Of a DNA stretch of 64,000 nucleotides, positions 1 to 64,000 are shown piece after piece (the stretch's first letter is position 1; the number at the start of each line of letters is the position of its first letter). Both the position numbers and the translations under genes were made by a program. The notes under the pieces were generated by a model. That model was given only the letters and a program-made list of their open reading frames with translations, searched no databases and was not told the DNA's origin. The DNA is from Corynebacterium humireducens NBRC 106098 = DSM 45392 (GTDB lineage: Bacteria > Actinomycetota > Actinomycetes > Mycobacteriales > Mycobacteriaceae). The stretch lies in the NCBI RefSeq assembly GCF_000819445.1, contig NZ_CP005286.1, forward strand, positions 1,674,001 to 1,738,000, in the 5' to 3' direction.

Positions 1-356
1 GGTGTCGTCCGCCCGTGGTAGAACAGCCGCCCGAACATGATGGACAGCACCGCGGCGACGTACGCCGCGACCAGTCCGGTCGTGCCGAAGGGCCAGGACA
101 GCCACACCATGAGCTGCCCGAGCAGCAGCATCGGCATCCGGGGGATGTGGTAGCTGTGCTCCCGGAGGCGGGCCACGACCTCCCACGTGGCGACGGCCAC
201 CGCCGCGGCCACCAGGGGGTACCAGCCGACGGGGCCGATCCACACCGCCAGGAGGGAGAGTCCACCGAGTACGGCGCCGACGCCGATCGCCACGGGCAGA
301 TTGCGACCGGGGTTGTTCCTCGGTTTCGGCAGGTGGCCCAACTTCGCTTCGCTCAC
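1..356 (-). CDS. cdsA: Phosphatidate cytidylyltransferase, N-terminal part
   Basis: This is the first 118 residues of a membrane protein that runs off the left edge. I assign it to CdsA, which makes CDP-diacylglycerol from phosphatidic acid and CTP. The start is a GTG at 356 with AGGAGG about 8 nt upstream. A basic, proline-containing N-terminus is followed by hydrophobic segments at roughly residues 20-55 and 75-110. The catalytic C-terminal signature lies outside the window, so the call rests on the N-terminal pattern and on the position after frr, which is the usual order frr-cdsA in actinobacteria and many other bacteria. It is probably cotranscribed with frr. Confidence 0.8.
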   Translation of the reverse strand, partial: MSEAKLGHLPKPRNNPGRNLPVAIGVGAVLGGLSLLAVWIGPVGWYPLVAAAVAVATWEVVARLREHSYHIPRMPMLLLGQLMVWLSWPFGTTGLVAAYVAAVLSIMFGRLFYHGRTT

Positions 357-417
357 CTGGAGCCTCCTGTGGGTGTGGATGTGAGGGGATGGAGAGGGGG
401 AGGAGGAGAGGGAGGTC

Positions 418-975
418 CTAGACCTCCATCAGCTCCTCCTCCTTGCGGGCGACGAGATCGTCGATCTGGGCGACGTAGCCCTGGGTGACCTTGTCGAGCT
501 CCTTCTCCGCGGTCTGCACCTCGTCCTCGCCGAACTCGCCGTCCTTCTGCAGCTTCTTCAGCTGCTCCATGCCCTTGCGGCGGATGTTGCGGATGGCGAT
601 CTTGCCGTCCTCGCCCTTGCCCTTGGCGATCTTCACCATGTCGCGGCGACGCTCCTCGGTGAGCTGCGGGATGGTCACGCGCAGCACCTGACCGTCGTTG
701 GTCGGGTTGACGCCCAGGTCCGAGTTACGGATGGCGTTCTCGATCTCCTGCATGACGCTCATCTCGTAGGGCTTGATGATGAGCATGCGCGGCTCCGGCA
801 CGGAGATCGTCGCCATCTGGGTGATCGGGGTCGGCACACCGTAGTACTCGGCGATGACGCCGTTGAACATGGCGGGGTTCGCACGGCCGGTACGGATCGT
901 CGTCAGATCCTCACGGGTGTGCTCGACGGTGTGGGTCATGCGGTCCTCGGACTCGAGGAGGATCTCATCGATCAT
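418..975 (-). CDS. frr: Ribosome recycling factor
   Basis: This 185-residue protein is RRF, which with EF-G splits the post-termination ribosome. The length is typical for the family. It shows the family pattern of an N-terminal helix ([12 protein letters not shown]), a beta domain with the conserved RTGRANP and YYGVPTPI segments, and a C-terminal helical bundle containing [12 protein letters not shown] purine-rich SD (GAAAGG) precedes the ATG at 975. It lies 53 nt after pyrH in the same direction, the classic tsf-pyrH-frr arrangement, so all three are probably coexpressed. Confidence 0.97.
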
Positions 976-1028
976 GGTGAAACGCCTTTCTACAGTGTTT
1001 TTACCTGCATCAATCTACCAGGATGCGG

Positions 1029-1763
1029 CTAGGAGGTGACCAGAGTGCCGATCTGCTCCCCGGCCACGGCCCGGGCGATGTTGCCGTCGGTGAGCAGGTT
1101 GAACACCAGGATCGGCATGTTGTTGTCCATGCACAGGGAGAAGGCGGTGGCGTCGGCGACCTTGAGACCCTTCTCGATGACCTCACGCGGGGTGATCTCC
1201 GTGTACAGCTCCGCGTCCGGGTTGGTGCGCGGGTCGTCGGAGTACACGCCGTCCACGCCCTTCGCCAGGAAGAGGACGTCGCAGCCGATCTCCAGGGCAC
1301 GCTGTGCGGCCGTGGTGTCGGTGGAGAAGTACGGCATGCCCATGCCGGCACCGAAGATGACCACGCGGCCCTTCTCCAGGTGACGGGCGGCACGCAGCGG
1401 CAGGTAGGGCTCGGCGACCTGGGCCATGTTGATGGCGGTCTGCACACGGCAGTCCACGCCCTTCTGCTGGAGGAAGTCCTGCAGGGCCAGGCAGTTCATG
1501 ACCGTGCCCAGCATGCCCATGTAGTCGGAGCGGGCGCGGTCCATGCCACGCTGCTGCAGCTCGGCGCCACGGAAGAAGTTGCCGCCGCCGATGACCACGG
1601 CGATCTCCGCGCCGGTCTTCGCCACCTCGGCGATCTGGCGGGCGACATTCTCGACGACGTCCGGATCGATGCCGACCTCACCACCGCCGAACATCTCTCC
1701 TCCGAGCTTCAACATGACGCGCTTGTAGCTGGTCCGTCCGGGGTTGGTGTCAGCGGTGGTCAC
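1029..1763 (-). CDS. pyrH: Uridylate kinase (UMP kinase)
   Basis: UMP kinase of the amino-acid-kinase fold converts UMP to UDP in pyrimidine synthesis. The glycine-rich [11 protein letters not shown] near the N-terminus, the [11 protein letters not shown] motif and the later [11 protein letters not shown] segment identify it. I place the start at the GTG at 1763 because GAAGGAG lies 7 nt upstream. That gives 244 residues, the normal size, whereas the reading frame open to 1805 has no comparable signal. A TAGGAT -10-like box about 45 nt upstream suggests its own promoter behind the tsf terminator. Confidence 0.96.
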
Positions 1764-1827
1764 CGTGCGGTCTCCTTCACAGGGGGCGGTAGAATCGGCT
1801 CCCATCCTATCCCGTGCCCGTGAGACG

Positions 1828-1866
1828 CGAAAACCGCCGCGCTCAGGGTGAGCACGGCGGTCGTCG
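1828..1866 (-). terminator. Intrinsic terminator after tsf
   Basis: Two 13-base arms (1833-1845 and 1849-1861) pair around a 3-base loop with one mismatch. On the minus strand the stem is followed by TTTTC. It sits 20 nt beyond the tsf stop and ahead of pyrH. Confidence 0.75.
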
Positions 1867-1885
1867 GAAAGCGGGGAGGCGGCGG

Positions 1886-2713
1886 TTAAGCCTGGCCGAC
1901 CTCGAAACGCTGGAAGCCGGTCAGGGTGACGCCGGCGTCATCCATGAGCTGCTTGACGGTCTTCTTGGAGTCGGCGACGGAGGCCTGCTCCAGGAGGACG
2001 ACGTCCTTGTAGAAGCCCTGCAGACGACCCTCGACGATCTTCGGGATGGCCTGCTCCGGCTTGCCCTCCTCGCGGGTGATCTGCTCGGCGATGGAGCGCT
2101 CCTTCTCCACGACCTCAGCCGGAACGTCCTCGCGGGTCAGGTAGCCGGCCTTGAGGGCGGCAACCTGCATGGCGGCGGCCTTGGCGGCAGCCTCGGCCTC
2201 GGCACCCTCACCGGTGTAGGAGACCAGGACACCGACTGCCGGCGGCAGGTCGGAGGCACGCTGGTGCAGGTACACGGCGACGTTGTCACCCTCGAGGGTG
2301 GCGGCGCGACGCAGCTCGAGCTTCTCGCCGATCTTGGCGGACATCTCCTGCAGGACGTCGGCGGCGGGCTTGCCGTCGACGTCGGCGGCTGCGAGCTCCT
2401 CCGGGGAGTTGGCCTTGACGGCGGCAGCTGCGTCGGCGATCTTCGCGGCGAGCTCCTTGAACTCGGCGTTCTTGGCCACGAAGTCGGTCTCGGAGTTGAT
2501 CTCCACCATGGTGTTGCCGGAGACGGCGACGAGGCCCTCGGAAGCGGAGCGCTCAGCGCGCTTGCCGACGTCCTTGGCGCCCTTGATGCGCAGGATCTCA
2601 ACAGCCTTGTCGAAGTCGCCGTTGGACTCCTCCAGAGCCTTCTTGCAGTCGAGCATGCCGGAGCCGGTGAGCTCGCGGAGCTTCTTGACGTCTGCAGCAG
2701 TGTAGTTCGCCAT
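1886..2713 (-). CDS. tsf: Translation elongation factor Ts
   Basis: EF-Ts is the nucleotide exchange factor of EF-Tu. The 275-residue protein begins with a UBA-like domain ([19 protein letters not shown]) and carries the family hallmark [11 protein letters not shown], followed by the core subdomains with TDFVAKN. The start at 2713 has a strong GAGGAGG SD about 10 nt upstream. An in-frame ATG 14 codons earlier lacks one and would add residues not seen in the family. It follows rpsB, the conserved rpsB-tsf operon, but a stem-loop between them may attenuate read-through. Confidence 0.97.
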
Positions 2714-2774
2714 AGTCGGGGCGATCCTCCTCGTATCGGAACGGTTATCGACCACAGAGCGTAGTCGATGGGAA

Positions 2775-2808
2775 AGGCCCCCGCCGCGTACACGACCGAC
2801 GGGGGCCT
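2775..2808 (-). terminator. Stem-loop between rpsB and tsf (terminator or attenuator)
   Basis: Nine-base GC-rich arms (2775-2783 and 2800-2808) pair perfectly around a 16-base loop. On the minus strand the stem ends in CCTTTCCC, a poor U tract, so partial termination is more likely than a full stop. Confidence 0.6.
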
Positions 2809-2836
2809 AAAGATTCAGGCCTTGCGTGCCCGGATG

Positions 2837-3652
2837 TTACTCGGTTGCCTCGGTGGCCTCGGCAGCCGGAGCCTCGGTGGCCTCGGCGGCGGCCTGCGCG
2901 TCAGCGGCGGCCTTCTCCTCGGTGTCACCGGCGGCCTCGCGGGAAGCGGCCAGGGCGCGCTCCTCGCGTGCCTTCTTGCCCTCCTCCACGGCGGTGGAGA
3001 TCACGCGGGACAGCAGGGCGGTGGAGCGGATGGCGTCATCGTTGCCCGGGACCGGCCAGTCGACGACGTCCGGGTCGCAGTTGGTGTCCAGGATCGCGAC
3101 GACCGGAATGTTGAGCTTCTGGGCCTCGTTGACCGCGATGTGCTCCTTGTTGGTGTCGATCACCCAGAGAGCGGACGGGATGCGGGTCATGTCGGCGATG
3201 CCACCCAGGACGCGCTCCAGCTTGGTGCGCTCACGGGTGAGCATGAGGATCTCCTTCTTGGTGCGACCCTCGTAGCCGTCCTCGGCAGCGTCCATGGCCT
3301 GCAGCTCCTTGAGGCGGTGCAGACGCTTGGAGACGGTCTGGAAGTTGGTGAGCATGCCGCCGAGCCAACGGTGGTTGACGTAGGGCATGCCGACACGGTC
3401 GGCCTCGACCTGAACGGCCTCCTGGGCCTGCTTCTTGGTGCCGACGAACAGGATGGTGCCGCCGTGGGCGACGGTCTCCTTGACGAACTCGAACGCTGCG
3501 TCGATGTAGGTCAGGGTCTGCTGCAGGTCGATGATGTAGATGCCGTTGCGGTCGGTGAAGATGAAGCGACGCATCTTCGGGTTCCAACGACGGGTCTGGT
3601 GACCGAAGTGGACACCGGCATCGAGAAGCTCGCGCATGGTAACGACAGCCAT
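2837..3652 (-). CDS. rpsB: 30S ribosomal protein S2
   Basis: S2 is recognised by [22 protein letters not shown] at the N-terminus, by [15 protein letters not shown] and by the conserved [16 protein letters not shown]. The start at 3652 ([10 protein letters not shown]) gives 271 residues. The frame stays open for 30 more codons upstream, but those residues are not S2-like. The last 40 residues form an Ala/Glu/Thr-rich acidic tail, common in actinobacterial S2. The SD is weak (AAAGTGAG). A TAGGGT box at 3715-3720 could be the -10 element, giving a leader of about 55 nt. Confidence 0.97.
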
Positions 3653-3959
3653 GTCACGCTCACTTTCTGGTAGTTTTCGGTTTTCTGTCTGGTGACGTGC
3701 AGGTTTGTTCCTGCACCCTAGCGACGGACCGCGTGCCGACACCCGGATCTCCGGGACCAGGTCGACGTCGGTGTTCCCCGCCGCGCGTAGTCAGCGTGAC
3801 CTTTTCGGGCACACTGCTGGCGCCTACTTTAGCCCCCTGGCCTGCGATCTCCAAACCGGACGCGGGAGTTGTCCACAGGCCCGTCACACCCGTCCCACCA
3901 TCCACAGGTCCCGTGCTTTCCGACGCCCCTCCGCCCCCGTTCCCGCTACCGTCCGGGGC
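3653..3959. promoter_or_regulatory. Divergent intergenic region rpsB / M23 gene
   Basis: This stretch of about 300 bp separates divergent genes. For rpsB, a TAGGGT -10 candidate (3715-3720, minus strand) overlaps a perfect 7-bp inverted repeat (GTGCAGG 3697-3703 with CCTGCAC 3710-3716), which could be an operator. For the M23 gene, TACCGT (3947-3952) stands 7 nt before its ATG, suggesting a leaderless transcript. One TTGTCCACA, the actinobacterial DnaA-box form, lies at 3869-3877. I see no gene in the stretch. Confidence 0.5.
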
Positions 3960-4412
3960 ATGCGGTGGCTCATCCCCCTGACCGTGTTCCTGCTGTGCGT
4001 GACCCCGGCCCACGCCTACGTCTCCCCCACCGGCACCGTCCACGTCCTGCGCGCCTTCGACCGGCCCGAGCACGACTGGCTGCCCGGGCACCGCGGCGTG
4101 GACCTCTCCCTGCCCGTGGGTGGCCAGGTGGTGGCGGCCGGTCCCGGGGTGGTGGCCTTCGCCGGCGTGGTGGCGGGCACGCCGACGGTGTCCGTCGACC
4201 ACGCCGACGGGGTGCGCACCACCTACCAGCCGGTGCACGCCCGGGTCTCGCGCGGCGACGAGGTCCGGGAGGGCCAGATGCTGGGCGTGCTGGGACATCC
4301 GGTGGACGGGTACCCGGGACTTCACTGGGGAGCACGCCGCGGACAGGCGGACTACCTCAACCCGCTCTCGCTTCTCGACGCCCCCGTGATCCGCCTCAAA
4401 CCGAATCCCTAG
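3960..4412 (+). CDS. Exported M23-family (LytM-like) protein
   Basis: A 150-residue secreted protein with a short signal peptide (MRWLIPLTVFLLCVTPAHA, cleavage after AHA at about residue 19) and a compact peptidase-M23 fold. The first zinc motif H-x3-D is present (HRGVD). The C-terminal HxH motif reads G-L-H-W-G, so its first histidine is missing and hydrolase activity is uncertain. It lies between rpsB and xerC, where mycobacteria also carry a small M23-like gene. TACCGT 7 nt upstream of the ATG suggests leaderless expression. A role in cell-wall remodelling is inferred. Confidence 0.8.
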   Translation: MRWLIPLTVFLLCVTPAHAYVSPTGTVHVLRAFDRPEHDWLPGHRGVDLSLPVGGQVVAAGPGVVAFAGVVAGTPTVSVDHADGVRTTYQPVHARVSRGDEVREGQMLGVLGHPVDGYPGLHWGARRGQADYLNPLSLLDAPVIRLKPNP

Positions 4413-5293
4413 GCCCGCGGGTGGGCCCGTTTGAACACGTCCTTGAGCCGCTCCGCGGAGACGTGCGTGTAGATCTGCGTGGTCTGCAGGGAGGAGTGCC
4501 CGAGCATCTCCTGCACCACGCGCAGGTCCGCCCCGCCCTCCAGCAGGTGGGTCGCCGCAGTGTGGCGCAGGCCGTGCGGGGTGATGCGCTGACCGGTGAC
4601 CTGCCCCGCCCTGTCGACGATGCGCCGCACCTGCCGCGGGTCGATCCGCCCGCCCCGGACGCCGACGAACAGGGCCGGGGTGTCGCCGGCGAGCTCCGCA
4701 CGTCCCTGCTCGAGCCACTGGCGGACCGCGTCGGCGGCGGCCTCCCCGAAGGGGACGACGCGCTCCTTGTCCCCCTTGCCCCGGACCCGGACGGTACGCC
4801 GGGTCAGGTCCAGATCCTTGACATTCATGCCCGTGAGCTCCGAAACGCGCACCCCCGTGGCGTAGAGGAGCTCCAGCACGGCGGAGTCGCGGAGGAACTC
4901 AACCTCGTCGGCGGAGACCGCGTTGCCGACGAACTCTCCCGCCGTCCGCACCCCCAGCACCTCCGGCAGCGGCCGGGTGACCTTCGGGCTCACCAGTCGG
5001 GCGGCGACATCGGAGGAGAGGTGGCCCTGCTGGAGGGCCCACGTCGAGAAGCTCTTGACGGCGGCCGTGCGCCGGGCGAGCGTCGCCCGCGACCGACCCT
5101 CCGACACGGCCGCACCCAGCCAGGCACGCAGGGCCGGGAGGGTGAAGTCGGCGAAGGTGGGCACCTGCGCCGCCAGGCCCAGCAGGTCCGAGCGGTAGCC
5201 GCGGACGGTGGCCTCGGAACGCCCGCGCACCAGCCGGGCGTGCTCGGCGAAGTCCTCGACGGCCTCGGCCAGCTGTGACGGGTGTTGCCTCAT
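4409..5293 (-). CDS. xerC: Tyrosine recombinase XerC
   Basis: This 294-residue site-specific recombinase resolves chromosome dimers at dif, normally with XerD. An N-terminal SAM-like domain (about 1-90) precedes the catalytic domain, with Arg149 (ATGVRVSEL), Lys173, His240 and Arg243 (TPHGLRHTAATHL), His266 and the nucleophile Tyr275 (TTQIYTHV). All catalytic residues are present. The start at 5293 has no SD, but TACACT ends 8 nt upstream, so a leaderless mRNA is likely even though dprA ends only 4 nt away. Its housekeeping neighbours argue for core XerC rather than a phage integrase. Confidence 0.93.
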   Translation of the reverse strand: MRQHPSQLAEAVEDFAEHARLVRGRSEATVRGYRSDLLGLAAQVPTFADFTLPALRAWLGAAVSEGRSRATLARRTAAVKSFSTWALQQGHLSSDVAARLVSPKVTRPLPEVLGVRTAGEFVGNAVSADEVEFLRDSAVLELLYATGVRVSELTGMNVKDLDLTRRTVRVRGKGDKERVVPFGEAAADAVRQWLEQGRAELAGDTPALFVGVRGGRIDPRQVRRIVDRAGQVTGQRITPHGLRHTAATHLLEGGADLRVVQEMLGHSSLQTTQIYTHVSAERLKDVFKRAHPRA

Positions 5294-5297
5294 GTGT

Positions 5298-6455
5298 TCA
5301 GAGTGTATCGTCCCTCCGCCACACCGTGCCGTCGCGCGTGAGCAGACCCCGGCGCACCAGGTCCAGGAGCAGGTGGACCGTGAGGGGCAGGGGCAGTCCG
5401 GCGGCCTCCGCGACGGTCTGCGCCTCGCTGCCGGCGGGGTCGACGGCGTCGAAGACCCGCAGTTCGTTGCGGGACAGCGCCTGGACCGGGGTGGCGGCGA
5501 AGGCGAGCTCGTACTGCTCGGCGACGTCGAGGGCCCCGGCGGCGCCCAGGAGGGCGCGGATGTCGTCGGCACCCGTGACCAGCTGCGCGCGTCCCTCCTT
5601 GATGCGCTCGTGGCAGCCGAGCGACCCGGAACCCGTGACCGGTCCTGGCACCGCCATCGTCACCCGGCCGAGGCCCTCCGCCCAGGACAGGGTGTTGAGC
5701 GCGCCGGAACGCCAGGCCGCCTCGACGATGACGGTCCCGGCGGTCAGTGCCGCGACCAGCCGGTTACGGGTGAGGAAGCGGTGCCGCTGCGGCGGGGTGC
5801 CCGGCGGGTACTCACTGATCCAGGAGCCCTGCCCGGCGATCCTTTCCAGCAGGGTCGCGTTGCGGGCCGGGTAGGTGCGGTCGATGCCGCACGCGGCGAC
5901 CACCACGGTGAGTCCCCCGGCGGCGAGGGCCGACTCGTGGGCGGCGGTGTCGATTCCCAGGGCCCCACCGGAGACGACCGTCCACTGGTGGGTGGCCAGT
6001 CCGGTGGCGATCTGGCGGGTGGCCTCGATGCCGTAGCGGGTCGCGGCGCGGGTGCCCACCACCCCGACCGACTGCGCCACCGTCTCCCCCAGCGGCCGCC
6101 CCCTCACCCAGAGTGCATGGGGCGGGACGGCGTCCGCCTGGTAACTGCGGAGATGGTCGCTGCGTCCGGTGGCGGCGAAGCCGAAGGCGAGGTCGAACTC
6201 TGTGTGCGGCCACTCCGGGGACTCCGGGGTGATCAGGCGCGCCCCCACCGCGGCGGCGTCGGCGAGGTCCTGCTCGGCCCGGTCGAGGGCATGGCGGGCC
6301 TCGGTCTGTCCGGCGAGTTCGCCGAGCCAGGAGGCGCGGGTACGGATGCCGCGGGCGATCTCGGAGGGGTCGCGGCCGGCGTCGAGAAGCTGCCGGAGCG
6401 GGCGGGACGGTCCCTCGACGACGCGGTTGAGGTACGCCCAGTCACGCTGGCTCAT
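5298..6455 (-). CDS. dprA: DNA-processing protein DprA
   Basis: DprA binds incoming or other single-stranded DNA and loads RecA. This 385-residue protein has a helical N-terminal region, the Rossmann-like core with VVGTRAATRYG, SGGALGIDTAAHESAL and RNRLVAALTAGTVIVEA, and a C-terminal winged-helix-like segment (ELRVFDAVDPAG onward). Its ATG overlaps the stop of the upstream comM-like gene (ATGA), showing translational coupling. DprA and ComM are almost universal in bacteria, so they do not by themselves prove natural competence. Confidence 0.93.
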   Translation of the reverse strand: MSQRDWAYLNRVVEGPSRPLRQLLDAGRDPSEIARGIRTRASWLGELAGQTEARHALDRAEQDLADAAAVGARLITPESPEWPHTEFDLAFGFAATGRSDHLRSYQADAVPPHALWVRGRPLGETVAQSVGVVGTRAATRYGIEATRQIATGLATHQWTVVSGGALGIDTAAHESALAAGGLTVVVAACGIDRTYPARNATLLERIAGQGSWISEYPPGTPPQRHRFLTRNRLVAALTAGTVIVEAAWRSGALNTLSWAEGLGRVTMAVPGPVTGSGSLGCHERIKEGRAQLVTGADDIRALLGAAGALDVAEQYELAFAATPVQALSRNELRVFDAVDPAGSEAQTVAEAAGLPLPLTVHLLLDLVRRGLLTRDGTVWRRDDTL

Positions 6456-7915
6456 GCGTCCTCCCGCAGTTCCATCGCGCGGGCCACGTGGTCGATGTCG
6501 GGCTGCGCCGCACCCTCCAGGTCCGCCAGGGTCCACGCCACCTTGAGGGAACGGTCGACTCCCCGTTGGGTGATCTCCCCGTGGGCCAGGGAGTTCCCGA
6601 GCAGCGCCATGCCGGCGTCGTCCGCCGGGTGCTCCCGCCGCAGACGGTGCGGGTCCATCGCGGCGTTGACCGTGCCGAAACGCCGCTGCGCCCGCTCCCG
6701 GGCCGTCGCGACCCGTCCGGCGATCACCGCGGAGGTCTCCTCCTCCCCCGCCAGCAGCCCGGCGGCGGAGGTGCGGGCGGTGATGTCGAGCCGGTCCCGC
6801 AGGGGTCCGGAGAGGTTGCGCAGGTAACCCGCCCGCTCGTGGGAGCGGCAGCGGCAGCGGGCCGGGTCCTCCGCCGCACACCGGCACGGGTTGGCCGCGA
6901 GGATGAGCTGGAAACGCGCCGGGAACACGACCTCCCGGCGCGCCCGCAGCAGCCGGACGCGACCGTCCTCGAGCGGGGTCCGCAGGCCGTCGAGGATGGC
7001 GGCGGGCACCTCGGAGACCTCGTCGAGGAAGAGCACCCCGTGATGGGCGAGGCTCACCGCCCCGGGGCGGGCGTTGCCGGAACCGCCCCCGAGCAGCGCC
7101 GCGCGGGTGACGGAGTGGTGCGGGTCGATGAACGGCGCACGCAGGACCGCTCCCCCGCGCCCCGCCACCGAGTGCACCGCCGTCGCCTCTAGCGACTGCG
7201 TGGGTGTGAGCGGCGGGAGGATCCCCGGCAGGCGGGCCGCGATCATCGACTTCCCCGATCCGGGTGGCCCGATGAGCAGCATGTGGTGCCCGCCCGCCGC
7301 GGCGATCTCCGCCGCCCGGCGGGCCTCCGGCTGCCCTGCGAGGTCGGCGAAGTCCGGCACGTGCTGCTTCCCGACGCCCACCCCGCCCCGCGCCACCGGC
7401 AGGTCCCCGTGCCCGGTGGCCCACGCCCAGGCGTCGGTGAGGGAGTCGGCGGTGAGCACGGTCAGGCCCTCCACGAGGGTGGCCTCGGCGGCGTTGCCCG
7501 GCGGGATGAGGGCGTGGGTGCAGCCGTGGGCGCGGGCGGCCAGCAGGGCCGGCAGGACGCCGGGAACGGGACGGACGGTGCCGTCGAGACCCAGCTCGCC
7601 GACGACCACCGCGTCCCGTAGCCGGGGCGCCGGGGTGCCGGCCGCCAGCACCGCCAGGGCGGTCGGCAGGTCGAAGTGCGAGCCCGACTTGCGCAGCGCG
7701 GCCGGTGACATGGAGACGACGATCTTCGTCCGCGGCCACGGCAGCCCGGAGTTGGCCACGGCGGTGCGGATGCGGTCGCGGGACTCGCTCACCGCGGTGT
7801 CCCCGAGCCCGACGAGGTGGATGCCCGGCAGTCCGGGGCCGACGTTGGCCTCCACGGTGACGAGCCGGGCGGTCACGCCCTCCAGGGCGATGGTCAGTGA
7901 CCTACCGAGCGCCAT
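6452..7915 (-). CDS. YifB/ComM-family AAA+ ATPase (Mg-chelatase-like)
   Basis: A 487-residue protein with an N-terminal Lon-protease-like (ChlI) domain (about 1-170), then an AAA+ module with Walker A in LIGPPGSGKSM, Walker B in VLFLDEVSE, the RCRCRSHE segment and a C-terminal Mg-chelatase domain. In Vibrio and Haemophilus ComM is a hexameric branch-migration helicase in transformation, and that function is assumed here from the family. The start at 7915 overlaps the end of yraN by 14 nt and has GAGGGGG upstream. It precedes dprA in the same operon. Confidence 0.9.
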   Translation of the reverse strand: MALGRSLTIALEGVTARLVTVEANVGPGLPGIHLVGLGDTAVSESRDRIRTAVANSGLPWPRTKIVVSMSPAALRKSGSHFDLPTALAVLAAGTPAPRLRDAVVVGELGLDGTVRPVPGVLPALLAARAHGCTHALIPPGNAAEATLVEGLTVLTADSLTDAWAWATGHGDLPVARGGVGVGKQHVPDFADLAGQPEARRAAEIAAAGGHHMLLIGPPGSGKSMIAARLPGILPPLTPTQSLEATAVHSVAGRGGAVLRAPFIDPHHSVTRAALLGGGSGNARPGAVSLAHHGVLFLDEVSEVPAAILDGLRTPLEDGRVRLLRARREVVFPARFQLILAANPCRCAAEDPARCRCRSHERAGYLRNLSGPLRDRLDITARTSAAGLLAGEEETSAVIAGRVATARERAQRRFGTVNAAMDPHRLRREHPADDAGMALLGNSLAHGEITQRGVDRSLKVAWTLADLEGAAQPDIDHVARAMELREDA

Positions 7916-8279
7916 GTTCGACCCCCTCGTGGAGCTCCACGTCGAAGCCGTGCCGGGTGGAGGTGAGGACGAGGACGTCGAAACGCACCGGGACATGGCT
8001 CTGGCTGTGCCCCTCCAACCAGCGGGCGGCCGCGCGCCGGAGGCGGGCCAGCTTGCGGCCCGTCACCGCCTCTGCGCCCCCGAAACCCCGCCCGGAGCGG
8101 GTCTTCACCTCGACGAACACGATCGTGCCGTCCGGTTCACGGCAGATGAGGTCCAGTTCCCCGACCGGGTAGGCGACGTTGCGTGCCAGGACCTCCGCGC
8201 CCCGGCGCCGGTAGAGGTGGGCGGCCTCGGACTCGCCCAGCCGACCCAGCCGCGTGCGTCTTCTCTGCATGGTGCTCAT
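7902..8279 (-). CDS. YraN/UPF0102-family nuclease-fold protein
   Basis: A 125-residue protein of the UPF0102 family, which has a restriction-endonuclease-like fold. The conserved core is visible: GELDLICRE, then IVFVEVKTR, giving the E...D...ExK arrangement expected of a nuclease. Its cellular role is not established. The start at 8279 has GGGGGA upstream, and a second in-frame ATG nine nt downstream is also possible. It is first in the yraN-comM-dprA operon, a conserved arrangement in bacteria. Confidence 0.88.
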   Translation of the reverse strand: MSTMQRRRTRLGRLGESEAAHLYRRRGAEVLARNVAYPVGELDLICREPDGTIVFVEVKTRSGRGFGGAEAVTGRKLARLRRAAARWLEGHSQSHVPVRFDVLVLTSTRHGFDVELHEGVEHGAR

Positions 8280-8359
8280 GTGTTTCCCCCTGATGTGACG
8301 GTGTGGTCGTCCTCAGGGTGACGCGGATGAGGGGAAAAGGCGAGCGTCGGAAAGCGGAA

Positions 8360-8404
8360 GGCCCCGGATCTGTGGATAACAGGGGGTTATCCACAGCCGG
8401 GGCC
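8360..8404. repeat. Long hairpin containing two inverted DnaA boxes
   Basis: A perfect 11-bp stem (CTGTGGATAAC 8370-8380 with GTTATCCACAG 8386-8396, 5-base loop) is extended by an outer 8-bp GC stem with a 2-base bulge. Each arm contains a perfect TTATCCACA DnaA box (8371-8379 on the minus strand, 8387-8395 on the plus strand). It lies in the 138-bp gap between the DUF2469 gene and yraN. There is no U tract on either strand, so a plain intrinsic terminator is not well supported. Confidence 0.75.
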
Positions 8405-8417
8405 GGGGTGCACTTGA

Positions 8418-8723
8418 CTATTCGGGGAGAATGAGGTCCGGCTTGTCCAGCTCCTCGATGTTGACGTCCTTGTACGTGATGACGCGGACGTACCGCACGA
8501 AACGGGCGGAACGGTACATGTCCCACACCCACGCATCCGACATGCGGACCTCGTAGTAGACGTCGCGGCCGTCGGTGTGCGGGATGAGCTCCACGGCGTT
8601 GGCCAGGTAGAAGCGCCGCTCCGTCTCCACGACGTAGGAGAACTGGCTGACCACGTCCCGGTACTCGCGGTACAGGGAGAGCTCAACCTCTGCCTCGTAG
8701 TTGTCGAGTTCCTCAGCGCTCAC
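8418..8723 (-). CDS. DUF2469-family protein
   Basis: A 101-residue acidic protein beginning [21 protein letters not shown], matching the actinobacterial DUF2469 family that accompanies rnhB. It has no signal peptide or membrane segment. The function is unknown. It overlaps the end of rnhB by 11 nt, so it is translationally coupled in the lepB-rnhB-DUF2469 operon. The hairpin with DnaA boxes follows it. Confidence 0.85.
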
Positions 8724-9348
8724 TGTCTTCTGCCTCCTGCATGTTCAGCCACTCGTCGTGGGCCTTGACGACGTTGGCGTAAGTGTATCGGTGCTCCGGC
8801 GTCGCGCCGTGCTGGCGCACCGCAGCCATGTGCACCTTCGTGGAGTAGCCCTTGTGCGACGCGAAACCGTAGCCCGGGTAGGTCTCGTCGAGGTCCACCA
8901 TGAGGCGGTCACGGGTCACCTTCGCCAGGACGCTGGCCGCGGAGATCGACCGCACCACCGCGTCCCCGCCGACGACGGGCAGGTGCGGGACATCGAGGCC
9001 GGGGATGTGCCAGGCGTCGGTGAGCACGTAGCCGGGGCGCACGTCGAGGGCCGCGACCGCGCGCCGCATGCCGGAGATGTTGGCGTGCTGGATGCCGCGG
9101 GCGTCGATGGCCGTCGCGGAGATGGTGACCACCGACCACGCCACGGCGGCCTCGATGATGAGCGGGTAGAGCTTCTCCCGCCAGGCGGGCGTCAGTTTCT
9201 TGGAGTCGGTGAGCCGCTCCAGGCCGGGGATCTCCCCCGGCGGGAGGATGCACGCGGCCACCGTCAGCGGCCCGCAGCAGGCGCCGCGTCCCGCCTCGTC
9301 GACGCCGGCGACGGGGCCGAGGCCGCGGGCGTCGAGAAGTTCCTCCAC
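8713..9348 (-). CDS. rnhB: Ribonuclease HII
   Basis: RNase HII removes misincorporated ribonucleotides and RNA from RNA-DNA hybrids. This 211-residue protein has the metal-binding [14 protein letters not shown] motif with D and E of the active site, [11 protein letters not shown], and the later DGLTD-equivalent YVLTDAWHI. The GTG start overlaps the last base of the lepB stop (TAGTG), and the 3' end overlaps the DUF2469 gene, so the three genes form a tight operon. Confidence 0.95.
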
Positions 9349-10082
9349 TACTGGATCGCCGGGTCGGCGACACCGCCGATGCGGTTGAACGGGAAGATGA
9401 TGAACTGCACCTTGCCGCGGATGTGGTCCTCCGGGATCGTGCCCTGGAACTCGTCGCCGATGTGCGCGCGGGAGTCGGCGGAGTTGGTGCGGTTGTCGCC
9501 CATCATGAAGTAGTTGTCCTCCGGCACCGTCAGCGGACCGAAGTAGGAGCCGCCGCAGGCCTCGGAACCCGTCGCCGGGTCCACCGGGTAGGCCAGGGGC
9601 TGCAGGGTGTAGGACTGGTCGATCGGCTGGCCGTCGACCATCACCGCCGGGTCGCCCTCCTGGCAGGACACGGTCTGCCCGCCGGTGGCGATGATGCGCT
9701 TGACCAGGTCATTCTCGTCAGGGGCGACCAGGCCCACGTAGGAGCCGAAGTTCTGCAGCGCACGGACGACGTCGTTCTGGGAACGCTGGGACACGAAGCC
9801 CTGGTTCCACGAGTCGGTGCCCTTGAACACGACGACGTCACCCGGCTCCGGGTCACCGAAGCGGTACGACACCTTGTCCACGAAGATGCGGTCACCCGTG
9901 CAGCCGGCACAGCCATGCAGGGTCGGCTCCATCGACTGCGAGGGGATCATGTACACCCGACCGACGAAGGTCTGGAGCAGGAAGATCGCGAGCAGCGTCA
10001 GGGCGATGACCACCGGAATCTCGATGTACCACGGTGCGGGCTTCTTCTCAGACTCCCCGGTTTCCTTCTCCGAATCAATCAC
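9348..10082 (-). CDS. lepB: Signal peptidase I
   Basis: This 244-residue type I signal peptidase cleaves Sec and Tat signal peptides outside the membrane. A short cytoplasmic tail is followed by one transmembrane helix (about residues 18-40). The catalytic Ser50 (SQSMEP) and general base Lys128 (DLVKRIIA) are both present, and [11 protein letters not shown] is the conserved box near the C-terminus. The GTG start at 10082 has no SD, and TAAGCT ends 8 nt upstream, so it is probably leaderless. It is separated from rplS, its usual neighbour, by an inserted exporter and an unknown gene. Confidence 0.95.
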
Positions 10083-10127
10083 GGGGACCGAGCTTAGCAG
10101 CAGGTGACGGGCCTACACTGGTACGAC

Positions 10128-11843
10128 ATGAAGTCCTCCGCGTTCCGTGCGCTTCTCAGCATGCTCGGCCACCACAAGGGAGCCCTCACCGCCGCGGTGG
10201 TGCTCTCCCTGATCGGATCGGCCCTCGGGCTGGCGCAACCCATGGTGATCAACCGCCTCATCTCCACCGTGGGTGAGGGTCCGATCGCCCACCTCGCGTG
10301 GATCCTGGTGGTGCTGCTGGTGGTGTCCTCGGTGCTCGGCGCGCTGCAGTCCTACCTGCTCACCGTCACCGCGGAGACCGCGGTCAAGGCCACCCGCCAC
10401 GACCTCATCGGCCGTCTGCTGCGCCTGCCGATCCCCGTGTACGACAGGCACCGCACCGGCGACCTGGTCACCCGCCTGGGTTCGGACACCACCATCATCC
10501 GCGCCGCATTCACCGGCGGCCTGGTCAGCGCCATCGGCGGACTGGCCACGATGATCGGTGCGATCGTCCTCATGGCGCTTGTCGACGTCTTCATGCTCGT
10601 CCTCGTCCTCGCCGTCGTCGCCGTGACGCTGCTGGCGGTCATCGGCTCCTCTACCCTCATCCAGCGCTACACCAAACGCGCCCAGAAGGCGGTCGGTGAC
10701 CTCGGCGCCGGCATGGACCGCGCCCTCGTCGCCGTGCGCACCATCCGCGCGTCCGGCGCCCAGGACAAGGTGGAGGCCGACCTGCGTGCCGACGCCGACA
10801 ACGCCTGGCTCCAGGGTGTCCGCATCGCGCGGGTCGCGGCGCTGATCTTCCCCGCCGCCGGACTGGCGATGCAGGGCTCCTTCCTGCTCGTCCTCGGCAT
10901 CGGCGGCGCCCGCGTCGCCGCCGGCACCATCACCGTCGCCGACCTGGTCACCTTCGTGCTCTACCTGTTCATGGTGTCCATGCCGCTCGGCTCGATCTTC
11001 GGGGCGATCACCACGATCCGCCAGGCCATGGGTGCGATCGAACGCATCCAGCAGGTCATGGACGAGGCCCCCGAGTCGACCGACGGCGTCGCCGCCCGCC
11101 CGGCCCACTCCGTGCGTTTCGACGACGTCTCCTTCGCCTACGAGACCGCCGAGGACGAGGAGCCGGTGCCCGTCCTGGAGAACGTCACCGTCGACATCCC
11201 CGCCAGCCGCAAGACCGCCATCGTCGGCCCCTCCGGCTCCGGCAAGTCCACCATGCTCGCGCTCATCGAACGCTTCTACGACCCCACCTCTGGGCGGCTG
11301 TTCCTCGGGGACCAGGACATGGCCGACCTCACGCGGGCGTCGGTCCGGGAGATCGTCGGCTACGTCGAACAGGAGGCCGCCGTGCTGGCCGGCACCGTCC
11401 GCGACAACCTGCTGCTCGCCACCCCGAACGCCACCGACGAGCAGTGCTGGTGGGCCCTCGACCAGGTCAACCTGCGCGAACGTATGGAGGAGGCCGACGG
11501 CCTCGACACCGAGCTCGGCGACCGTGGCCTCACCCTCTCCGGCGGTCAGCGCCAGCGGCTGGCGCTGGCCCGCATGCTCCTCATGGACAGCCCGATCCTG
11601 CTTCTCGACGAACCCACCTCCGCCGTCGACTCCCAGAATGAGCAGCTCATCCTCGACGCCATCGACGCCTCCGCCACGGACCGCACCCTCGTGGTCGTCG
11701 CCCACCGACTGTCCACGGTCACCGACGCCGACCAGATCATCGTGCTCGACGACGGGCGCGTCGCCGGGGTGGGCACCCATGAGGAACTGATGCAGTCGAG
11801 TCCGCTCTACCGCGACCTGGCCTCCCGCCAGCTGCTGGCTTAA
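10128..11843 (+). CDS. ABC exporter, fused membrane and ATPase domains
   Basis: A 571-residue half-transporter expected to work as a homodimer. Six transmembrane helices occupy about residues 15-300. The nucleotide-binding domain follows, with Walker A GPSGSGKST, the signature LSGGQRQRLALARML, Walker B ILLLDEPTSAVD and H-loop VVVAHRLSTV. The substrate cannot be told from sequence; related proteins are annotated as multidrug or lipid exporters. I chose the ATG at 10128 because TACACT (10114-10119) stands 8 nt before it. A GTG at 10104 would lie upstream of that promoter. It is divergent from lepB and interrupts the rplS-lepB order. Confidence 0.93.
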   Translation: MKSSAFRALLSMLGHHKGALTAAVVLSLIGSALGLAQPMVINRLISTVGEGPIAHLAWILVVLLVVSSVLGALQSYLLTVTAETAVKATRHDLIGRLLRLPIPVYDRHRTGDLVTRLGSDTTIIRAAFTGGLVSAIGGLATMIGAIVLMALVDVFMLVLVLAVVAVTLLAVIGSSTLIQRYTKRAQKAVGDLGAGMDRALVAVRTIRASGAQDKVEADLRADADNAWLQGVRIARVAALIFPAAGLAMQGSFLLVLGIGGARVAAGTITVADLVTFVLYLFMVSMPLGSIFGAITTIRQAMGAIERIQQVMDEAPESTDGVAARPAHSVRFDDVSFAYETAEDEEPVPVLENVTVDIPASRKTAIVGPSGSGKSTMLALIERFYDPTSGRLFLGDQDMADLTRASVREIVGYVEQEAAVLAGTVRDNLLLATPNATDEQCWWALDQVNLRERMEEADGLDTELGDRGLTLSGGQRQRLALARMLLMDSPILLLDEPTSAVDSQNEQLILDAIDASATDRTLVVVAHRLSTVTDADQIIVLDDGRVAGVGTHEELMQSSPLYRDLASRQLLA

Positions 11844-11844
11844 G

Positions 11845-11984
11845 CCCCCTGAACGGCGCAAATCCCGGGCCCCGTCTTGCGACGGGACTACCGGGATTCA
11901 CTTCTTCACCCTGACCTTTATCTCTAACTGTCCGGTGAAGCTTGTCCGATCAATGTAACCCAGGCCACACTCATGTGTCAATAG
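11845..11984. repeat. 140-bp direct repeat, left copy
   Basis: Matches 12997-13136 without gaps, with about 5 mismatches in 140 (four of them clustered at 11964-11974). It begins 2 nt after the exporter stop codon and overlaps the last codons of the unknown minus-strand gene. It contains a nested hairpin (AATCCCGG...CCGGGATT enclosing CCCGTC...GACGGG), a second inverted repeat (CTTCACC...GGTGAAG), and on the minus strand TTGACA (11976-11981) 18 bp from TACATT (11952-11957). Confidence 0.95.
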
Positions 11985-12984
11985 TCCCGTCCCAGTCCCG
12001 GACCTCCTCCCCTGCGGCGATGTCCCGGAACCAGTAGGTCTCCTCCGGTGCCCAGCCGGCCAGCACACTGGCCCGGCCCTCATCGACGGGCACCGCCAGA
12101 CCGGCGGTGGTGAGGTATCCGCGGACCGTGAGGTGCACGGCGTCATAGTGCTCCGCGACGCCCTCGTAGTCAGGCATCACCCACCGGCCCTCCCGGCCCG
12201 TACACTGCGCCCAGTTGTAGCGCTTCTGGTTCGTCACCTCCAGCGGGAAACGACGGCACAGCCCGGCCCAGTCCTGCGGGCCCGTGATCTCGAGGACGCG
12301 GGGAGAATCAGGTACCTCCACCCGTCGGCACCGGACCTGTCTCCAGCCGAAGGAATCCTCCATGAAGTGCAGGCCGGCCGGGGTGGCGTCGGGAAGCAGC
12401 GTGGTCGTCACCGGCAGCCCGAAGGGCGGGGTCGACCACCATTCGCCGCCGCCAAGGTTCCTCCTCGCCTCCTCCCGCCGTGTCTGCTCTGCCCAGCGCC
12501 GCAGGACGCGGGAGGAGGGCGGGGCAGGCGCCTCGTCACGGTGTCCATCGCGCCACCACAGCTCCCACTGGTCGTCCCCGTCGAAGGGGGCGTCGAACCA
12601 GGGGGCCACCAGGTGCTCCTCCACGCGGGTCAGCGCCGCGCGGATCTCCGGGGTCGCCAGCAGATGGTCCCACCCGGAGGGCGGCTGCCAGTAGGCGGCG
12701 TTGTCCACGGCGTCGGCCACACAGTTCCGGAGCATGTCGACGGTCGGCTCCACCAGGGGTGTGCCATCCAGGAGTGCCGCCACCTCCCCCGGCGTCACGT
12801 CCGGCCAGTCAGGCGACGGCGTCGAGGAGCCTCCGTCGATGGTGTAGTAGGAGACGTTCGACGTCTCGAAGGGGCGTGTGGCGTGGAAGAGCGCCGAGTG
12901 CAGGGGGTGGTCGACTGTGTCGGTTGCCGCCAGGGCGAGCTCCATGAGGACGTCGCGGCCACGGGGCGCGTCAACCAGCTTCAT
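11971..12984 (-). CDS. Unrecognised 337-residue protein between direct repeats
   Basis: I do not recognise this protein. It is rich in Trp, Pro and acidic residues (for example GDDQWELWWRDGH and QPPSGWDHLL), and has no signal peptide, transmembrane segment or familiar catalytic motif. It looks cytoplasmic. The start at 12984 (MKLVDAPRG) is 6 nt after TACGGT. A GTG at 13053 inside the repeat would add 23 residues encoded by the hairpin and is less likely. The gene sits exactly in the unit between two 140-bp direct repeats, with a good promoter in the upstream copy. Composition resembles its neighbours, so recent transfer is not obvious. Confidence 0.7.
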   Translation of the reverse strand: MKLVDAPRGRDVLMELALAATDTVDHPLHSALFHATRPFETSNVSYYTIDGGSSTPSPDWPDVTPGEVAALLDGTPLVEPTVDMLRNCVADAVDNAAYWQPPSGWDHLLATPEIRAALTRVEEHLVAPWFDAPFDGDDQWELWWRDGHRDEAPAPPSSRVLRRWAEQTRREEARRNLGGGEWWSTPPFGLPVTTTLLPDATPAGLHFMEDSFGWRQVRCRRVEVPDSPRVLEITGPQDWAGLCRRFPLEVTNQKRYNWAQCTGREGRWVMPDYEGVAEHYDAVHLTVRGYLTTAGLAVPVDEGRASVLAGWAPEETYWFRDIAAGEEVRDWDGTIDT

Positions 12985-12996
12985 GAGCCCACCGTA

Positions 12997-13136
12997 CCCC
13001 CTGAACGGCGCAAATCCCGGGCCCCGTCTTGCGACGGGACTACCGGGATTCACTTCTTCACCCTGACCTTTATCTCTAACTGCCCGGTGAAGCTTGTCCG
13101 ATCAATGTAACCCAGGACACATTAAAGTGTCAATAG
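12997..13136. repeat. 140-bp direct repeat, right copy
   Basis: The copy upstream of the unknown minus-strand gene, offset exactly 1152 bp from the left copy. The same hairpins are present. Near its right end the imperfect region forms a clean palindrome (GACAC-N6-GTGTC, 13116-13131) that is partly altered in the left copy. Confidence 0.95.
13104..13133 (-). promoter_or_regulatory. Consensus-like promoter with internal palindrome
   Basis: On the minus strand TTGACA (13128-13133) and TACATT (13104-13109) are separated by 18 bp, close to the housekeeping-sigma consensus. The spacer holds most of a GACAC-N6-GTGTC palindrome, a plausible repressor site. It points toward the unknown gene at 11971-12984, giving a leader of about 110 nt that contains the GC hairpin. 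Confidence 0.65.
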
Positions 13137-13140
13137 GCGC

Positions 13141-13176
13141 CAAAAAGAAAAGCCCCACACCGTGCAGGTGTGGGGC
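13141..13176 (-). terminator. Intrinsic terminator after rplS
   Basis: A 9-bp perfect stem (CCCCACACC...GGTGTGGGG, 13153-13175) is followed on the minus strand by CTTTTCTTTTT. It lies 15 nt beyond the rplS stop. Confidence 0.92.
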
Positions 13177-13190
13177 GATTCCGGTGGAGC

Positions 13191-13532
13191 TTAGCGCTTC
13201 TCCTTGATGCGGGCTGCCTTGCCGCGCAGCTCGCGCAGGTAGTACAGCTTCGCACGACGGACGTCACCGCGGCGGACGACCTCGATGGAGGCGATGTTCG
13301 GGGAGTGGACCGGGAAGGTACGCTCCACGCCGATACCGAAGGAGACCTTGCGGATGGTGAAGGTCTCGCGGATGCCGGAGCCCTGGCGGCGGATGACGAC
13401 ACCCTTGAACAGCTGGGTACGCTCGGTGGAGCCCTCAATGACCTTGACGTGGACGTCGAGGGTGTCACCCGGGCGGAAGGCCGGGATGTCCTCGCGCAGC
13501 TGCGCGGAATCAACCTTGTCGAGAATGTTCAT
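13191..13532 (-). CDS. rplS: 50S ribosomal protein L19
   Basis: L19 sits at the 30S-50S interface. The 113-residue protein shows the standard features: [32 protein letters not shown], the [17 protein letters not shown] block and [28 protein letters not shown] at the C-terminus. AAAAGGA precedes the ATG. It is transcribed alone, with its own terminator. In related corynebacteria lepB follows closely, but here about 3.1 kb intervenes. Confidence 0.98.
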
Positions 13533-13698
13533 GCGACATGTTCCTTTTCAGTTCTGGACAGAGGACCCTGGCGGCTCTTCCCTGTGTCGGGATGCTCGAC
13601 CGGTTCGTGCCCGTTACATACAACCCGCACAGTCTCCCATACCCGCCCCTCCCCCGCAAAATCTCCGGGCCCGGGAGGTGGTAGGCTTCCTCCCGACC

Positions 13699-16198
<2,500 letters not shown>

Positions 16199-16202
<4 letters not shown>

Positions 16203-17254
16203 TCACGGTCGTCGGTGGCGGGCTCGTCGGCCTGGCCACCGCCCTGCGGCTGGCCGACCGCGGCCACGGGGTCACCCTGCAGGACCCGGCCCCGGCGTCG
16301 GGTGCCACCCACCACGCGGGCGGCATGCTCGCCCCGGTCGCCGAGGTGGTGTACCGGCAGGAGGCGCTCTTCCCGCTCATGCTGCGTTCGGCGGAGCTGT
16401 ATCCGGGGCTGCTGGAGGTCGTCGGCAGGCACACGGACCTGCCCACGGGGCACCGCACCGAGGGCACCCTCGTCGTGGCGGCGGACCGGGCGGACGCCAC
16501 GCACCTGGCCGAGCTGACCGACTACCAGGCGCAGCACTCGATGACCGCGGAGCGGCTGCCGCTGCGGCAGGCCCGCTCGCTGGAGCCGGCGCTGTCGCCG
16601 CAGCTGGCGGGCGCGGTGCACATCCCGGGCGACCACCAGGTCAACCCGCGGATGTTCGCGGTGGCGCTGCTCGACGCACTGGGGAACCTCGGCGTGCGTG
16701 TCGTCCGTGAGCGGGCGGAGGAACTGCCCGCCGGCCAGGTCATCCTGGCCAACGGGCTCGGTGCCGCCGCCCTGCACCCGGGTCTGCAGCTGCGGCCCGT
16801 GTACGGTGACATCCTGCGCCTGGGGGTGCCGGAGCATCTGCAGCCGCTGCTCACGCGGGTGGTGCGGGGCTTCGTCGAGGACCGTCCCGTCTACCTGATC
16901 CCCCGCACGGACGGCACGCTGGCCATCGGCGCGACGAGCCGTGAAGATGACCGCCCCATCCCCCGCACCGGTGCCGTGCACGACCTGCTGCGCGACGCCA
17001 CCCGCCTGGTGCCGGGCATCGAGGAGTGCGACTTCCTCGAGGCCACCACGGGGGCACGTCCGGGCACGCCGGATGATCTTCCGTACCTTGGGAGGGTGAA
17101 CGAGCACCTCATCGTCTCGACCGGCTATTTCCGCCACGGGATCCTGCTCACCGCGCTGGCCGCCGACGTGGCGGTCCACCTCGTGGAGGGCACCGACCCG
17201 GGCATCGATCTGGCGGCCTGCGACCCGCACCGTCACACCGCCCACCAGGAGTGA
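16199..17254 (+). CDS. thiO: Glycine oxidase ThiO
   Basis: A 351-residue FAD-dependent oxidase of the DAO family that makes dehydroglycine for thiazole synthesis in aerobes. The N-terminus has the FAD dinucleotide fold (VVGGGLVGLATALRLADRG) with the acidic end of beta-2 slightly altered (TLQDP). The C-terminus has ARPGTPDDLPYLG and TGYFRHGILLTALAA, typical of ThiO. The GTG start overlaps the thiE stop (GTGA). Its presence rather than thiH indicates the oxygen-dependent route. Confidence 0.93.
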
Positions 17255-17256
17255 TC

Positions 17257-17457
17257 ATGAACCTCACCGTCAACAACGAGTCCGTGTCCACCACCGCCAC
17301 CACCCTGCTCGGGCTGCTCGAGGAGACCCTCGGTCAGCTGCCGGGCGCCGGTGTCGCCGTCGCCGTCGACGGTGACGTCGTGCCGCGTTCCGAATGGGAC
17401 CGCGCCCTCGAGGAGGGCCAGACCATCGACATTCTCACCGCAGTCCAGGGAGGCTGA
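17257..17457 (+). CDS. thiS: Sulfur carrier protein ThiS
   Basis: A 66-residue ubiquitin-like carrier that is adenylated and thiocarboxylated at its C-terminal Gly-Gly (ending AVQGG), then donates sulfur to ThiG. I prefer the ATG at 17257, which has AGGAG 7 nt upstream, over the GTG two codons earlier that overlaps the thiO stop. It is 3 nt before thiG. Confidence 0.94.
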   Translation: MNLTVNNESVSTTATTLLGLLEETLGQLPGAGVAVAVDGDVVPRSEWDRALEEGQTIDILTAVQGG

Positions 17458-18242
<785 letters not shown>

Positions 18243-18243
<1 letters not shown>

Positions 18244-19319
18244 TGCTCCCCGAGCCTGAACTGCGCCGCACCGCCCGCCAGCTCGCCCTGCCCGGCTACG
18301 GCCTCGAGCAGCAGGAGCGGCTGCACCGCGCCCACGTCCTCGTCATCGGCGCCGGCGGCCTCGGCTGCCCGGCGATGCAGTCGCTGGCCTCCGCCGGTGT
18401 CGGCCACATCACGGTCATCGACGACGACACCGTCGACATCACCAACATCCACCGTCAGATCCTCTTCGGGGCCTCCGACGTGGGGCGCGTGAAGGTGGAC
18501 GTCGCCGCCGAACGTCTCCGGGAGCTGCAGCCGGGGATCACGGTGACGGCGCTGAACGAGCGGCTGACCGTCGACAATGCGGTGGAACTGGTGGGGTCCG
18601 TGGACCTGGTCCTCGACGGCTCCGACTCCTTCGAGACGAAGTACCTCGTCGCCGACGCCGCCGAGATCACCGGCACCCCCCTGGTGTGGGGTACGGTGCT
18701 GCGTTTCCACGGCGACGTGTGCCTGTTCAACTCCGGCCCCGCGCAGCGCGGCGTCGGTCTGCGTGACCTGTTCCCCGAGCAGCCGCGCGGCGACTCCATC
18801 CCCGACTGCGCCACCGCCGGCGTCCTCGGCGCCACCACCGCGGTGGTCGGCGGCCTGCTGGCCACCACCGCCATCGGCTGGCTCGCCGGCCTCGACGTGG
18901 TGCCGGGCCGCATGTTCAGCTACGACGCCTTCCCCGGCTCTACCCGCACGTTCCAGATCCTGGCGGACCCGGCGCGCACGCCCGTGACCTCGCTGGAACC
19001 GTCGTATGGTGGGGACATGTGTGCATTCAATCCCGCTGAGGCGCTTCTCGACGACGTCCGCGCCGGCAAGGCCGTCCTCCTCGACATCCGTGAGCCCCAC
19101 GAGAAGATGCTCAACGACTCCCTCGCGGAGCTGAACCCGGTGCGTCTGCCGCTCTCGGACATCTTCTCCCCCGACACGATCCGCCGCCGCCTGGGCGATG
19201 CGGAGCGGGTGGTCGTGCACTGCGCCTCGGGGATGCGCTCGGCCGAGTTCTGCGCGAGGTACGCGGACCTCGGCTACGAGTTCATCGACCTGCCCGGCGG
19301 GATCAACGGCCTGCGCTGA
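18243..19319 (+). CDS. thiF: ThiF-type adenylyltransferase with rhodanese domain
   Basis: A 358-residue E1-like protein that activates ThiS. The N-terminal 250 residues hold the ATP-binding fold (VLVIGAGGLGCPAMQSLASAGVG), the R and N residues of NIHRQILF and the later DCATAGVLG. In canonical MoeB/ThiF proteins zinc-binding Cys pairs would follow, but I cannot pick them out. The last 100 residues are a rhodanese domain with an intact Cys loop (CASGMRS), so sulfur may be delivered in cis. The GTG start overlaps the thiG stop. MoeB-like activity on molybdopterin carriers is an alternative. Confidence 0.9.
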
Positions 19320-19332
19320 ACGCCGCGGGAGC

Positions 19333-21594
<2,262 letters not shown>

Positions 21595-21614
21595 TCGCGT
21601 CAGTCTACGCGGGC

Positions 21615-22367
21615 TCAGCGCACCAGCGTCCACGCCACCGAACCGAGGACACCGACGACGAGGAACAGGCGCAGCAGCCGGTCATCGACGCGCGAGACCA
21701 CCCCCGACCCCAGCCACCCGCCGAACGCGTTGCCGACGGCCAACGCCAGCACCGGCAGCAGCGGGGGCGGGGCGAGCAGTCCGAAGACCAGCGCACCGGT
21801 GCCGTTGAGGATGAGCTGGACCAGCTTCGCCGAGGCCAGACCGGTGCGCAGCTGCGCACCGAGGTACCACTGCATGACCAGGATGAGCACGCTGCCGGTG
21901 GCCGGGCCCAGGAAGCCGTCGTAGAAACCCAGGGCGGCGGTGAGGGCCGCCAGGGCCAGTGGGGTGGCCGCACGGGAGCGGGTCGGGGTGAGCCGCGGCT
22001 GCACGGCGACGACGTAGACGAGCACGACCAGCAGGGCCCCCACGAGGTAGGGACGGAACTGGGAGGTGTCCATCTGCCCCGCCAGCCAGGCACCCAGACA
22101 GACCATCGGGACGGCAGTGACCAGGGAGACCGCCACGGTGCGACGGTCGGGGCGGGCGACGTCGGGCAGCCGGGCGAAGCGTACGTACGACACCACGTTG
22201 CCCACGGCCGCCGATGCCTTGTTCACCGCCATCACCGGCGCGACCGCCCCTGGGCCGGCGAGGGCGAACAGCGCCGGGATCTGCAGCATGCCTCCCCCAC
22301 CGGTGGTCGCGTCGGCGATGCCCGCGGCCAGTCCGACCAGGAGGAGCACCCAGAGGTCGGTGTCCAT
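21615..22367 (-). CDS. TauE/SafE-family membrane permease
   Basis: A 250-residue polytopic protein with about eight hydrophobic segments. The N-terminal GLAAGIADATTGGGGMLQIPAL and the second-half GFYDGFLGPATGS are the paired motifs of the TauE/SafE (DUF81) family, proposed exporters of sulfonates or related organic anions. The substrate is unknown. I chose the ATG at 22367; one at 22379 is also possible. It diverges from the GntR gene, and the operator-like palindromes at 22411-22451 lie between them. Confidence 0.87.
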   Translation of the reverse strand: MDTDLWVLLLVGLAAGIADATTGGGGMLQIPALFALAGPGAVAPVMAVNKASAAVGNVVSYVRFARLPDVARPDRRTVAVSLVTAVPMVCLGAWLAGQMDTSQFRPYLVGALLVVLVYVVAVQPRLTPTRSRAATPLALAALTAALGFYDGFLGPATGSVLILVMQWYLGAQLRTGLASAKLVQLILNGTGALVFGLLAPPPLLPVLALAVGNAFGGWLGSGVVSRVDDRLLRLFLVVGVLGSVAWTLVR

Positions 22368-22426
22368 ACAGTCGAGCATGCTCGTCGGAGCCGGTCATCT
22401 CAACCACCGGAGTGCGCAGCTGCGCA

Positions 22427-22451
22427 CTTGTGCTAGCATGGATAGCACAAG
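22427..22451. promoter_or_regulatory. Operator-like palindrome before the GntR gene
   Basis: Perfect 9-bp arms, CTTGTGCTA (22427-22435) and TAGCACAAG (22443-22451), separated by 7 bp. It is centred about 70 bp upstream of the GntR start and next to another palindrome (22411-22428). Dyad sites of this size are usual for GntR/YtrA dimers, so autoregulation is likely. Confidence 0.65.
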
Positions 22452-22509
22452 CAGCAGAAAGGGAAGGGACAGGCATGATCCACGACGCCTGCAGTCACCG
22501 GGAGATCTG

Positions 22510-22866
22510 ATGCTCATCCACCTCGACGCCTCCTCCCCCACCCCGCTCTACGCGCAGCTCATCGCGGCGCTGCGCAGGGCGATCGTCTCCGGGGACATTG
22601 CCGACGGCGAGCGCCTCCCCTCCGCGCAGGACCTCGCCGCTGCCCTCGACCTCAACCGCAACACGGTGCTGCGCGCCTACCGTGACCTCCGCGAGGAGGG
22701 GCTCGTCGAACTCCACCGCGGCCGGGGCACCATCGCGCGGCGGCCGACGCGGGCCCCGGACGGGGGCGTCGAGAAGCATCTTGACGCCCTCGCCGCCGCC
22801 GCCAGGGAAGCCCACGTCCCCCTCGCCGACCTCGTCGCCGGCCTGACCATCAGAGGAGTCCTGTGA
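22510..22866 (+). CDS. GntR-family (YtrA-like) regulator
   Basis: A 118-residue repressor-type protein. Residues about 10-75 form a GntR winged helix (PLYAQLIAALRRAIVSGDIADGERLPSAQDLAAALDLNRNTVLRAYRDLREEGLVE). The short C-terminal part lacks a large effector domain, as in the YtrA subfamily, which usually controls linked membrane or ABC genes. GGGAG lies about 7 nt upstream of the ATG. It overlaps the first codon of a downstream membrane gene that is now a pseudogene, so it may have outlived its main target. Confidence 0.9.
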   Translation: MLIHLDASSPTPLYAQLIAALRRAIVSGDIADGERLPSAQDLAAALDLNRNTVLRAYRDLREEGLVELHRGRGTIARRPTRAPDGGVEKHLDALAAAAREAHVPLADLVAGLTIRGVL

Positions 22867-23554
22867 ACCGCCACCGACTGGCCACACTCGGCATCCCCGC
22901 CCTCGCGCTGTGCGTCGTGGCCAGATAGACGCTCACCGCCAGCCACCAGCTGCCCGACCCCGTGGCCAGCCACTTCGACTTCTCCGGGCGGGCTTGCCGA
23001 CGCCGCCGACGCGACCCTCGGCCCGGCGATCCCCCTCGCCCTGGGAGTCGGTGTCGCGGGTGGACTGCTCGTGGGGGTGCTCGCCGATCCCCCTGCGCCC
23101 GGGATCACGCGCCGTGTGGTTCGGTCGCGCCCGCCTCTCCCGGGTCGGCTACTGGCTCACGCTCGGCGCACTGTTCACTGTCGCCCTCCTCGCAGTCATG
23201 GCCTTCCTCGACGGTGCCTGGGTGTCGGCGCTCCTGCTGGCCGTGGGTACCCCGGCTCTGCTGGCCTTCCTTGAGGTGCGGGTGCGTGTCGACGCCCGCG
23301 GCACCCACTGGCAGCTGCTCCCCGGCTTCCCGCGCGGCAGCATCCCCCACGACGAGGTGACCCGCGTCGGAGCCGTCGACATCCGCCCCGGCGACTGGGG
23401 CGGCTGGGGATGGCGCGTCGGCACGCAGGGGCAGGCGGTGCTCATCCGCGGCGGCGAGGGGCTGCGCATCCAGCGCGGCAGCAGGAACCTCTACATCACC
23501 GTCGACGATGCAGCTCGTGGGGCCGCCCTCATCGAGGCCTACCGCCGGGCCTGA
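22863..23554 (+). pseudogene. Decayed DUF1648-type membrane protein gene
   Basis: The frame opens with a GTG overlapping the GntR stop and reads as a DUF1648-like protein (LPDPVASHFDFSG), but a TAG interrupts it at 22926. The similarity then shifts frame near 22990 (continuing GLADAADATLGPAIP) and again near 23075-23100 (continuing RAVWFGRARLSRVGYWLTLGALF). The last third, to 23554, reads cleanly with two membrane segments and a soluble domain. One stop and two frameshifts make a functional product unlikely, although the 3' part could in principle be translated. Confidence 0.8.
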
Positions 23555-23660
23555 TGCGTGGCATGTGCGGAAGTACCCTTCTGTCTGCCCTCCGCGCACC
23601 ATGACCAGGGGAAACGCACGGACCCCGAGAACATCGGGGCACTTCACAACGCGGCGCGCC

Positions 23661-24368
23661 TCAGGCCTTCGCCTTCCTCCGGTTCTGCCGCCATGCGCGG
23701 AACACCATGAGGCCCACCAGCCCCAGCGTGATCCACAGCAGGTAGCGGTTGACCACCTCGACGACCTCGAGGACCCGGTCACCGTAGGTGTATCCCAGCC
23801 ACATGAACAGGCCGTTGACCGCCAGGATGCTGAGCACGTTGACGACGAGCATGATCCAGAAGCGGATCTTCAGCAGTCCCGCGACGGCGTTGACCACGGT
23901 GTTGGGCACCGGGCCCGGCAGGTAGCCGAGCGGGATGAAGGCCAGCGTGCCCGCGTACATCCTCGTCGACTCCGACTTCACGGCGCGCTGGAAGAAGCGG
24001 TGCGCCCGCGGCATGTACTGCAGCGACATGTCGATGAACTCCATGCCCCACTTGCGTCCCATGGCCCAGTAGACGGGCATGAACTTCACGGCGCCGATGA
24101 CCGAGCACAGCAGGAACACCAGCCAGTGGCCGTTGCCCACGGAGGCGTTCGCCCCGGAGACCACGGCGGAGGTGTAGCCGCCGACCATGAGCGTGTAGAT
24201 CAGCGGGTGCGTCAGCAGCCAGGCGCGCAGCGGGATGAGCACCAGGGACCAGAGTCCCATGATGAGCAGCGCCGCGAAGAGGATCTTGTCCAACCGGTCG
24301 GGGTGCGCCAGAAAACCCGGCAGCTCCGGTTCTTCCTTCTTCTTCGTGTCCTGAGTGCTCATGTTCAT
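23661..24368 (-). CDS. DedA/VTT-like membrane protein
   Basis: A 235-residue protein with a charged N-terminus (STQDTKKKEEPEL) and about five hydrophobic segments. The central FIPLGYLPGPVPNTVVNAVAGL resembles the proline/glycine membrane re-entrant motif of DedA-family proteins, which act in lipid or undecaprenyl-phosphate transport. The match is approximate, so the family call is moderate. The ATG at 24368 is 7 nt after TAGGCT (24376-24381), suggesting leaderless expression. The gene ends in a C-terminal basic tail. Confidence 0.65.
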   Translation of the reverse strand: MNMSTQDTKKKEEPELPGFLAHPDRLDKILFAALLIMGLWSLVLIPLRAWLLTHPLIYTLMVGGYTSAVVSGANASVGNGHWLVFLLCSVIGAVKFMPVYWAMGRKWGMEFIDMSLQYMPRAHRFFQRAVKSESTRMYAGTLAFIPLGYLPGPVPNTVVNAVAGLLKIRFWIMLVVNVLSILAVNGLFMWLGYTYGDRVLEVVEVVNRYLLWITLGLVGLMVFRAWRQNRRKAKA

Positions 24369-24378
24369 TGGGCTGAGC

Positions 24379-25077
24379 CTACCGGGTGACCCAGGTGTCG
24401 GGGTGTTTCATCAGCCGGAACGCGATGAACGCGGGCACCCGCGACAGTTTCTCGTGGGCTGCGGGGTACTTCTCCCGCAGGGTCTCGGTGGGTTTCGGTT
24501 CCACGAGCTTCTCGACGACGAACCCCGCCTCCCCGAACTCCGCCACCAGGGTCTCCAGCGGGGCACGCCGGTAGGAGGTCTGGACGCCCATCGACCAGGT
24601 CTCCTCGATGCGTTCGCGGGTGAAATAGCTGCCGCCGAGGCGTCGCCAGTCGTCGGTGGGGTGGCCGGTGGAGATGAGCAGACGGCCGTCGTCACGCAGG
24701 ACGCGGTGGAACTCCCGCAGGGTGTTCACCGGGTAGTGCAGGTGATGCAGCACCAGCGCCATGAGCACCCGGTCGACGCTGGCGTCCTCCGCCCAGGTGA
24801 GGGGTTTCTCCAGGGTCCCGACATGGAACTGCGCCCCCGGGGCGCGTTTCCGCGCCAGCCGGATGAGTCTCTCACTCTCGTCGACGCCGACCACCGAGGC
24901 ACCCCGCGCGAGCAGTTCGGCGGCGTAGAGCCCGGAGCCGCAGCCGGCGTCGAGAATGTGCAGGCCGGAGACGTCACCCAACAGGTCGAGCATGGCCGGG
25001 CGGTCGTAGTGCGCGTTGTAGGGGCTGTCCGCGGCGTGGCGGTCGTAGGCCTCCGCTGCGCGGTCGAACATGGCCAT
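24379..25077 (-). CDS. Class I SAM-dependent methyltransferase
   Basis: A 232-residue cytoplasmic enzyme with the Rossmann motif I ILDAGCGSGLYAAELL (about residues 40-56), the acidic motif VVGVDES, and the motif IV/post-I region MALVLHHL. It fits the UbiE/SmtA-type class I family, but the substrate cannot be inferred. It starts 3 nt after the stop of the small hypothetical gene upstream and probably forms a two-gene operon with it. Confidence 0.85.
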   Translation of the reverse strand: MAMFDRAAEAYDRHAADSPYNAHYDRPAMLDLLGDVSGLHILDAGCGSGLYAAELLARGASVVGVDESERLIRLARKRAPGAQFHVGTLEKPLTWAEDASVDRVLMALVLHHLHYPVNTLREFHRVLRDDGRLLISTGHPTDDWRRLGGSYFTRERIEETWSMGVQTSYRRAPLETLVAEFGEAGFVVEKLVEPKPTETLREKYPAAHEKLSRVPAFIAFRLMKHPDTWVTR

Positions 25078-25080
25078 CGC

Positions 25081-25461
25081 TCAGGAGCGGTCCTGCCAGG
25101 CGCAGGAGGCCCCGATGCCGGGTTCCGTGGGACCCTCCATGCTCGTGCCGTACCAGTAGGTGCCCTCCGGGAGGGCACCGACGACCCGGGCGGTGGCGTC
25201 GCGCAGATCCAGATCGCTGCGGCCGTTGATGATCACCCGGTAGAGCACCTCGGTGGTGGGCATCCGCCCCTTGTCCTGGGCGAACTGGGTGACGAGCATG
25301 TTGTCGGGTTCGCAGGTGAGATCGACGATCTCCCCGTGCACGGTGTCGACGTCGTAGCTGACCTCACCCAGCGCCGCCGGGAGCACCCCGGAGAGCGTCT
25401 CCCACTCGGCGGGGCGGGCGAGGATGTTGAGGTCGGTCGAGATGGTGCGGGTGGCGTTCAT
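25081..25461 (-). CDS. Hypothetical 126-residue protein
   Basis: I do not recognise this protein. It is acidic, has no signal peptide or membrane segment, and ends in a Trp- and Gly-rich stretch (YWYGTSMEGPTEPG). The ATG at 25461 has TAGCGT 6 nt upstream (25468-25473), and this -10 hexamer starts with the TAG stop codon of trmD. It is followed 3 nt later by the methyltransferase, so the two may act together. Confidence 0.75.
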   Translation of the reverse strand: MNATRTISTDLNILARPAEWETLSGVLPAALGEVSYDVDTVHGEIVDLTCEPDNMLVTQFAQDKGRMPTTEVLYRVIINGRSDLDLRDATARVVGALPEGTYWYGTSMEGPTEPGIGASCAWQDRS

Positions 25462-25470
25462 GTCCCCACG

Positions 25471-26289
25471 CTACTCGAGGCCGAGGACCTTCCGGTCGGC
25501 CGGCGACAGGTCGACGTCGGCAAGCAGTTCCGGGCGGACGGCCTGCGTGCGCAGCAGTGCCTGGTCACGACGCCACCGATCGACGCGGGCGTGGTTGCCG
25601 GAGAAGAGCACCTCCGGCACGTCGAGGCCCCGCCAGGTGCGCGGTTTGGTGTACGACGGTCCCTCGAGCAGGCCGTCGGAGAAGCTGTCCTCCTCGTGGC
25701 TGCGGCGGTTGCCCAGCACCCCGGGGATGAGGCGGACGACGGCCTCGGCGATGACGAGCACCGCCACCTCCCCGCCGATGAGGACGTAGTCGCCGATGGA
25801 CACCTCGCGGACGCGGTAGCGCCGCTCGGCGTCGACGATGACGCGCTGGTCGATGCCCTCGTAACGGCCGCAGGCGAAGACGATGTGCTCCTCGTGGGAC
25901 CACTCCCGCGCGTCCGCCTGGGTGAAGGGCTTACCGGCCGGGGTGGGCACGATGAGCAGGGGCCGCTCGTCGCGCTCCCCCGCCTCGTAGGAGGACTCCA
26001 CCGTGTCGACGGGCTTCTCCAGATGCGGCAGGGAGCTCTCCAGCTCGACACCGGCGACGCCGGCGGCGACGTCATCGAGCGCCGGACCCCACACCTCGGG
26101 CTTCATGACCATGCCGGGCCCGCCGCCGTAGGGGGTGTCGTCGACGGACTTGTGCACGTCGTGGGCCCAGTCACGCAGGTCATGGACCCCGACGGAGAGG
26201 ATCCCCTGCTCGATGGCCTTGCCCAGCAGGGCGTGGCGCAGCGGGTCGAGGTACTCGGGGAAGATGGTGACGACGTCGAGGCGCATCAC
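25471..26289 (-). CDS. trmD: tRNA (guanine-N1)-methyltransferase
   Basis: TrmD makes m1G37 in tRNAs and prevents frameshifting. This 272-residue SPOUT enzyme begins MRLDVVTIFPEYLDPLRHALLGKA and has PYGGGPGMVMKPE, the SAM trefoil-knot region FACGRYEGID...VSIGDYVLIGGEVAVLV, and RLIPGVLGNRRSHEEDSF. The N-terminal SPOUT domain and the DNA/RNA-binding C-terminal domain are complete. It overlaps rimM by 4 nt, the conserved rimM-trmD pair. Confidence 0.97.
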   Translation of the reverse strand: MMRLDVVTIFPEYLDPLRHALLGKAIEQGILSVGVHDLRDWAHDVHKSVDDTPYGGGPGMVMKPEVWGPALDDVAAGVAGVELESSLPHLEKPVDTVESSYEAGERDERPLLIVPTPAGKPFTQADAREWSHEEHIVFACGRYEGIDQRVIVDAERRYRVREVSIGDYVLIGGEVAVLVIAEAVVRLIPGVLGNRRSHEEDSFSDGLLEGPSYTKPRTWRGLDVPEVLFSGNHARVDRWRRDQALLRTQAVRPELLADVDLSPADRKVLGLE

Positions 26290-26861
26290 AGGTCCAGCAG
26301 TCCTTCCGGCGGGGTGATGACGATGGCCTCGTTGTCGAGGTCCACGATGGGCACGAGGGCGTGGACGAACGGGACCATCGCCTCGCCGCCCTCGTCGAGG
26401 GCGATCTCGAGGAGGCGGTGGGCGGCACCCCGGACGACGCTGGTGACCTCGCCGATGTCCTCCGGCTCGGGCTGCGCGCCCTCGTAGGCGCGCGCGTTGG
26501 CCTCCTCCTCGGAGACAGCGCCGACGTTGAGCACGCGCAGACCGATGAGCTCGTGGTCGTAGTAGGCGTCGTCGTCCTCGTCGACGACCGGTTCCGCGAA
26601 GAAACGCAGGCCCCGCAGGGACTCCGCCTCGGTGCGGGAGGGGATCTCCTCGAAGGTGACCAGCACGCGGCCCTGGTGCGGGCGCATCCCCCGCACGGTC
26701 AGCGTCACGGTCTTGCCGGTCTGCCGCCCCTCGAGCACGGTGCCGACGGCGAAACGCCCCGCCGGGTCATCCGTCGTGGCGTCGACGACGACCTCGCCGC
26801 GCACACCGTGGGGCTTGACCACTCGTCCGATCTGGACCTCAACCTGGGAATCTTCACTCAC
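26286..26861 (-). CDS. rimM: 16S rRNA processing protein RimM
   Basis: RimM assists 30S head assembly and binds S19. This 191-residue protein opens with VQIGRVVKPHGVRGEVVVDATTDDPAGRF, followed by the PRC-barrel half (VLNVGAVSEEE... LLEIALDEGGEAMVPFVHALVPIVDLDNEAI). The central acidic linker is longer than in E. coli. The GTG start has TAGCAT 7 nt upstream (26869-26874), so a leaderless transcript is likely. It diverges from a cupin gene across only 31 bp. Confidence 0.95.
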   Translation of the reverse strand: MSEDSQVEVQIGRVVKPHGVRGEVVVDATTDDPAGRFAVGTVLEGRQTGKTVTLTVRGMRPHQGRVLVTFEEIPSRTEAESLRGLRFFAEPVVDEDDDAYYDHELIGLRVLNVGAVSEEEANARAYEGAQPEPEDIGEVTSVVRGAAHRLLEIALDEGGEAMVPFVHALVPIVDLDNEAIVITPPEGLLDL

Positions 26862-26892
26862 GGGTTACATGCTAGTCGGTACGCTCGGAGCC

Positions 26893-27303
26893 ATGACCGA
26901 CCACTCTGTCCCCGTGAACTCACCCGACACCTTCGGTGACGCCGCCACCCGTGACTCCGACGCGATGACCGTCCTCGCACTCGCCGACGCCGCGCCCACC
27001 CCCGACCCCTCCCGTCCCCGCCCGGCGGTGCAGCGCCTGCTGCAGGGCGACGGGGCCAACCTCATCGCCTTCACCTTCGCGCCGGGCCAGGAACTGCCCG
27101 ACCACCGTTCCGCGCACCCCATCACCGTGCAGTGCCTCGAGGGCGTCCTCGACTTCACGTGCGGCGGGGAGACGGTGCGCCTGGCGCCGGGCGTGGTGGT
27201 GCATCTGCGCGCGCAGATCACCCACCGCGTCGACTGCCCGGCGGACGCCCCGGAACGCAACGTGCTCCTTCTGAGCATGCTGACCGGTGAACGCCATGAG
27301 TGA
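26893..27303 (+). CDS. Small cupin protein
   Basis: A 136-residue protein with one cupin barrel. The two motifs appear as PDHRSAHPITVQCLEGVLDF and LAPGVVVHLRAQITHRVDC, with His residues placed to bind a metal. The ligand or reaction is unknown. TACGCT 7 nt upstream of the ATG suggests leaderless expression, and the -10 boxes of this gene and rimM are only 5 bp apart on opposite strands. The stop overlaps the deoD start, so it may be coexpressed with nucleoside catabolism. Confidence 0.8.
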   Translation: MTDHSVPVNSPDTFGDAATRDSDAMTVLALADAAPTPDPSRPRPAVQRLLQGDGANLIAFTFAPGQELPDHRSAHPITVQCLEGVLDFTCGGETVRLAPGVVVHLRAQITHRVDCPADAPERNVLLLSMLTGERHE

Positions 27304-28015
27304 GCTGCCCGACACCCCGCACATCAACCCGGGTGGCGCGCCCATCGCGCAGACCGTGCTCATGCCGGGTGACCCGCTGCGTGCGCGGTTCATCGCGGAG
27401 ACCTACCTGGACGACGTCGTCCAGTTCAACGCCGTGCGCAACATGCTCGGCTTCACCGGCACGTGGAAGGGGCAGGAGGTGTCGGTGATGGGCTCCGGGA
27501 TGGGCATCCCCTCGATCTCCATCTACGCGCACGAGCTCATCCACGTCTACGGGGCGCAGCGGCTCATCCGCGTCGGCTCCTGCGGGGCGATGCAGCCGGA
27601 TCTGGACCTCTACGAGATCATCGTCGCCCAGGGCGCGTGCACCGACTCCCGTTTCCTCGCCCAGTTCAACCTGCCGGGCACCTTCGCGCCGCTCGCGTCG
27701 TGGAAACTGCTCAAGGCGGTCACCGACGAGGCCGAGAGCCAGGGCGTGGACGTGCACGTGGGCAACATCCTGTCCTCCGACATCTTCTACAACGCCGACG
27801 ACACCGCGATCTCCCGCTGGGCGTCGATGGGGGTCCTCGGCGTGGAGATGGAGTCCGCCGGCCTCTACGCCGTCGCCGCGGCCGCCGGGGTGGAGGCCCT
27901 GGGCCTGTTCACCGTGTCCGACAACATCGTCACGGGCCGGGCGACCTCGGCCTCCGAACGGGAGACCGCGTTCACCCGGATGATGGAGCTGGCGCTTCCG
28001 CTGTCAGCGCTGTGA
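27296..28015 (+). CDS. deoD: Purine-nucleoside phosphorylase, DeoD type
   Basis: A 239-residue hexameric-type PNP that cleaves purine (deoxy)nucleosides to base and (deoxy)ribose-1-phosphate. Motifs are MPGDPLRARFIAETYL, GSGMGIPSISIYAHELI, RVGSCGAM, VEMESAGLY and the catalytic VSDNIVTG with Asp. The ATG at 27296 lies within the cupin 3' end. Its last 44 bp overlap the convergent phosphomutase gene on the opposite strand. Confidence 0.95.
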   Translation: MSELPDTPHINPGGAPIAQTVLMPGDPLRARFIAETYLDDVVQFNAVRNMLGFTGTWKGQEVSVMGSGMGIPSISIYAHELIHVYGAQRLIRVGSCGAMQPDLDLYEIIVAQGACTDSRFLAQFNLPGTFAPLASWKLLKAVTDEAESQGVDVHVGNILSSDIFYNADDTAISRWASMGVLGVEMESAGLYAVAAAAGVEALGLFTVSDNIVTGRATSASERETAFTRMMELALPLSAL

Positions 28016-29396
28016 GACGCTGCTGCGCCTCGGCGCGGGTGGGCGCGACGGCCTCGAAGTAGTACTTGATCTTCGGTTCCGTGCCCGAGGGGCGCACGAT
28101 GATGCGGTCCGGTCCGATCTCCCGGACCTGCATGTCCCCGCTCGGCCTGGTCACCCGCACCGCCACCTGCGTGGTCAGGTGGTACCCGAAGAGCTCACCG
28201 AGCTCATCGAGCAGGGCCGTCAGGGAGCTTCTCGACGCCAGCTCGGCCACCCGCAGGCACGCCGTGACACCGTCCTTGTCCCCCACCGCCTGCGGGTCGA
28301 CGCAGTAGCCGAGGGCCTCCTCGTAGCCGTAGATGAGGTCCGGGACGCGGGAGATCCACTTGAAGCCCGTGGGGGTCTCCGCGAAGCCGAGCCCGTGGTG
28401 CGCGGCGATCCGGCGCAGCAGCCGGGAGGACACGTTCGAGCAGGCCAGGACCCCGCCGGTGGCGCGGGAGGCCACGTCCCAGCCGAGCAGCGCCCCGACC
28501 TCGTCGCCGGTGAACTGCCGACCCGGGACGGCGACGGCGCAGCGGTCGGCGTCCGGGTCGAGCGCCAGGATGAGGTCCGCGCCGACCTCTGCGGCACGGG
28601 CGAACGCCAGGTCGAGGGCCCCCTCCTCCTCCGGGTTGGGGAAGGCGACGGTCGGGAAGTCCGGGTCGGGCTGCTCCTGCTCCGGCACCGGGTGGACGTC
28701 GGTGAAGCCGGCGCGCTGCAGCGCCTCCGCCAGCACCGCCCCGCCGACGCCGTGCATCGCCGTGGTGACGATCCGCGGCTGGGACGAGGGGGCGTCGATG
28801 AGCGAGACCGCACGGGCGAGATACTCCTCGCGGACGTCGACCGGGGTGATGTTCCCCCGGGACCGGGGCACCTCGTCGGCCCAGGGCGCGGCGGCGATGG
28901 CGGCGGCTATCTCCGCGTCGGTGGGCGGGATGATCTGCGAGCCGGTGGCGTCATAGACCTTGTAGCCGTTGTCGGTGGCCGGGTTGTGGGAGGCGGTGAT
29001 CATGACGCCGGCGTCCGCACCCAGGTGGCGCACCGCGAACGCCGTCACCGGGGTGGGCAGCTGCGGGGGCAGGGCCAATACCTCGATGCCCGCGGCGGAC
29101 AGCACCTCCGCGCAGGCCGCCCGGAAATCGGCGGAGCCGTGGCGGGCGTCGCAGCCCACGACCACGCGCGTGCCCGGCCCCAGCCAGGCGGCCAGTCCGG
29201 CGGTGGTGCGGGTGACGGTCGCGACGTTCATCGCGGTCTCCCCCGCCCCGACCGGCCCACGCAGTCCGGCGGTGCCGAAGGTCAGGGGCCCGTCGAAACG
29301 CTCCGCCAGCAGCGGGTCACCTGACGCCAGCCAGCCGCGCACCTCCGCGCGGGTCACCGGGTCGGGGTCGTGCGCGGCCCACTCCTCGGGGGTCAC
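27972..29396 (-). CDS. Phospho-sugar mutase of the phosphohexomutase family
   Basis: A 474-residue alpha-D-phosphohexomutase with the catalytic serine loop [16 protein letters not shown], the metal loop [12 protein letters not shown], a sugar-specificity loop near GYEEALGYC and the phosphate-binding [10 protein letters not shown]. The family includes phosphomannomutase, phosphoglucomutase and phosphopentomutase. Its place beside deoC and deoA suggests that it isomerises (deoxy)ribose-1-phosphate to the 5-phosphate, but that is inference. It overlaps deoC by 4 nt at its start and deoD by 44 nt at its end. Confidence 0.88.
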
Positions 29397-30037
29397 AGGC
29401 CGTCGAGAACCGCGGCGGAGGCGGAGCAGCCCAGGCGGGTGGCACCGGCCTCGATCATGGCCAGGGCGGTCTCGGTGTCACGGATGCCTCCCGAGGCCTT
29501 GATGCCGAGGAAGCCGCCGACGGTGTCGTGCATGATCTCCACGGCCCGGACGGTCGCGCCGCCGGCGGGGTGGAACCCGGTGGAGGTCTTCACGAAGTCC
29601 GCGCCCGCCCGTTCCGCCGCGATGCAGCACTGGACGATCTGGAAGTCGGAGAGCGCCGCCGTCTCGAGGATGACCTTGAGCACCCGGTTGGGGATGGCAT
29701 CGCGCACTGCGCGGATCTCGGACTCCACCGCCTCGAACTCGTGCTCCATGGCGAAGGCGAGGTTGATCACCATGTCCACCTCGTCCGCGCCGGTGCTCAC
29801 CGCCAGGGAGGCCTCGGCCGCCTTAATGTTGCTGTGGTGCGCGCCGGAGGGGAAACCACACACGGTGGCCACCCGGAGGTTGCCCGGGGTGTACACGGGC
29901 AGGCGCGAGGGGGAGACACACACCGAGTAGACGCCGAGGTCGACAGCCTCCTCGACGAGCCACTCGACGTCGGCGGCCGTCGCCTCCGGCTTCAGGAGGG
30001 TGTGGTCGATGTACTGGGCCAGTTCGCTGCGCTTCAT
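29393..30037 (-). CDS. deoC: Deoxyribose-phosphate aldolase
   Basis: A 214-residue class I aldolase that cleaves 2-deoxyribose-5-phosphate to glyceraldehyde-3-phosphate and acetaldehyde. The Schiff-base lysine is in FVKTSTGF, the proton-relay lysine in [10 protein letters not shown], and Asp in EVDMVINLA. The start at 30037 has GGAGG only 1-2 nt before the ATG, an unusually tight spacing, but [17 protein letters not shown] is the normal family start and no alternative fits. It lies 10 nt after deoA. Confidence 0.95.
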
Positions 30038-30047
30038 ACCTCCAGTT

Positions 30048-31307
30048 CTAGTCGATCTTCCCGTGGATGAGCGTGCGCGGGGTGGGCGGGGTGTCCCCGA
30101 TGACCGGCGCCAGCACCTCCAGGGCGCGGTCGAATCGCTCCGGGGTGTCGGTGTGGAGCGTGAGCAGCCGCTGCCCGCGGGTGACCCGGGCGCCCAGCGG
30201 CGCGTGGATCTCAATGCCCGCCCCCGCCTGCACCGGGTCCTCCTTCCGGGAGCGTCCCGCGCCGAGCCGCCAGCTGGCGGTGCCGACCTCGAGTGCGTCG
30301 AGGCCCGTGACGTAGCCGTCCCGTTCGGCCAGCACGTCACGTGTGTGCCGGGCCTGTGGCAGCGGGGCGTCCGGGTCGCCGCCCTGCGCGGTGACCATCG
30401 CCCGCCACGTGTCCATCGCGCGGCCGTCCCGCAGAGCGTCGGCGGGGTCGGCGTCGACCCCGGCGAGGGTGAGCATCTCCCGGGCCAACGCCAGCGTCAG
30501 TTCCACGACGTCCGCCGGTCCCCCACCGGCGAGCACCTCCACGGCCTCGCGCACCTCCAGGGCGTTGCCCACGGTGCGTCCCAGCGGCGTCGACATGTCG
30601 GTGAGGAGTGCGCAGCTGCGCACTCCCGCGTCCTCCCCCAGCTCGACCATGGTGCGGGCGAGCTCGCGGGCGTCGGCAAGCTCCCTCATGAACGCCCCGG
30701 ACCCCACCTTGACGTCGAGGACGAGGGCGTCGGTGCCCTCGGCGATCTTCTTGCTCATGATCGAGCTGGCGATCAGCGGGATCGAGTCGACCGTGCCGGT
30801 GACGTCGCGCAGGGCGTAGAGCTTACGGTCCGCGGGCGCGAGATCGGCACCCGCCGCCGCGACGAACGCCCCCGGACCGCGCAGGATGTCCTGCATCTCG
30901 GGCGTCGACAGGTCCGCCCGCCACCCGGGGACGGCCTCCAGCTTGTCCAGCGTCCCACCCGTGTGCCCCAGCCCGCGGCCGGAGAGCTGCGGCACCGCGA
31001 CCCCGTGCGCCGCGACCAGGGGTCCGAGCGGCAGCGTGATCTTGTCGCCCACCCCACCGGTCGAGTGCTTGTCCACCGTCCCCTTTCCCAGCGTCCACCC
31101 CATCCGGCTGCCCGAGTCGATCATCGCGTTCGTCCAGTCGACGATCTCCCGCCGTTCCATCCCGCGGAGGAAGACCGCCATCGCCAGCGCCGCCATCTGC
31201 TCCTCGCCCACCCGGTCGTGCGTGTAGGCGTCGATGACCCAGTCGATCTGGGCGGTGCTCAGGGCGGCACCGTCACGCTTGGTGCGGATAATGTCGATCA
31301 TGTCCAT
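30048..31307 (-). CDS. deoA: Thymidine/pyrimidine-nucleoside phosphorylase
   Basis: A 419-residue phosphorylase of the nucleoside phosphorylase/TrpD fold. [58 protein letters not shown] and the C-terminal barrel-sandwich domain identify it. Start choice: the ATG at 31307 has TAGGAT ending 7 nt upstream (31315-31320), consistent with a leaderless mRNA; ATGs at 31316 and 31301 are alternatives. Only 23 bp separate it from the divergent cdd start. It leads deoA-deoC-phosphomutase. Confidence 0.94.
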
Positions 31308-31330
31308 GGCGCCCATCCTAAGGAGATGAC

Positions 31331-31687
31331 ATGCTTCTCGACCTGCTGGACCAGGCCCGCCGCGCCGCCGCCCACGCCTACGCCCCGTACAGCAACCACC
31401 CCGTCGGAGCCGCCGTGCTCACCACCACGGGGGAGGTCTTCACCGGCTGCAACGTCGAGAACGCCGCCTACGGGGAGACCATCTGCGCCGAACGCGGCGC
31501 CGTCATGGCGATGGTCGCCGCCGGCTTCCGTGACATCGAGGCCGTGGCGGTCAGCGGCCCCGACGGCCCGTGCTGGCCCTGCGGCTCCTGCCGCCAGGTG
31601 CTCCACGAGTTCGGCTGCCGCCGCGTGCTTGTCGACGACCACGAGGTGGATTTCGCGGACCTGCTGCCGCACGCCTTCAGGCTGTGA
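31331..31687 (+). CDS. cdd: Cytidine deaminase
   Basis: A 118-residue homotetramer-type enzyme that converts (deoxy)cytidine to (deoxy)uridine. The zinc and catalytic motifs are intact: NVENAAYGETICAERGA (Cys and catalytic Glu) and PCGSCRQVLHEF (two Cys). AAGGAG lies 7 nt before the ATG. Its promoter must lie inside the divergent deoA gene because the starts are 23 bp apart. Confidence 0.96.
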   Translation: MLLDLLDQARRAAAHAYAPYSNHPVGAAVLTTTGEVFTGCNVENAAYGETICAERGAVMAMVAAGFRDIEAVAVSGPDGPCWPCGSCRQVLHEFGCRRVLVDDHEVDFADLLPHAFRL

Positions 31688-31694
31688 ATCGACA

Positions 31695-31723
31695 AACCCC
31701 GCTCACCGACGGTGAACGGGGTT
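31695..31723. terminator. Shared terminator between cdd and rpsP
   Basis: Thirteen-base arms (31695-31707 and 31711-31723) pair with one mismatch around a 3-base loop between convergent genes. The minus strand is followed by a short T-rich stretch and the plus strand has none, so it serves rpsP better. Confidence 0.7.
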
Positions 31724-31737
31724 GATCTCGGAGTGGC

Positions 31738-32268
31738 TTACTCAGCGGACTCCTCGGAGGACTCCTCAGCCGGAGCCTCCTCGGCGGCCTCGGCCTCTGC
31801 CTCAGCCTTGGCGGCCTCCTCGGCGGCAGCCTTCTCGGCGGCCTCCTTCTCAGCAGCAGCCTTGGCCTCGGCCTCCTCCTTGGCCTTGCGCTTCTTCTCG
31901 GTGATGGCCTCAGCGGTCGGGCCCTCGTTGGCCTCGGCCAGAGCCTGGTTGAACAGGTCCAGCTTGGACGGCTTCTCCTCGGCGACCTTGAGGGTGCCCT
32001 CGGCGCCCTCCAGGCCCTTGAACTTCTGCCAGTCGCCGGTGACCTTCAGCAGAGCCATGACCGGCTCGGTCGGCTGGGCGCCGACGGACAGCCAGTACTG
32101 TGCGCGCTCGGAGTCGATCTTGATGACGGACGGCTCCTGCTTCGGCTCGTAGATGCCGATGTTCTCGATGACCTTGCCGTCACGGCGGGTGCGGGCGTCG
32201 GCGATGACGACGCGGTAGTGCGGGGTGCGGATCTTACCGATACGCTGCAGCTTGATCTTGACAGCCAT
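31738..32268 (-). CDS. rpsP: 30S ribosomal protein S16 with long acidic tail
   Basis: Residues 1-85 are standard S16 ([32 protein letters not shown]..., read at 32030-32268). A Lys/Glu/Ala-rich extension of about 90 residues follows, ending in a run of Glu and Ser. At 176 residues it is about twice the E. coli length; a C-terminal extension is known in actinobacterial S16, but this one is long. GAGGAG is the SD. A TATAGT -10 candidate at 32405-32410 implies a leader of about 130 nt. In mycobacteria rpsP also lies near rimM-trmD and ffh. Confidence 0.95.
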
Positions 32269-32437
32269 GTGGGGCTCCTCGTGAGTCACTGGGCAGTTCA
32301 GACACCCGCCTCCTGTCGGCGGGCCGGTTCAACCCTTGGATTTCACTGCGTGTGACTGACCGGTCGACCGTGGTCGGGGGCGGTGTTACGCAGTAACCCG
32401 GAAAACTATACCGGGTCACCGCACGAGGATGAAATCG

Positions 32438-34057
32438 CTACTTCCGGCCCTGACCGAAGTCGAGGTTGTCCAGGTCGATGCCCTCCATGCCCTTCGGCAT
32501 CTTCGGCATTCCCGGGATGTTCGGCATGCCCGGCATGCCACCGCCGGCCTCCATCTGCTTCTGCAGCTGCTGGAGCTGCGCCATGTCGGGCATCCCCGGC
32601 ATGCCGCCGCCCATGCCCGGCATCTGCGGCTGACGCATCGGACGACGCTTCCCGCCCTTGCCCTTGCGGCCCTTGGGGCGCTTCTTGGTGGCGGAACGGT
32701 TCATGCCGCCACCCGGCATGCCGAACTGGCCGGCCATCTTGCCCATCATCTTCTTCGCCTCGAAGAAGCGCTCGACGAGCTGGTTGACGTCGGAGACGGT
32801 GACGCCGGAGCCGGCGGCGATGCGCTTGCGTCGGGAGGCGTTGAGGATCTTCGGGTCCTCCCGCTCGGCGGGGGTCATGCCGCGGATGATGGCCTGGATG
32901 CGGTCGAGCTGCTTCTCGTCCACCATGTCGGCCATCTGGTTCATCTGCTTGCCACCGGGCAGCATCTTGAGGATGTTGCCCAGCGGACCCATGCGGCGGA
33001 TCATGAGCATCTGGTCGAGGAAGTCCTCGAGGGTGAGCTCACCGGTGCCCAGCTTGGCGGCGGTCTCCTCGGCCTTCTTCTGGTCGAGGACCTGCTCGGC
33101 CTGCTCGATGAGGCTGAGGATGTCTCCCATGCCGAGGATCCGGCTGGCCATGCGCTCCGGGTGGAAGACGTCGAAGTCCTCGAGCTTCTCACCGGTGGAG
33201 GCGAACATGATCGGCTTGCCGGTGACCTCACGGATCGACAGGGCGGCACCACCGCGGGCGTCGCCGTCGAGCTTGGTGAGCACGACACCGGTGAAGTCGA
33301 CGCCGTCGCGGAAGGCCTGGGCGGTGTTGACCGCGTCCTGGCCGATCATGGCGTCGATGACGAAGAGGACCTCGTCGGGGTTGACGGCGTCGCGGATGTT
33401 GCGCGCCTGGGTCATCAGCGTCTCGTCGATGCCGAGGCGACCCGCGGTATCGACGATGACGATGTCGTGCTGGAGGCGACGGGCCTCCTCGATGCCCCGC
33501 TTGGCGACGTCCACCGGGTCACCGTGGGAGGTGCCCATGTCGTGGTCGTGGGAGTCGATGGAGGTGCCCGGGTCGGGGGCGAAGGTGGGCACGCCGGCGC
33601 GCTCACCGACGATCTGCAGCTGCTGGACCGCGCCCGGTCGCTGCAGGTCACAGGCCACGAGCATCGGGGTGTGGCCCTGACGTGCCAGGTGCTTCGCCAA
33701 CTTTCCGGCGAGGGTGGTCTTACCGGCGCCCTGGAGGCCGGCGAGCATGATGACCGTCGGCGGGGTCTTGGCCAGGGTCATGCGGCGGGTCTCGCCGCCG
33801 AGGATCTCGACGAGCTCCTCGTTGACGATCTTGACCACCTGCTGCGCAGGGTTGAGCGCCTCGGAGACCTCGGCGCCTGCGGCGCGCTCCTTGATCCGCT
33901 TGATGAATCCGCGGACGACGGGCAGGGAGACATCCGCCTCCAGCAGCGCGAGGCGGATCTCGCGGGCGGTGGCGTTGATGTCCGCCTCGGTCAGTTTGCC
34001 CTTGCCGCGGAGCCCGGTGAGGGCACCGGTCAGGCGGTCTGAAAGAGATTCGAACAC
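32438..34057 (-). CDS. ffh: Signal recognition particle protein Ffh
   Basis: SRP54 homologue, 539 residues, with an N-domain (1-85), a GTPase G-domain and a methionine-rich M-domain that binds signal peptides and 4.5S RNA. G-motifs: GLQGAGKTTLAGKLA, DTAGRLGIDE, TKLDGDARGG and the insertion box with DPVDVAKRGIEEAR. The C-terminal 100 residues include a basic stretch (KKRPKGRKGKGGKRRP) and Met/Gly/Pro repeats (MPGMGGGMPGMPDM). Its receptor FtsY is encoded nearby, separated by glnD and glnK. Confidence 0.97.
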   Translation of the reverse strand: MFESLSDRLTGALTGLRGKGKLTEADINATAREIRLALLEADVSLPVVRGFIKRIKERAAGAEVSEALNPAQQVVKIVNEELVEILGGETRRMTLAKTPPTVIMLAGLQGAGKTTLAGKLAKHLARQGHTPMLVACDLQRPGAVQQLQIVGERAGVPTFAPDPGTSIDSHDHDMGTSHGDPVDVAKRGIEEARRLQHDIVIVDTAGRLGIDETLMTQARNIRDAVNPDEVLFVIDAMIGQDAVNTAQAFRDGVDFTGVVLTKLDGDARGGAALSIREVTGKPIMFASTGEKLEDFDVFHPERMASRILGMGDILSLIEQAEQVLDQKKAEETAAKLGTGELTLEDFLDQMLMIRRMGPLGNILKMLPGGKQMNQMADMVDEKQLDRIQAIIRGMTPAEREDPKILNASRRKRIAAGSGVTVSDVNQLVERFFEAKKMMGKMAGQFGMPGGGMNRSATKKRPKGRKGKGGKRRPMRQPQMPGMGGGMPGMPDMAQLQQLQKQMEAGGGMPGMPNIPGMPKMPKGMEGIDLDNLDFGQGRK

Positions 34058-34099
34058 AGGGACACTCTCCTACGCGGTCGACACATGAACTCCCCCATG

Positions 34100-36437
<2,338 letters not shown>

Positions 36438-36447
36438 TCACCGGGCA

Positions 36448-36473
36448 GCAAAAAAGGGGCCCGTGGGCCCCTT
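36448..36473 (-). terminator. Intrinsic terminator after ftsY
   Basis: The GC-rich dyad GGGGCCC-AC-GGGCCCC (36456-36471 as read on the minus strand) is followed by TTTTTT. It lies 17 nt after the ftsY stop. Confidence 0.9.
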
Positions 36474-36489
36474 CCTCACTTCCCGACGT

Positions 36490-38070
36490 CTACTTGCCGC
36501 CGAGCAGCGCGTCCACGAAGCCCTCGACCTCGAAGGGGGCGAGATCATCCGCACCCTCACCCAGGCCGACGAGCTTGACCGGCACGCCCAGCTCCTCCTG
36601 CACCTGGAAGACGATGCCGCCCTTGGCGGTGCCGTCCAGCTTGGTCAGCGCCACGCCGGTGATGTCCACGACGTCACGGAACACACGCGCCTGGGTCAGG
36701 CCGTTCTGGCCGACGGTGGCGTCGAGCACCAGGAGGACCTCGTCCACCACGGCCTTCTTCTCGACGACACGCTTCACCTTGCCCAGCTGGTCCATCAGAC
36801 CGGTCGCGGTGTGCAGACGGCCGGCGGTGTCGACGAGCACGACGTCCGCCTGCTCCTCGACGCCCCTGGCGACGGCGTCGAAGGCCACGGACGCCGGGTC
36901 CGCGCCCTCGGCGCCCCGGACGGTGGTGGCGCCGACGCGACGGCCCCAGGTCTCCAGCTGGTCGGCGGCGGCCGCACGGAACGTGTCCGCCGCACCCAGC
37001 AGCACCTTGTGGCCCATGGACACGAGGACGCGGGCCAGCTTGCCGGTGGTGGTGGTCTTGCCGGTGCCGTTGACGCCGACGATGAGGATCACGGCCGGCT
37101 TGCCCTGGTACGGCATCGCCTTGATGGAACGGTCCATCTCCGGGTGGCACGCCTCGATGAGGGTCTCACGCAACATGGCGCGGGCCTCGGCCTCGCTGGA
37201 GACACCGTGCTCGGCGATCTTCTCACGCAGGGAGTCTACGACGTTCATGGTGACGGTGGTGCCCAGGTCGGCCATGAGGAGGGTGTCCTCGATCTCCTCC
37301 CAGGCGTCCTCGTCCAGGTCACCGGCGCTGAGGATGCCCAGCACGCCCTGGCCGATGACGTTCTGGGAACGGGCCAGACGGCCACGCAGACGACCGATGC
37401 GGCCGGCGGCCGGGGCGATCTCCTCGACCTCGGCCGGGGCCGGGGCCGGCTCGGGGGCCGTGGTCGGGACCGGGGTCTGCTCGAGGGCGGCCTCGACGGC
37501 TCCGGCGGTGACGGAAGCTGCGGCGGCGGCCTCCTCGGCTTCCTCCTCGGCGCGCTCCTGCTCCTCGACGACCTCCTGGATCTCCGGCTCCTCCTCCGCC
37601 TCTGCCTCGACCTCGGCGGGGGTGTCGATCTCCGGCTGCGGCTCCGGCTCCTCGGCGATCTCCTCGAGCTTCTCGGCGACCGGCTCGGTCACCTCGATCT
37701 CCACCGGCTCTTCAGGGACGTAATCGGTGGCCTCGGCGGCACCCTCAAGGGAGAACGGCGCCTCCTCCTCGTGCTCGAGGGGCTCGGCTACCTCCACCGG
37801 CTCGGGGATGACCGGCTCGGGGGCGGCGAGCCGCTGGTTGTCGAGGAGCTCCGGCTCACGCTCGTCGGCCTGGGCCGGGGCGAAGTTGAAGCCTCCGGTG
37901 GCCTGGTAGTTGCCGGACTTCTCCTGCTGGGTGAGTTCCTTGGGGGCCTCCTCCTTCTTCTCGAAGCTGACCGTCTTGGCCTTCTTGCGGTTGAGCCCGA
38001 TGATGACGAGCAGGATGAGCAGCAGAATCGCGACGACGGCGATGCCGATGATCAGGTAGGTCGTGTTCAT
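36490..38070 (-). CDS. ftsY: SRP receptor FtsY
   Basis: A 526-residue SRP receptor with an N-terminal transmembrane helix (NTTYLIIGIAVVAILLLILLVIIGL, read near 38000-38070), a long Glu/Pro/Ala-rich acidic linker (about residues 40-220), then the NG GTPase domain: GVNGTGKTTTTGKLA, DTAGRLHTATGLMDQL, TKLDGTAKGG. A true N-terminal membrane anchor is an actinobacterial feature, unlike E. coli. Start uncertain: ATG 38070 has GGAGG very close; ATG 38079 and a GTG at 38106 that overlaps the smc stop are alternatives. Confidence 0.94.
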   Translation of the reverse strand: MNTTYLIIGIAVVAILLLILLVIIGLNRKKAKTVSFEKKEEAPKELTQQEKSGNYQATGGFNFAPAQADEREPELLDNQRLAAPEPVIPEPVEVAEPLEHEEEAPFSLEGAAEATDYVPEEPVEIEVTEPVAEKLEEIAEEPEPQPEIDTPAEVEAEAEEEPEIQEVVEEQERAEEEAEEAAAAASVTAGAVEAALEQTPVPTTAPEPAPAPAEVEEIAPAAGRIGRLRGRLARSQNVIGQGVLGILSAGDLDEDAWEEIEDTLLMADLGTTVTMNVVDSLREKIAEHGVSSEAEARAMLRETLIEACHPEMDRSIKAMPYQGKPAVILIVGVNGTGKTTTTGKLARVLVSMGHKVLLGAADTFRAAAADQLETWGRRVGATTVRGAEGADPASVAFDAVARGVEEQADVVLVDTAGRLHTATGLMDQLGKVKRVVEKKAVVDEVLLVLDATVGQNGLTQARVFRDVVDITGVALTKLDGTAKGGIVFQVQEELGVPVKLVGLGEGADDLAPFEVEGFVDALLGGK

Positions 38071-38102
38071 GACCTCCATAGTGTCAGTCCGGGCGTGAAT
38101 AT

Positions 38103-41100
38103 TCACGCTGGGCGCTGTGCCGGACTCATCCGCTGGCTGATCACCCGGGTGACGCCGTCGCCCCGCATCGTCACTCCGTAGAGCACGTTCGCGACGTCCA
38201 TCGTCGGCTTCTGGTGCGTGATGACGATGAGCTGTGAGTCCTGCCGCAGATCCTCGAACAGGGCGATGAGGCGGCGCAGGTTGACGTCGTCAAGCGCGGC
38301 CTCGACCTCGTCCATGACGTAGAAGGGGCTGGGGCGGGCCTTGAAGATCGCCACGAGCATCGCCAGCGCGGTCAGCGACTTCTCGCCGCCCGAGAGCAGC
38401 GACAGGCGGCGGACCTTCTTGCCCGGCGGGCGGGCCTCGACCTCGATGCCGGTGGTGAGCATGTCGTCGGGGTCGGTGAGGAGGAGGCGGCCCTCGCCGC
38501 CGGGGAAGAGCGTCTGGAACACCAGCGGGAACTGCTTCTCGACGTCCACCCACGCATCCGTGAACAGCTGCAGGATCTTGGCGTCGACCTCGTCGATGAC
38601 GCCGCTGAGGTCCCGGCGCGCCCGGATGACGTCGTCGAGCTGCGTGGAGAGGAACTCGTAACGTTCCTCGAGGGCCTTGAACTCCTCGAGGGCGAGCGGG
38701 TTGACCTTGCCGAGCGAACGCAGGTCCTTCTCCGCCTGCGCGAGGCGTGTCTCCTCGGCCGCGCGGTCGAAGTCCTCGCCCGGGGTGTACCCGGCCATGA
38801 GGTCGGCGACGGCGATGCCGAGCTGCTCGACGATCTTGGCCTCCGCCTCGTCGATGCGCACCTGCGCCCGGGAACGGGCGATGTCGCCGGCGTGGGCGTT
38901 GTCGGTCAGACGTCCAAGCTGCTGGCGGGCGGCGTTGACCCGGTCGCGGGACCGCGCCAGGCGGGAGCTCAGTTCGGTGCGCTGCCGGGCCAGCTCATCG
39001 CGTTCCGACGCCGCCCTCTCTGTCGCGTCCGCCACCCGCGCCGCCAGGTCGAGGGCGCCCCGCTGCACGACGGCCGCGAGCTCCGCCGCCTCCCGCCGCT
39101 TCCGCATGATCTCCTCGTGCCGGGCCTTCGCCTGCCTTTCGTGGGCGGCCTGCCGGCGCAGTGCCTCGCCCCTGCCGGTGGCCTGCCCGGCGCGTTCCTC
39201 GGCGGTGCGCAGGGCGAGGACGGCCTCCATCTCCATGGCCTTGACCTGCGCGAGCGCGGTGCTCGCCTCGTCCCGGGCGAGGGTGGACGGTTCCTCGGGG
39301 GCGTCGGCGTCCTCCACGCGGGCGAGGCGGTCGCGGGCCTCGGCGAGCTGGTTGCGCAGGGCGGCGAGGCGGGCGTCGGCACCCGTGGCCCGTTCCGCGG
39401 CGCGCTGGTGTTCCGCCCGGTTGGCCTCGTACTGCCGCTGCAGGCGGGCGAGATCGCGTTCCCAGCCGGTGACGGCCTGGTCGTGCTCGCGCAGCGCGGC
39501 CTTGCGGGCGGCGGCGTCGACACGCGCCTCCTCCGCGGCGATCCGCGCGCCCTCGAGGGTGCCGGAGAGCTGCTCGAGGAGGGCGCGGGCGTCGAGAAGC
39601 TCCTTCTCGGCGGCGGCGATCTGGGTGCCGACCTCCACGGAGGAGACGGTGCCGTGGCCGGCCTGCAGCCACCCCTCCCCGCACAGGAGGCCGTCGGGGG
39701 TGACGGCCCGCAGACGCGGGTCGGCGTCGACGGTGGCCCGCGCGGTGGGTAGGTCGGGGGCGAGGGCGACGTCGGCGAGCAGGCGGTTGAGGGTCCGCGC
39801 GATGCGGGCGTCGGCGTCGAGGTGGTCGAGCAGCCACGTCACGCCGGCGGGCAGGTCCGCGGACAGGCGCCAGGACTCGCCGTCGGTGGTCTCGTCGATG
39901 AGCACGGTGCGCGACGCCCCCGCGAGCTTCTCGACGACCCCCTCGTCCACCTCCCCCACCAGTCCCTCGGCGTGTGCGCCGAGCGCCGCGGACACCGCGC
40001 GGCCGTGCTCGGTGCGGATGAGCGCGGCCAGGCCCGGCCAGTCGAGGTCCACGGCGGCGACGGGCACGTTCTGGCGCAGCGTGTCGATGCGCGACTGCAG
40101 CGAGTACACGGCTCTCTCCCGCTGCCGCTGCTCGTCGCGGAGCTGGTCGAGGCGCTTGTCGGCGGCCCCTGCCTCGCTGGCGGCCCGGACGTGGGCGTCC
40201 TCCAGCGGGGCCCGCTCCCCCTGCAGCCCGCGGATCCGCTCCGCCACCTCCTCGGCCTCCCGCTGGGCCGTGGTCGTGCGTTCCAGGGTCCCGGCGAGGG
40301 TCTCCGCCTGGTGGGCGATCTCCTCCTCCGCCGCGCGGACCTGACCGGCGAGCGACTCCTCCGCGGCGAGCAGACGGACGACACCTTCGCGACGGTCCGC
40401 GATCGCCCGGACCTGCGCCATGTGCTCGGCCTCCGCCTCCCGGCGTGCCTCCTCCCGCGTGTGGACCTCGTCCCGGATGGACTCCAGCCGTTCCGCCGAG
40501 ATCTCCACGGCCTCGGTGAGTTCGGCCAGCTCGGCGTCCGCCTGTTCGGCCCGCCGCTCCAGGGCCTCCGGGTCCGGGCCGGTGTAGGCGACGACGTCCG
40601 CGTTCGCGGCCCGTTCCTCCGCGATGCGGGCGGTCGCGGAGACCCGTTCCGCCAACGTCGACAGGGTGAACCAGAGCTGCTGCGCGGCATCGGCCTCGGG
40701 GGCGAGGGTCTCCAGCTCCCGCTCGATCTCCAGCTGCTCCCCGCTGGCCTCCTCGAGAAGTTCGGTGACCTCCTCCACCTCCTCGGCCAGGAGACGGGCC
40801 CGGCGGTCGGCGTCCTCGAATTCCCGCTGCAGACGGTGCAGGCGGTCGCCGGCGAGGCGGAGACGGGCGTCACGGAGAGTGGCCTGCACGGTCTGCGCCC
40901 GGCGCGCCGCCTCCGCCTGCCGGGCCAGCGGCTTGAGCTGCTTGCCGAGCTCATCCGTGAGGTCCTGCAGACGGTCCAGGTTGGCCTGCATGCCGACGAG
41001 CTTGCGCTGCGCCTTCTCCTTCCGGCGCCGGTGCTTGAGCACGCCAGCGGCCTCCTCGATGAAGGCGCGGCGCTCCTCCGGGCGGGACTCCAGGATCTGC

Positions 41101-41540
41101 GACAGCCGTCCCTGCCCGACGATGACGTGCATCTCCCGGCCGATACCCGAATCGGAGAGCAGCTCCTGGATGTCCACGAGGCGAGCCCGCGAACCGTTGA
41201 TCTCGTACTCGCTGGCGCCGTCGCGGAACATGCGGCGGGTGATGGACACCTCGGTGTAGTCGATCGGCAGGGCACCGTCGGAGTTGTCGATCGTGAGCGT
41301 CACCTCCGCGCGACCCAGGGGCTTGCGGTCCCCGGCGCCCGCGAAGATGACGTCCTCCATCTTGCCGCCGCGCAGGGTCTTCGCCCCCTGCTCACCCATG
41401 ACCCACGCCAGGGCGTCGACGACGTTGGACTTGCCCGACCCGTTCGGACCGACGACGGCACAGATGCCGGGCTCGAATTTCAGGGTCGTCGCAGACGCGA
41501 AGGACTTGAATCCCCGGAGCGTCAACGATTTCAGGTGCAC
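38103..41540 (-). CDS. smc: Chromosome segregation protein SMC
   Basis: A 1145-residue SMC ATPase. Walker A is at VVGPNGSGKSNVVDALAW (about residues 29-46), two long coiled coils flank a hinge domain near residues 500-640 (LIRTEHGRAVSAALG...), and the C-terminal head has LSLLSGGEKSLTALAML and Walker B FYVMDEVEAALDD. It works with ScpA and ScpB (not in this window). The GTG start has TAGCCT 6 nt upstream, inside the last codons of the upstream hydrolase, suggesting its own leaderless promoter. Confidence 0.97.
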   Translation of the reverse strand: MHLKSLTLRGFKSFASATTLKFEPGICAVVGPNGSGKSNVVDALAWVMGEQGAKTLRGGKMEDVIFAGAGDRKPLGRAEVTLTIDNSDGALPIDYTEVSITRRMFRDGASEYEINGSRARLVDIQELLSDSGIGREMHVIVGQGRLSQILESRPEERRAFIEEAAGVLKHRRRKEKAQRKLVGMQANLDRLQDLTDELGKQLKPLARQAEAARRAQTVQATLRDARLRLAGDRLHRLQREFEDADRRARLLAEEVEEVTELLEEASGEQLEIERELETLAPEADAAQQLWFTLSTLAERVSATARIAEERAANADVVAYTGPDPEALERRAEQADAELAELTEAVEISAERLESIRDEVHTREEARREAEAEHMAQVRAIADRREGVVRLLAAEESLAGQVRAAEEEIAHQAETLAGTLERTTTAQREAEEVAERIRGLQGERAPLEDAHVRAASEAGAADKRLDQLRDEQRQRERAVYSLQSRIDTLRQNVPVAAVDLDWPGLAALIRTEHGRAVSAALGAHAEGLVGEVDEGVVEKLAGASRTVLIDETTDGESWRLSADLPAGVTWLLDHLDADARIARTLNRLLADVALAPDLPTARATVDADPRLRAVTPDGLLCGEGWLQAGHGTVSSVEVGTQIAAAEKELLDARALLEQLSGTLEGARIAAEEARVDAAARKAALREHDQAVTGWERDLARLQRQYEANRAEHQRAAERATGADARLAALRNQLAEARDRLARVEDADAPEEPSTLARDEASTALAQVKAMEMEAVLALRTAEERAGQATGRGEALRRQAAHERQAKARHEEIMRKRREAAELAAVVQRGALDLAARVADATERAASERDELARQRTELSSRLARSRDRVNAARQQLGRLTDNAHAGDIARSRAQVRIDEAEAKIVEQLGIAVADLMAGYTPGEDFDRAAEETRLAQAEKDLRSLGKVNPLALEEFKALEERYEFLSTQLDDVIRARRDLSGVIDEVDAKILQLFTDAWVDVEKQFPLVFQTLFPGGEGRLLLTDPDDMLTTGIEVEARPPGKKVRRLSLLSGGEKSLTALAMLVAIFKARPSPFYVMDEVEAALDDVNLRRLIALFEDLRQDSQLIVITHQKPTMDVANVLYGVTMRGDGVTRVISQRMSPAQRPA

Positions 41541-41544
41541 CCGG

Positions 41545-43332
41545 TCAGGCTAACACCTGCCATGTGGAGTCCGTGCCCATGTGGTTGAGCGCGGCAGTGA
41601 CGGCCGCCAACTTCCGGTCGAGCGCGGTGATGACCTCCGCCTTCTCGTCGGAGTACGGGGCCAGGAGGGTCCGCTCCCGGTGGAGCATCCGCTCCATCTC
41701 CGCCAGGCTCATCCAGATGGTGGGGTCGGGTTCCAGGTGCAGTTTCGTCCGCAGGATGACGACGGCCAGCTGCGACTTCACCAGGGCCTCCACCGACTCC
41801 GGGCTGGTGCCGGGGCTGAGCACCCCCACCGCGATGCCGGTCGTGCCGGCCGAGACCAACGTGCCGGCGGTCACGAGCCCACCGATCATGCCGCCCGGCC
41901 CGAATCCGGCCAGGGCACTGGTCACGGCCGCGGCCCCGGCCAGTCCCGGTGCCGCGGCGAGCGCCAGCCCACCTGTGGCGAGGGCCAGGGCCAACGTCCC
42001 GATGGCGACGGTCCCCCACTTCACCCAGCGGATCGCCCGTTTTCCCTCCAGCACCCTGGTGGCCTCGTCCAGCGCCTCGAAGACGCTTCTCCCGAGGGAG
42101 GAGCCCAGGCCCATGCCCGCGGTGAGGTCCTCCATCGCCTCGATTCGGACCTTCCTGTCGACGTCGATCTCGAAGGGTGCCAGAAGATTCTGTTCGGCGA
42201 GGGTAATCAGGGGGACCACCGCCTCCTCCTGGCTCAGATGCCTGCTCGCCGGTGGCACGGGCAGCCCCGACGAGGTGAGGTCCGGCTCGAGGTCCTGAAC
42301 GGCGAGGGGCAGGGGCCGGTTGTTCCGGTGTGCGCGGACACGGATGTCGGCGATCACCGCTGCCTGCACCAGGCGCAACGCGCCCCGGTAGCGCTCCGCC
42401 TGCTCCCCGTCGAGCCTCTCGCTGATGAGATGCGCGTAGCGCAACGCCTGGAGGCCGGTCCGTTCCTGCGGGTCGAGGGTGATGTCGACGCCGGTGGAGG
42501 CCAGGACGATCTCCCGCGAACGGGAACCGAAGAGTGCGTACCCGACGGCCGTGGCCGCCGCGGCGGTGCCGAGGTACGCCCGCGAGGAGTGGGAGGGCCC
42601 CGGCAGCAGGGAGGTGGGCACCTTGAGGTCGAGCACCCAGGGGAACACCGAGGACACGCCGCGCAGGGCCGCCACGGGGTCCGAGGCGCTCCACAGGTTG
42701 ACCCACCAGGCCAGGTTCGCGGGCGGGTTCCTCAGCTGTCCGTGCAGGGCACCGACGTCGAAGTGTGCGTTGGCCAGCGGGCTGCCGATGGTGACCAGGC
42801 CCGCCACCTCCAGCCCGGCGGGGAGCCGGCTGAGGAGGTCCGCCGCGATCACCGACCCGAGACTGTGACCGACGATGACGATGCGCCCCGACTCCGGCAG
42901 CTCCCCCAGAATCCGGGTGAGCACCTGCGCGCGGACGCCCTCGTCCTGGAGGTAGTTCTGTGCCTGCACGAAGCCCGGGCTGCCGACGGCTGCGTTGACC
43001 ACCGCCGTCGCCAAGGGGGCGTCCTGTCCCCTGACGTGCCGCCCCAGCATCTGCTCCATCGCCGCCGTCCGCTGCACGAGGTCGCGGCGGTGGGCGTCGA
43101 GGGCCTCCTTCCGCAGCTTCCCCACGGTGGTGCCGGGCATCCGCACCTTCTCACCGCGTTCGCGCAGTGCATCCGCGTACCAGGGGGAGATGACCCGGAC
43201 GTCGGACAGCCCGGGATATCCGACCCCGGGCAGCGCCGTCTCGAGGGCGGCTCGCCACCGGCCCGCCGGGTCGCCCTCCCCCACCCCGTGCAGGAACAGC
43301 AGGACCGGGACGCCGGACTGTGTGGTCTCCAT
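41545..43332 (-). CDS. Large alpha/beta-hydrolase with glycine-rich membrane region
   Basis: A 595-residue protein with no signal peptide. Residues 7-20 (GVPVLLFLHGVGEGD) and the nucleophile elbow GHSLG (Ser157) mark an alpha/beta-hydrolase of lipase type; an Asp in WSASDPVAALRG and a His in GPSHSSRAY are candidates for the rest of the triad. Residues about 435-510 form a hydrophobic Gly/Ala-rich region with two or three membrane segments, followed by a helical tail. The substrate is unknown. TAGGAT (43340-43345) 7 nt before the ATG overlaps the acyP stop codon. It is not part of the usual smc-acyP neighbourhood in relatives I know. Confidence 0.82.
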   Translation of the reverse strand: METTQSGVPVLLFLHGVGEGDPAGRWRAALETALPGVGYPGLSDVRVISPWYADALRERGEKVRMPGTTVGKLRKEALDAHRRDLVQRTAAMEQMLGRHVRGQDAPLATAVVNAAVGSPGFVQAQNYLQDEGVRAQVLTRILGELPESGRIVIVGHSLGSVIAADLLSRLPAGLEVAGLVTIGSPLANAHFDVGALHGQLRNPPANLAWWVNLWSASDPVAALRGVSSVFPWVLDLKVPTSLLPGPSHSSRAYLGTAAAATAVGYALFGSRSREIVLASTGVDITLDPQERTGLQALRYAHLISERLDGEQAERYRGALRLVQAAVIADIRVRAHRNNRPLPLAVQDLEPDLTSSGLPVPPASRHLSQEEAVVPLITLAEQNLLAPFEIDVDRKVRIEAMEDLTAGMGLGSSLGRSVFEALDEATRVLEGKRAIRWVKWGTVAIGTLALALATGGLALAAAPGLAGAAAVTSALAGFGPGGMIGGLVTAGTLVSAGTTGIAVGVLSPGTSPESVEALVKSQLAVVILRTKLHLEPDPTIWMSLAEMERMLHRERTLLAPYSDEKAEVITALDRKLAAVTAALNHMGTDSTWQVLA

Positions 43333-43342
43333 ACCGGGGATC

Positions 43343-43621
43343 CTAGGCGGTGTGGAAGCCCCGCTCCCCGACCGGTTCCTCCCGGTCCCACGTGACGGAG
43401 GTGACGTGGCCGGGACGTCGACGGGTGGAGGGCTGTTCCTCCAGGAGGGCGAGGAGCTTGTCGACGCCCTCGGCCGGTCCCTCCGCGACAACCCGCACAC
43501 GGCCGTCATTGAGGTTCTCCGCGTAACCCGTCAGCCCGAGGCCCACGGCCTCGCCGCGGACCCACCAGCGGAAGCCGACGCCCTGCACGTGGCCGTCGAC
43601 AAGCATCACGAGGCGTCTCAT
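43343..43621 (-). CDS. acyP: Acylphosphatase
   Basis: A 92-residue acylphosphatase that hydrolyses acyl phosphates. The active-site pattern GHVQGVGFRWWV holds the phosphate-binding Arg, and the conserved Asn is in GYAENLNDGRVRVVAEG. It overlaps the symporter gene by 4 nt and precedes the hydrolase and smc. The association of acylphosphatase with smc is conserved in actinobacteria. Confidence 0.94.
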   Translation of the reverse strand: MRRLVMLVDGHVQGVGFRWWVRGEAVGLGLTGYAENLNDGRVRVVAEGPAEGVDKLLALLEEQPSTRRRPGHVTSVTWDREEPVGERGFHTA

Positions 43622-45090
43622 ACCCGGTCCTCGAGGGAGCGGCGGGTGACGGGGTCGGAGCCGTCCCAGTACTCGACGTTCTTCAGCTCGGGCAGCATGT
43701 CGCGGTGGAAGACGGGGTCGATGCCGTGGCTGCGCTGCTCGCCGTAGTTGCGCAGCAGCTTGATGGCCACGCCGCCGAGCGGGACGATCGCGATGAGGTT
43801 GATGAACACCATCGTCGCAGCGAAGGTGTCACCGAGGGCCCAGACGAGCGGCAGGGAACCGACGGCGCCGAAGAACACGAAACCGACGACGACCACGCGG
43901 AACACGGTGAGGGCCGCGGCCGACCCGGTGAGGTACTCGATGTTCGTCTGCGCGAGGTAGTAGTTGCCCAGGATCGAGGAGAACGCCAGGAAGAAGAGGA
44001 TGAACGTGAGGAAGTGCGTGCCCCACGCCCCGACGGTGCCGGCCAGCGCCTGCTGCGTGAGCGCGGCACCCTGGACGGTTTCCCCGTAGGCGATGTCCTC
44101 GACGCCCAGCAGGATGATCACGGCGGTGATGGAGCAGATGACGATGGTGTCGAAGTACACGCCGAGGGTCTGCACCAGGCCCTGCTTCACCGGGTGGGAG
44201 ACGGTCGCGGTGGCGGCGGCGTTCGGGGCGGAACCCATGCCGGCCTCGTTGGAGAACAGACCGCGGCGCATGCCGTTCATGAAGGCGGCTCCGACCGCGG
44301 CACCGGCGATCTCCCGGAGTCCCAGGGCGTGACCGACGATGTCGGCGAGCACACCCGGCACCTCCTGGATGCGCAGCGCGATGACGATGAACGCCACCAC
44401 GAGGTACGCGATCGCCATGAACGGCACGATGATCTGCGTGGCGTGGGCGATGCGGCGCACGCCACCGAAGATGACCATCGCGGTGAACATCGCGAGCATG
44501 CCGCCGACGACCATCTTGAAGGTGTTGTCGTCGCGCTCGAGGGAACCACCGACGGCCTCGACGATGGAGTTGGTCTGGATGGCGTTGTACACGAAGCCGT
44601 AGGTGATGGAGATGAACACCGCGAAGATGACCGCCAGCCACCGCGCGTTGAGGCCACGGGTCATGTAGTACGCGGGGCCACCGTGGTAGTTGCCGTGGGC
44701 GTCTTTGGTCTTCCACAGCTGCGCGAGCGTGGACTCGACGAAGGCGGTGGCACCACCGATGATGGCGATCATCCACATCCAGAACACCGCGCCGGGCCCG
44801 CCGAGGGTGATGGCGACGGCGACGCCGGCGATGTTGCCGGTGCCGACGCGGGAGGCCGCGGAGATGGTGAAGGCCTGGAAGGCGGAGATGCCGCCGTAGT
44901 CCTCATCCTTGTTCTTGCCGGGGATACCGGGCTTCTCCATGACGGAGCGGAGCATGTCGGGCACCATCCGGATCTGTACGAGGATGGTGCGGATTCCGAA
45001 GTACAGACCGGCCGCGATCAGCAGCCAGGGTACGACGGTCCACAGGTTGTCGTTGATCGTCCCTGTGACGAACGATTCGAGTGATTCCAT
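43618..45090 (-). CDS. Alanine/glycine:cation symporter (AGCS family)
   Basis: A 490-residue transporter with about eleven hydrophobic segments. The family features are clear: an N-terminal segment with WLLIAAGLYFGIRT, SAASRVGTGNIAGVAVAITLGGPGAVFWMW, and FMNGMRRGLFSNEAGMGSAPNAAATA. It probably takes up alanine or glycine with Na+. TACCTT 6 nt before the ATG, together with GAGGA, leaves open either leaderless or short-leader initiation. It is not usually part of this operon. Confidence 0.92.
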   Translation of the reverse strand: MESLESFVTGTINDNLWTVVPWLLIAAGLYFGIRTILVQIRMVPDMLRSVMEKPGIPGKNKDEDYGGISAFQAFTISAASRVGTGNIAGVAVAITLGGPGAVFWMWMIAIIGGATAFVESTLAQLWKTKDAHGNYHGGPAYYMTRGLNARWLAVIFAVFISITYGFVYNAIQTNSIVEAVGGSLERDDNTFKMVVGGMLAMFTAMVIFGGVRRIAHATQIIVPFMAIAYLVVAFIVIALRIQEVPGVLADIVGHALGLREIAGAAVGAAFMNGMRRGLFSNEAGMGSAPNAAATATVSHPVKQGLVQTLGVYFDTIVICSITAVIILLGVEDIAYGETVQGAALTQQALAGTVGAWGTHFLTFILFFLAFSSILGNYYLAQTNIEYLTGSAAALTVFRVVVVGFVFFGAVGSLPLVWALGDTFAATMVFINLIAIVPLGGVAIKLLRNYGEQRSHGIDPVFHRDMLPELKNVEYWDGSDPVTRRSLEDRV

Positions 45091-45121
45091 TCCTCAAAGG
45101 TAGCGCTAAATGTGCTCCAGG

Positions 45122-45949
45122 TCACTGACACTTTTCGCAGAAATGAGATGACCGGCCACCGATGACGATCCTCCGCAGCGGCGTCCCGCAGCGCCTGCAC
45201 GGCTCCCCCTCCCGCCCGTAGGCGTTGAGGGAACGGGAGAAGTAGCCGGACTCGCCGTTGACGTTGACGTAGAGCGAGTCGAAGGACGTGCCGCCCTCCG
45301 CGAGTGCCCGGCGCATGACGTCCTCGGCCGCCTCCAGCAGTGCCACCGCCTCCCGCTGCAGCAGCGACGAGGCCCGGCGCGTCGGGGCGATACCCGCCTG
45401 CCACAGGGCCTCATCGGCGTAGATGTTGCCGATCCCGCTGACGATCTCCTGGTTGAGCAGCACCGACTTGATCGGCGAGCGTTTCCGGCGGATCAGCCGC
45501 GCGACCGCGACGCGGTCGAAGTCCTCCTCCAGCGGATCCAGCGCCACGTGCGCCACCGGCACGGGCACCCCGCCGACCTGCGGGGTGTACAGCCAGCGGC
45601 CGAAGGTGCGCTGATCGACGAACGCGAGTTCGCGAGCCCGGCCGGCGGCGTCGGTGAGTGAGGCGTGGATGCGCATGTGCGGTGACGTGCACACGCCGGG
45701 GTCCCCGACGAGCATCTGCCCGCTCATGCCCAGGTGGACGTAGAGGGCGTCGTCACCGAGGTCCAGCCAGAGGTACTTGCCGCGTCGGCGTACCTCGTCG
45801 ATACGGGCGCCGACGAGCAGATCCGCCAGGGGTGCGTCCTGCCCGCGGTTCGCGCGGGGGTGCAGCACGGTGACGTCCTCGAAGGTCGCGCCACCCAGGT
45901 GTTCCGCGAGTCCCCGGCGGACGACCTCAACCTCGGGGAGTTCCGGCAC
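45122..45949 (-). CDS. mutM: Formamidopyrimidine-DNA glycosylase
   Basis: A 275-residue base-excision enzyme for 8-oxoguanine and FapyG. It has the N-terminal catalytic [14 protein letters not shown] (Pro2, Glu3), the H2TH region [12 protein letters not shown] with the catalytic Lys upstream, and the C-terminal zinc finger [24 protein letters not shown]. All four Cys are present. It overlaps the end of rnc by 23 nt, so it is translationally coupled. Confidence 0.96.
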
Positions 45950-46688
45950 GCGGATTCTCCTTCAGCGCGAGATAGGCCTCGCGCGCGGAGGCCTGCTCGG
46001 CGATCTTCTTGCTCGGGCCGACGCCACGTCCCAGCTCGACGCCGTTGACGGTCACCAGGGCGCTGAACGTGAGATCGTGCTCGGGGCCGGTCGACGTGGC
46101 CTCGTACACCGGCATCGGGTACTTGAGCTCCGCGGCCCGCTCCTGCAGGTTCGTCTTCCAGTCGCGGTGGATGTTGCTTGCCGACGCAGTGTTGATCTTC
46201 TCCGCGAACAGGCGCAGGACCACGCTGCGGGCGACCTCGAAACCGTGCTCCAGGTAGATCGCGCCCAGCAGCGCCTCGGTGGTGTCCGCGAGGATGGAGT
46301 CCTTCTCGCGGCCCTCGGTGACCAGCTCTCCCCTGCCGAGCAGGATGTGCGGGCCGAGGTTGATCTCCCGGGCGATGTCGGCCAGTCCGAAGCGGGACAC
46401 GATGGAGGCACGCATCTTCGAGATGTCCGACTCCGGACGCGACGGGTACTGGTCGTAGAGCTGGTTGGCCACGGACAGGCCGAGGACGGCGTCGCCGAGG
46501 AACTCGAGACGCTCGTTGTTCGGCAGGTTGCCGTTCTCGTTGGCGAAGCTGCGGTGGGTCAGCGCCAGCCGCAGGTGGGTGTCGGAGACGGTGACCCCGA
46601 GGGCGTCGAGAAGCGGGGTGTGGTCGACCGCCGCGAAGGCCGCGGCCCAGGCCTCCTTGCCCGTGGGCCGGGAACGCCTCCGACTCAC
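45927..46688 (-). CDS. rnc: Ribonuclease III
   Basis: A 253-residue double-strand RNA endonuclease for rRNA processing. The signature [14 protein letters not shown], the second acidic site [15 protein letters not shown] and the C-terminal dsRNA-binding domain ([13 protein letters not shown] ... [19 protein letters not shown]) are intact. The GTG start overlaps the DUF177 stop (GTGA). The gene order DUF177-rnc-mutM is conserved in actinobacteria. Confidence 0.96.
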
Positions 46689-47191
46689 AGGAACTTCTCC
46701 AGGTCGGCCCAGCGCGGGTCGAGCGGCTGGTACTCGCCGGAGACGCCGTCCGGGGCGGGGGTCTCGGAGTCGTCGCAGCCGCCCTCGCACTGCGGGTTGA
46801 AGGGCAGGGTCAGCCCGGCCTCGTCGATGACGGCCTGCAGCAGGTCGATCTCGTCGCCGACGATCTCCGGCAGCTCGTCAACCTCGCCCTCATCGTCGGC
46901 GTCACCGGTGACGAAGTCGTCGGAGCCGGAGAACACCTGCTGGACGCGGAGCTCCAGCGGTGGGGTGAGGTCGGCGAGGCAGCGGACGCACTGGCCGGTG
47001 AGCTGGCCGGTGACGGTCGCGTCGACGAGCACTCCCCCGCCCAGCTGGGTGAGGGTGGCGTCGACGGTGACCTCCGAGCCCTCGGCGATGCCGATCATCT
47101 CCGGCCCGATGCGGGTGGGGGCGGGGCCGGTCTGGGTGCACTGCGCGAAGTCGGTGAGACGGGCGACGTTGAACACGAAAGGTGAAGTCAT
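46685..47191 (-). CDS. DUF177/YceD-family protein
   Basis: A 168-residue acidic protein. CVRCLADLTPPLELRVQQVF followed by EIDLLQAVIDEAGLTLPFNPQCEGGC is the YceD pattern with paired Cys. In plants and E. coli relatives act in 23S rRNA accumulation; here the role is inferred. In other bacteria rpmF follows, but here rnc does. It lies 12 nt after sepIVA. Confidence 0.9.
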   Translation of the reverse strand: MTSPFVFNVARLTDFAQCTQTGPAPTRIGPEMIGIAEGSEVTVDATLTQLGGGVLVDATVTGQLTGQCVRCLADLTPPLELRVQQVFSGSDDFVTGDADDEGEVDELPEIVGDEIDLLQAVIDEAGLTLPFNPQCEGGCDDSETPAPDGVSGEYQPLDPRWADLEKFL

Positions 47192-47203
47192 AACGTACCG
47201 AGC

Positions 47204-47908
47204 CTACTCAGTTCGGCGGCGGGACACACCTGCGCCCCGACGCAGCGCCTGACGGTCGCGGGTCACGGTGCGCAGGACCTCGTTGAGGGAGCCCTCGAAC
47301 TCGGAGAGCTTGGAGTCGACGAACTCGTCGCACTCGCTGCGCAGACGCTCGGAATCCGCGTGGGCGGCGTCGACGATGCGGTGCGCCTCCTCGTTCGCGC
47401 GACGCACGACCTCGGACTCGGAGACCAGTCGCTCCTGCTCCGCGATGCCCTCGTCGACGCTGCGCCGGTAGGAGTCGTTGCCGTCCTCGATGAGGCGGTC
47501 GGCCTCGACCTGGGCACGGTGGATGGTGTCCTCCGCTTCACGACGCGCCGACGTCACCATGTGGTCGGCGTCGTCCTCCGCCTTCGCCACCATGGTGGTG
47601 GCGCGGTGCTGGGCCTCGTCGACCATGTGGTCGGCGTCCGCCCGGGCGCGGGAGACGATCTCGTGGGCCTCCGCCTCGGCTGCGGCGATCATGTCGCGGG
47701 CCCGGTCCTCGGCCCCGCGGAGGATCTCGTCGCGCTGGTCCAGGACATCCTGGGCGTCGTCGATCTCGACGGGCAGGGCGTTACGCAGATCGTCGAGAAG
47801 CGCGAGGGTGTCGTTGCGCGGCACCATGCAGTTGGAGGTCATGGGCACGCCGTAGGCCTGCTCCACGGTCTGGTTGAGCTCGTCCAGGGCTTCGAAGACT
47901 CTATACAT
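47204..47908 (-). CDS. DivIVA-like septation protein (SepIVA)
   Basis: A 234-residue coiled-coil protein beginning MYRVFEALDELNQTVEQAYGVPMTSNC, the pattern of the mycobacterial septal factor SepIVA (Rv2927c type). From residue 45 it is almost continuous charged heptads (AEAEAHEIVSRARADADHM). No membrane segment is present. Synteny with DUF177-rnc-mutM-smc matches mycobacteria. TAATCT (47916-47921) 7 nt before the ATG suggests leaderless transcription, and the gdhA terminator lies immediately upstream. Confidence 0.88.
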   Translation of the reverse strand: MYRVFEALDELNQTVEQAYGVPMTSNCMVPRNDTLALLDDLRNALPVEIDDAQDVLDQRDEILRGAEDRARDMIAAAEAEAHEIVSRARADADHMVDEAQHRATTMVAKAEDDADHMVTSARREAEDTIHRAQVEADRLIEDGNDSYRRSVDEGIAEQERLVSESEVVRRANEEAHRIVDAAHADSERLRSECDEFVDSKLSEFEGSLNEVLRTVTRDRQALRRGAGVSRRRTE

Positions 47909-47921
47909 GACTCAAAGATTA

Positions 47922-47959
47922 CTGGCCCTGCCGCACAATGTGTGGTGCGGCAGGGCCAG
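47922..47959 (-). terminator. Terminator after gdhA
   Basis: Perfect 15-bp arms (47922-47936 and 47945-47959) with an 8-base loop. The minus strand continues TAATCTTTG, a modest U-rich tail that also carries the sepIVA -10 box. Confidence 0.85.
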
Positions 47960-47985
47960 GGGGTCAGGGAATCCTGTGGAGAGCC

Positions 47986-50909
<2,924 letters not shown>

Positions 50910-50939
50910 GAGGAAAGACTAGCCAATAACCTGGTGGGT

Positions 50940-52265
50940 ATGAACCTCCCCGTCAACGCGCACCGCGACCCCATCACCATCATGGCCGACGGAACGATCA
51001 AACAGGTCAACCCGTTCTCCGGGACCGAGGTGTGGACCGTTCCGGGCCGGGGCAACCGCCCCCTGGCGAAACCGGCCGTCGACCCCGCCCCCCTGGGCCC
51101 GCACGACCGTGACCACCGCTGCGCCTTCTGCCCCGCCACCCCCCTGGCCACCCCGCCGGAGAAGTCTCGCATGGTCCGCGACGGGTCCGGGTGGCGGATC
51201 CTCAACGGACTGCTACCCCACGAACTCGACGACACGGTGCCCGAGTTCCGCCGCGTGCCCAACCTCTTCGAGATCATCTCCTACGACTACTGGGCCAAGA
51301 ACTACGGCTACGAGATGGACTCGGAGACCACCGCCCGCATGGCGACGTACCTGGCGGACCCGGCGGGGCGTCGGCACGTGCTCGACATCGTGCGCACCCG
51401 TCTCACCGCCGGCGGGCAGTCCGCGGACCTCTCCGAGGAGAAGCTCCTCGAGTACGCGCCCGCCTACTTCGGCGGCGGCCACGACGTCATCATCTCGCGC
51501 CGTCACTTCACCGATGAGGCCACGCACGACAACGAGCTCGCGTCCTCCGGCACCCTCACCCCGGAGGAGCACTTCGCGCTCACCCTGTTCACGATCGACG
51601 GCATCGACGACCTCTACCAGCGCAACCGCTACGCCCCCTACGTCGCGGCGTTCCAGAACTGGCTGGCCCCCGCCGGCGCGTCCTTCGACCACCTGCACAA
51701 GCAGCTCGTGGCCATCGACGCCCGTTCCGTCCAGGCCGAGCTGGAGATCTCCCGTCTGCGCAACAACCACAACATCTACAACGAGTGGGGCGTCGACTAC
51801 GCCGGCTACCGCAACCTCATCATCGCGGAGAACGAGCACGCCGTCGTCCACGCCGGTTTCGGACACCGCTACCCCACCCTGACGATCTACTCCCGTTCCG
51901 CCACCCCGGAACCCTGGCTGATGTCCAACGCCGAGATCCGCGGCATGAGTGACCTCATCCACGCCTGCCATGCCGCCACCGGCCCAGATGTGCCCGTCAA
52001 CGAGGAGTGGCACCACCGCCCCGTCGACCTGGACCTGCCCATGCCCTGGCGTGTGAACATCAAGTGGCGCGTCTCGACGCTCGCCGGTTTCGAGGGCGGC
52101 ACCAAGATCTTCGTCAACACCCTGTCCCCCGACAACGTCCGTGACCGCATGGTCTCCGCGATGTACCGGCTGCGGGACGAGGGGCGGATCGCCCAGGACA
52201 TCCGGATCGCCACGGAGTGCTCCGCCCGCCGCAACTCGCTGCTCTACAACCCGCTGCTGCAGTAG
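50940..52265 (+). CDS. GalT-like (DUF4921) protein
   Basis: A 441-residue protein related to galactose-1-phosphate uridylyltransferases. CAFCPATP near residue 60 resembles a zinc-binding pair, and FDHLHKQLVAI near residue 245 contains the His-x-His of the HIT/GalT nucleotidyl-transfer site. It lacks the GalT His-Pro-His signature in its usual form, so galactose metabolism is not certain. It fits the corynebacterial DUF4921 group as I recall it. TAACCT (50927-50932) ends 7 nt before the ATG. A strong terminator follows. Confidence 0.78.
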   Translation: MNLPVNAHRDPITIMADGTIKQVNPFSGTEVWTVPGRGNRPLAKPAVDPAPLGPHDRDHRCAFCPATPLATPPEKSRMVRDGSGWRILNGLLPHELDDTVPEFRRVPNLFEIISYDYWAKNYGYEMDSETTARMATYLADPAGRRHVLDIVRTRLTAGGQSADLSEEKLLEYAPAYFGGGHDVIISRRHFTDEATHDNELASSGTLTPEEHFALTLFTIDGIDDLYQRNRYAPYVAAFQNWLAPAGASFDHLHKQLVAIDARSVQAELEISRLRNNHNIYNEWGVDYAGYRNLIIAENEHAVVHAGFGHRYPTLTIYSRSATPEPWLMSNAEIRGMSDLIHACHAATGPDVPVNEEWHHRPVDLDLPMPWRVNIKWRVSTLAGFEGGTKIFVNTLSPDNVRDRMVSAMYRLRDEGRIAQDIRIATECSARRNSLLYNPLLQ

Positions 52266-52280
52266 TTCCGGGGTGGTGCG

Positions 52281-52306
52281 AGAGTGCGCAACTGCGCACT
52301 CTTTTT
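52281..52306 (+). terminator. Intrinsic terminator after GalT-like gene
   Basis: AGAGTGCGC (52281-52289) pairs perfectly with GCGCACTCT (52294-52302) around AACT, followed by TTTT. It contains one copy of the recurrent GTGCGCA-NN-TGCGCAC palindrome. Confidence 0.9.
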
Positions 52307-52404
52307 ACCCGCTGACCTGCGGCGACAGCTTTGGGAGATCTCATGTCCGGGGCACCTGCTACGGTGGCCGTGATCGAACACCAATTCGACCACCGGGGGA
52401 ATTC

Positions 52405-53685
52405 TTGCTCGCCACGATCACCGAGCCGTCCACACTCACCGACCGTCAACTCACCACCTCGATCACGCACGCCCACCGCAACCTCACCCGCCACAAGGCC
52501 GCCTTCATCCTCCACCTCGCCGAGTTCGACGACCGCGGCCTCGCCCGCACCTTGGGCGCCACCACCACCGCCGACTGGGCCGTGCGCACCCAGGACCTCT
52601 CGCGGCGAACCGCCTACGAGTACCTCCAGGTCGGCCGGGCGCTCCGCCCCTTCATCCTGCTCACCGGGGCCTTCACGGCGGGCGACATCTCCTACTCCAA
52701 GGTCCGCCTGCTCCTGCAGTACGTCACCCTGAACAACGAGCTTGAGCTGCTGGAGCTGGCCCGCGCCCACGCCATCACCGAACTCGAGGTCCTCCTCGCC
52801 GGCCATGAACGCGTCGGTGGACGCCCACGCAAGGCGGGCAACCGGCTCTCCGTCGCCGTCGACCCCGAGTCCGGGCGCGTGAACTTCTGGGGCAGCCTCG
52901 ACCCTGAGCGCGGTGCCGAGTTCCTCGCCGCCCTCAAGGCCGCGGAACTGAGCCCCACCGGTGACGTACCGGAGCCGGAACCAGGCCCGGACTCCTCGAA
53001 CACCCGCTTCGGCACACCCATCGCCGCCACCCGCGTCGGGGCGTTCATCACGATGTGCCACATCACCCGCACCAACGCCACGGAGGCTGCCCGCACCGCC
53101 CCCGGCGCGCAGGTGAACATCGTCATCGGCCCCGACGACCGGGCCAGCCTGCCCACCCAGCCCGGCGCGGCGAGCGGGGAACTGCTGCGCAGCATCCTCA
53201 ACGGTTTCTTCGCGGTCCAGATCCGGGATGCCCGCGGACGCGTGCTCAACCTCTCCCGCACCTCCCGCCTGGCCAATGCCGCGCAGGTCAAGGTCCTGCT
53301 GACCCGCTGGCACTACCGCTGCGCCACCCCGGGGTGCACCTGCACCCGCTGGCTCGAGTTCCACCACATCCTCGCCTGGGCCTCCGGAGGTGCCACCGAC
53401 CTTGACAACCTGATACCCCTGTGCCCGACGCACCACGCGATGGTCTCCAACGGTGAGCTGGTCATCGTGCCGGATGAGCGTGACCCGTCGCTCCTGCGCT
53501 TCCGCTTCCCCGGCGGGGAGTCCTACACGTCGGTGGACAGCGGGCCCCCGATGCTGGATCTGGCGATGGGGCAGCACTCCGACCGCTACTCGCACGGCCC
53601 GGTGCCGAAGGGCGACGAAGAACTTCTCGACGTATGGGAGCACCAGGACACCTTCGACGACGTCACCCCAGGTCACACCCCCTAA
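52405..53685 (+). CDS. DUF222-HNH endonuclease-like protein
   Basis: A 426-residue protein of the 13E12-repeat type: an N-terminal DUF222 domain (about residues 10-300) and a C-terminal HNH nuclease (LEFHHILAWASGGATDLDNLIPLCPTHH) with Cys residues CATPGCTC preceding it. I chose the TTG at 52405 because GGGGGA lies 6 nt upstream, the frame has no better start, and TACGGT at 52360-52365 gives a 33-nt leader. The gene is flanked on both sides by the same palindromic hairpin. Such genes are often multicopy; their role is not established. Confidence 0.88.
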   Translation: MLATITEPSTLTDRQLTTSITHAHRNLTRHKAAFILHLAEFDDRGLARTLGATTTADWAVRTQDLSRRTAYEYLQVGRALRPFILLTGAFTAGDISYSKVRLLLQYVTLNNELELLELARAHAITELEVLLAGHERVGGRPRKAGNRLSVAVDPESGRVNFWGSLDPERGAEFLAALKAAELSPTGDVPEPEPGPDSSNTRFGTPIAATRVGAFITMCHITRTNATEAARTAPGAQVNIVIGPDDRASLPTQPGAASGELLRSILNGFFAVQIRDARGRVLNLSRTSRLANAAQVKVLLTRWHYRCATPGCTCTRWLEFHHILAWASGGATDLDNLIPLCPTHHAMVSNGELVIVPDERDPSLLRFRFPGGESYTSVDSGPPMLDLAMGQHSDRYSHGPVPKGDEELLDVWEHQDTFDDVTPGHTP

Positions 53686-53707
53686 AGTGTGCGCAACTGC
53701 GCACTTT
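53684..53707. terminator. Palindromic hairpin after DUF222-HNH gene
   Basis: GTGCGCA-AC-TGCGCAC (53689-53704) sits directly behind the TAA stop, with outer A and T runs (AAAG before, TTT after) extending the stem with a small bulge. It is probably a weak terminator and resembles the hairpin at 52281-52306. Confidence 0.65.
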
Positions 53708-53788
53708 CCGGGTACCGTTCCCTCCTCCCCTGCTCTACTCTGGACACCAGTCCACCTCCCCCCCCTGCAAGGAGTCCCCGAACCCCCG

Positions 53789-55042
53789 ATGAGCGACATC
53801 GCCCGTCTCCTCGCCCACCACGACGTCGATCTCAGCTGGCAGAGGTCCTTCTACGAGGACCTCCACGAACGCCCCGAGCTGTCCGGACACGAGCACGAGA
53901 CGGCGGAGAAGATCGCGCGGAAGCTCGAGGACTTCGACTGTGAGGTCACCACCCACATCGGCGGTTTCGGCATCGTCGCCGTCTTCCGCAACGGGGAGGG
54001 CCCCACCGCCCTGTTCCGCGCCGACTTCGACGCCCTCCCGATCACCGAGAAGACCGGCGTGCCCTTCGCCTCCACGCGCGTGCGCCCCGGCCCGGACGGC
54101 ACCCGGACGGGTGTGATGCACGCCTGCGGCCACGACATGCACACCACCGCCCTGCTGGGGACGTGTGCGCTTCTCGACGCCCACCGGGATGCCTGGTCCG
54201 GCACCTTCATCGCCCTGTTCCAGCCCGCGGAGGAGACGGGTGAGGGCGCGGCCGCGATGGTCGCCGACGGTCTGGTCACCCGCATCCCCCACCCCGACGT
54301 GTGCCTCGGCCAGCACATCATGCCCGGCCGCGCGGGAGAGGTACAGACAAAGGTGGGACCCCAGTTCGCCGCCTGCGACTCCATCCGCATCACCATCCCG
54401 GGCCGCTCCGCCCACGGTTCCATGCCGCACAACGCGATCGACCCGACCTATATCGCGGCGATGGTCATCATCCGTCTGCAGGGCATCGTCGGCCGCGCGG
54501 TGGACCCCAACGACTTCGCCGTCATCTCCGTGGGTTCCCTGCACTCGGGGACGACGAACAACATCATCCCCTCCTCCGCGGAACTGGTGCTCAACTGCCG
54601 TTTCTACAGTGAGACCACGAAGCGCCGAGTCTACGCCGCCATCCGCCGGGTGGTGGAGGCGGAGTGCGTGGCGTCGGGAAGCGAGGAGGCGCCGACCTTC
54701 GAGTTCTTCGGTCACGGCGAGCTCGTCGACAACAGCCCGGAGGTGTTCGCCACCGTCCGCCCGGTCTTCGACGAGGTCTTCGGACGCGAGTCGGTGGACG
54801 CGCAGCGGACGACGGTGTCGGAGGATTTCGCGAACATCCCCAAGGCCTTCGGCGTCCCCTACATGTACTGGGTCGTGGGCTGCACGCCGCAGGACCTGTG
54901 GGACCGCGCGGTGGCGGAGAATCGGGTGAAGGAGGACGTTCCTGTGAACCACATGAACACTTTCCTCCCCGAATACGAACCCACCGTCTCCGCCACCACG
55001 CGGGCGGCCACCGCAGGTGTGCTCGCTTATCTGGGTCACTGA
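53789..55042 (+). CDS. M20-family amidohydrolase
   Basis: A 417-residue metalloamidase of the AmiA/HipO/ACY1-like group. Metal ligands and catalysis lie in HACGHDMHTTALLG, FQPAEETGEGAAAM, LGQHIMPG and RSAHGSMPH, with a dimerisation domain between. It likely removes N-acyl groups from amino acids or peptides; the substrate is unclear. AAGGAG lies 12 nt upstream, farther than usual. The nearest promoter candidate is TACTCT near 53735. Confidence 0.88.
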   Translation: MSDIARLLAHHDVDLSWQRSFYEDLHERPELSGHEHETAEKIARKLEDFDCEVTTHIGGFGIVAVFRNGEGPTALFRADFDALPITEKTGVPFASTRVRPGPDGTRTGVMHACGHDMHTTALLGTCALLDAHRDAWSGTFIALFQPAEETGEGAAAMVADGLVTRIPHPDVCLGQHIMPGRAGEVQTKVGPQFAACDSIRITIPGRSAHGSMPHNAIDPTYIAAMVIIRLQGIVGRAVDPNDFAVISVGSLHSGTTNNIIPSSAELVLNCRFYSETTKRRVYAAIRRVVEAECVASGSEEAPTFEFFGHGELVDNSPEVFATVRPVFDEVFGRESVDAQRTTVSEDFANIPKAFGVPYMYWVVGCTPQDLWDRAVAENRVKEDVPVNHMNTFLPEYEPTVSATTRAATAGVLAYLGH

Positions 55043-55065
55043 GGCGCGGAACGCCAGGGGTGCCT

Positions 55066-55130
55066 ATATGCTGAGACAAGTGGCTACCTGAGATAGCCCT
55101 TTGCCAGCCCGACAACCCAGGAGTTAACCC
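55066..55130 (+). promoter_or_regulatory. glgP promoter and leader
   Basis: TATGCT near 55067-55072 is a -10 candidate, leaving a leader of about 55 nt. The leader contains a small inverted repeat (GGCTA...TAGCC, about 55083-55099). AGGAG precedes the ATG by 8 nt. Confidence 0.5.
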
Positions 55131-57509
55131 ATGAGTGACACCCTGCCCCCGCTGAACTCGACCGTCGGTGGACACGTCCGCGCCGCATCCGGTCAGACCC
55201 CGGAGAGTGCCACCGACTACAAGTTCTGGTTCGGTCTCTCCCGCAGTGTCATGGAGCAGATCGCCGACAAGTGGGAGGCCACCACCCGGGCCTACGCGGG
55301 TGTCCGCCAGCAGCACTACTTCTCGGCGGAGTTCCTCATGGGACGCGCGCTGCTGAACAACCTCACCAACCTCGAGATGGTCGACGAGGCCGCCGCGGCC
55401 GTCCGCGAGCTCGGACATGAGCTGGGCGACGTCCTCGAGGCGGAGAACGACGCGGCACTCGGCAACGGTGGTCTCGGCCGCCTCGCCGCCTGCTTCCTGG
55501 ATTCCTCCGCCACCCAGGACCTGCCGGTCACCGGCTACGGCATCCTCTACCGTTACGGCCTGTTCAAGCAGGCCTTCGACAACGGTTTCCAGACGGAGCA
55601 CCCGGACGCCTGGAAGGAGAACGGCTACCCGTTCTACATCCGCCGTGAGGAGCAGCCGCGCATCGTCCACTTCGACGACATGACCGTGCGCGCGGTGCCC
55701 TACGACATGCCGATCACCGGCTACGGCACCGACAACGTCGGCACCCTGCGTCTGTGGAAGGCCGAGCCGATGGAGGAGTTCGACTACGACGCGTTCAACT
55801 CCCAGCGCTTCACCGACGCCATCGTCGAGCGTGAGGCCGTCATGGATCTCTGCCGCGTCCTGTACCCGAACGACACCACCTACGCCGGCAAGGTCCTGCG
55901 TGTCCGCCAGCAGTACTTCTTCGTGTCCGCCTCCCTGCAGGCCATGATCGAGTCCCACCTGGAGAACCACGGCGACCTGTCGACCTTCGCCGACTACAAC
56001 TGCATCCAGCTCAACGACACCCACCCGGTGCTCGCCATCCCGGAGCTCATGCGCCTGCTTCTCGACGAGCACGGCCTCACCTGGGAGGCCGCCTGGGAGA
56101 TCGTCACCGGCACCTTCGCCTACACCAACCACACCGTGCTGGTCGAGGCTCTCGAGCAGTGGAACGTCTCCATCTTCCAGCAGCTCTTCGGCCGCATCTG
56201 GGAGCTCACCGTCGAGATCGACCGTCGTTTCCGCGAGGACCTGCGTGAGCGTGGTTTCGACGAGGCCCACATCGCCCGCATGGCCCCGGTCCAGGACGGT
56301 CACGTCCACATGGCCTGGATCGCCTGCTACGCCGCGTACTCCATCAACGGTGTCGCCGCGCTGCACACCGAGATCATCAAGCGTGACACCCTCGGCGACT
56401 GGCACGACATCTGGCCGGAGAAGTTCAACAACAAGACCAACGGCGTCACCCCGCGTCGCTGGCTGAAGATGTGCAACCCGCGCCTGTCCGACCTGCTGAC
56501 CCGCCTGGTGGGTTCCGACGAGTGGGTCACCGACATGGACAAGCTCAAGGAGATCGCGCACTACGCCGACGACGAGTCCGTGATGAACGAGCTGCTCGAG
56601 ATCAAGGCGGCCAACAAGGTCGAGTTCGCCGAGTGGATCAAGGAGCGTCAGGGCATCGAGATCGACCCGGACTCGATCTACGACACCCAGATCAAGCGCC
56701 TCCACGAGTACAAGCGCCAGCTGCTCAACGCGCTGTACATCCTGGACCTGTACCTGCGCATCAAGGAGGACGGCCTCCAGGACGTCCCGCCGCGCACCTT
56801 CATCTTCGGTGCGAAGGCGGCCCCGGGCTACTACCGCGCCAAGGGCATCATCAAGCTCATCAACGAGATCGCCAACGTGGTCAACAACGACCCGGAGGTC
56901 AACGACGTCATCCGCGTCGTCTTCGTCGAGAACTACAACGTCTCCCCCGCCGAGCGCATCATCCCGGCGACCGACGTCTCCGAGCAGATCTCCACCGCCG
57001 GCAAGGAGGCCTCCGGCACCGGCAACATGAAGTTCATGATGAACGGTGCCCTCACCCTCGGCACGATGGACGGCGCGAACGTCGAGATCCACGACTCCGT
57101 GGGCGACGAGAACGCCTACATCTTCGGTGCCCGCGAGGAGGAGCTGCCGGAGCTGCGCGCCACCTACAACCCGTGGCACGCCTACGAGACCGTCCCGGGC
57201 CTCAAGCGCACCCTTGATGCGCTTGTCGACGGCCACCTGGACGACAACGGCACCGGCATGTTCCACGACCTGCGTTCCTCGCTTCTCGACGGCGGCGGCT
57301 GGGAGACCCCGGACGTCTACTACGTCCTCGGTGACTTCGCCGACTACCGCGAGACCCGCGACCGCATGGCCGCCGACTACGCCGACCGCCTGCACTGGGC
57401 GCGTATGTGCTGGGCGAACATCTGCGCCTCGGGCCGTTTCTCCTCCGACCGCACCATCAACGACTACGCGCGTGAGGTGTGGAAGCTGGAGCCGACCCCG
57501 GTGAAGTAG
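55131..57509 (+). CDS. glgP: Glycogen/maltodextrin phosphorylase
   Basis: A 792-residue GT35 enzyme that releases glucose-1-phosphate from alpha-glucans. The PLP lysine is in EASGTGNMKFMMNGALTLGTMDGANVEI, and the N-terminal SAEFLMGRALLNNL and GNGGLGRLAACFLDS regions are typical. The size is normal for bacterial GlgP. C. glutamicum also has a second phosphorylase (MalP); the assignment to glgP versus malP is uncertain. It ends in a strong terminator. Confidence 0.93.
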   Translation: MSDTLPPLNSTVGGHVRAASGQTPESATDYKFWFGLSRSVMEQIADKWEATTRAYAGVRQQHYFSAEFLMGRALLNNLTNLEMVDEAAAAVRELGHELGDVLEAENDAALGNGGLGRLAACFLDSSATQDLPVTGYGILYRYGLFKQAFDNGFQTEHPDAWKENGYPFYIRREEQPRIVHFDDMTVRAVPYDMPITGYGTDNVGTLRLWKAEPMEEFDYDAFNSQRFTDAIVEREAVMDLCRVLYPNDTTYAGKVLRVRQQYFFVSASLQAMIESHLENHGDLSTFADYNCIQLNDTHPVLAIPELMRLLLDEHGLTWEAAWEIVTGTFAYTNHTVLVEALEQWNVSIFQQLFGRIWELTVEIDRRFREDLRERGFDEAHIARMAPVQDGHVHMAWIACYAAYSINGVAALHTEIIKRDTLGDWHDIWPEKFNNKTNGVTPRRWLKMCNPRLSDLLTRLVGSDEWVTDMDKLKEIAHYADDESVMNELLEIKAANKVEFAEWIKERQGIEIDPDSIYDTQIKRLHEYKRQLLNALYILDLYLRIKEDGLQDVPPRTFIFGAKAAPGYYRAKGIIKLINEIANVVNNDPEVNDVIRVVFVENYNVSPAERIIPATDVSEQISTAGKEASGTGNMKFMMNGALTLGTMDGANVEIHDSVGDENAYIFGAREEELPELRATYNPWHAYETVPGLKRTLDALVDGHLDDNGTGMFHDLRSSLLDGGGWETPDVYYVLGDFADYRETRDRMAADYADRLHWARMCWANICASGRFSSDRTINDYAREVWKLEPTPVK

Positions 57510-57520
57510 CCGCACACGAC

Positions 57521-57562
57521 AGGAGCGGCGGAGAGGATGATCCTCTCCGCCGCTCCTTTTTC
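57521..57562 (+). terminator. Strong intrinsic terminator after glgP
   Basis: A perfect 17-bp stem (57521-57537 with 57541-57557) and TGA loop, followed by TTTTT. The minus strand lacks a U tract, so the convergent pyk may depend on another signal. Confidence 0.95.
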
Positions 57563-57572
57563 TGTTCTCCGG

Positions 57573-59003
57573 CTACCTGCCGGTCGGGGAACTCGTGTCC
57601 TCGCCCAGCAGGTGGACGTGGATCATGTTCGTGTTGCCGGAGACCCCGGGCGGGGTGCCGGCGACGACGACCATCATGTCGTCGCGGTGGTAGTCGTCCA
57701 TGGCGAGCAGGGAACGGTCCAGCTCGGCCATCATGTCGTCGGTGGACAGGGCCTGGGCGCAGAGGAAGGTCTCGGCGCCCCAGGTGAGGGCCAGCTGCGA
57801 ACGGACCGCCGGGTGCGGGGTGAACACCAGCAGCGGCAGGTGCGAGTGCAGGCGGGCGACACGGCGGGCGGTGTCACCGGAGGTGGTGAAGCAGACCAGG
57901 GCGCGGGCGTTGAGACGCTCGGCGATGTCACGGGCCGAGTAGGAGATGACGCCCCGCTTGGTGCGCGGGACATGGCTCAGCGGCGGCACGTGGCCGTCGG
58001 TCTCGGCCTGGGTGACGATGCGGGCCATGGTGCGCACGACGTTGTGCGGGTCCACACCGATGGAGGTCTCACCGGAGAGCATGACCGCGTCGGCGCCGTC
58101 GAGGACGGCGTTGGCGACGTCGGAGGCCTCGGCGCGGGTCGGGGTGGAGTTCTCGATCATGGAGTCGAGCATCTGCGTGGCGACAATGACCGGCTTCGCG
58201 TTCTCGCGGGCGATCTGGATGGCCCGCTTCTGCACCAGCGGGACCTGCTCCAGCGGCACCTCGACGCCGAGGTCACCGCGGGCGACCATGATGGCGTCGA
58301 AGGCGAGGACGATGGACTCGAGGGCGTGGACGGCCTCCGGCTTCTCCAGCTTCGCGATGACCGGCACGTGGCGGCCGACGCGGTCCATGACCTCGTGGAC
58401 GAGGTCGACGTCCGCCGGGGAGCGGACGAAGGACAGGGCGATGAAGTCGACGCCCAGCTTGAGGGCGAACTCGAGGTCGGCGATGTCCTTCTCCGACAGC
58501 GCCGGCACAGAGATGTCCATGCCCGGGAGGGAGACGCCCTTGTTGTTGGAGACGGGGCCGCCCTCGGTGACCTCGCAGACGACGTCGTTGCCGTCGACCT
58601 CGAGGCAGGTCAGGCCGACCTTGCCGTCGTCGACGAGCAGACGGTCGCCGGGCTTGGCGTCCTGCGCGAGGTTCTTGTAGGTGGTGGACACGCGGTCGTG
58701 CGTGCCCTCGACATCGTCCACGGTGATGCGGATGACCTCACCGGTCTCCCAGACGGTGGCACCGTCGATGAAGCGACCGAGGCGGATCTTCGGGCCCTGG
58801 AGGTCAGCGAGGATGCCGACGGCACGGCCGGTCTCATCGGTGGCTTCCCGGACCCACTTGTAGTTCTGCTCGTGATCGGGGTGATCACCGTGGGAGAAGT
58901 TCAGGCGGGCGACGTCCATGCCGTCCTCCACCAGACGCGTGATCGCGTCCTTGGAGGCGACGGCAGGACCGAGGGTGCACACAATCTTGGTTCGTCTAGA
59001 CAC
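57573..59003 (-). CDS. pyk: Pyruvate kinase
   Basis: A 476-residue glycolytic enzyme. It has RRTKIVCTLGPAV at the start, RLNFSHGDH, the active-site IVARGDLGVEVPLEQV-like MVARGDLGVEVP with Lys in VIAKLEKPEA, and the C-terminal allosteric domain. I chose the GTG at 59003 since TAGGTT ends 7 nt upstream and the product matches the C. glutamicum length. The 10-codon extension upstream is not conserved. It lies 10 nt after lgt. Confidence 0.96.
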   Translation of the reverse strand: MSRRTKIVCTLGPAVASKDAITRLVEDGMDVARLNFSHGDHPDHEQNYKWVREATDETGRAVGILADLQGPKIRLGRFIDGATVWETGEVIRITVDDVEGTHDRVSTTYKNLAQDAKPGDRLLVDDGKVGLTCLEVDGNDVVCEVTEGGPVSNNKGVSLPGMDISVPALSEKDIADLEFALKLGVDFIALSFVRSPADVDLVHEVMDRVGRHVPVIAKLEKPEAVHALESIVLAFDAIMVARGDLGVEVPLEQVPLVQKRAIQIARENAKPVIVATQMLDSMIENSTPTRAEASDVANAVLDGADAVMLSGETSIGVDPHNVVRTMARIVTQAETDGHVPPLSHVPRTKRGVISYSARDIAERLNARALVCFTTSGDTARRVARLHSHLPLLVFTPHPAVRSQLALTWGAETFLCAQALSTDDMMAELDRSLLAMDDYHRDDMMVVVAGTPPGVSGNTNMIHVHLLGEDTSSPTGR

Positions 59004-59013
59004 GGCTACCAAC

Positions 59014-59871
59014 CTACTCTGTTTCTCGGACAACAGCCCGCTGACGTCGCTGCAACCACACGAATACCGCGATCGAGACGAGGAACACCACGGCGGAGAC
59101 CCAGGTGTTGACCCGCTGGCCGAGGATCATCGTGGCGGAATCGTCGCGCATGAGCTCGATCCAGAAACGGCCCAGCGTGTAACCGGCGACGTAGAGGGCG
59201 AACAGTCCACCCGGTGCGATGCGGAAGCGGCGGTCGATGAGGATGAGCAGCCCGAAGATGAGGAGGTTCCACAGCAGCTCGTAGAGGAACGTCGGGTGCA
59301 CGGACGTGATGACCTCACCGGTCGAGGTTCCCGTCAGCGGGGCGAACTCACCGTTGGCGTCGACGCGGTAGTAGATGTCCAGCGCCCACGGCACGTCGGT
59401 GGGGCGGCCGTAGATCTCCTGGTTGAACCAGTTGCCCAGGCGGCCGATCGCCTGCCCGAGGATGACGGCGGGTGCCACGGCGTCGGCGAAGGGCGCCAGG
59501 GGGACCTTCTTCCAGCGGAACAGCAGCGCCACGCCGACCGCACCGAGTGCCACCGCACCCCAGATGCCCAGGCCGCCGGCGGTGATGTTGAGGGCGGCGG
59601 CCGGGTTGCAGGTGTCGCAGAAGTACTTGTCGCTGTCCGTGATCACGTGGTACAGGCGGCCGCCGATGATGCCGGCGGGGATGGCCACGATCGCCGCGTC
59701 CCACACCATGTCGGTGTCGCCGCCACGGGCGGCGTAACGGCGGTGGGTCACCCACAACGCCAGGAGGATGCCGATCATGATGCATATCGCATACGCCCGG
59801 AGTGGGATCTTCCCCAGGTACCAGACGCCCTGGGGTGGGGACGGGATGTTCGCGAGGATAGTGGTCTGCAC
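59014..59871 (-). CDS. lgt: Prolipoprotein diacylglyceryl transferase
   Basis: A 285-residue integral membrane enzyme that attaches diacylglycerol to the lipobox Cys. Seven hydrophobic segments are visible, with the signature [20 protein letters not shown] and the essential HPTFLYE region. GTG is the start codon. It follows the TrpC-like gene by 23 nt. In mycobacteria lgt also lies at the end of a trp cluster. Confidence 0.95.
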
Positions 59872-59894
59872 GTTAAGACAGTGTGCCAGAGTCC

Positions 59895-60698
59895 TCAGCG
59901 CGAAGGGCAGGACGGGTGCTGCCCCGTCGCGACGAGGGTGCGGGTCAGACGCCGCGGGTCCTCCGCGGTCATGAGCTCCTCACCGACGACCACCGCGTCC
60001 GCGCCGGCGGCCGCGTAGTAGAGCAGGTCCCGGGGCGAGTGCACCCCGGACAGGGCGATACGCACCGTCGACTCGGGCAGGCCCGGCGCGATCTCCGCGA
60101 AGAGCTTCCTGTCGACGTCCCCGCCCACCAGCGGGCGCGCGTTGACCGCCACGACCCGGGCACCGGCCTCCATCGCGCGATCCGCCTCCGCGGGGCTGCG
60201 CACCTCGAGGACGGCGGTCATGCCGAGCGACTCGATGCGGTCGAGGAGGGAGACGAGGCGGTTCTGGTCGAGCAGTTCCACCTGCAGGGGCACGAGGTCG
60301 GCGCCGTAGCAGCGGGCCTCGTGGATCTGGTACGGGTCGAGGATGATGTCGCGGCAGAACATGGGCAGCTCGACGGCCTCGCGGGCATCGCGCATGTCCT
60401 GGAGGGAACCCTGGAAGCGGAGGCGCTCCGTCTGGCAGGCGATGAGGTGGGCGCCGCCCTCCTCGAAGTCGCGGGCGAGGTGGGCGATGGGGGCGTCGGC
60501 GTCGAGAAGCACCCGGCCGTTCATCGCCCGCTTGATTTCGGCGATGACGCTGCACCCCGTGCGCAGCAGCGCGGACAGTCCGTCGCGGGCCGGGGTGGTG
60601 TCGCGGGAGCGGGCCTTGACGTCCTGGAAGGACAGGACGGCCTCGCGTGCGGCGACCTCCTCCAGGACTCCGGCGATGAGCCGGTCACGAGCGCTCAT
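59895..60698 (-). CDS. Divergent TrpC-like (indole-3-glycerol-phosphate-synthase family) protein
   Basis: A 267-residue TIM-barrel clearly related to TrpC ([55 protein letters not shown]). Key residues differ: the usual K-x-SPS loop reads IKRAMNG, and the catalytic Lys of the K-D-F motif is Arg (FCRDIIL). IGPS activity is therefore doubtful. The ATG at 60698 has GGAGGT 8 nt upstream. It lies between the TIGR02234 protein and lgt, where mycobacteria have a true trpC, but trpB and trpA are missing here. Confidence 0.75.
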
Positions 60699-60755
60699 TC
60701 GCACCTCCGATCGAGATCCCTCACAGGGTATCCCGTGACCTTGCTCACGAAGAAA

Positions 60756-61382
60756 TCAGGGTCGCGGAGGCTTCTGCGGGTCGGTCGGGTCGATGTCGGC
60801 GTCGAGGGCGTCCCACATGACGCGGCCGGAGTCCGGCTCGGCCTCGAGATCGTGGACGATCTTGGCCTCCCGGTTCTGGCGGATCTCGTAGCGGTTGAGC
60901 TTCGCGGAGTCCTGTCCCGGGCGCATGGCCAGCAGCACGCCACCGAACAGCGCGACCGCGGCGCCGACCATCGCCAGGGCGGGACCCGCGGAGTTGACGT
61001 TGAGGGCGACGACCTCGGCCCAGTCGGAGATGCGGGCCTCGTCGCCGGTGGACAGCAGCTGGTGCACGCGCCGCGGGTCCGGCTCGCCGGCCAGCAGGCC
61101 CAGCGGTGCCCAGCTCACGCCGATGCCGGCCAGGGCGGAGACGACGCCGACCAGGCGGCGGCCCACACGGCGCAGCGCCAGGCCCGCCAGGGAGCCGGCG
61201 ACCAGCAGCAGCGCCACGGCGGTCTGCTCGGTCGACCACAGGCCGCCGATGACCTCGTGCACGGCGGTGCCGGACTTGTCGTCGAAGGTGTCGGCGGTGA
61301 TCCACGACATCCGGGACGCCGCCCACAGCAGCGCCGCGGCGAGGGCCAGCAGCAGGGCGGACAGACGGTGCAGATTCTTCAT
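60756..61382 (-). CDS. TIGR02234-type membrane protein
   Basis: A 208-residue protein with four hydrophobic segments (about residues 7-25, 50-70, 78-98 and 133-155) and a charged C-terminal tail. ALLWAASRMSWITADTFDD is typical of the actinobacterial Trp-region TIGR02234 family, whose function is unknown. In mycobacteria it lies between trpE and trpC, and here it still sits before the TrpC-like gene. It is 6 nt after hisI. Confidence 0.8.
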   Translation of the reverse strand: MKNLHRLSALLLALAAALLWAASRMSWITADTFDDKSGTAVHEVIGGLWSTEQTAVALLLVAGSLAGLALRRVGRRLVGVVSALAGIGVSWAPLGLLAGEPDPRRVHQLLSTGDEARISDWAEVVALNVNSAGPALAMVGAAVALFGGVLLAMRPGQDSAKLNRYEIRQNREAKIVHDLEAEPDSGRVMWDALDADIDPTDPQKPPRP

Positions 61383-61388
61383 GTGTCC

Positions 61389-61748
61389 CTAGAGCAGCTC
61401 GTCCGCGTCGAAGCAGGAGCGGTCACCGGTGTGGCACGCGCCGCCGACCTGCTTCACGGTCACCAGGACGGTGTCGCCGTCGCAGTCGAGACGCACGCCG
61501 GTGACCTCCTGGGTGTGGCCGGAGGTGAGGCCCTTGATCCAGTACTCGTCACGCGAGCGGGAGTAGTAGGTGCCCCGACGGGTGGCCAGGGTGTGGGCCA
61601 GCGCGTGGGTGTCCATCCACGCCATCATGAGGACCTCACCGGTGCCGTGGGCCTGGACGATGGCGGGCAGCAGGCCGGCCTCGTTGAGCTTGAGGCGCGC
61701 GGCGATGTCGGCGTCGAGGGTGTAGTCGGCGGGGTTGTCGGAGTTCAT
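61389..61748 (-). CDS. hisI: Phosphoribosyl-AMP cyclohydrolase
   Basis: A 119-residue enzyme of histidine synthesis that opens the purine ring of PR-AMP. Metal-binding residues are in [10 protein letters not shown] and CHTGDRSCF, and VLMMAWM and [14 protein letters not shown] are conserved. It is monofunctional, without the HisE part. The ATG overlaps the hisF stop (ATGA). Confidence 0.96.
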
Positions 61749-62509
61749 CGGCGGACCTCGTGGCCGGCGGCGGCCAGGGCGTCCTTGACCTCGGCGATGG
61801 AGACCTCGCCGAAGTGGAAGATGCTGGCGGCGAGGACGGCGTCGGCACCCGCCTCGACGGCCGGCGGGAAGTGCTCGGCCCGGCCGGCGCCACCGGAGGC
61901 GATGACCGGCACGGAGACGGCCGCGCGGACGAGGCGCAGCAGCTCCAGGTCGAAGCCGTCGCGGGTGCCGTCGCCGTCCATGGAGTTGAGCAGGATCTCG
62001 CCGACGCCGAGCTCCTCTCCCTTCCGTGCCCACTCGATGGCGTCGAGGCCGGCGGACCGCGTGCCACCGTGGGTGGTCACCTCGAAGCCGGAGGGCTGGT
62101 CGGTGGTGCGGCGGGCGTCGACGGACAGCACGATGCACTGGGAGCCGAACCGGTCCGCCAGCTCACGGAGCAGCTCGGGGCGGGCGATGGCGGAGGTGTT
62201 GACGGAGACCTTGTCCGCGCCGGCACGCAGCAGCTGGTCGACGTCCTCGACGGAGCGGACGCCGCCGCCGACGGTCAGCGGGATGAAGACCTGCTCGGCG
62301 GTCCTCCTGACCACCTCGAGCATGGTGCCGCGGCCGTCCTTCGAGGCGGAGACGTCGAGGAAGGTGAGTTCGTCGGCGCCCTCCTCGTTGTAGCGGGCGG
62401 CCAGCTCGACGGGGTCACCGGCGTCGCGGAGGTTCTCGAAGTTGACGCCCTTGACCACGCGACCATTGTCGACGTCCAGGCAGGGGATGACGCGGATGGC
62501 GACGGCCAT
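61745..62509 (-). CDS. hisF: Imidazole glycerol phosphate synthase cyclase subunit
   Basis: A 254-residue (beta/alpha)8 barrel. The first catalytic Asp is in [15 protein letters not shown] and the second in [12 protein letters not shown], with phosphate-binding GGGVRS and ASGGAG. It works with HisH (not in this window). It lies 18 nt after impA. Confidence 0.97.
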
Positions 62510-62527
62510 GAATCCGCCCCTTTCAGT

Positions 62528-63316
62528 TCATGAGTTCAGGATCCCGTCCATCGTACTCATGATGGCCTGGTGCGCCCGCGCGGTACCCGCCACAACGCCG
62601 ATCGACCGCGGGGTCCATTCGTTGCCCTCGATGTCGGTGACCACTCCCCCGTTGGCCCGCACCAGCATGACGCCCGCCGCGTTGTCCCACACGTGCGGGG
62701 AGAAGCTCACGGCCCCGCCGAAGATGCCCTGCGCGGTGAAAGCCAGGTCGACGCCGACCGAACCGGTGATCCGGGGGCGCAGGTACGTCGCCGACAGCTC
62801 CGCCAGCAGTCCCTGCCGCAGCAGCGAGGGGAACTGCGAACGCACCTGGGAGGCCACCGAGGAGAACCCCACCTGGGCGACGAGCTGGTTCGCCTCCGTC
62901 AGCGGGGTGATCGGCTGTCCGTTGAGGCGGACGGGTCCCCCCTCGTAGGCGGTGAGCCGCCGGCCGAGCAGCGGCATGGCGGTGATCGCGACGACGGGCT
63001 GGTCCTCGACGAGCAGGCTGATGAGGATCGCGCACATCGGGTTGCCCGCCGCGAAGTTGGCCGTGCCGTCGACGGGGTCGACGACCCACACGGCGTCGTG
63101 GCTGTAGCAGCCGCCGGCCTCCTCCCCGAGCACGGGGATGCCGGTGAACTGGGTGAGGGTCTGCCGCAGGTAGGCCTCGATCGCGAGGTCCACCTCGGTG
63201 GCGAAGTCGCCCGGGCTCTTCATCGCGGCCGGGTCGGAGCCGACCCCGGCGAGGAACATCCTCTCCGCGTCGTCGCACACCGCCTCCGCGACGGCGAGCA
63301 GTTCCCGGGCGTCCAT
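62528..63316 (-). CDS. impA: Inositol-monophosphatase-family enzyme
   Basis: A 262-residue Mg-dependent phosphatase. Motifs: the Glu pair in LGEEAGG, DPVDGTANFAAGNPM and WDNAAGVMLVRANGG. The his neighbourhood matches impA of C. glutamicum; histidinol-phosphatase activity is possible but in C. glutamicum HisN is encoded elsewhere. It starts 4 nt after hisA. Confidence 0.9.
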   Translation of the reverse strand: MDARELLAVAEAVCDDAERMFLAGVGSDPAAMKSPGDFATEVDLAIEAYLRQTLTQFTGIPVLGEEAGGCYSHDAVWVVDPVDGTANFAAGNPMCAILISLLVEDQPVVAITAMPLLGRRLTAYEGGPVRLNGQPITPLTEANQLVAQVGFSSVASQVRSQFPSLLRQGLLAELSATYLRPRITGSVGVDLAFTAQGIFGGAVSFSPHVWDNAAGVMLVRANGGVVTDIEGNEWTPRSIGVVAGTARAHQAIMSTMDGILNS

Positions 63317-63320
63317 GTCC

Positions 63321-64000
63321 CTAGAGCTTCTCGACGGCCGCGAGCGCCTCGCGCAGCGTGAAGCGCTTCTCGTACAGCGCCTTGCCGATGATGGCGGAGT
63401 CGATGCCCTCGTCGGTGTAGCGGGCGAGCTCGATGACGTCGTCGAGGACGGAGATGCCGCCGGAGGCGACGATCTTCGCGTCGGTGGCGGCAGCCACCTC
63501 ACGCAGGAGCTGGACGTTCGGGCCCGCGAGGGTGCCGTCCTTGGACACGTCGGTGACCACGAAGCGGGTGCAGCCGGCGGCGTCGAGACGCTCGAGGACC
63601 TCCCACAGGTCACCGCCGTCGGAGACCCAGCCGTTGCCGCGGGTGCGCCACTCGCCGTCGATCTCGCGGACGGCGATGTCGACGGCGACCTTCTCCCCGT
63701 AGGAGCGGAGGACCTCGGCGATCCACTCCGGCTTCTCCAGCGCGGCGGTGCCGATGTTGACGCGCGTGGCGCCGGTGGCCAGGGCCCGCTCGAGGGAGGC
63801 GTCGTCGCGGATGCCGCCGGTCAGCTCCACCTTGATGTCGAGCTGACGGGTGATCTCCGCCATGAGCTCGTGGTTGGAGCCGCGGCCGAAGGCGGCGTCG
63901 AGGTCGACGAAGTGCAGCCACTCCGCGCCCTGGGCCTGCCACTCGAGGGCCGCCTCCAGCGGGGAACCGTAGGACTTCTCGGTGCCTGCCTCACCCTGAT
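63321..64000 (-). CDS. hisA: Phosphoribosylformimino-AICAR isomerase HisA, C-terminal part
   Basis: The last 225 or so residues of HisA, whose start lies beyond the right edge. [31 protein letters not shown] and the C-terminal [16 protein letters not shown] show the phosphate-binding loops. The upstream frame continues through 64000 ([16 protein letters not shown], with the catalytic acid region). A TrpF-active PriA form is not excluded. It is followed 4 nt later by impA. Confidence 0.95.

Follow-up and report, generated by a model that had tools for sequence, protein, structure and literature searches.

A bipartite word with two dialects as a candidate DNA uptake sequence in Corynebacterium

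The 64,000-nt stretch of DNA that was analysed (the window) comes from a Corynebacterium chromosome of 2.68 Mb, and a short word that recurs throughout it is one form of the bipartite, non-palindromic motif GCTT-NN-CGACG. This motif is probably a DNA uptake sequence (DUS) of Corynebacterium. On balance, we favour the broader view that most species of the genus use a Tad/Flp pilus for word-tagged natural transformation, in at least two mutually exclusive dialects that have apparently been switched genome-wide more than once. The uptake role, the identity of the protein that reads the word and the transformability of these bacteria are all three what we infer from genome sequences. That selection or drive acts on the word at the DNA level, as the first-pass annotation had proposed, is supported by codon-based nulls that fall far short of the observed counts, by the retention of a rare codon, and by enrichment across both the genome and the genus.

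The repeated word in the window and the chromosome

The 10-mer GCTTCTCGAC was found 28 times in the window (17 copies on the forward strand and 11 on the reverse), compared with a mean of 0.15 in 100 dinucleotide shuffles. As the first-pass annotation had reported, 27 of these copies are followed by G, giving the 11-mer GCTTCTCGACG. The forward-strand copies of GCTTCTCGACG are at 4370..4380, 11600..11610, 17997..18007, 19043..19053, 19695..19705, 24507..24517, 28227..28237, 34393..34403, 35956..35966, 38534..38544, 39926..39936, 50103..50113, 54169..54179, 56057..56067, 57281..57291 and 63326..63336, and those on the reverse strand are at 5042..5052, 6380..6390, 22767..22777, 34738..34748, 35569..35579, 39590..39600, 46604..46614, 47791..47801, 50484..50494, 50816..50826 and 60500..60510. 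The one exception, at 31333..31342 (+), has C as the next base.

The middle two bases were found to be largely free, and fillings other than those first described are also enriched, bringing the window total for GCTTNNCGACG to 48. The variant GCTTGTCGACG occurs at the six positions originally named (10577..10587, 15746..15756, 31627..31637, 43456..43466 and 57221..57231 on the forward strand, 43594..43604 on the reverse). Further copies have the form GCTTGCCGACG (2560..2570, 46176..46186 and the intergenic 22992..23002, all +; 25515..25525 and 30671..30681, both -), GCTTCCCGACG (7366..7376 and 17778..17788, +; 12387..12397 and 54672..54682, -) or GCTTTCCGACG, for which all three copies are intergenic (1862..1872, -; 3915..3925, +; 8345..8355, -). 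The forms GCTTGGCGACG (33499..33509, +), GCTTGACGACG (38285..38295, -) and GCTTCACGACG (47535..47545, +) were each seen once.

Most copies of the 10-mer read Leu-Leu-Asp or Val-Glu-Lys, as would be seen if a codon-pair habit or a common peptide produced the word. A recount using separate gene calls in place of the open reading frames used originally gave 16 of 28 Leu-Leu-Asp readings and 10 Val-Glu-Lys readings, the latter sitting opposite a gene, where 17 and 9 had been reported; the two copies in other frames, at 5042 and 28227, were agreed. The CTT codon used for Leu is rare, as had been claimed, making up 2% of Leu codons. In an 864-kb sample of the genome, the 11-mer occurs 182 times within genes, whereas synonymous shuffling gives 24.4 +- 3.7 and a codon-pair chain 29.7 +- 4.2; GCTT-NN-CGACG occurs 406 times within genes, compared with 68.7 +- 6.4 under synonymous shuffling. 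Codon and codon-pair nulls thus fall short by about sixfold or more. The retention of the rare CTT, the existence of other-frame and intergenic copies, and prophages that are nearly free of the word (see below) likewise argue against a codon or peptide artefact. Barring serious errors in the gene calls, these results together refute that explanation, which has a negligible probability.

The enrichment extends to the whole chromosome, where GCTTCTCGAC occurs 613 times and the same letters read backwards occur 20 times; from this total, the window is ~1.9 times richer than average in the GCTTCTCGAC form. The full motif GCTT-NN-CGACG, which is not self-complementary, was found 1438 times in the genome, or ~1 per 1.9 kb. 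The spacer is exactly 2 bases, with 482 copies at this gap in the 864-kb sample, whereas each of the remaining gaps between 0 and 11 gave 3-35. Copies are spaced at random: the count per 20 kb in 40 stretches had a mean of 10.85 and a variance of 11.5, a Poisson-like spread.

With the origin assumed at coordinate 0, the left half of the chromosome carries 114 copies on the forward strand and 111 on the reverse, and the right half 143 and 114. The right-half lean to the forward strand is slight and not clearly beyond chance, and no clear polarity along the replichores was seen in these counts. When 170 genomes carrying the motif were pooled, the strand totals were 91,812 and 91,935. These counts bear on the possibility that a recombination or repair enzyme responds to the word, much as RecBCD does to Chi. 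The density of the word, its species dialects and its location in the core genome could speak for such a role. However, Chi and words of its kind show a strand bias along each replichore, and no such bias is clear for the Corynebacterium word, though it is also short and iterated. A Chi-like polar word fits poorly because the strands are near-equal in both chromosome halves and over the 170 genomes, and the Corynebacterium word consists of two parts with two free bases between them. A recombination signal is therefore distinctly unlikely. Among the three classes first put forward (uptake, recombination and methylation), an uptake word is the best fit.

Dialects, conservation and prophages

A survey of 242 Corynebacterium genomes identified GCTT-NN-CGACG in 170, with 195-1964 copies each. 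The comEC locus of C. glaucum DSM 30827 (L087) carries 11 words. A second form, GCTT-NN-CGATG, takes its place in 13 genomes (490-1184 copies each), one genome carries both forms and 58 carry neither, giving 184 bearers in total. Comparison of sister clades shows the GACG form exchanged for the GATG form at shared positions. Among 43 aligned GACG sites in six GACG-GATG locus pairs, all from a single ~21-kb region around comEC, the partner has GATG at 24, GACG at none and neither at 19.

Other words were also considered. GCTCNNCGACG was above control in several GC-rich genomes yet formed no clean class and was rejected as a third dialect. The low-GACG genome G309 has another word. No clear word emerged from five non-bearers with a canonical Tad cluster (G054, G217, G505, G323 and G412), the search in G412 being swamped by a repeat array.

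In the same ~21-kb comEC region, the word is conserved at 278 of 345 aligned sites (81%), whereas conservation is 41% over 11-mers in general and near-words are kept at 32 of 78 sites; some control words are also fairly well conserved (GCAGNNCGACG at 18/31 and GGTGNNCGACG at 16/32). The rare CTT codon is retained in 207 of 229 aligned words, compared with 786 of 1626 occurrences elsewhere. In relatives, inverted pairs of the word were found at 14 of 75 intergenic sites compared with 14 of 972 coding sites; one of the resulting hairpins runs into TTTTT and one is built of the GATG dialect. The window's own genome does not show this arrangement, with inverted pairs at 1 of 71 intergenic and 23 of 409 coding sites.

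Five prophage modules contained 1 copy of the word where 51 were expected from the density in the host, an expectation not adjusted to the composition of the prophages themselves. This count of foreign DNA covers these prophage modules; a further locus (L227) with a terminase fragment in transposon-rich DNA, where 2 words were found and 7.3 expected, was set aside. Near-absence from prophages would follow for any host word that builds up slowly. The terminase at L226 matched phages of other hosts, and the portal at L231 matched Corynebacterium phages.

Alternatively, a nucleoid or chromosome-organising protein could bind the word, whose wide distribution along the chromosome would be maintained by cellular need, with dialects that track changes in the protein. 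This would be consistent with the even spread on both strands, the conservation, the dialects and the near-absence from the five prophages. However, the Poisson-like spread has no regional pattern, inverted intergenic pairs in relatives would have no obvious reason, and the 58 species without either form are unlike what is seen for a needed organising site. An organising role is thus unlikely.

A target for a DNA methyltransferase or restriction-modification system is very unlikely. Modification could explain why species differ in dialect and why phage DNA lacks the word. However, nine fixed bases without symmetry are unusual for the target of a methyltransferase or restriction enzyme, restriction usually selects against sites and removes them rather than filling a genome with them, and no paper naming the motif was found among the matches listed. 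Such a role has been proposed for HIP1 of cyanobacteria, a word that is iterated genome-wide and reported to be linked to two methyltransferases (PMC4390886). HIP1 is palindromic, whereas GCTT-NN-CGACG is not.

Competence genes and a possible mechanism

Genes resembling comEA, comEC and tad are all present in the window's genome, comEA and comEC in one locus (L051) and the tad cluster in another (L157). As comEC was identified in 241 of the 242 Corynebacterium genomes, its loss does not account for loss of the word. In each of ten low-GACG loci examined, which include two GATG genomes and G309, comEA and comEC are each a single open frame. Loss of the Tad cluster was likewise ruled out, as a divergent but syntenic cluster was found in all ten non-bearers re-examined for it. 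The machinery therefore does not separate bearers from non-bearers, the non-bearers examined having kept comEA, comEC and a divergent tad cluster. As competent bacteria without an uptake word exist, absence of the machinery from non-bearers is not strictly defining for a DUS.

Comparison of ComEA, ComEC, Flp, TadE and TadF by eye or by alignment column found no receptor, only weak leads. Position 172 of ComEA follows the dialect weakly (8/9 compared with 4/59, in two lineages), and residues of ComEA or the pilins were set aside as dialect setters, the signal being weak and confounded by ancestry.

If the word is a DUS, a surface receptor for natural transformation would prefer double-stranded DNA that carries it. 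Either ComEA or a minor Tad/Flp pilin would probably fill this role. Fragments bearing the word would enter through ComEC and then recombine, such that alleles with the word would spread in the population through more frequent copying, with accumulation of the word on both strands throughout the core genome, a form of drive. A change in the receptor would shift the preferred word and so give rise to dialects (CGACG or CGATG).

Natural transformation with self-recognition would then be a property of a large actinobacterial genus, and a DUS system would exist outside the Proteobacteria on a different pilus. Corynebacterium species include commensals of human skin and nose, and gene flow between these would be easier to understand with such a system. 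It would also suggest a way to handle laboratory strains that resist electroporation. As a second, independent DUS system, it would allow the evolution of receptor and dialect to be traced at the same sites. Even with another function, a both-strand word that switches dialect and is found in 184 of 242 species needs explaining.

Comparison with known uptake systems

To our knowledge, no uptake word has been described in Gram-positive bacteria, nor is the trait known from this branch of the bacteria. No report on the word or on natural transformation in Corynebacterium was found among the matches listed, which covered few subscription journals.

DUS occur on both strands and form inverted pairs at terminators; inverted intergenic pairs were seen here in relatives. 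The DUS receptor in Neisseria is ComP, whereas the Corynebacterium counterpart is represented by predicted candidates only. The DUS of the Neisseriaceae is a short word with single-letter dialects, and one genome carries two of them (PMC3630211). The Corynebacterium word is similarly short and non-palindromic, with hundreds to thousands of copies, dialects among relatives and one two-dialect genome. However, it differs in its sequence, its free 2-base centre and its actinobacterial host, and the pilus is of the Tad/Flp type rather than a Gram-negative type IV pilus. The uptake signal sequence (USS) of Haemophilus influenzae is present in ~1300 copies, and inverted copies form terminators (PMC5217627). 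The Corynebacterium word is unrelated to this Pasteurellaceae USS and belongs to another phylum.

Closer to Corynebacterium, the actinobacterium Micrococcus luteus carries comEA, comEC and tad/flp genes and requires Flp pili for transformation, and an uptake word is not mentioned in the accessible part of that report (PMC6370729). The comEA, comEC and tad/flp genes are common to M. luteus and the genome containing the window.

A motif iterated beyond coding habit

The 28 copies of GCTTCTCGAC that the first-pass annotation had claimed for the window were all recovered at their positions (17 on the forward and 11 on the reverse strand), where 100 dinucleotide shuffles average 0.15, and 27 are indeed followed by G, the copy at 31333 being followed by C. 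Across the single contig of 2,681,312 bases this 10-mer occurs 317 times on the forward and 296 times on the reverse strand (14 and 6 for a reversed-letter control), and its density in the window is ~1.9 times the chromosome average.

The 11-mer that includes the final G was found 202 times in an 864-kb sample of the genome (40 stretches of 20 kb and the window), with single-base changes tolerated chiefly at two central positions. It is one filling of the motif GCTT-NN-CGACG, which has 482 copies in the sample at a gap of 2 and 3 to 35 at every other gap from 0 to 11. The fillings were CT (202), GT (87), GC (43), CC (30), TC (25), AT (24) and TT (22), with 1 to 14 copies for each of the nine others, and G is rare directly 5' of the motif (35 of 481). 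The window holds 48 copies of the full motif, where 34 were expected. The 40 stretches gave a mean of 10.85 copies per 20 kb and a variance of 11.5, hence their scatter is close to random. If coordinate 0 is taken as the origin, in line with the rough GC skew, the left half of the chromosome carries 114 forward and 111 reverse copies, and the right half 143 and 114.

Called genes (self-trained on this genome and uncurated) cover 86% of the sample and contain 406 of the 482 copies. Selection at the DNA level had been suggested, and both codon-level nulls upheld it: the 11-mer occurs 182 times in genes, against 24.4 ± 3.7 in synonymous shuffles within genes (200 shuffles, largest 34) and 29.7 ± 4.2 in a codon-pair chain with the proteins kept (100 runs, largest 39). 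For the full motif, 406 copies compare with 68.7 ± 6.4 (60 synonymous shuffles, largest 83). Coding habit as the source of the word was ruled out by these nulls. CTT, also described as rare, makes up 2% of Leu codons, and despite this CTT-CTC-GAC is the top Leu-Leu-Asp triplet (133 of the 256 that fall in the 14 commonest spellings).

Separately, a TPP riboswitch was predicted at 13691-13806 of the window (forward strand; 54.5 bits, barely over the gathering score of 54.3), preceding the gene at 13802-15568.

Distribution and dialects in Corynebacterium

A count in 301 genomes sampled from the family showed strong iteration of the 11-mer solely in the window's genus, the top count outside it being 90 (G103). 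A ComEC profile (this genome and 14 relatives) gave 170 loci in named genomes, and the 80 retained were all from Corynebacterium, the nearest 85% identical. GCTTNNCGACG and GCTTNNCGATG, the GACG and GATG dialects, were each counted in the same 242 genomes of the genus, with type cut-offs of 190 and 400 copies set after the counts were known. The GACG type comprised 170 genomes (195 to 1964 copies, median 1090) and the GATG type 13 (490 to 1184 copies); one genome, G319, carried both forms (352 and 1337), and 58 had neither above its cut-off, including four with intermediate GATG counts of 159 to 223. The GATG form is low in GACG genomes (median 53, largest 165), as is the GACG form in the 13 GATG genomes (26 to 97). 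Pooled over the 170 GACG genomes, the strands carry 91,812 and 91,935 copies. The mean chi-square for strand balance was 0.62, where 1 is expected for independent placement; kinship among these genomes may be a partial cause of the excess balance.

An unsupervised spaced-word scan of one comEC and one tad locus per genome (together 40 kb) placed the motif, whole or in part, at the top in all nine GACG genomes, and unsupervised scanning also surfaced the GATG form, in G189 and then in G189, G389, G321 and G303. Another iterated word, ATGACGYCGCG, was seen in the 2.0-Mb genome G309 (loci L063, L171, L199 and L209), with 329 and 315 copies on the two strands, and has 1 to 26 copies in 63 other genomes searched. 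No comparable non-palindromic word was found in 40 to 60 kb from each of ten genomes whose Tad cluster is divergent, two GC-rich members of which (G402 and G254) had the palindrome CTCG-N-CGAG as a high-scoring word. In G412 (L066, L169) more than 50 copies of a CGCG-2-CGCG word were seen, perhaps a CRISPR array.

Conservation, dialect exchange and foreign DNA

Conservation was scored in the comEC region of 17 bearer pairs hand-picked from 89 close pairs, counted in both directions and partly non-independent. Of 345 aligned words, 278 retained all nine fixed bases. Over the identical nine positions, controls were kept less often: 41% for all 11-mers, 32/78 for the near-word GCT[GC]NNCGACG, 8/26 for CCTGNNCGACG, 8/24 for GCCGNNCGACG, 6/37 for GCTGNNCGAC[ACT], 16/32 for GGTGNNCGACG, 18/31 for GCAGNNCGACG, and 30/50 for the other dialect, GCTTNNCGATG, scored as a control. 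The first free base is about as variable as the background (12% vs 11%) and the second is less so (6%). Within words, 207 of 229 Leu-aligned CTT codons were unchanged; outside them, 786 of 1626 were.

Six pairs of GACG and GATG loci were aligned, all in one region of ~21 kb with shared ancestry, and so represent two independent dialect switches at most. Across the named loci in general, those using GACG come from C. tuberculostearicum, C. kefirresidentii, C. striatum, C. aurimucosum and C. minutissimum, and those using GATG from C. macginleyi, strains KPL1814, MSK130 and ACRPS, C. phoceense and J010B-136. A GACG site was GATG in the partner at 5 of 9 sites for C. tuberculostearicum and KPL1814, 4 of 8 for SK141 and C. 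macginleyi, 6 of 9 for C. kefirresidentii and MSK130, and, with C. phoceense as partner, 4 of 6 for C. striatum, 3 of 5 for C. aurimucosum and 2 of 6 for C. minutissimum. In sum, 24 of 43 aligned GACG sites were GATG, none was kept and 19 were broken, a further 25 being unaligned and outside the 43; in reverse, 24 of 40 aligned GATG sites were GACG, one was GATG and 15 were broken. The C to T change is silent in the main frame, as GAC and GAT both encode Asp.

Terminase genes were found at nine places in six of 80 genomes (71 GACG bearers and nine with the GATG form). Five prophage structural modules of 20 kb (L226, L231, L232, L233 and L234) held 0, 0, 1, 0 and 0 words, one where 51 are expected from host density, uncorrected for prophage composition. 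Three smaller, manually delimited phage-like segments (L228 1-8441, L229 1-8015 and L230 1-7674) held 0, 1 and 0 where ~12 were expected, and words reappear past their ends. L227 (2 words, 7.3 expected) was left out of the prophage count. The terminase of the L226 prophage (G507) is 72-79% identical to those of the 40 best phage records, mostly from Firmicutes hosts.

Inverted partners (9 or more of 11 bases matching, 14 to 60 bases away) were counted in 96 loci of other bearers, some being one region in related species and both hairpin arms being counted. A downstream partner was found for 14 of 75 intergenic and 14 of 972 coding words, and an upstream partner for 0 of 75 and 21 of 972. L079 has a perfect hairpin followed by TTTTT, and the hairpin in L203 is built of the GATG form. 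There was no intergenic excess of downstream partners in the window's own genome (1/71 intergenic and 23/409 coding; upstream 4/71 and 14/409).

Competence genes and a proposed uptake system

In this genome comEC (L051 9310-10908, Pfam match) adjoins comEA (L051 10905-11525, named from sequence appearance and gene order), and a tadZ-tadA-tadB-tadC-flp-tadE-tadF cluster lies at L157 8457-12790 (tadA by Pfam, the rest by appearance and order). By Pfam, comEC is present in 241 of 242 genomes, and a strong TadA match in all 40 GACG bearers tested and, on our own cut of E-value and place, in 22 of 40 genomes chosen for low GACG counts, nine of these 40 being GATG type. Of the 18 remaining genomes, the ten inspected all have a diverged tad cluster at the matching place. 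As the presence of comEC and tad is similar in non-bearers, it does not explain the distribution of the word.

Both word forms are absent from all ten genomes of the divergent Tad loci L177-L186, whose TadA is 42-50% identical and which all have a single frame of 349-409 aa at the tadB/tadC position. In G405 comEC has an internal TGA, and in G461 (90% complete) no comEC was found; word counts in these two genomes are low or intermediate. In L054 (G317) comEA lies ~7 kb from comEC, and in L147 (C. phoceense, GATG dialect) it appears disrupted or misread.

Ser occupies ComEA position 172 in 8 of 9 GATG sequences and in 4 of 59 of the GACG type (with two genomes entered twice); the eight represent two lineages, and Ser is shared by the GACG species C. 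pilosum. A cysteine pair, seen by eye in all 29 aligned TadF sequences, makes TadF a candidate word receptor, in loose parallel to ComP, the Neisseria receptor of the DNA uptake sequence (DUS).

The word would bias DNA uptake, and repeated transformation would leave copies on both strands at random; we infer that it acts at the uptake step. Such a system is proposed from the random placement on both strands, the existence of dialects and their switching at shared sites, the conservation of the word, its virtual absence from phage DNA and the inverted pairs in relatives. Its proposed dependence on the Tad/Flp pilus in Corynebacterium draws on Flp-dependent transformation in Micrococcus luteus, and its proposed guidance by a word on the DUS and the uptake signal sequence (USS). 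Neither GCTT-NN-CGACG nor natural transformation of Corynebacterium was reported among the literature matches listed.

The cited papers describe eight DUS dialects in Neisseriaceae, with one genome carrying two (PMC3630211), the USS of Pasteurellaceae as an uptake word (PMC5217627), and a requirement for Flp pili in transformation of M. luteus (PMC6370729). The DUS and USS are known words of the kind proposed for GCTT-NN-CGACG, and M. luteus resembles C. humireducens in being an actinobacterium with comEA, comEC and Flp pilus genes.
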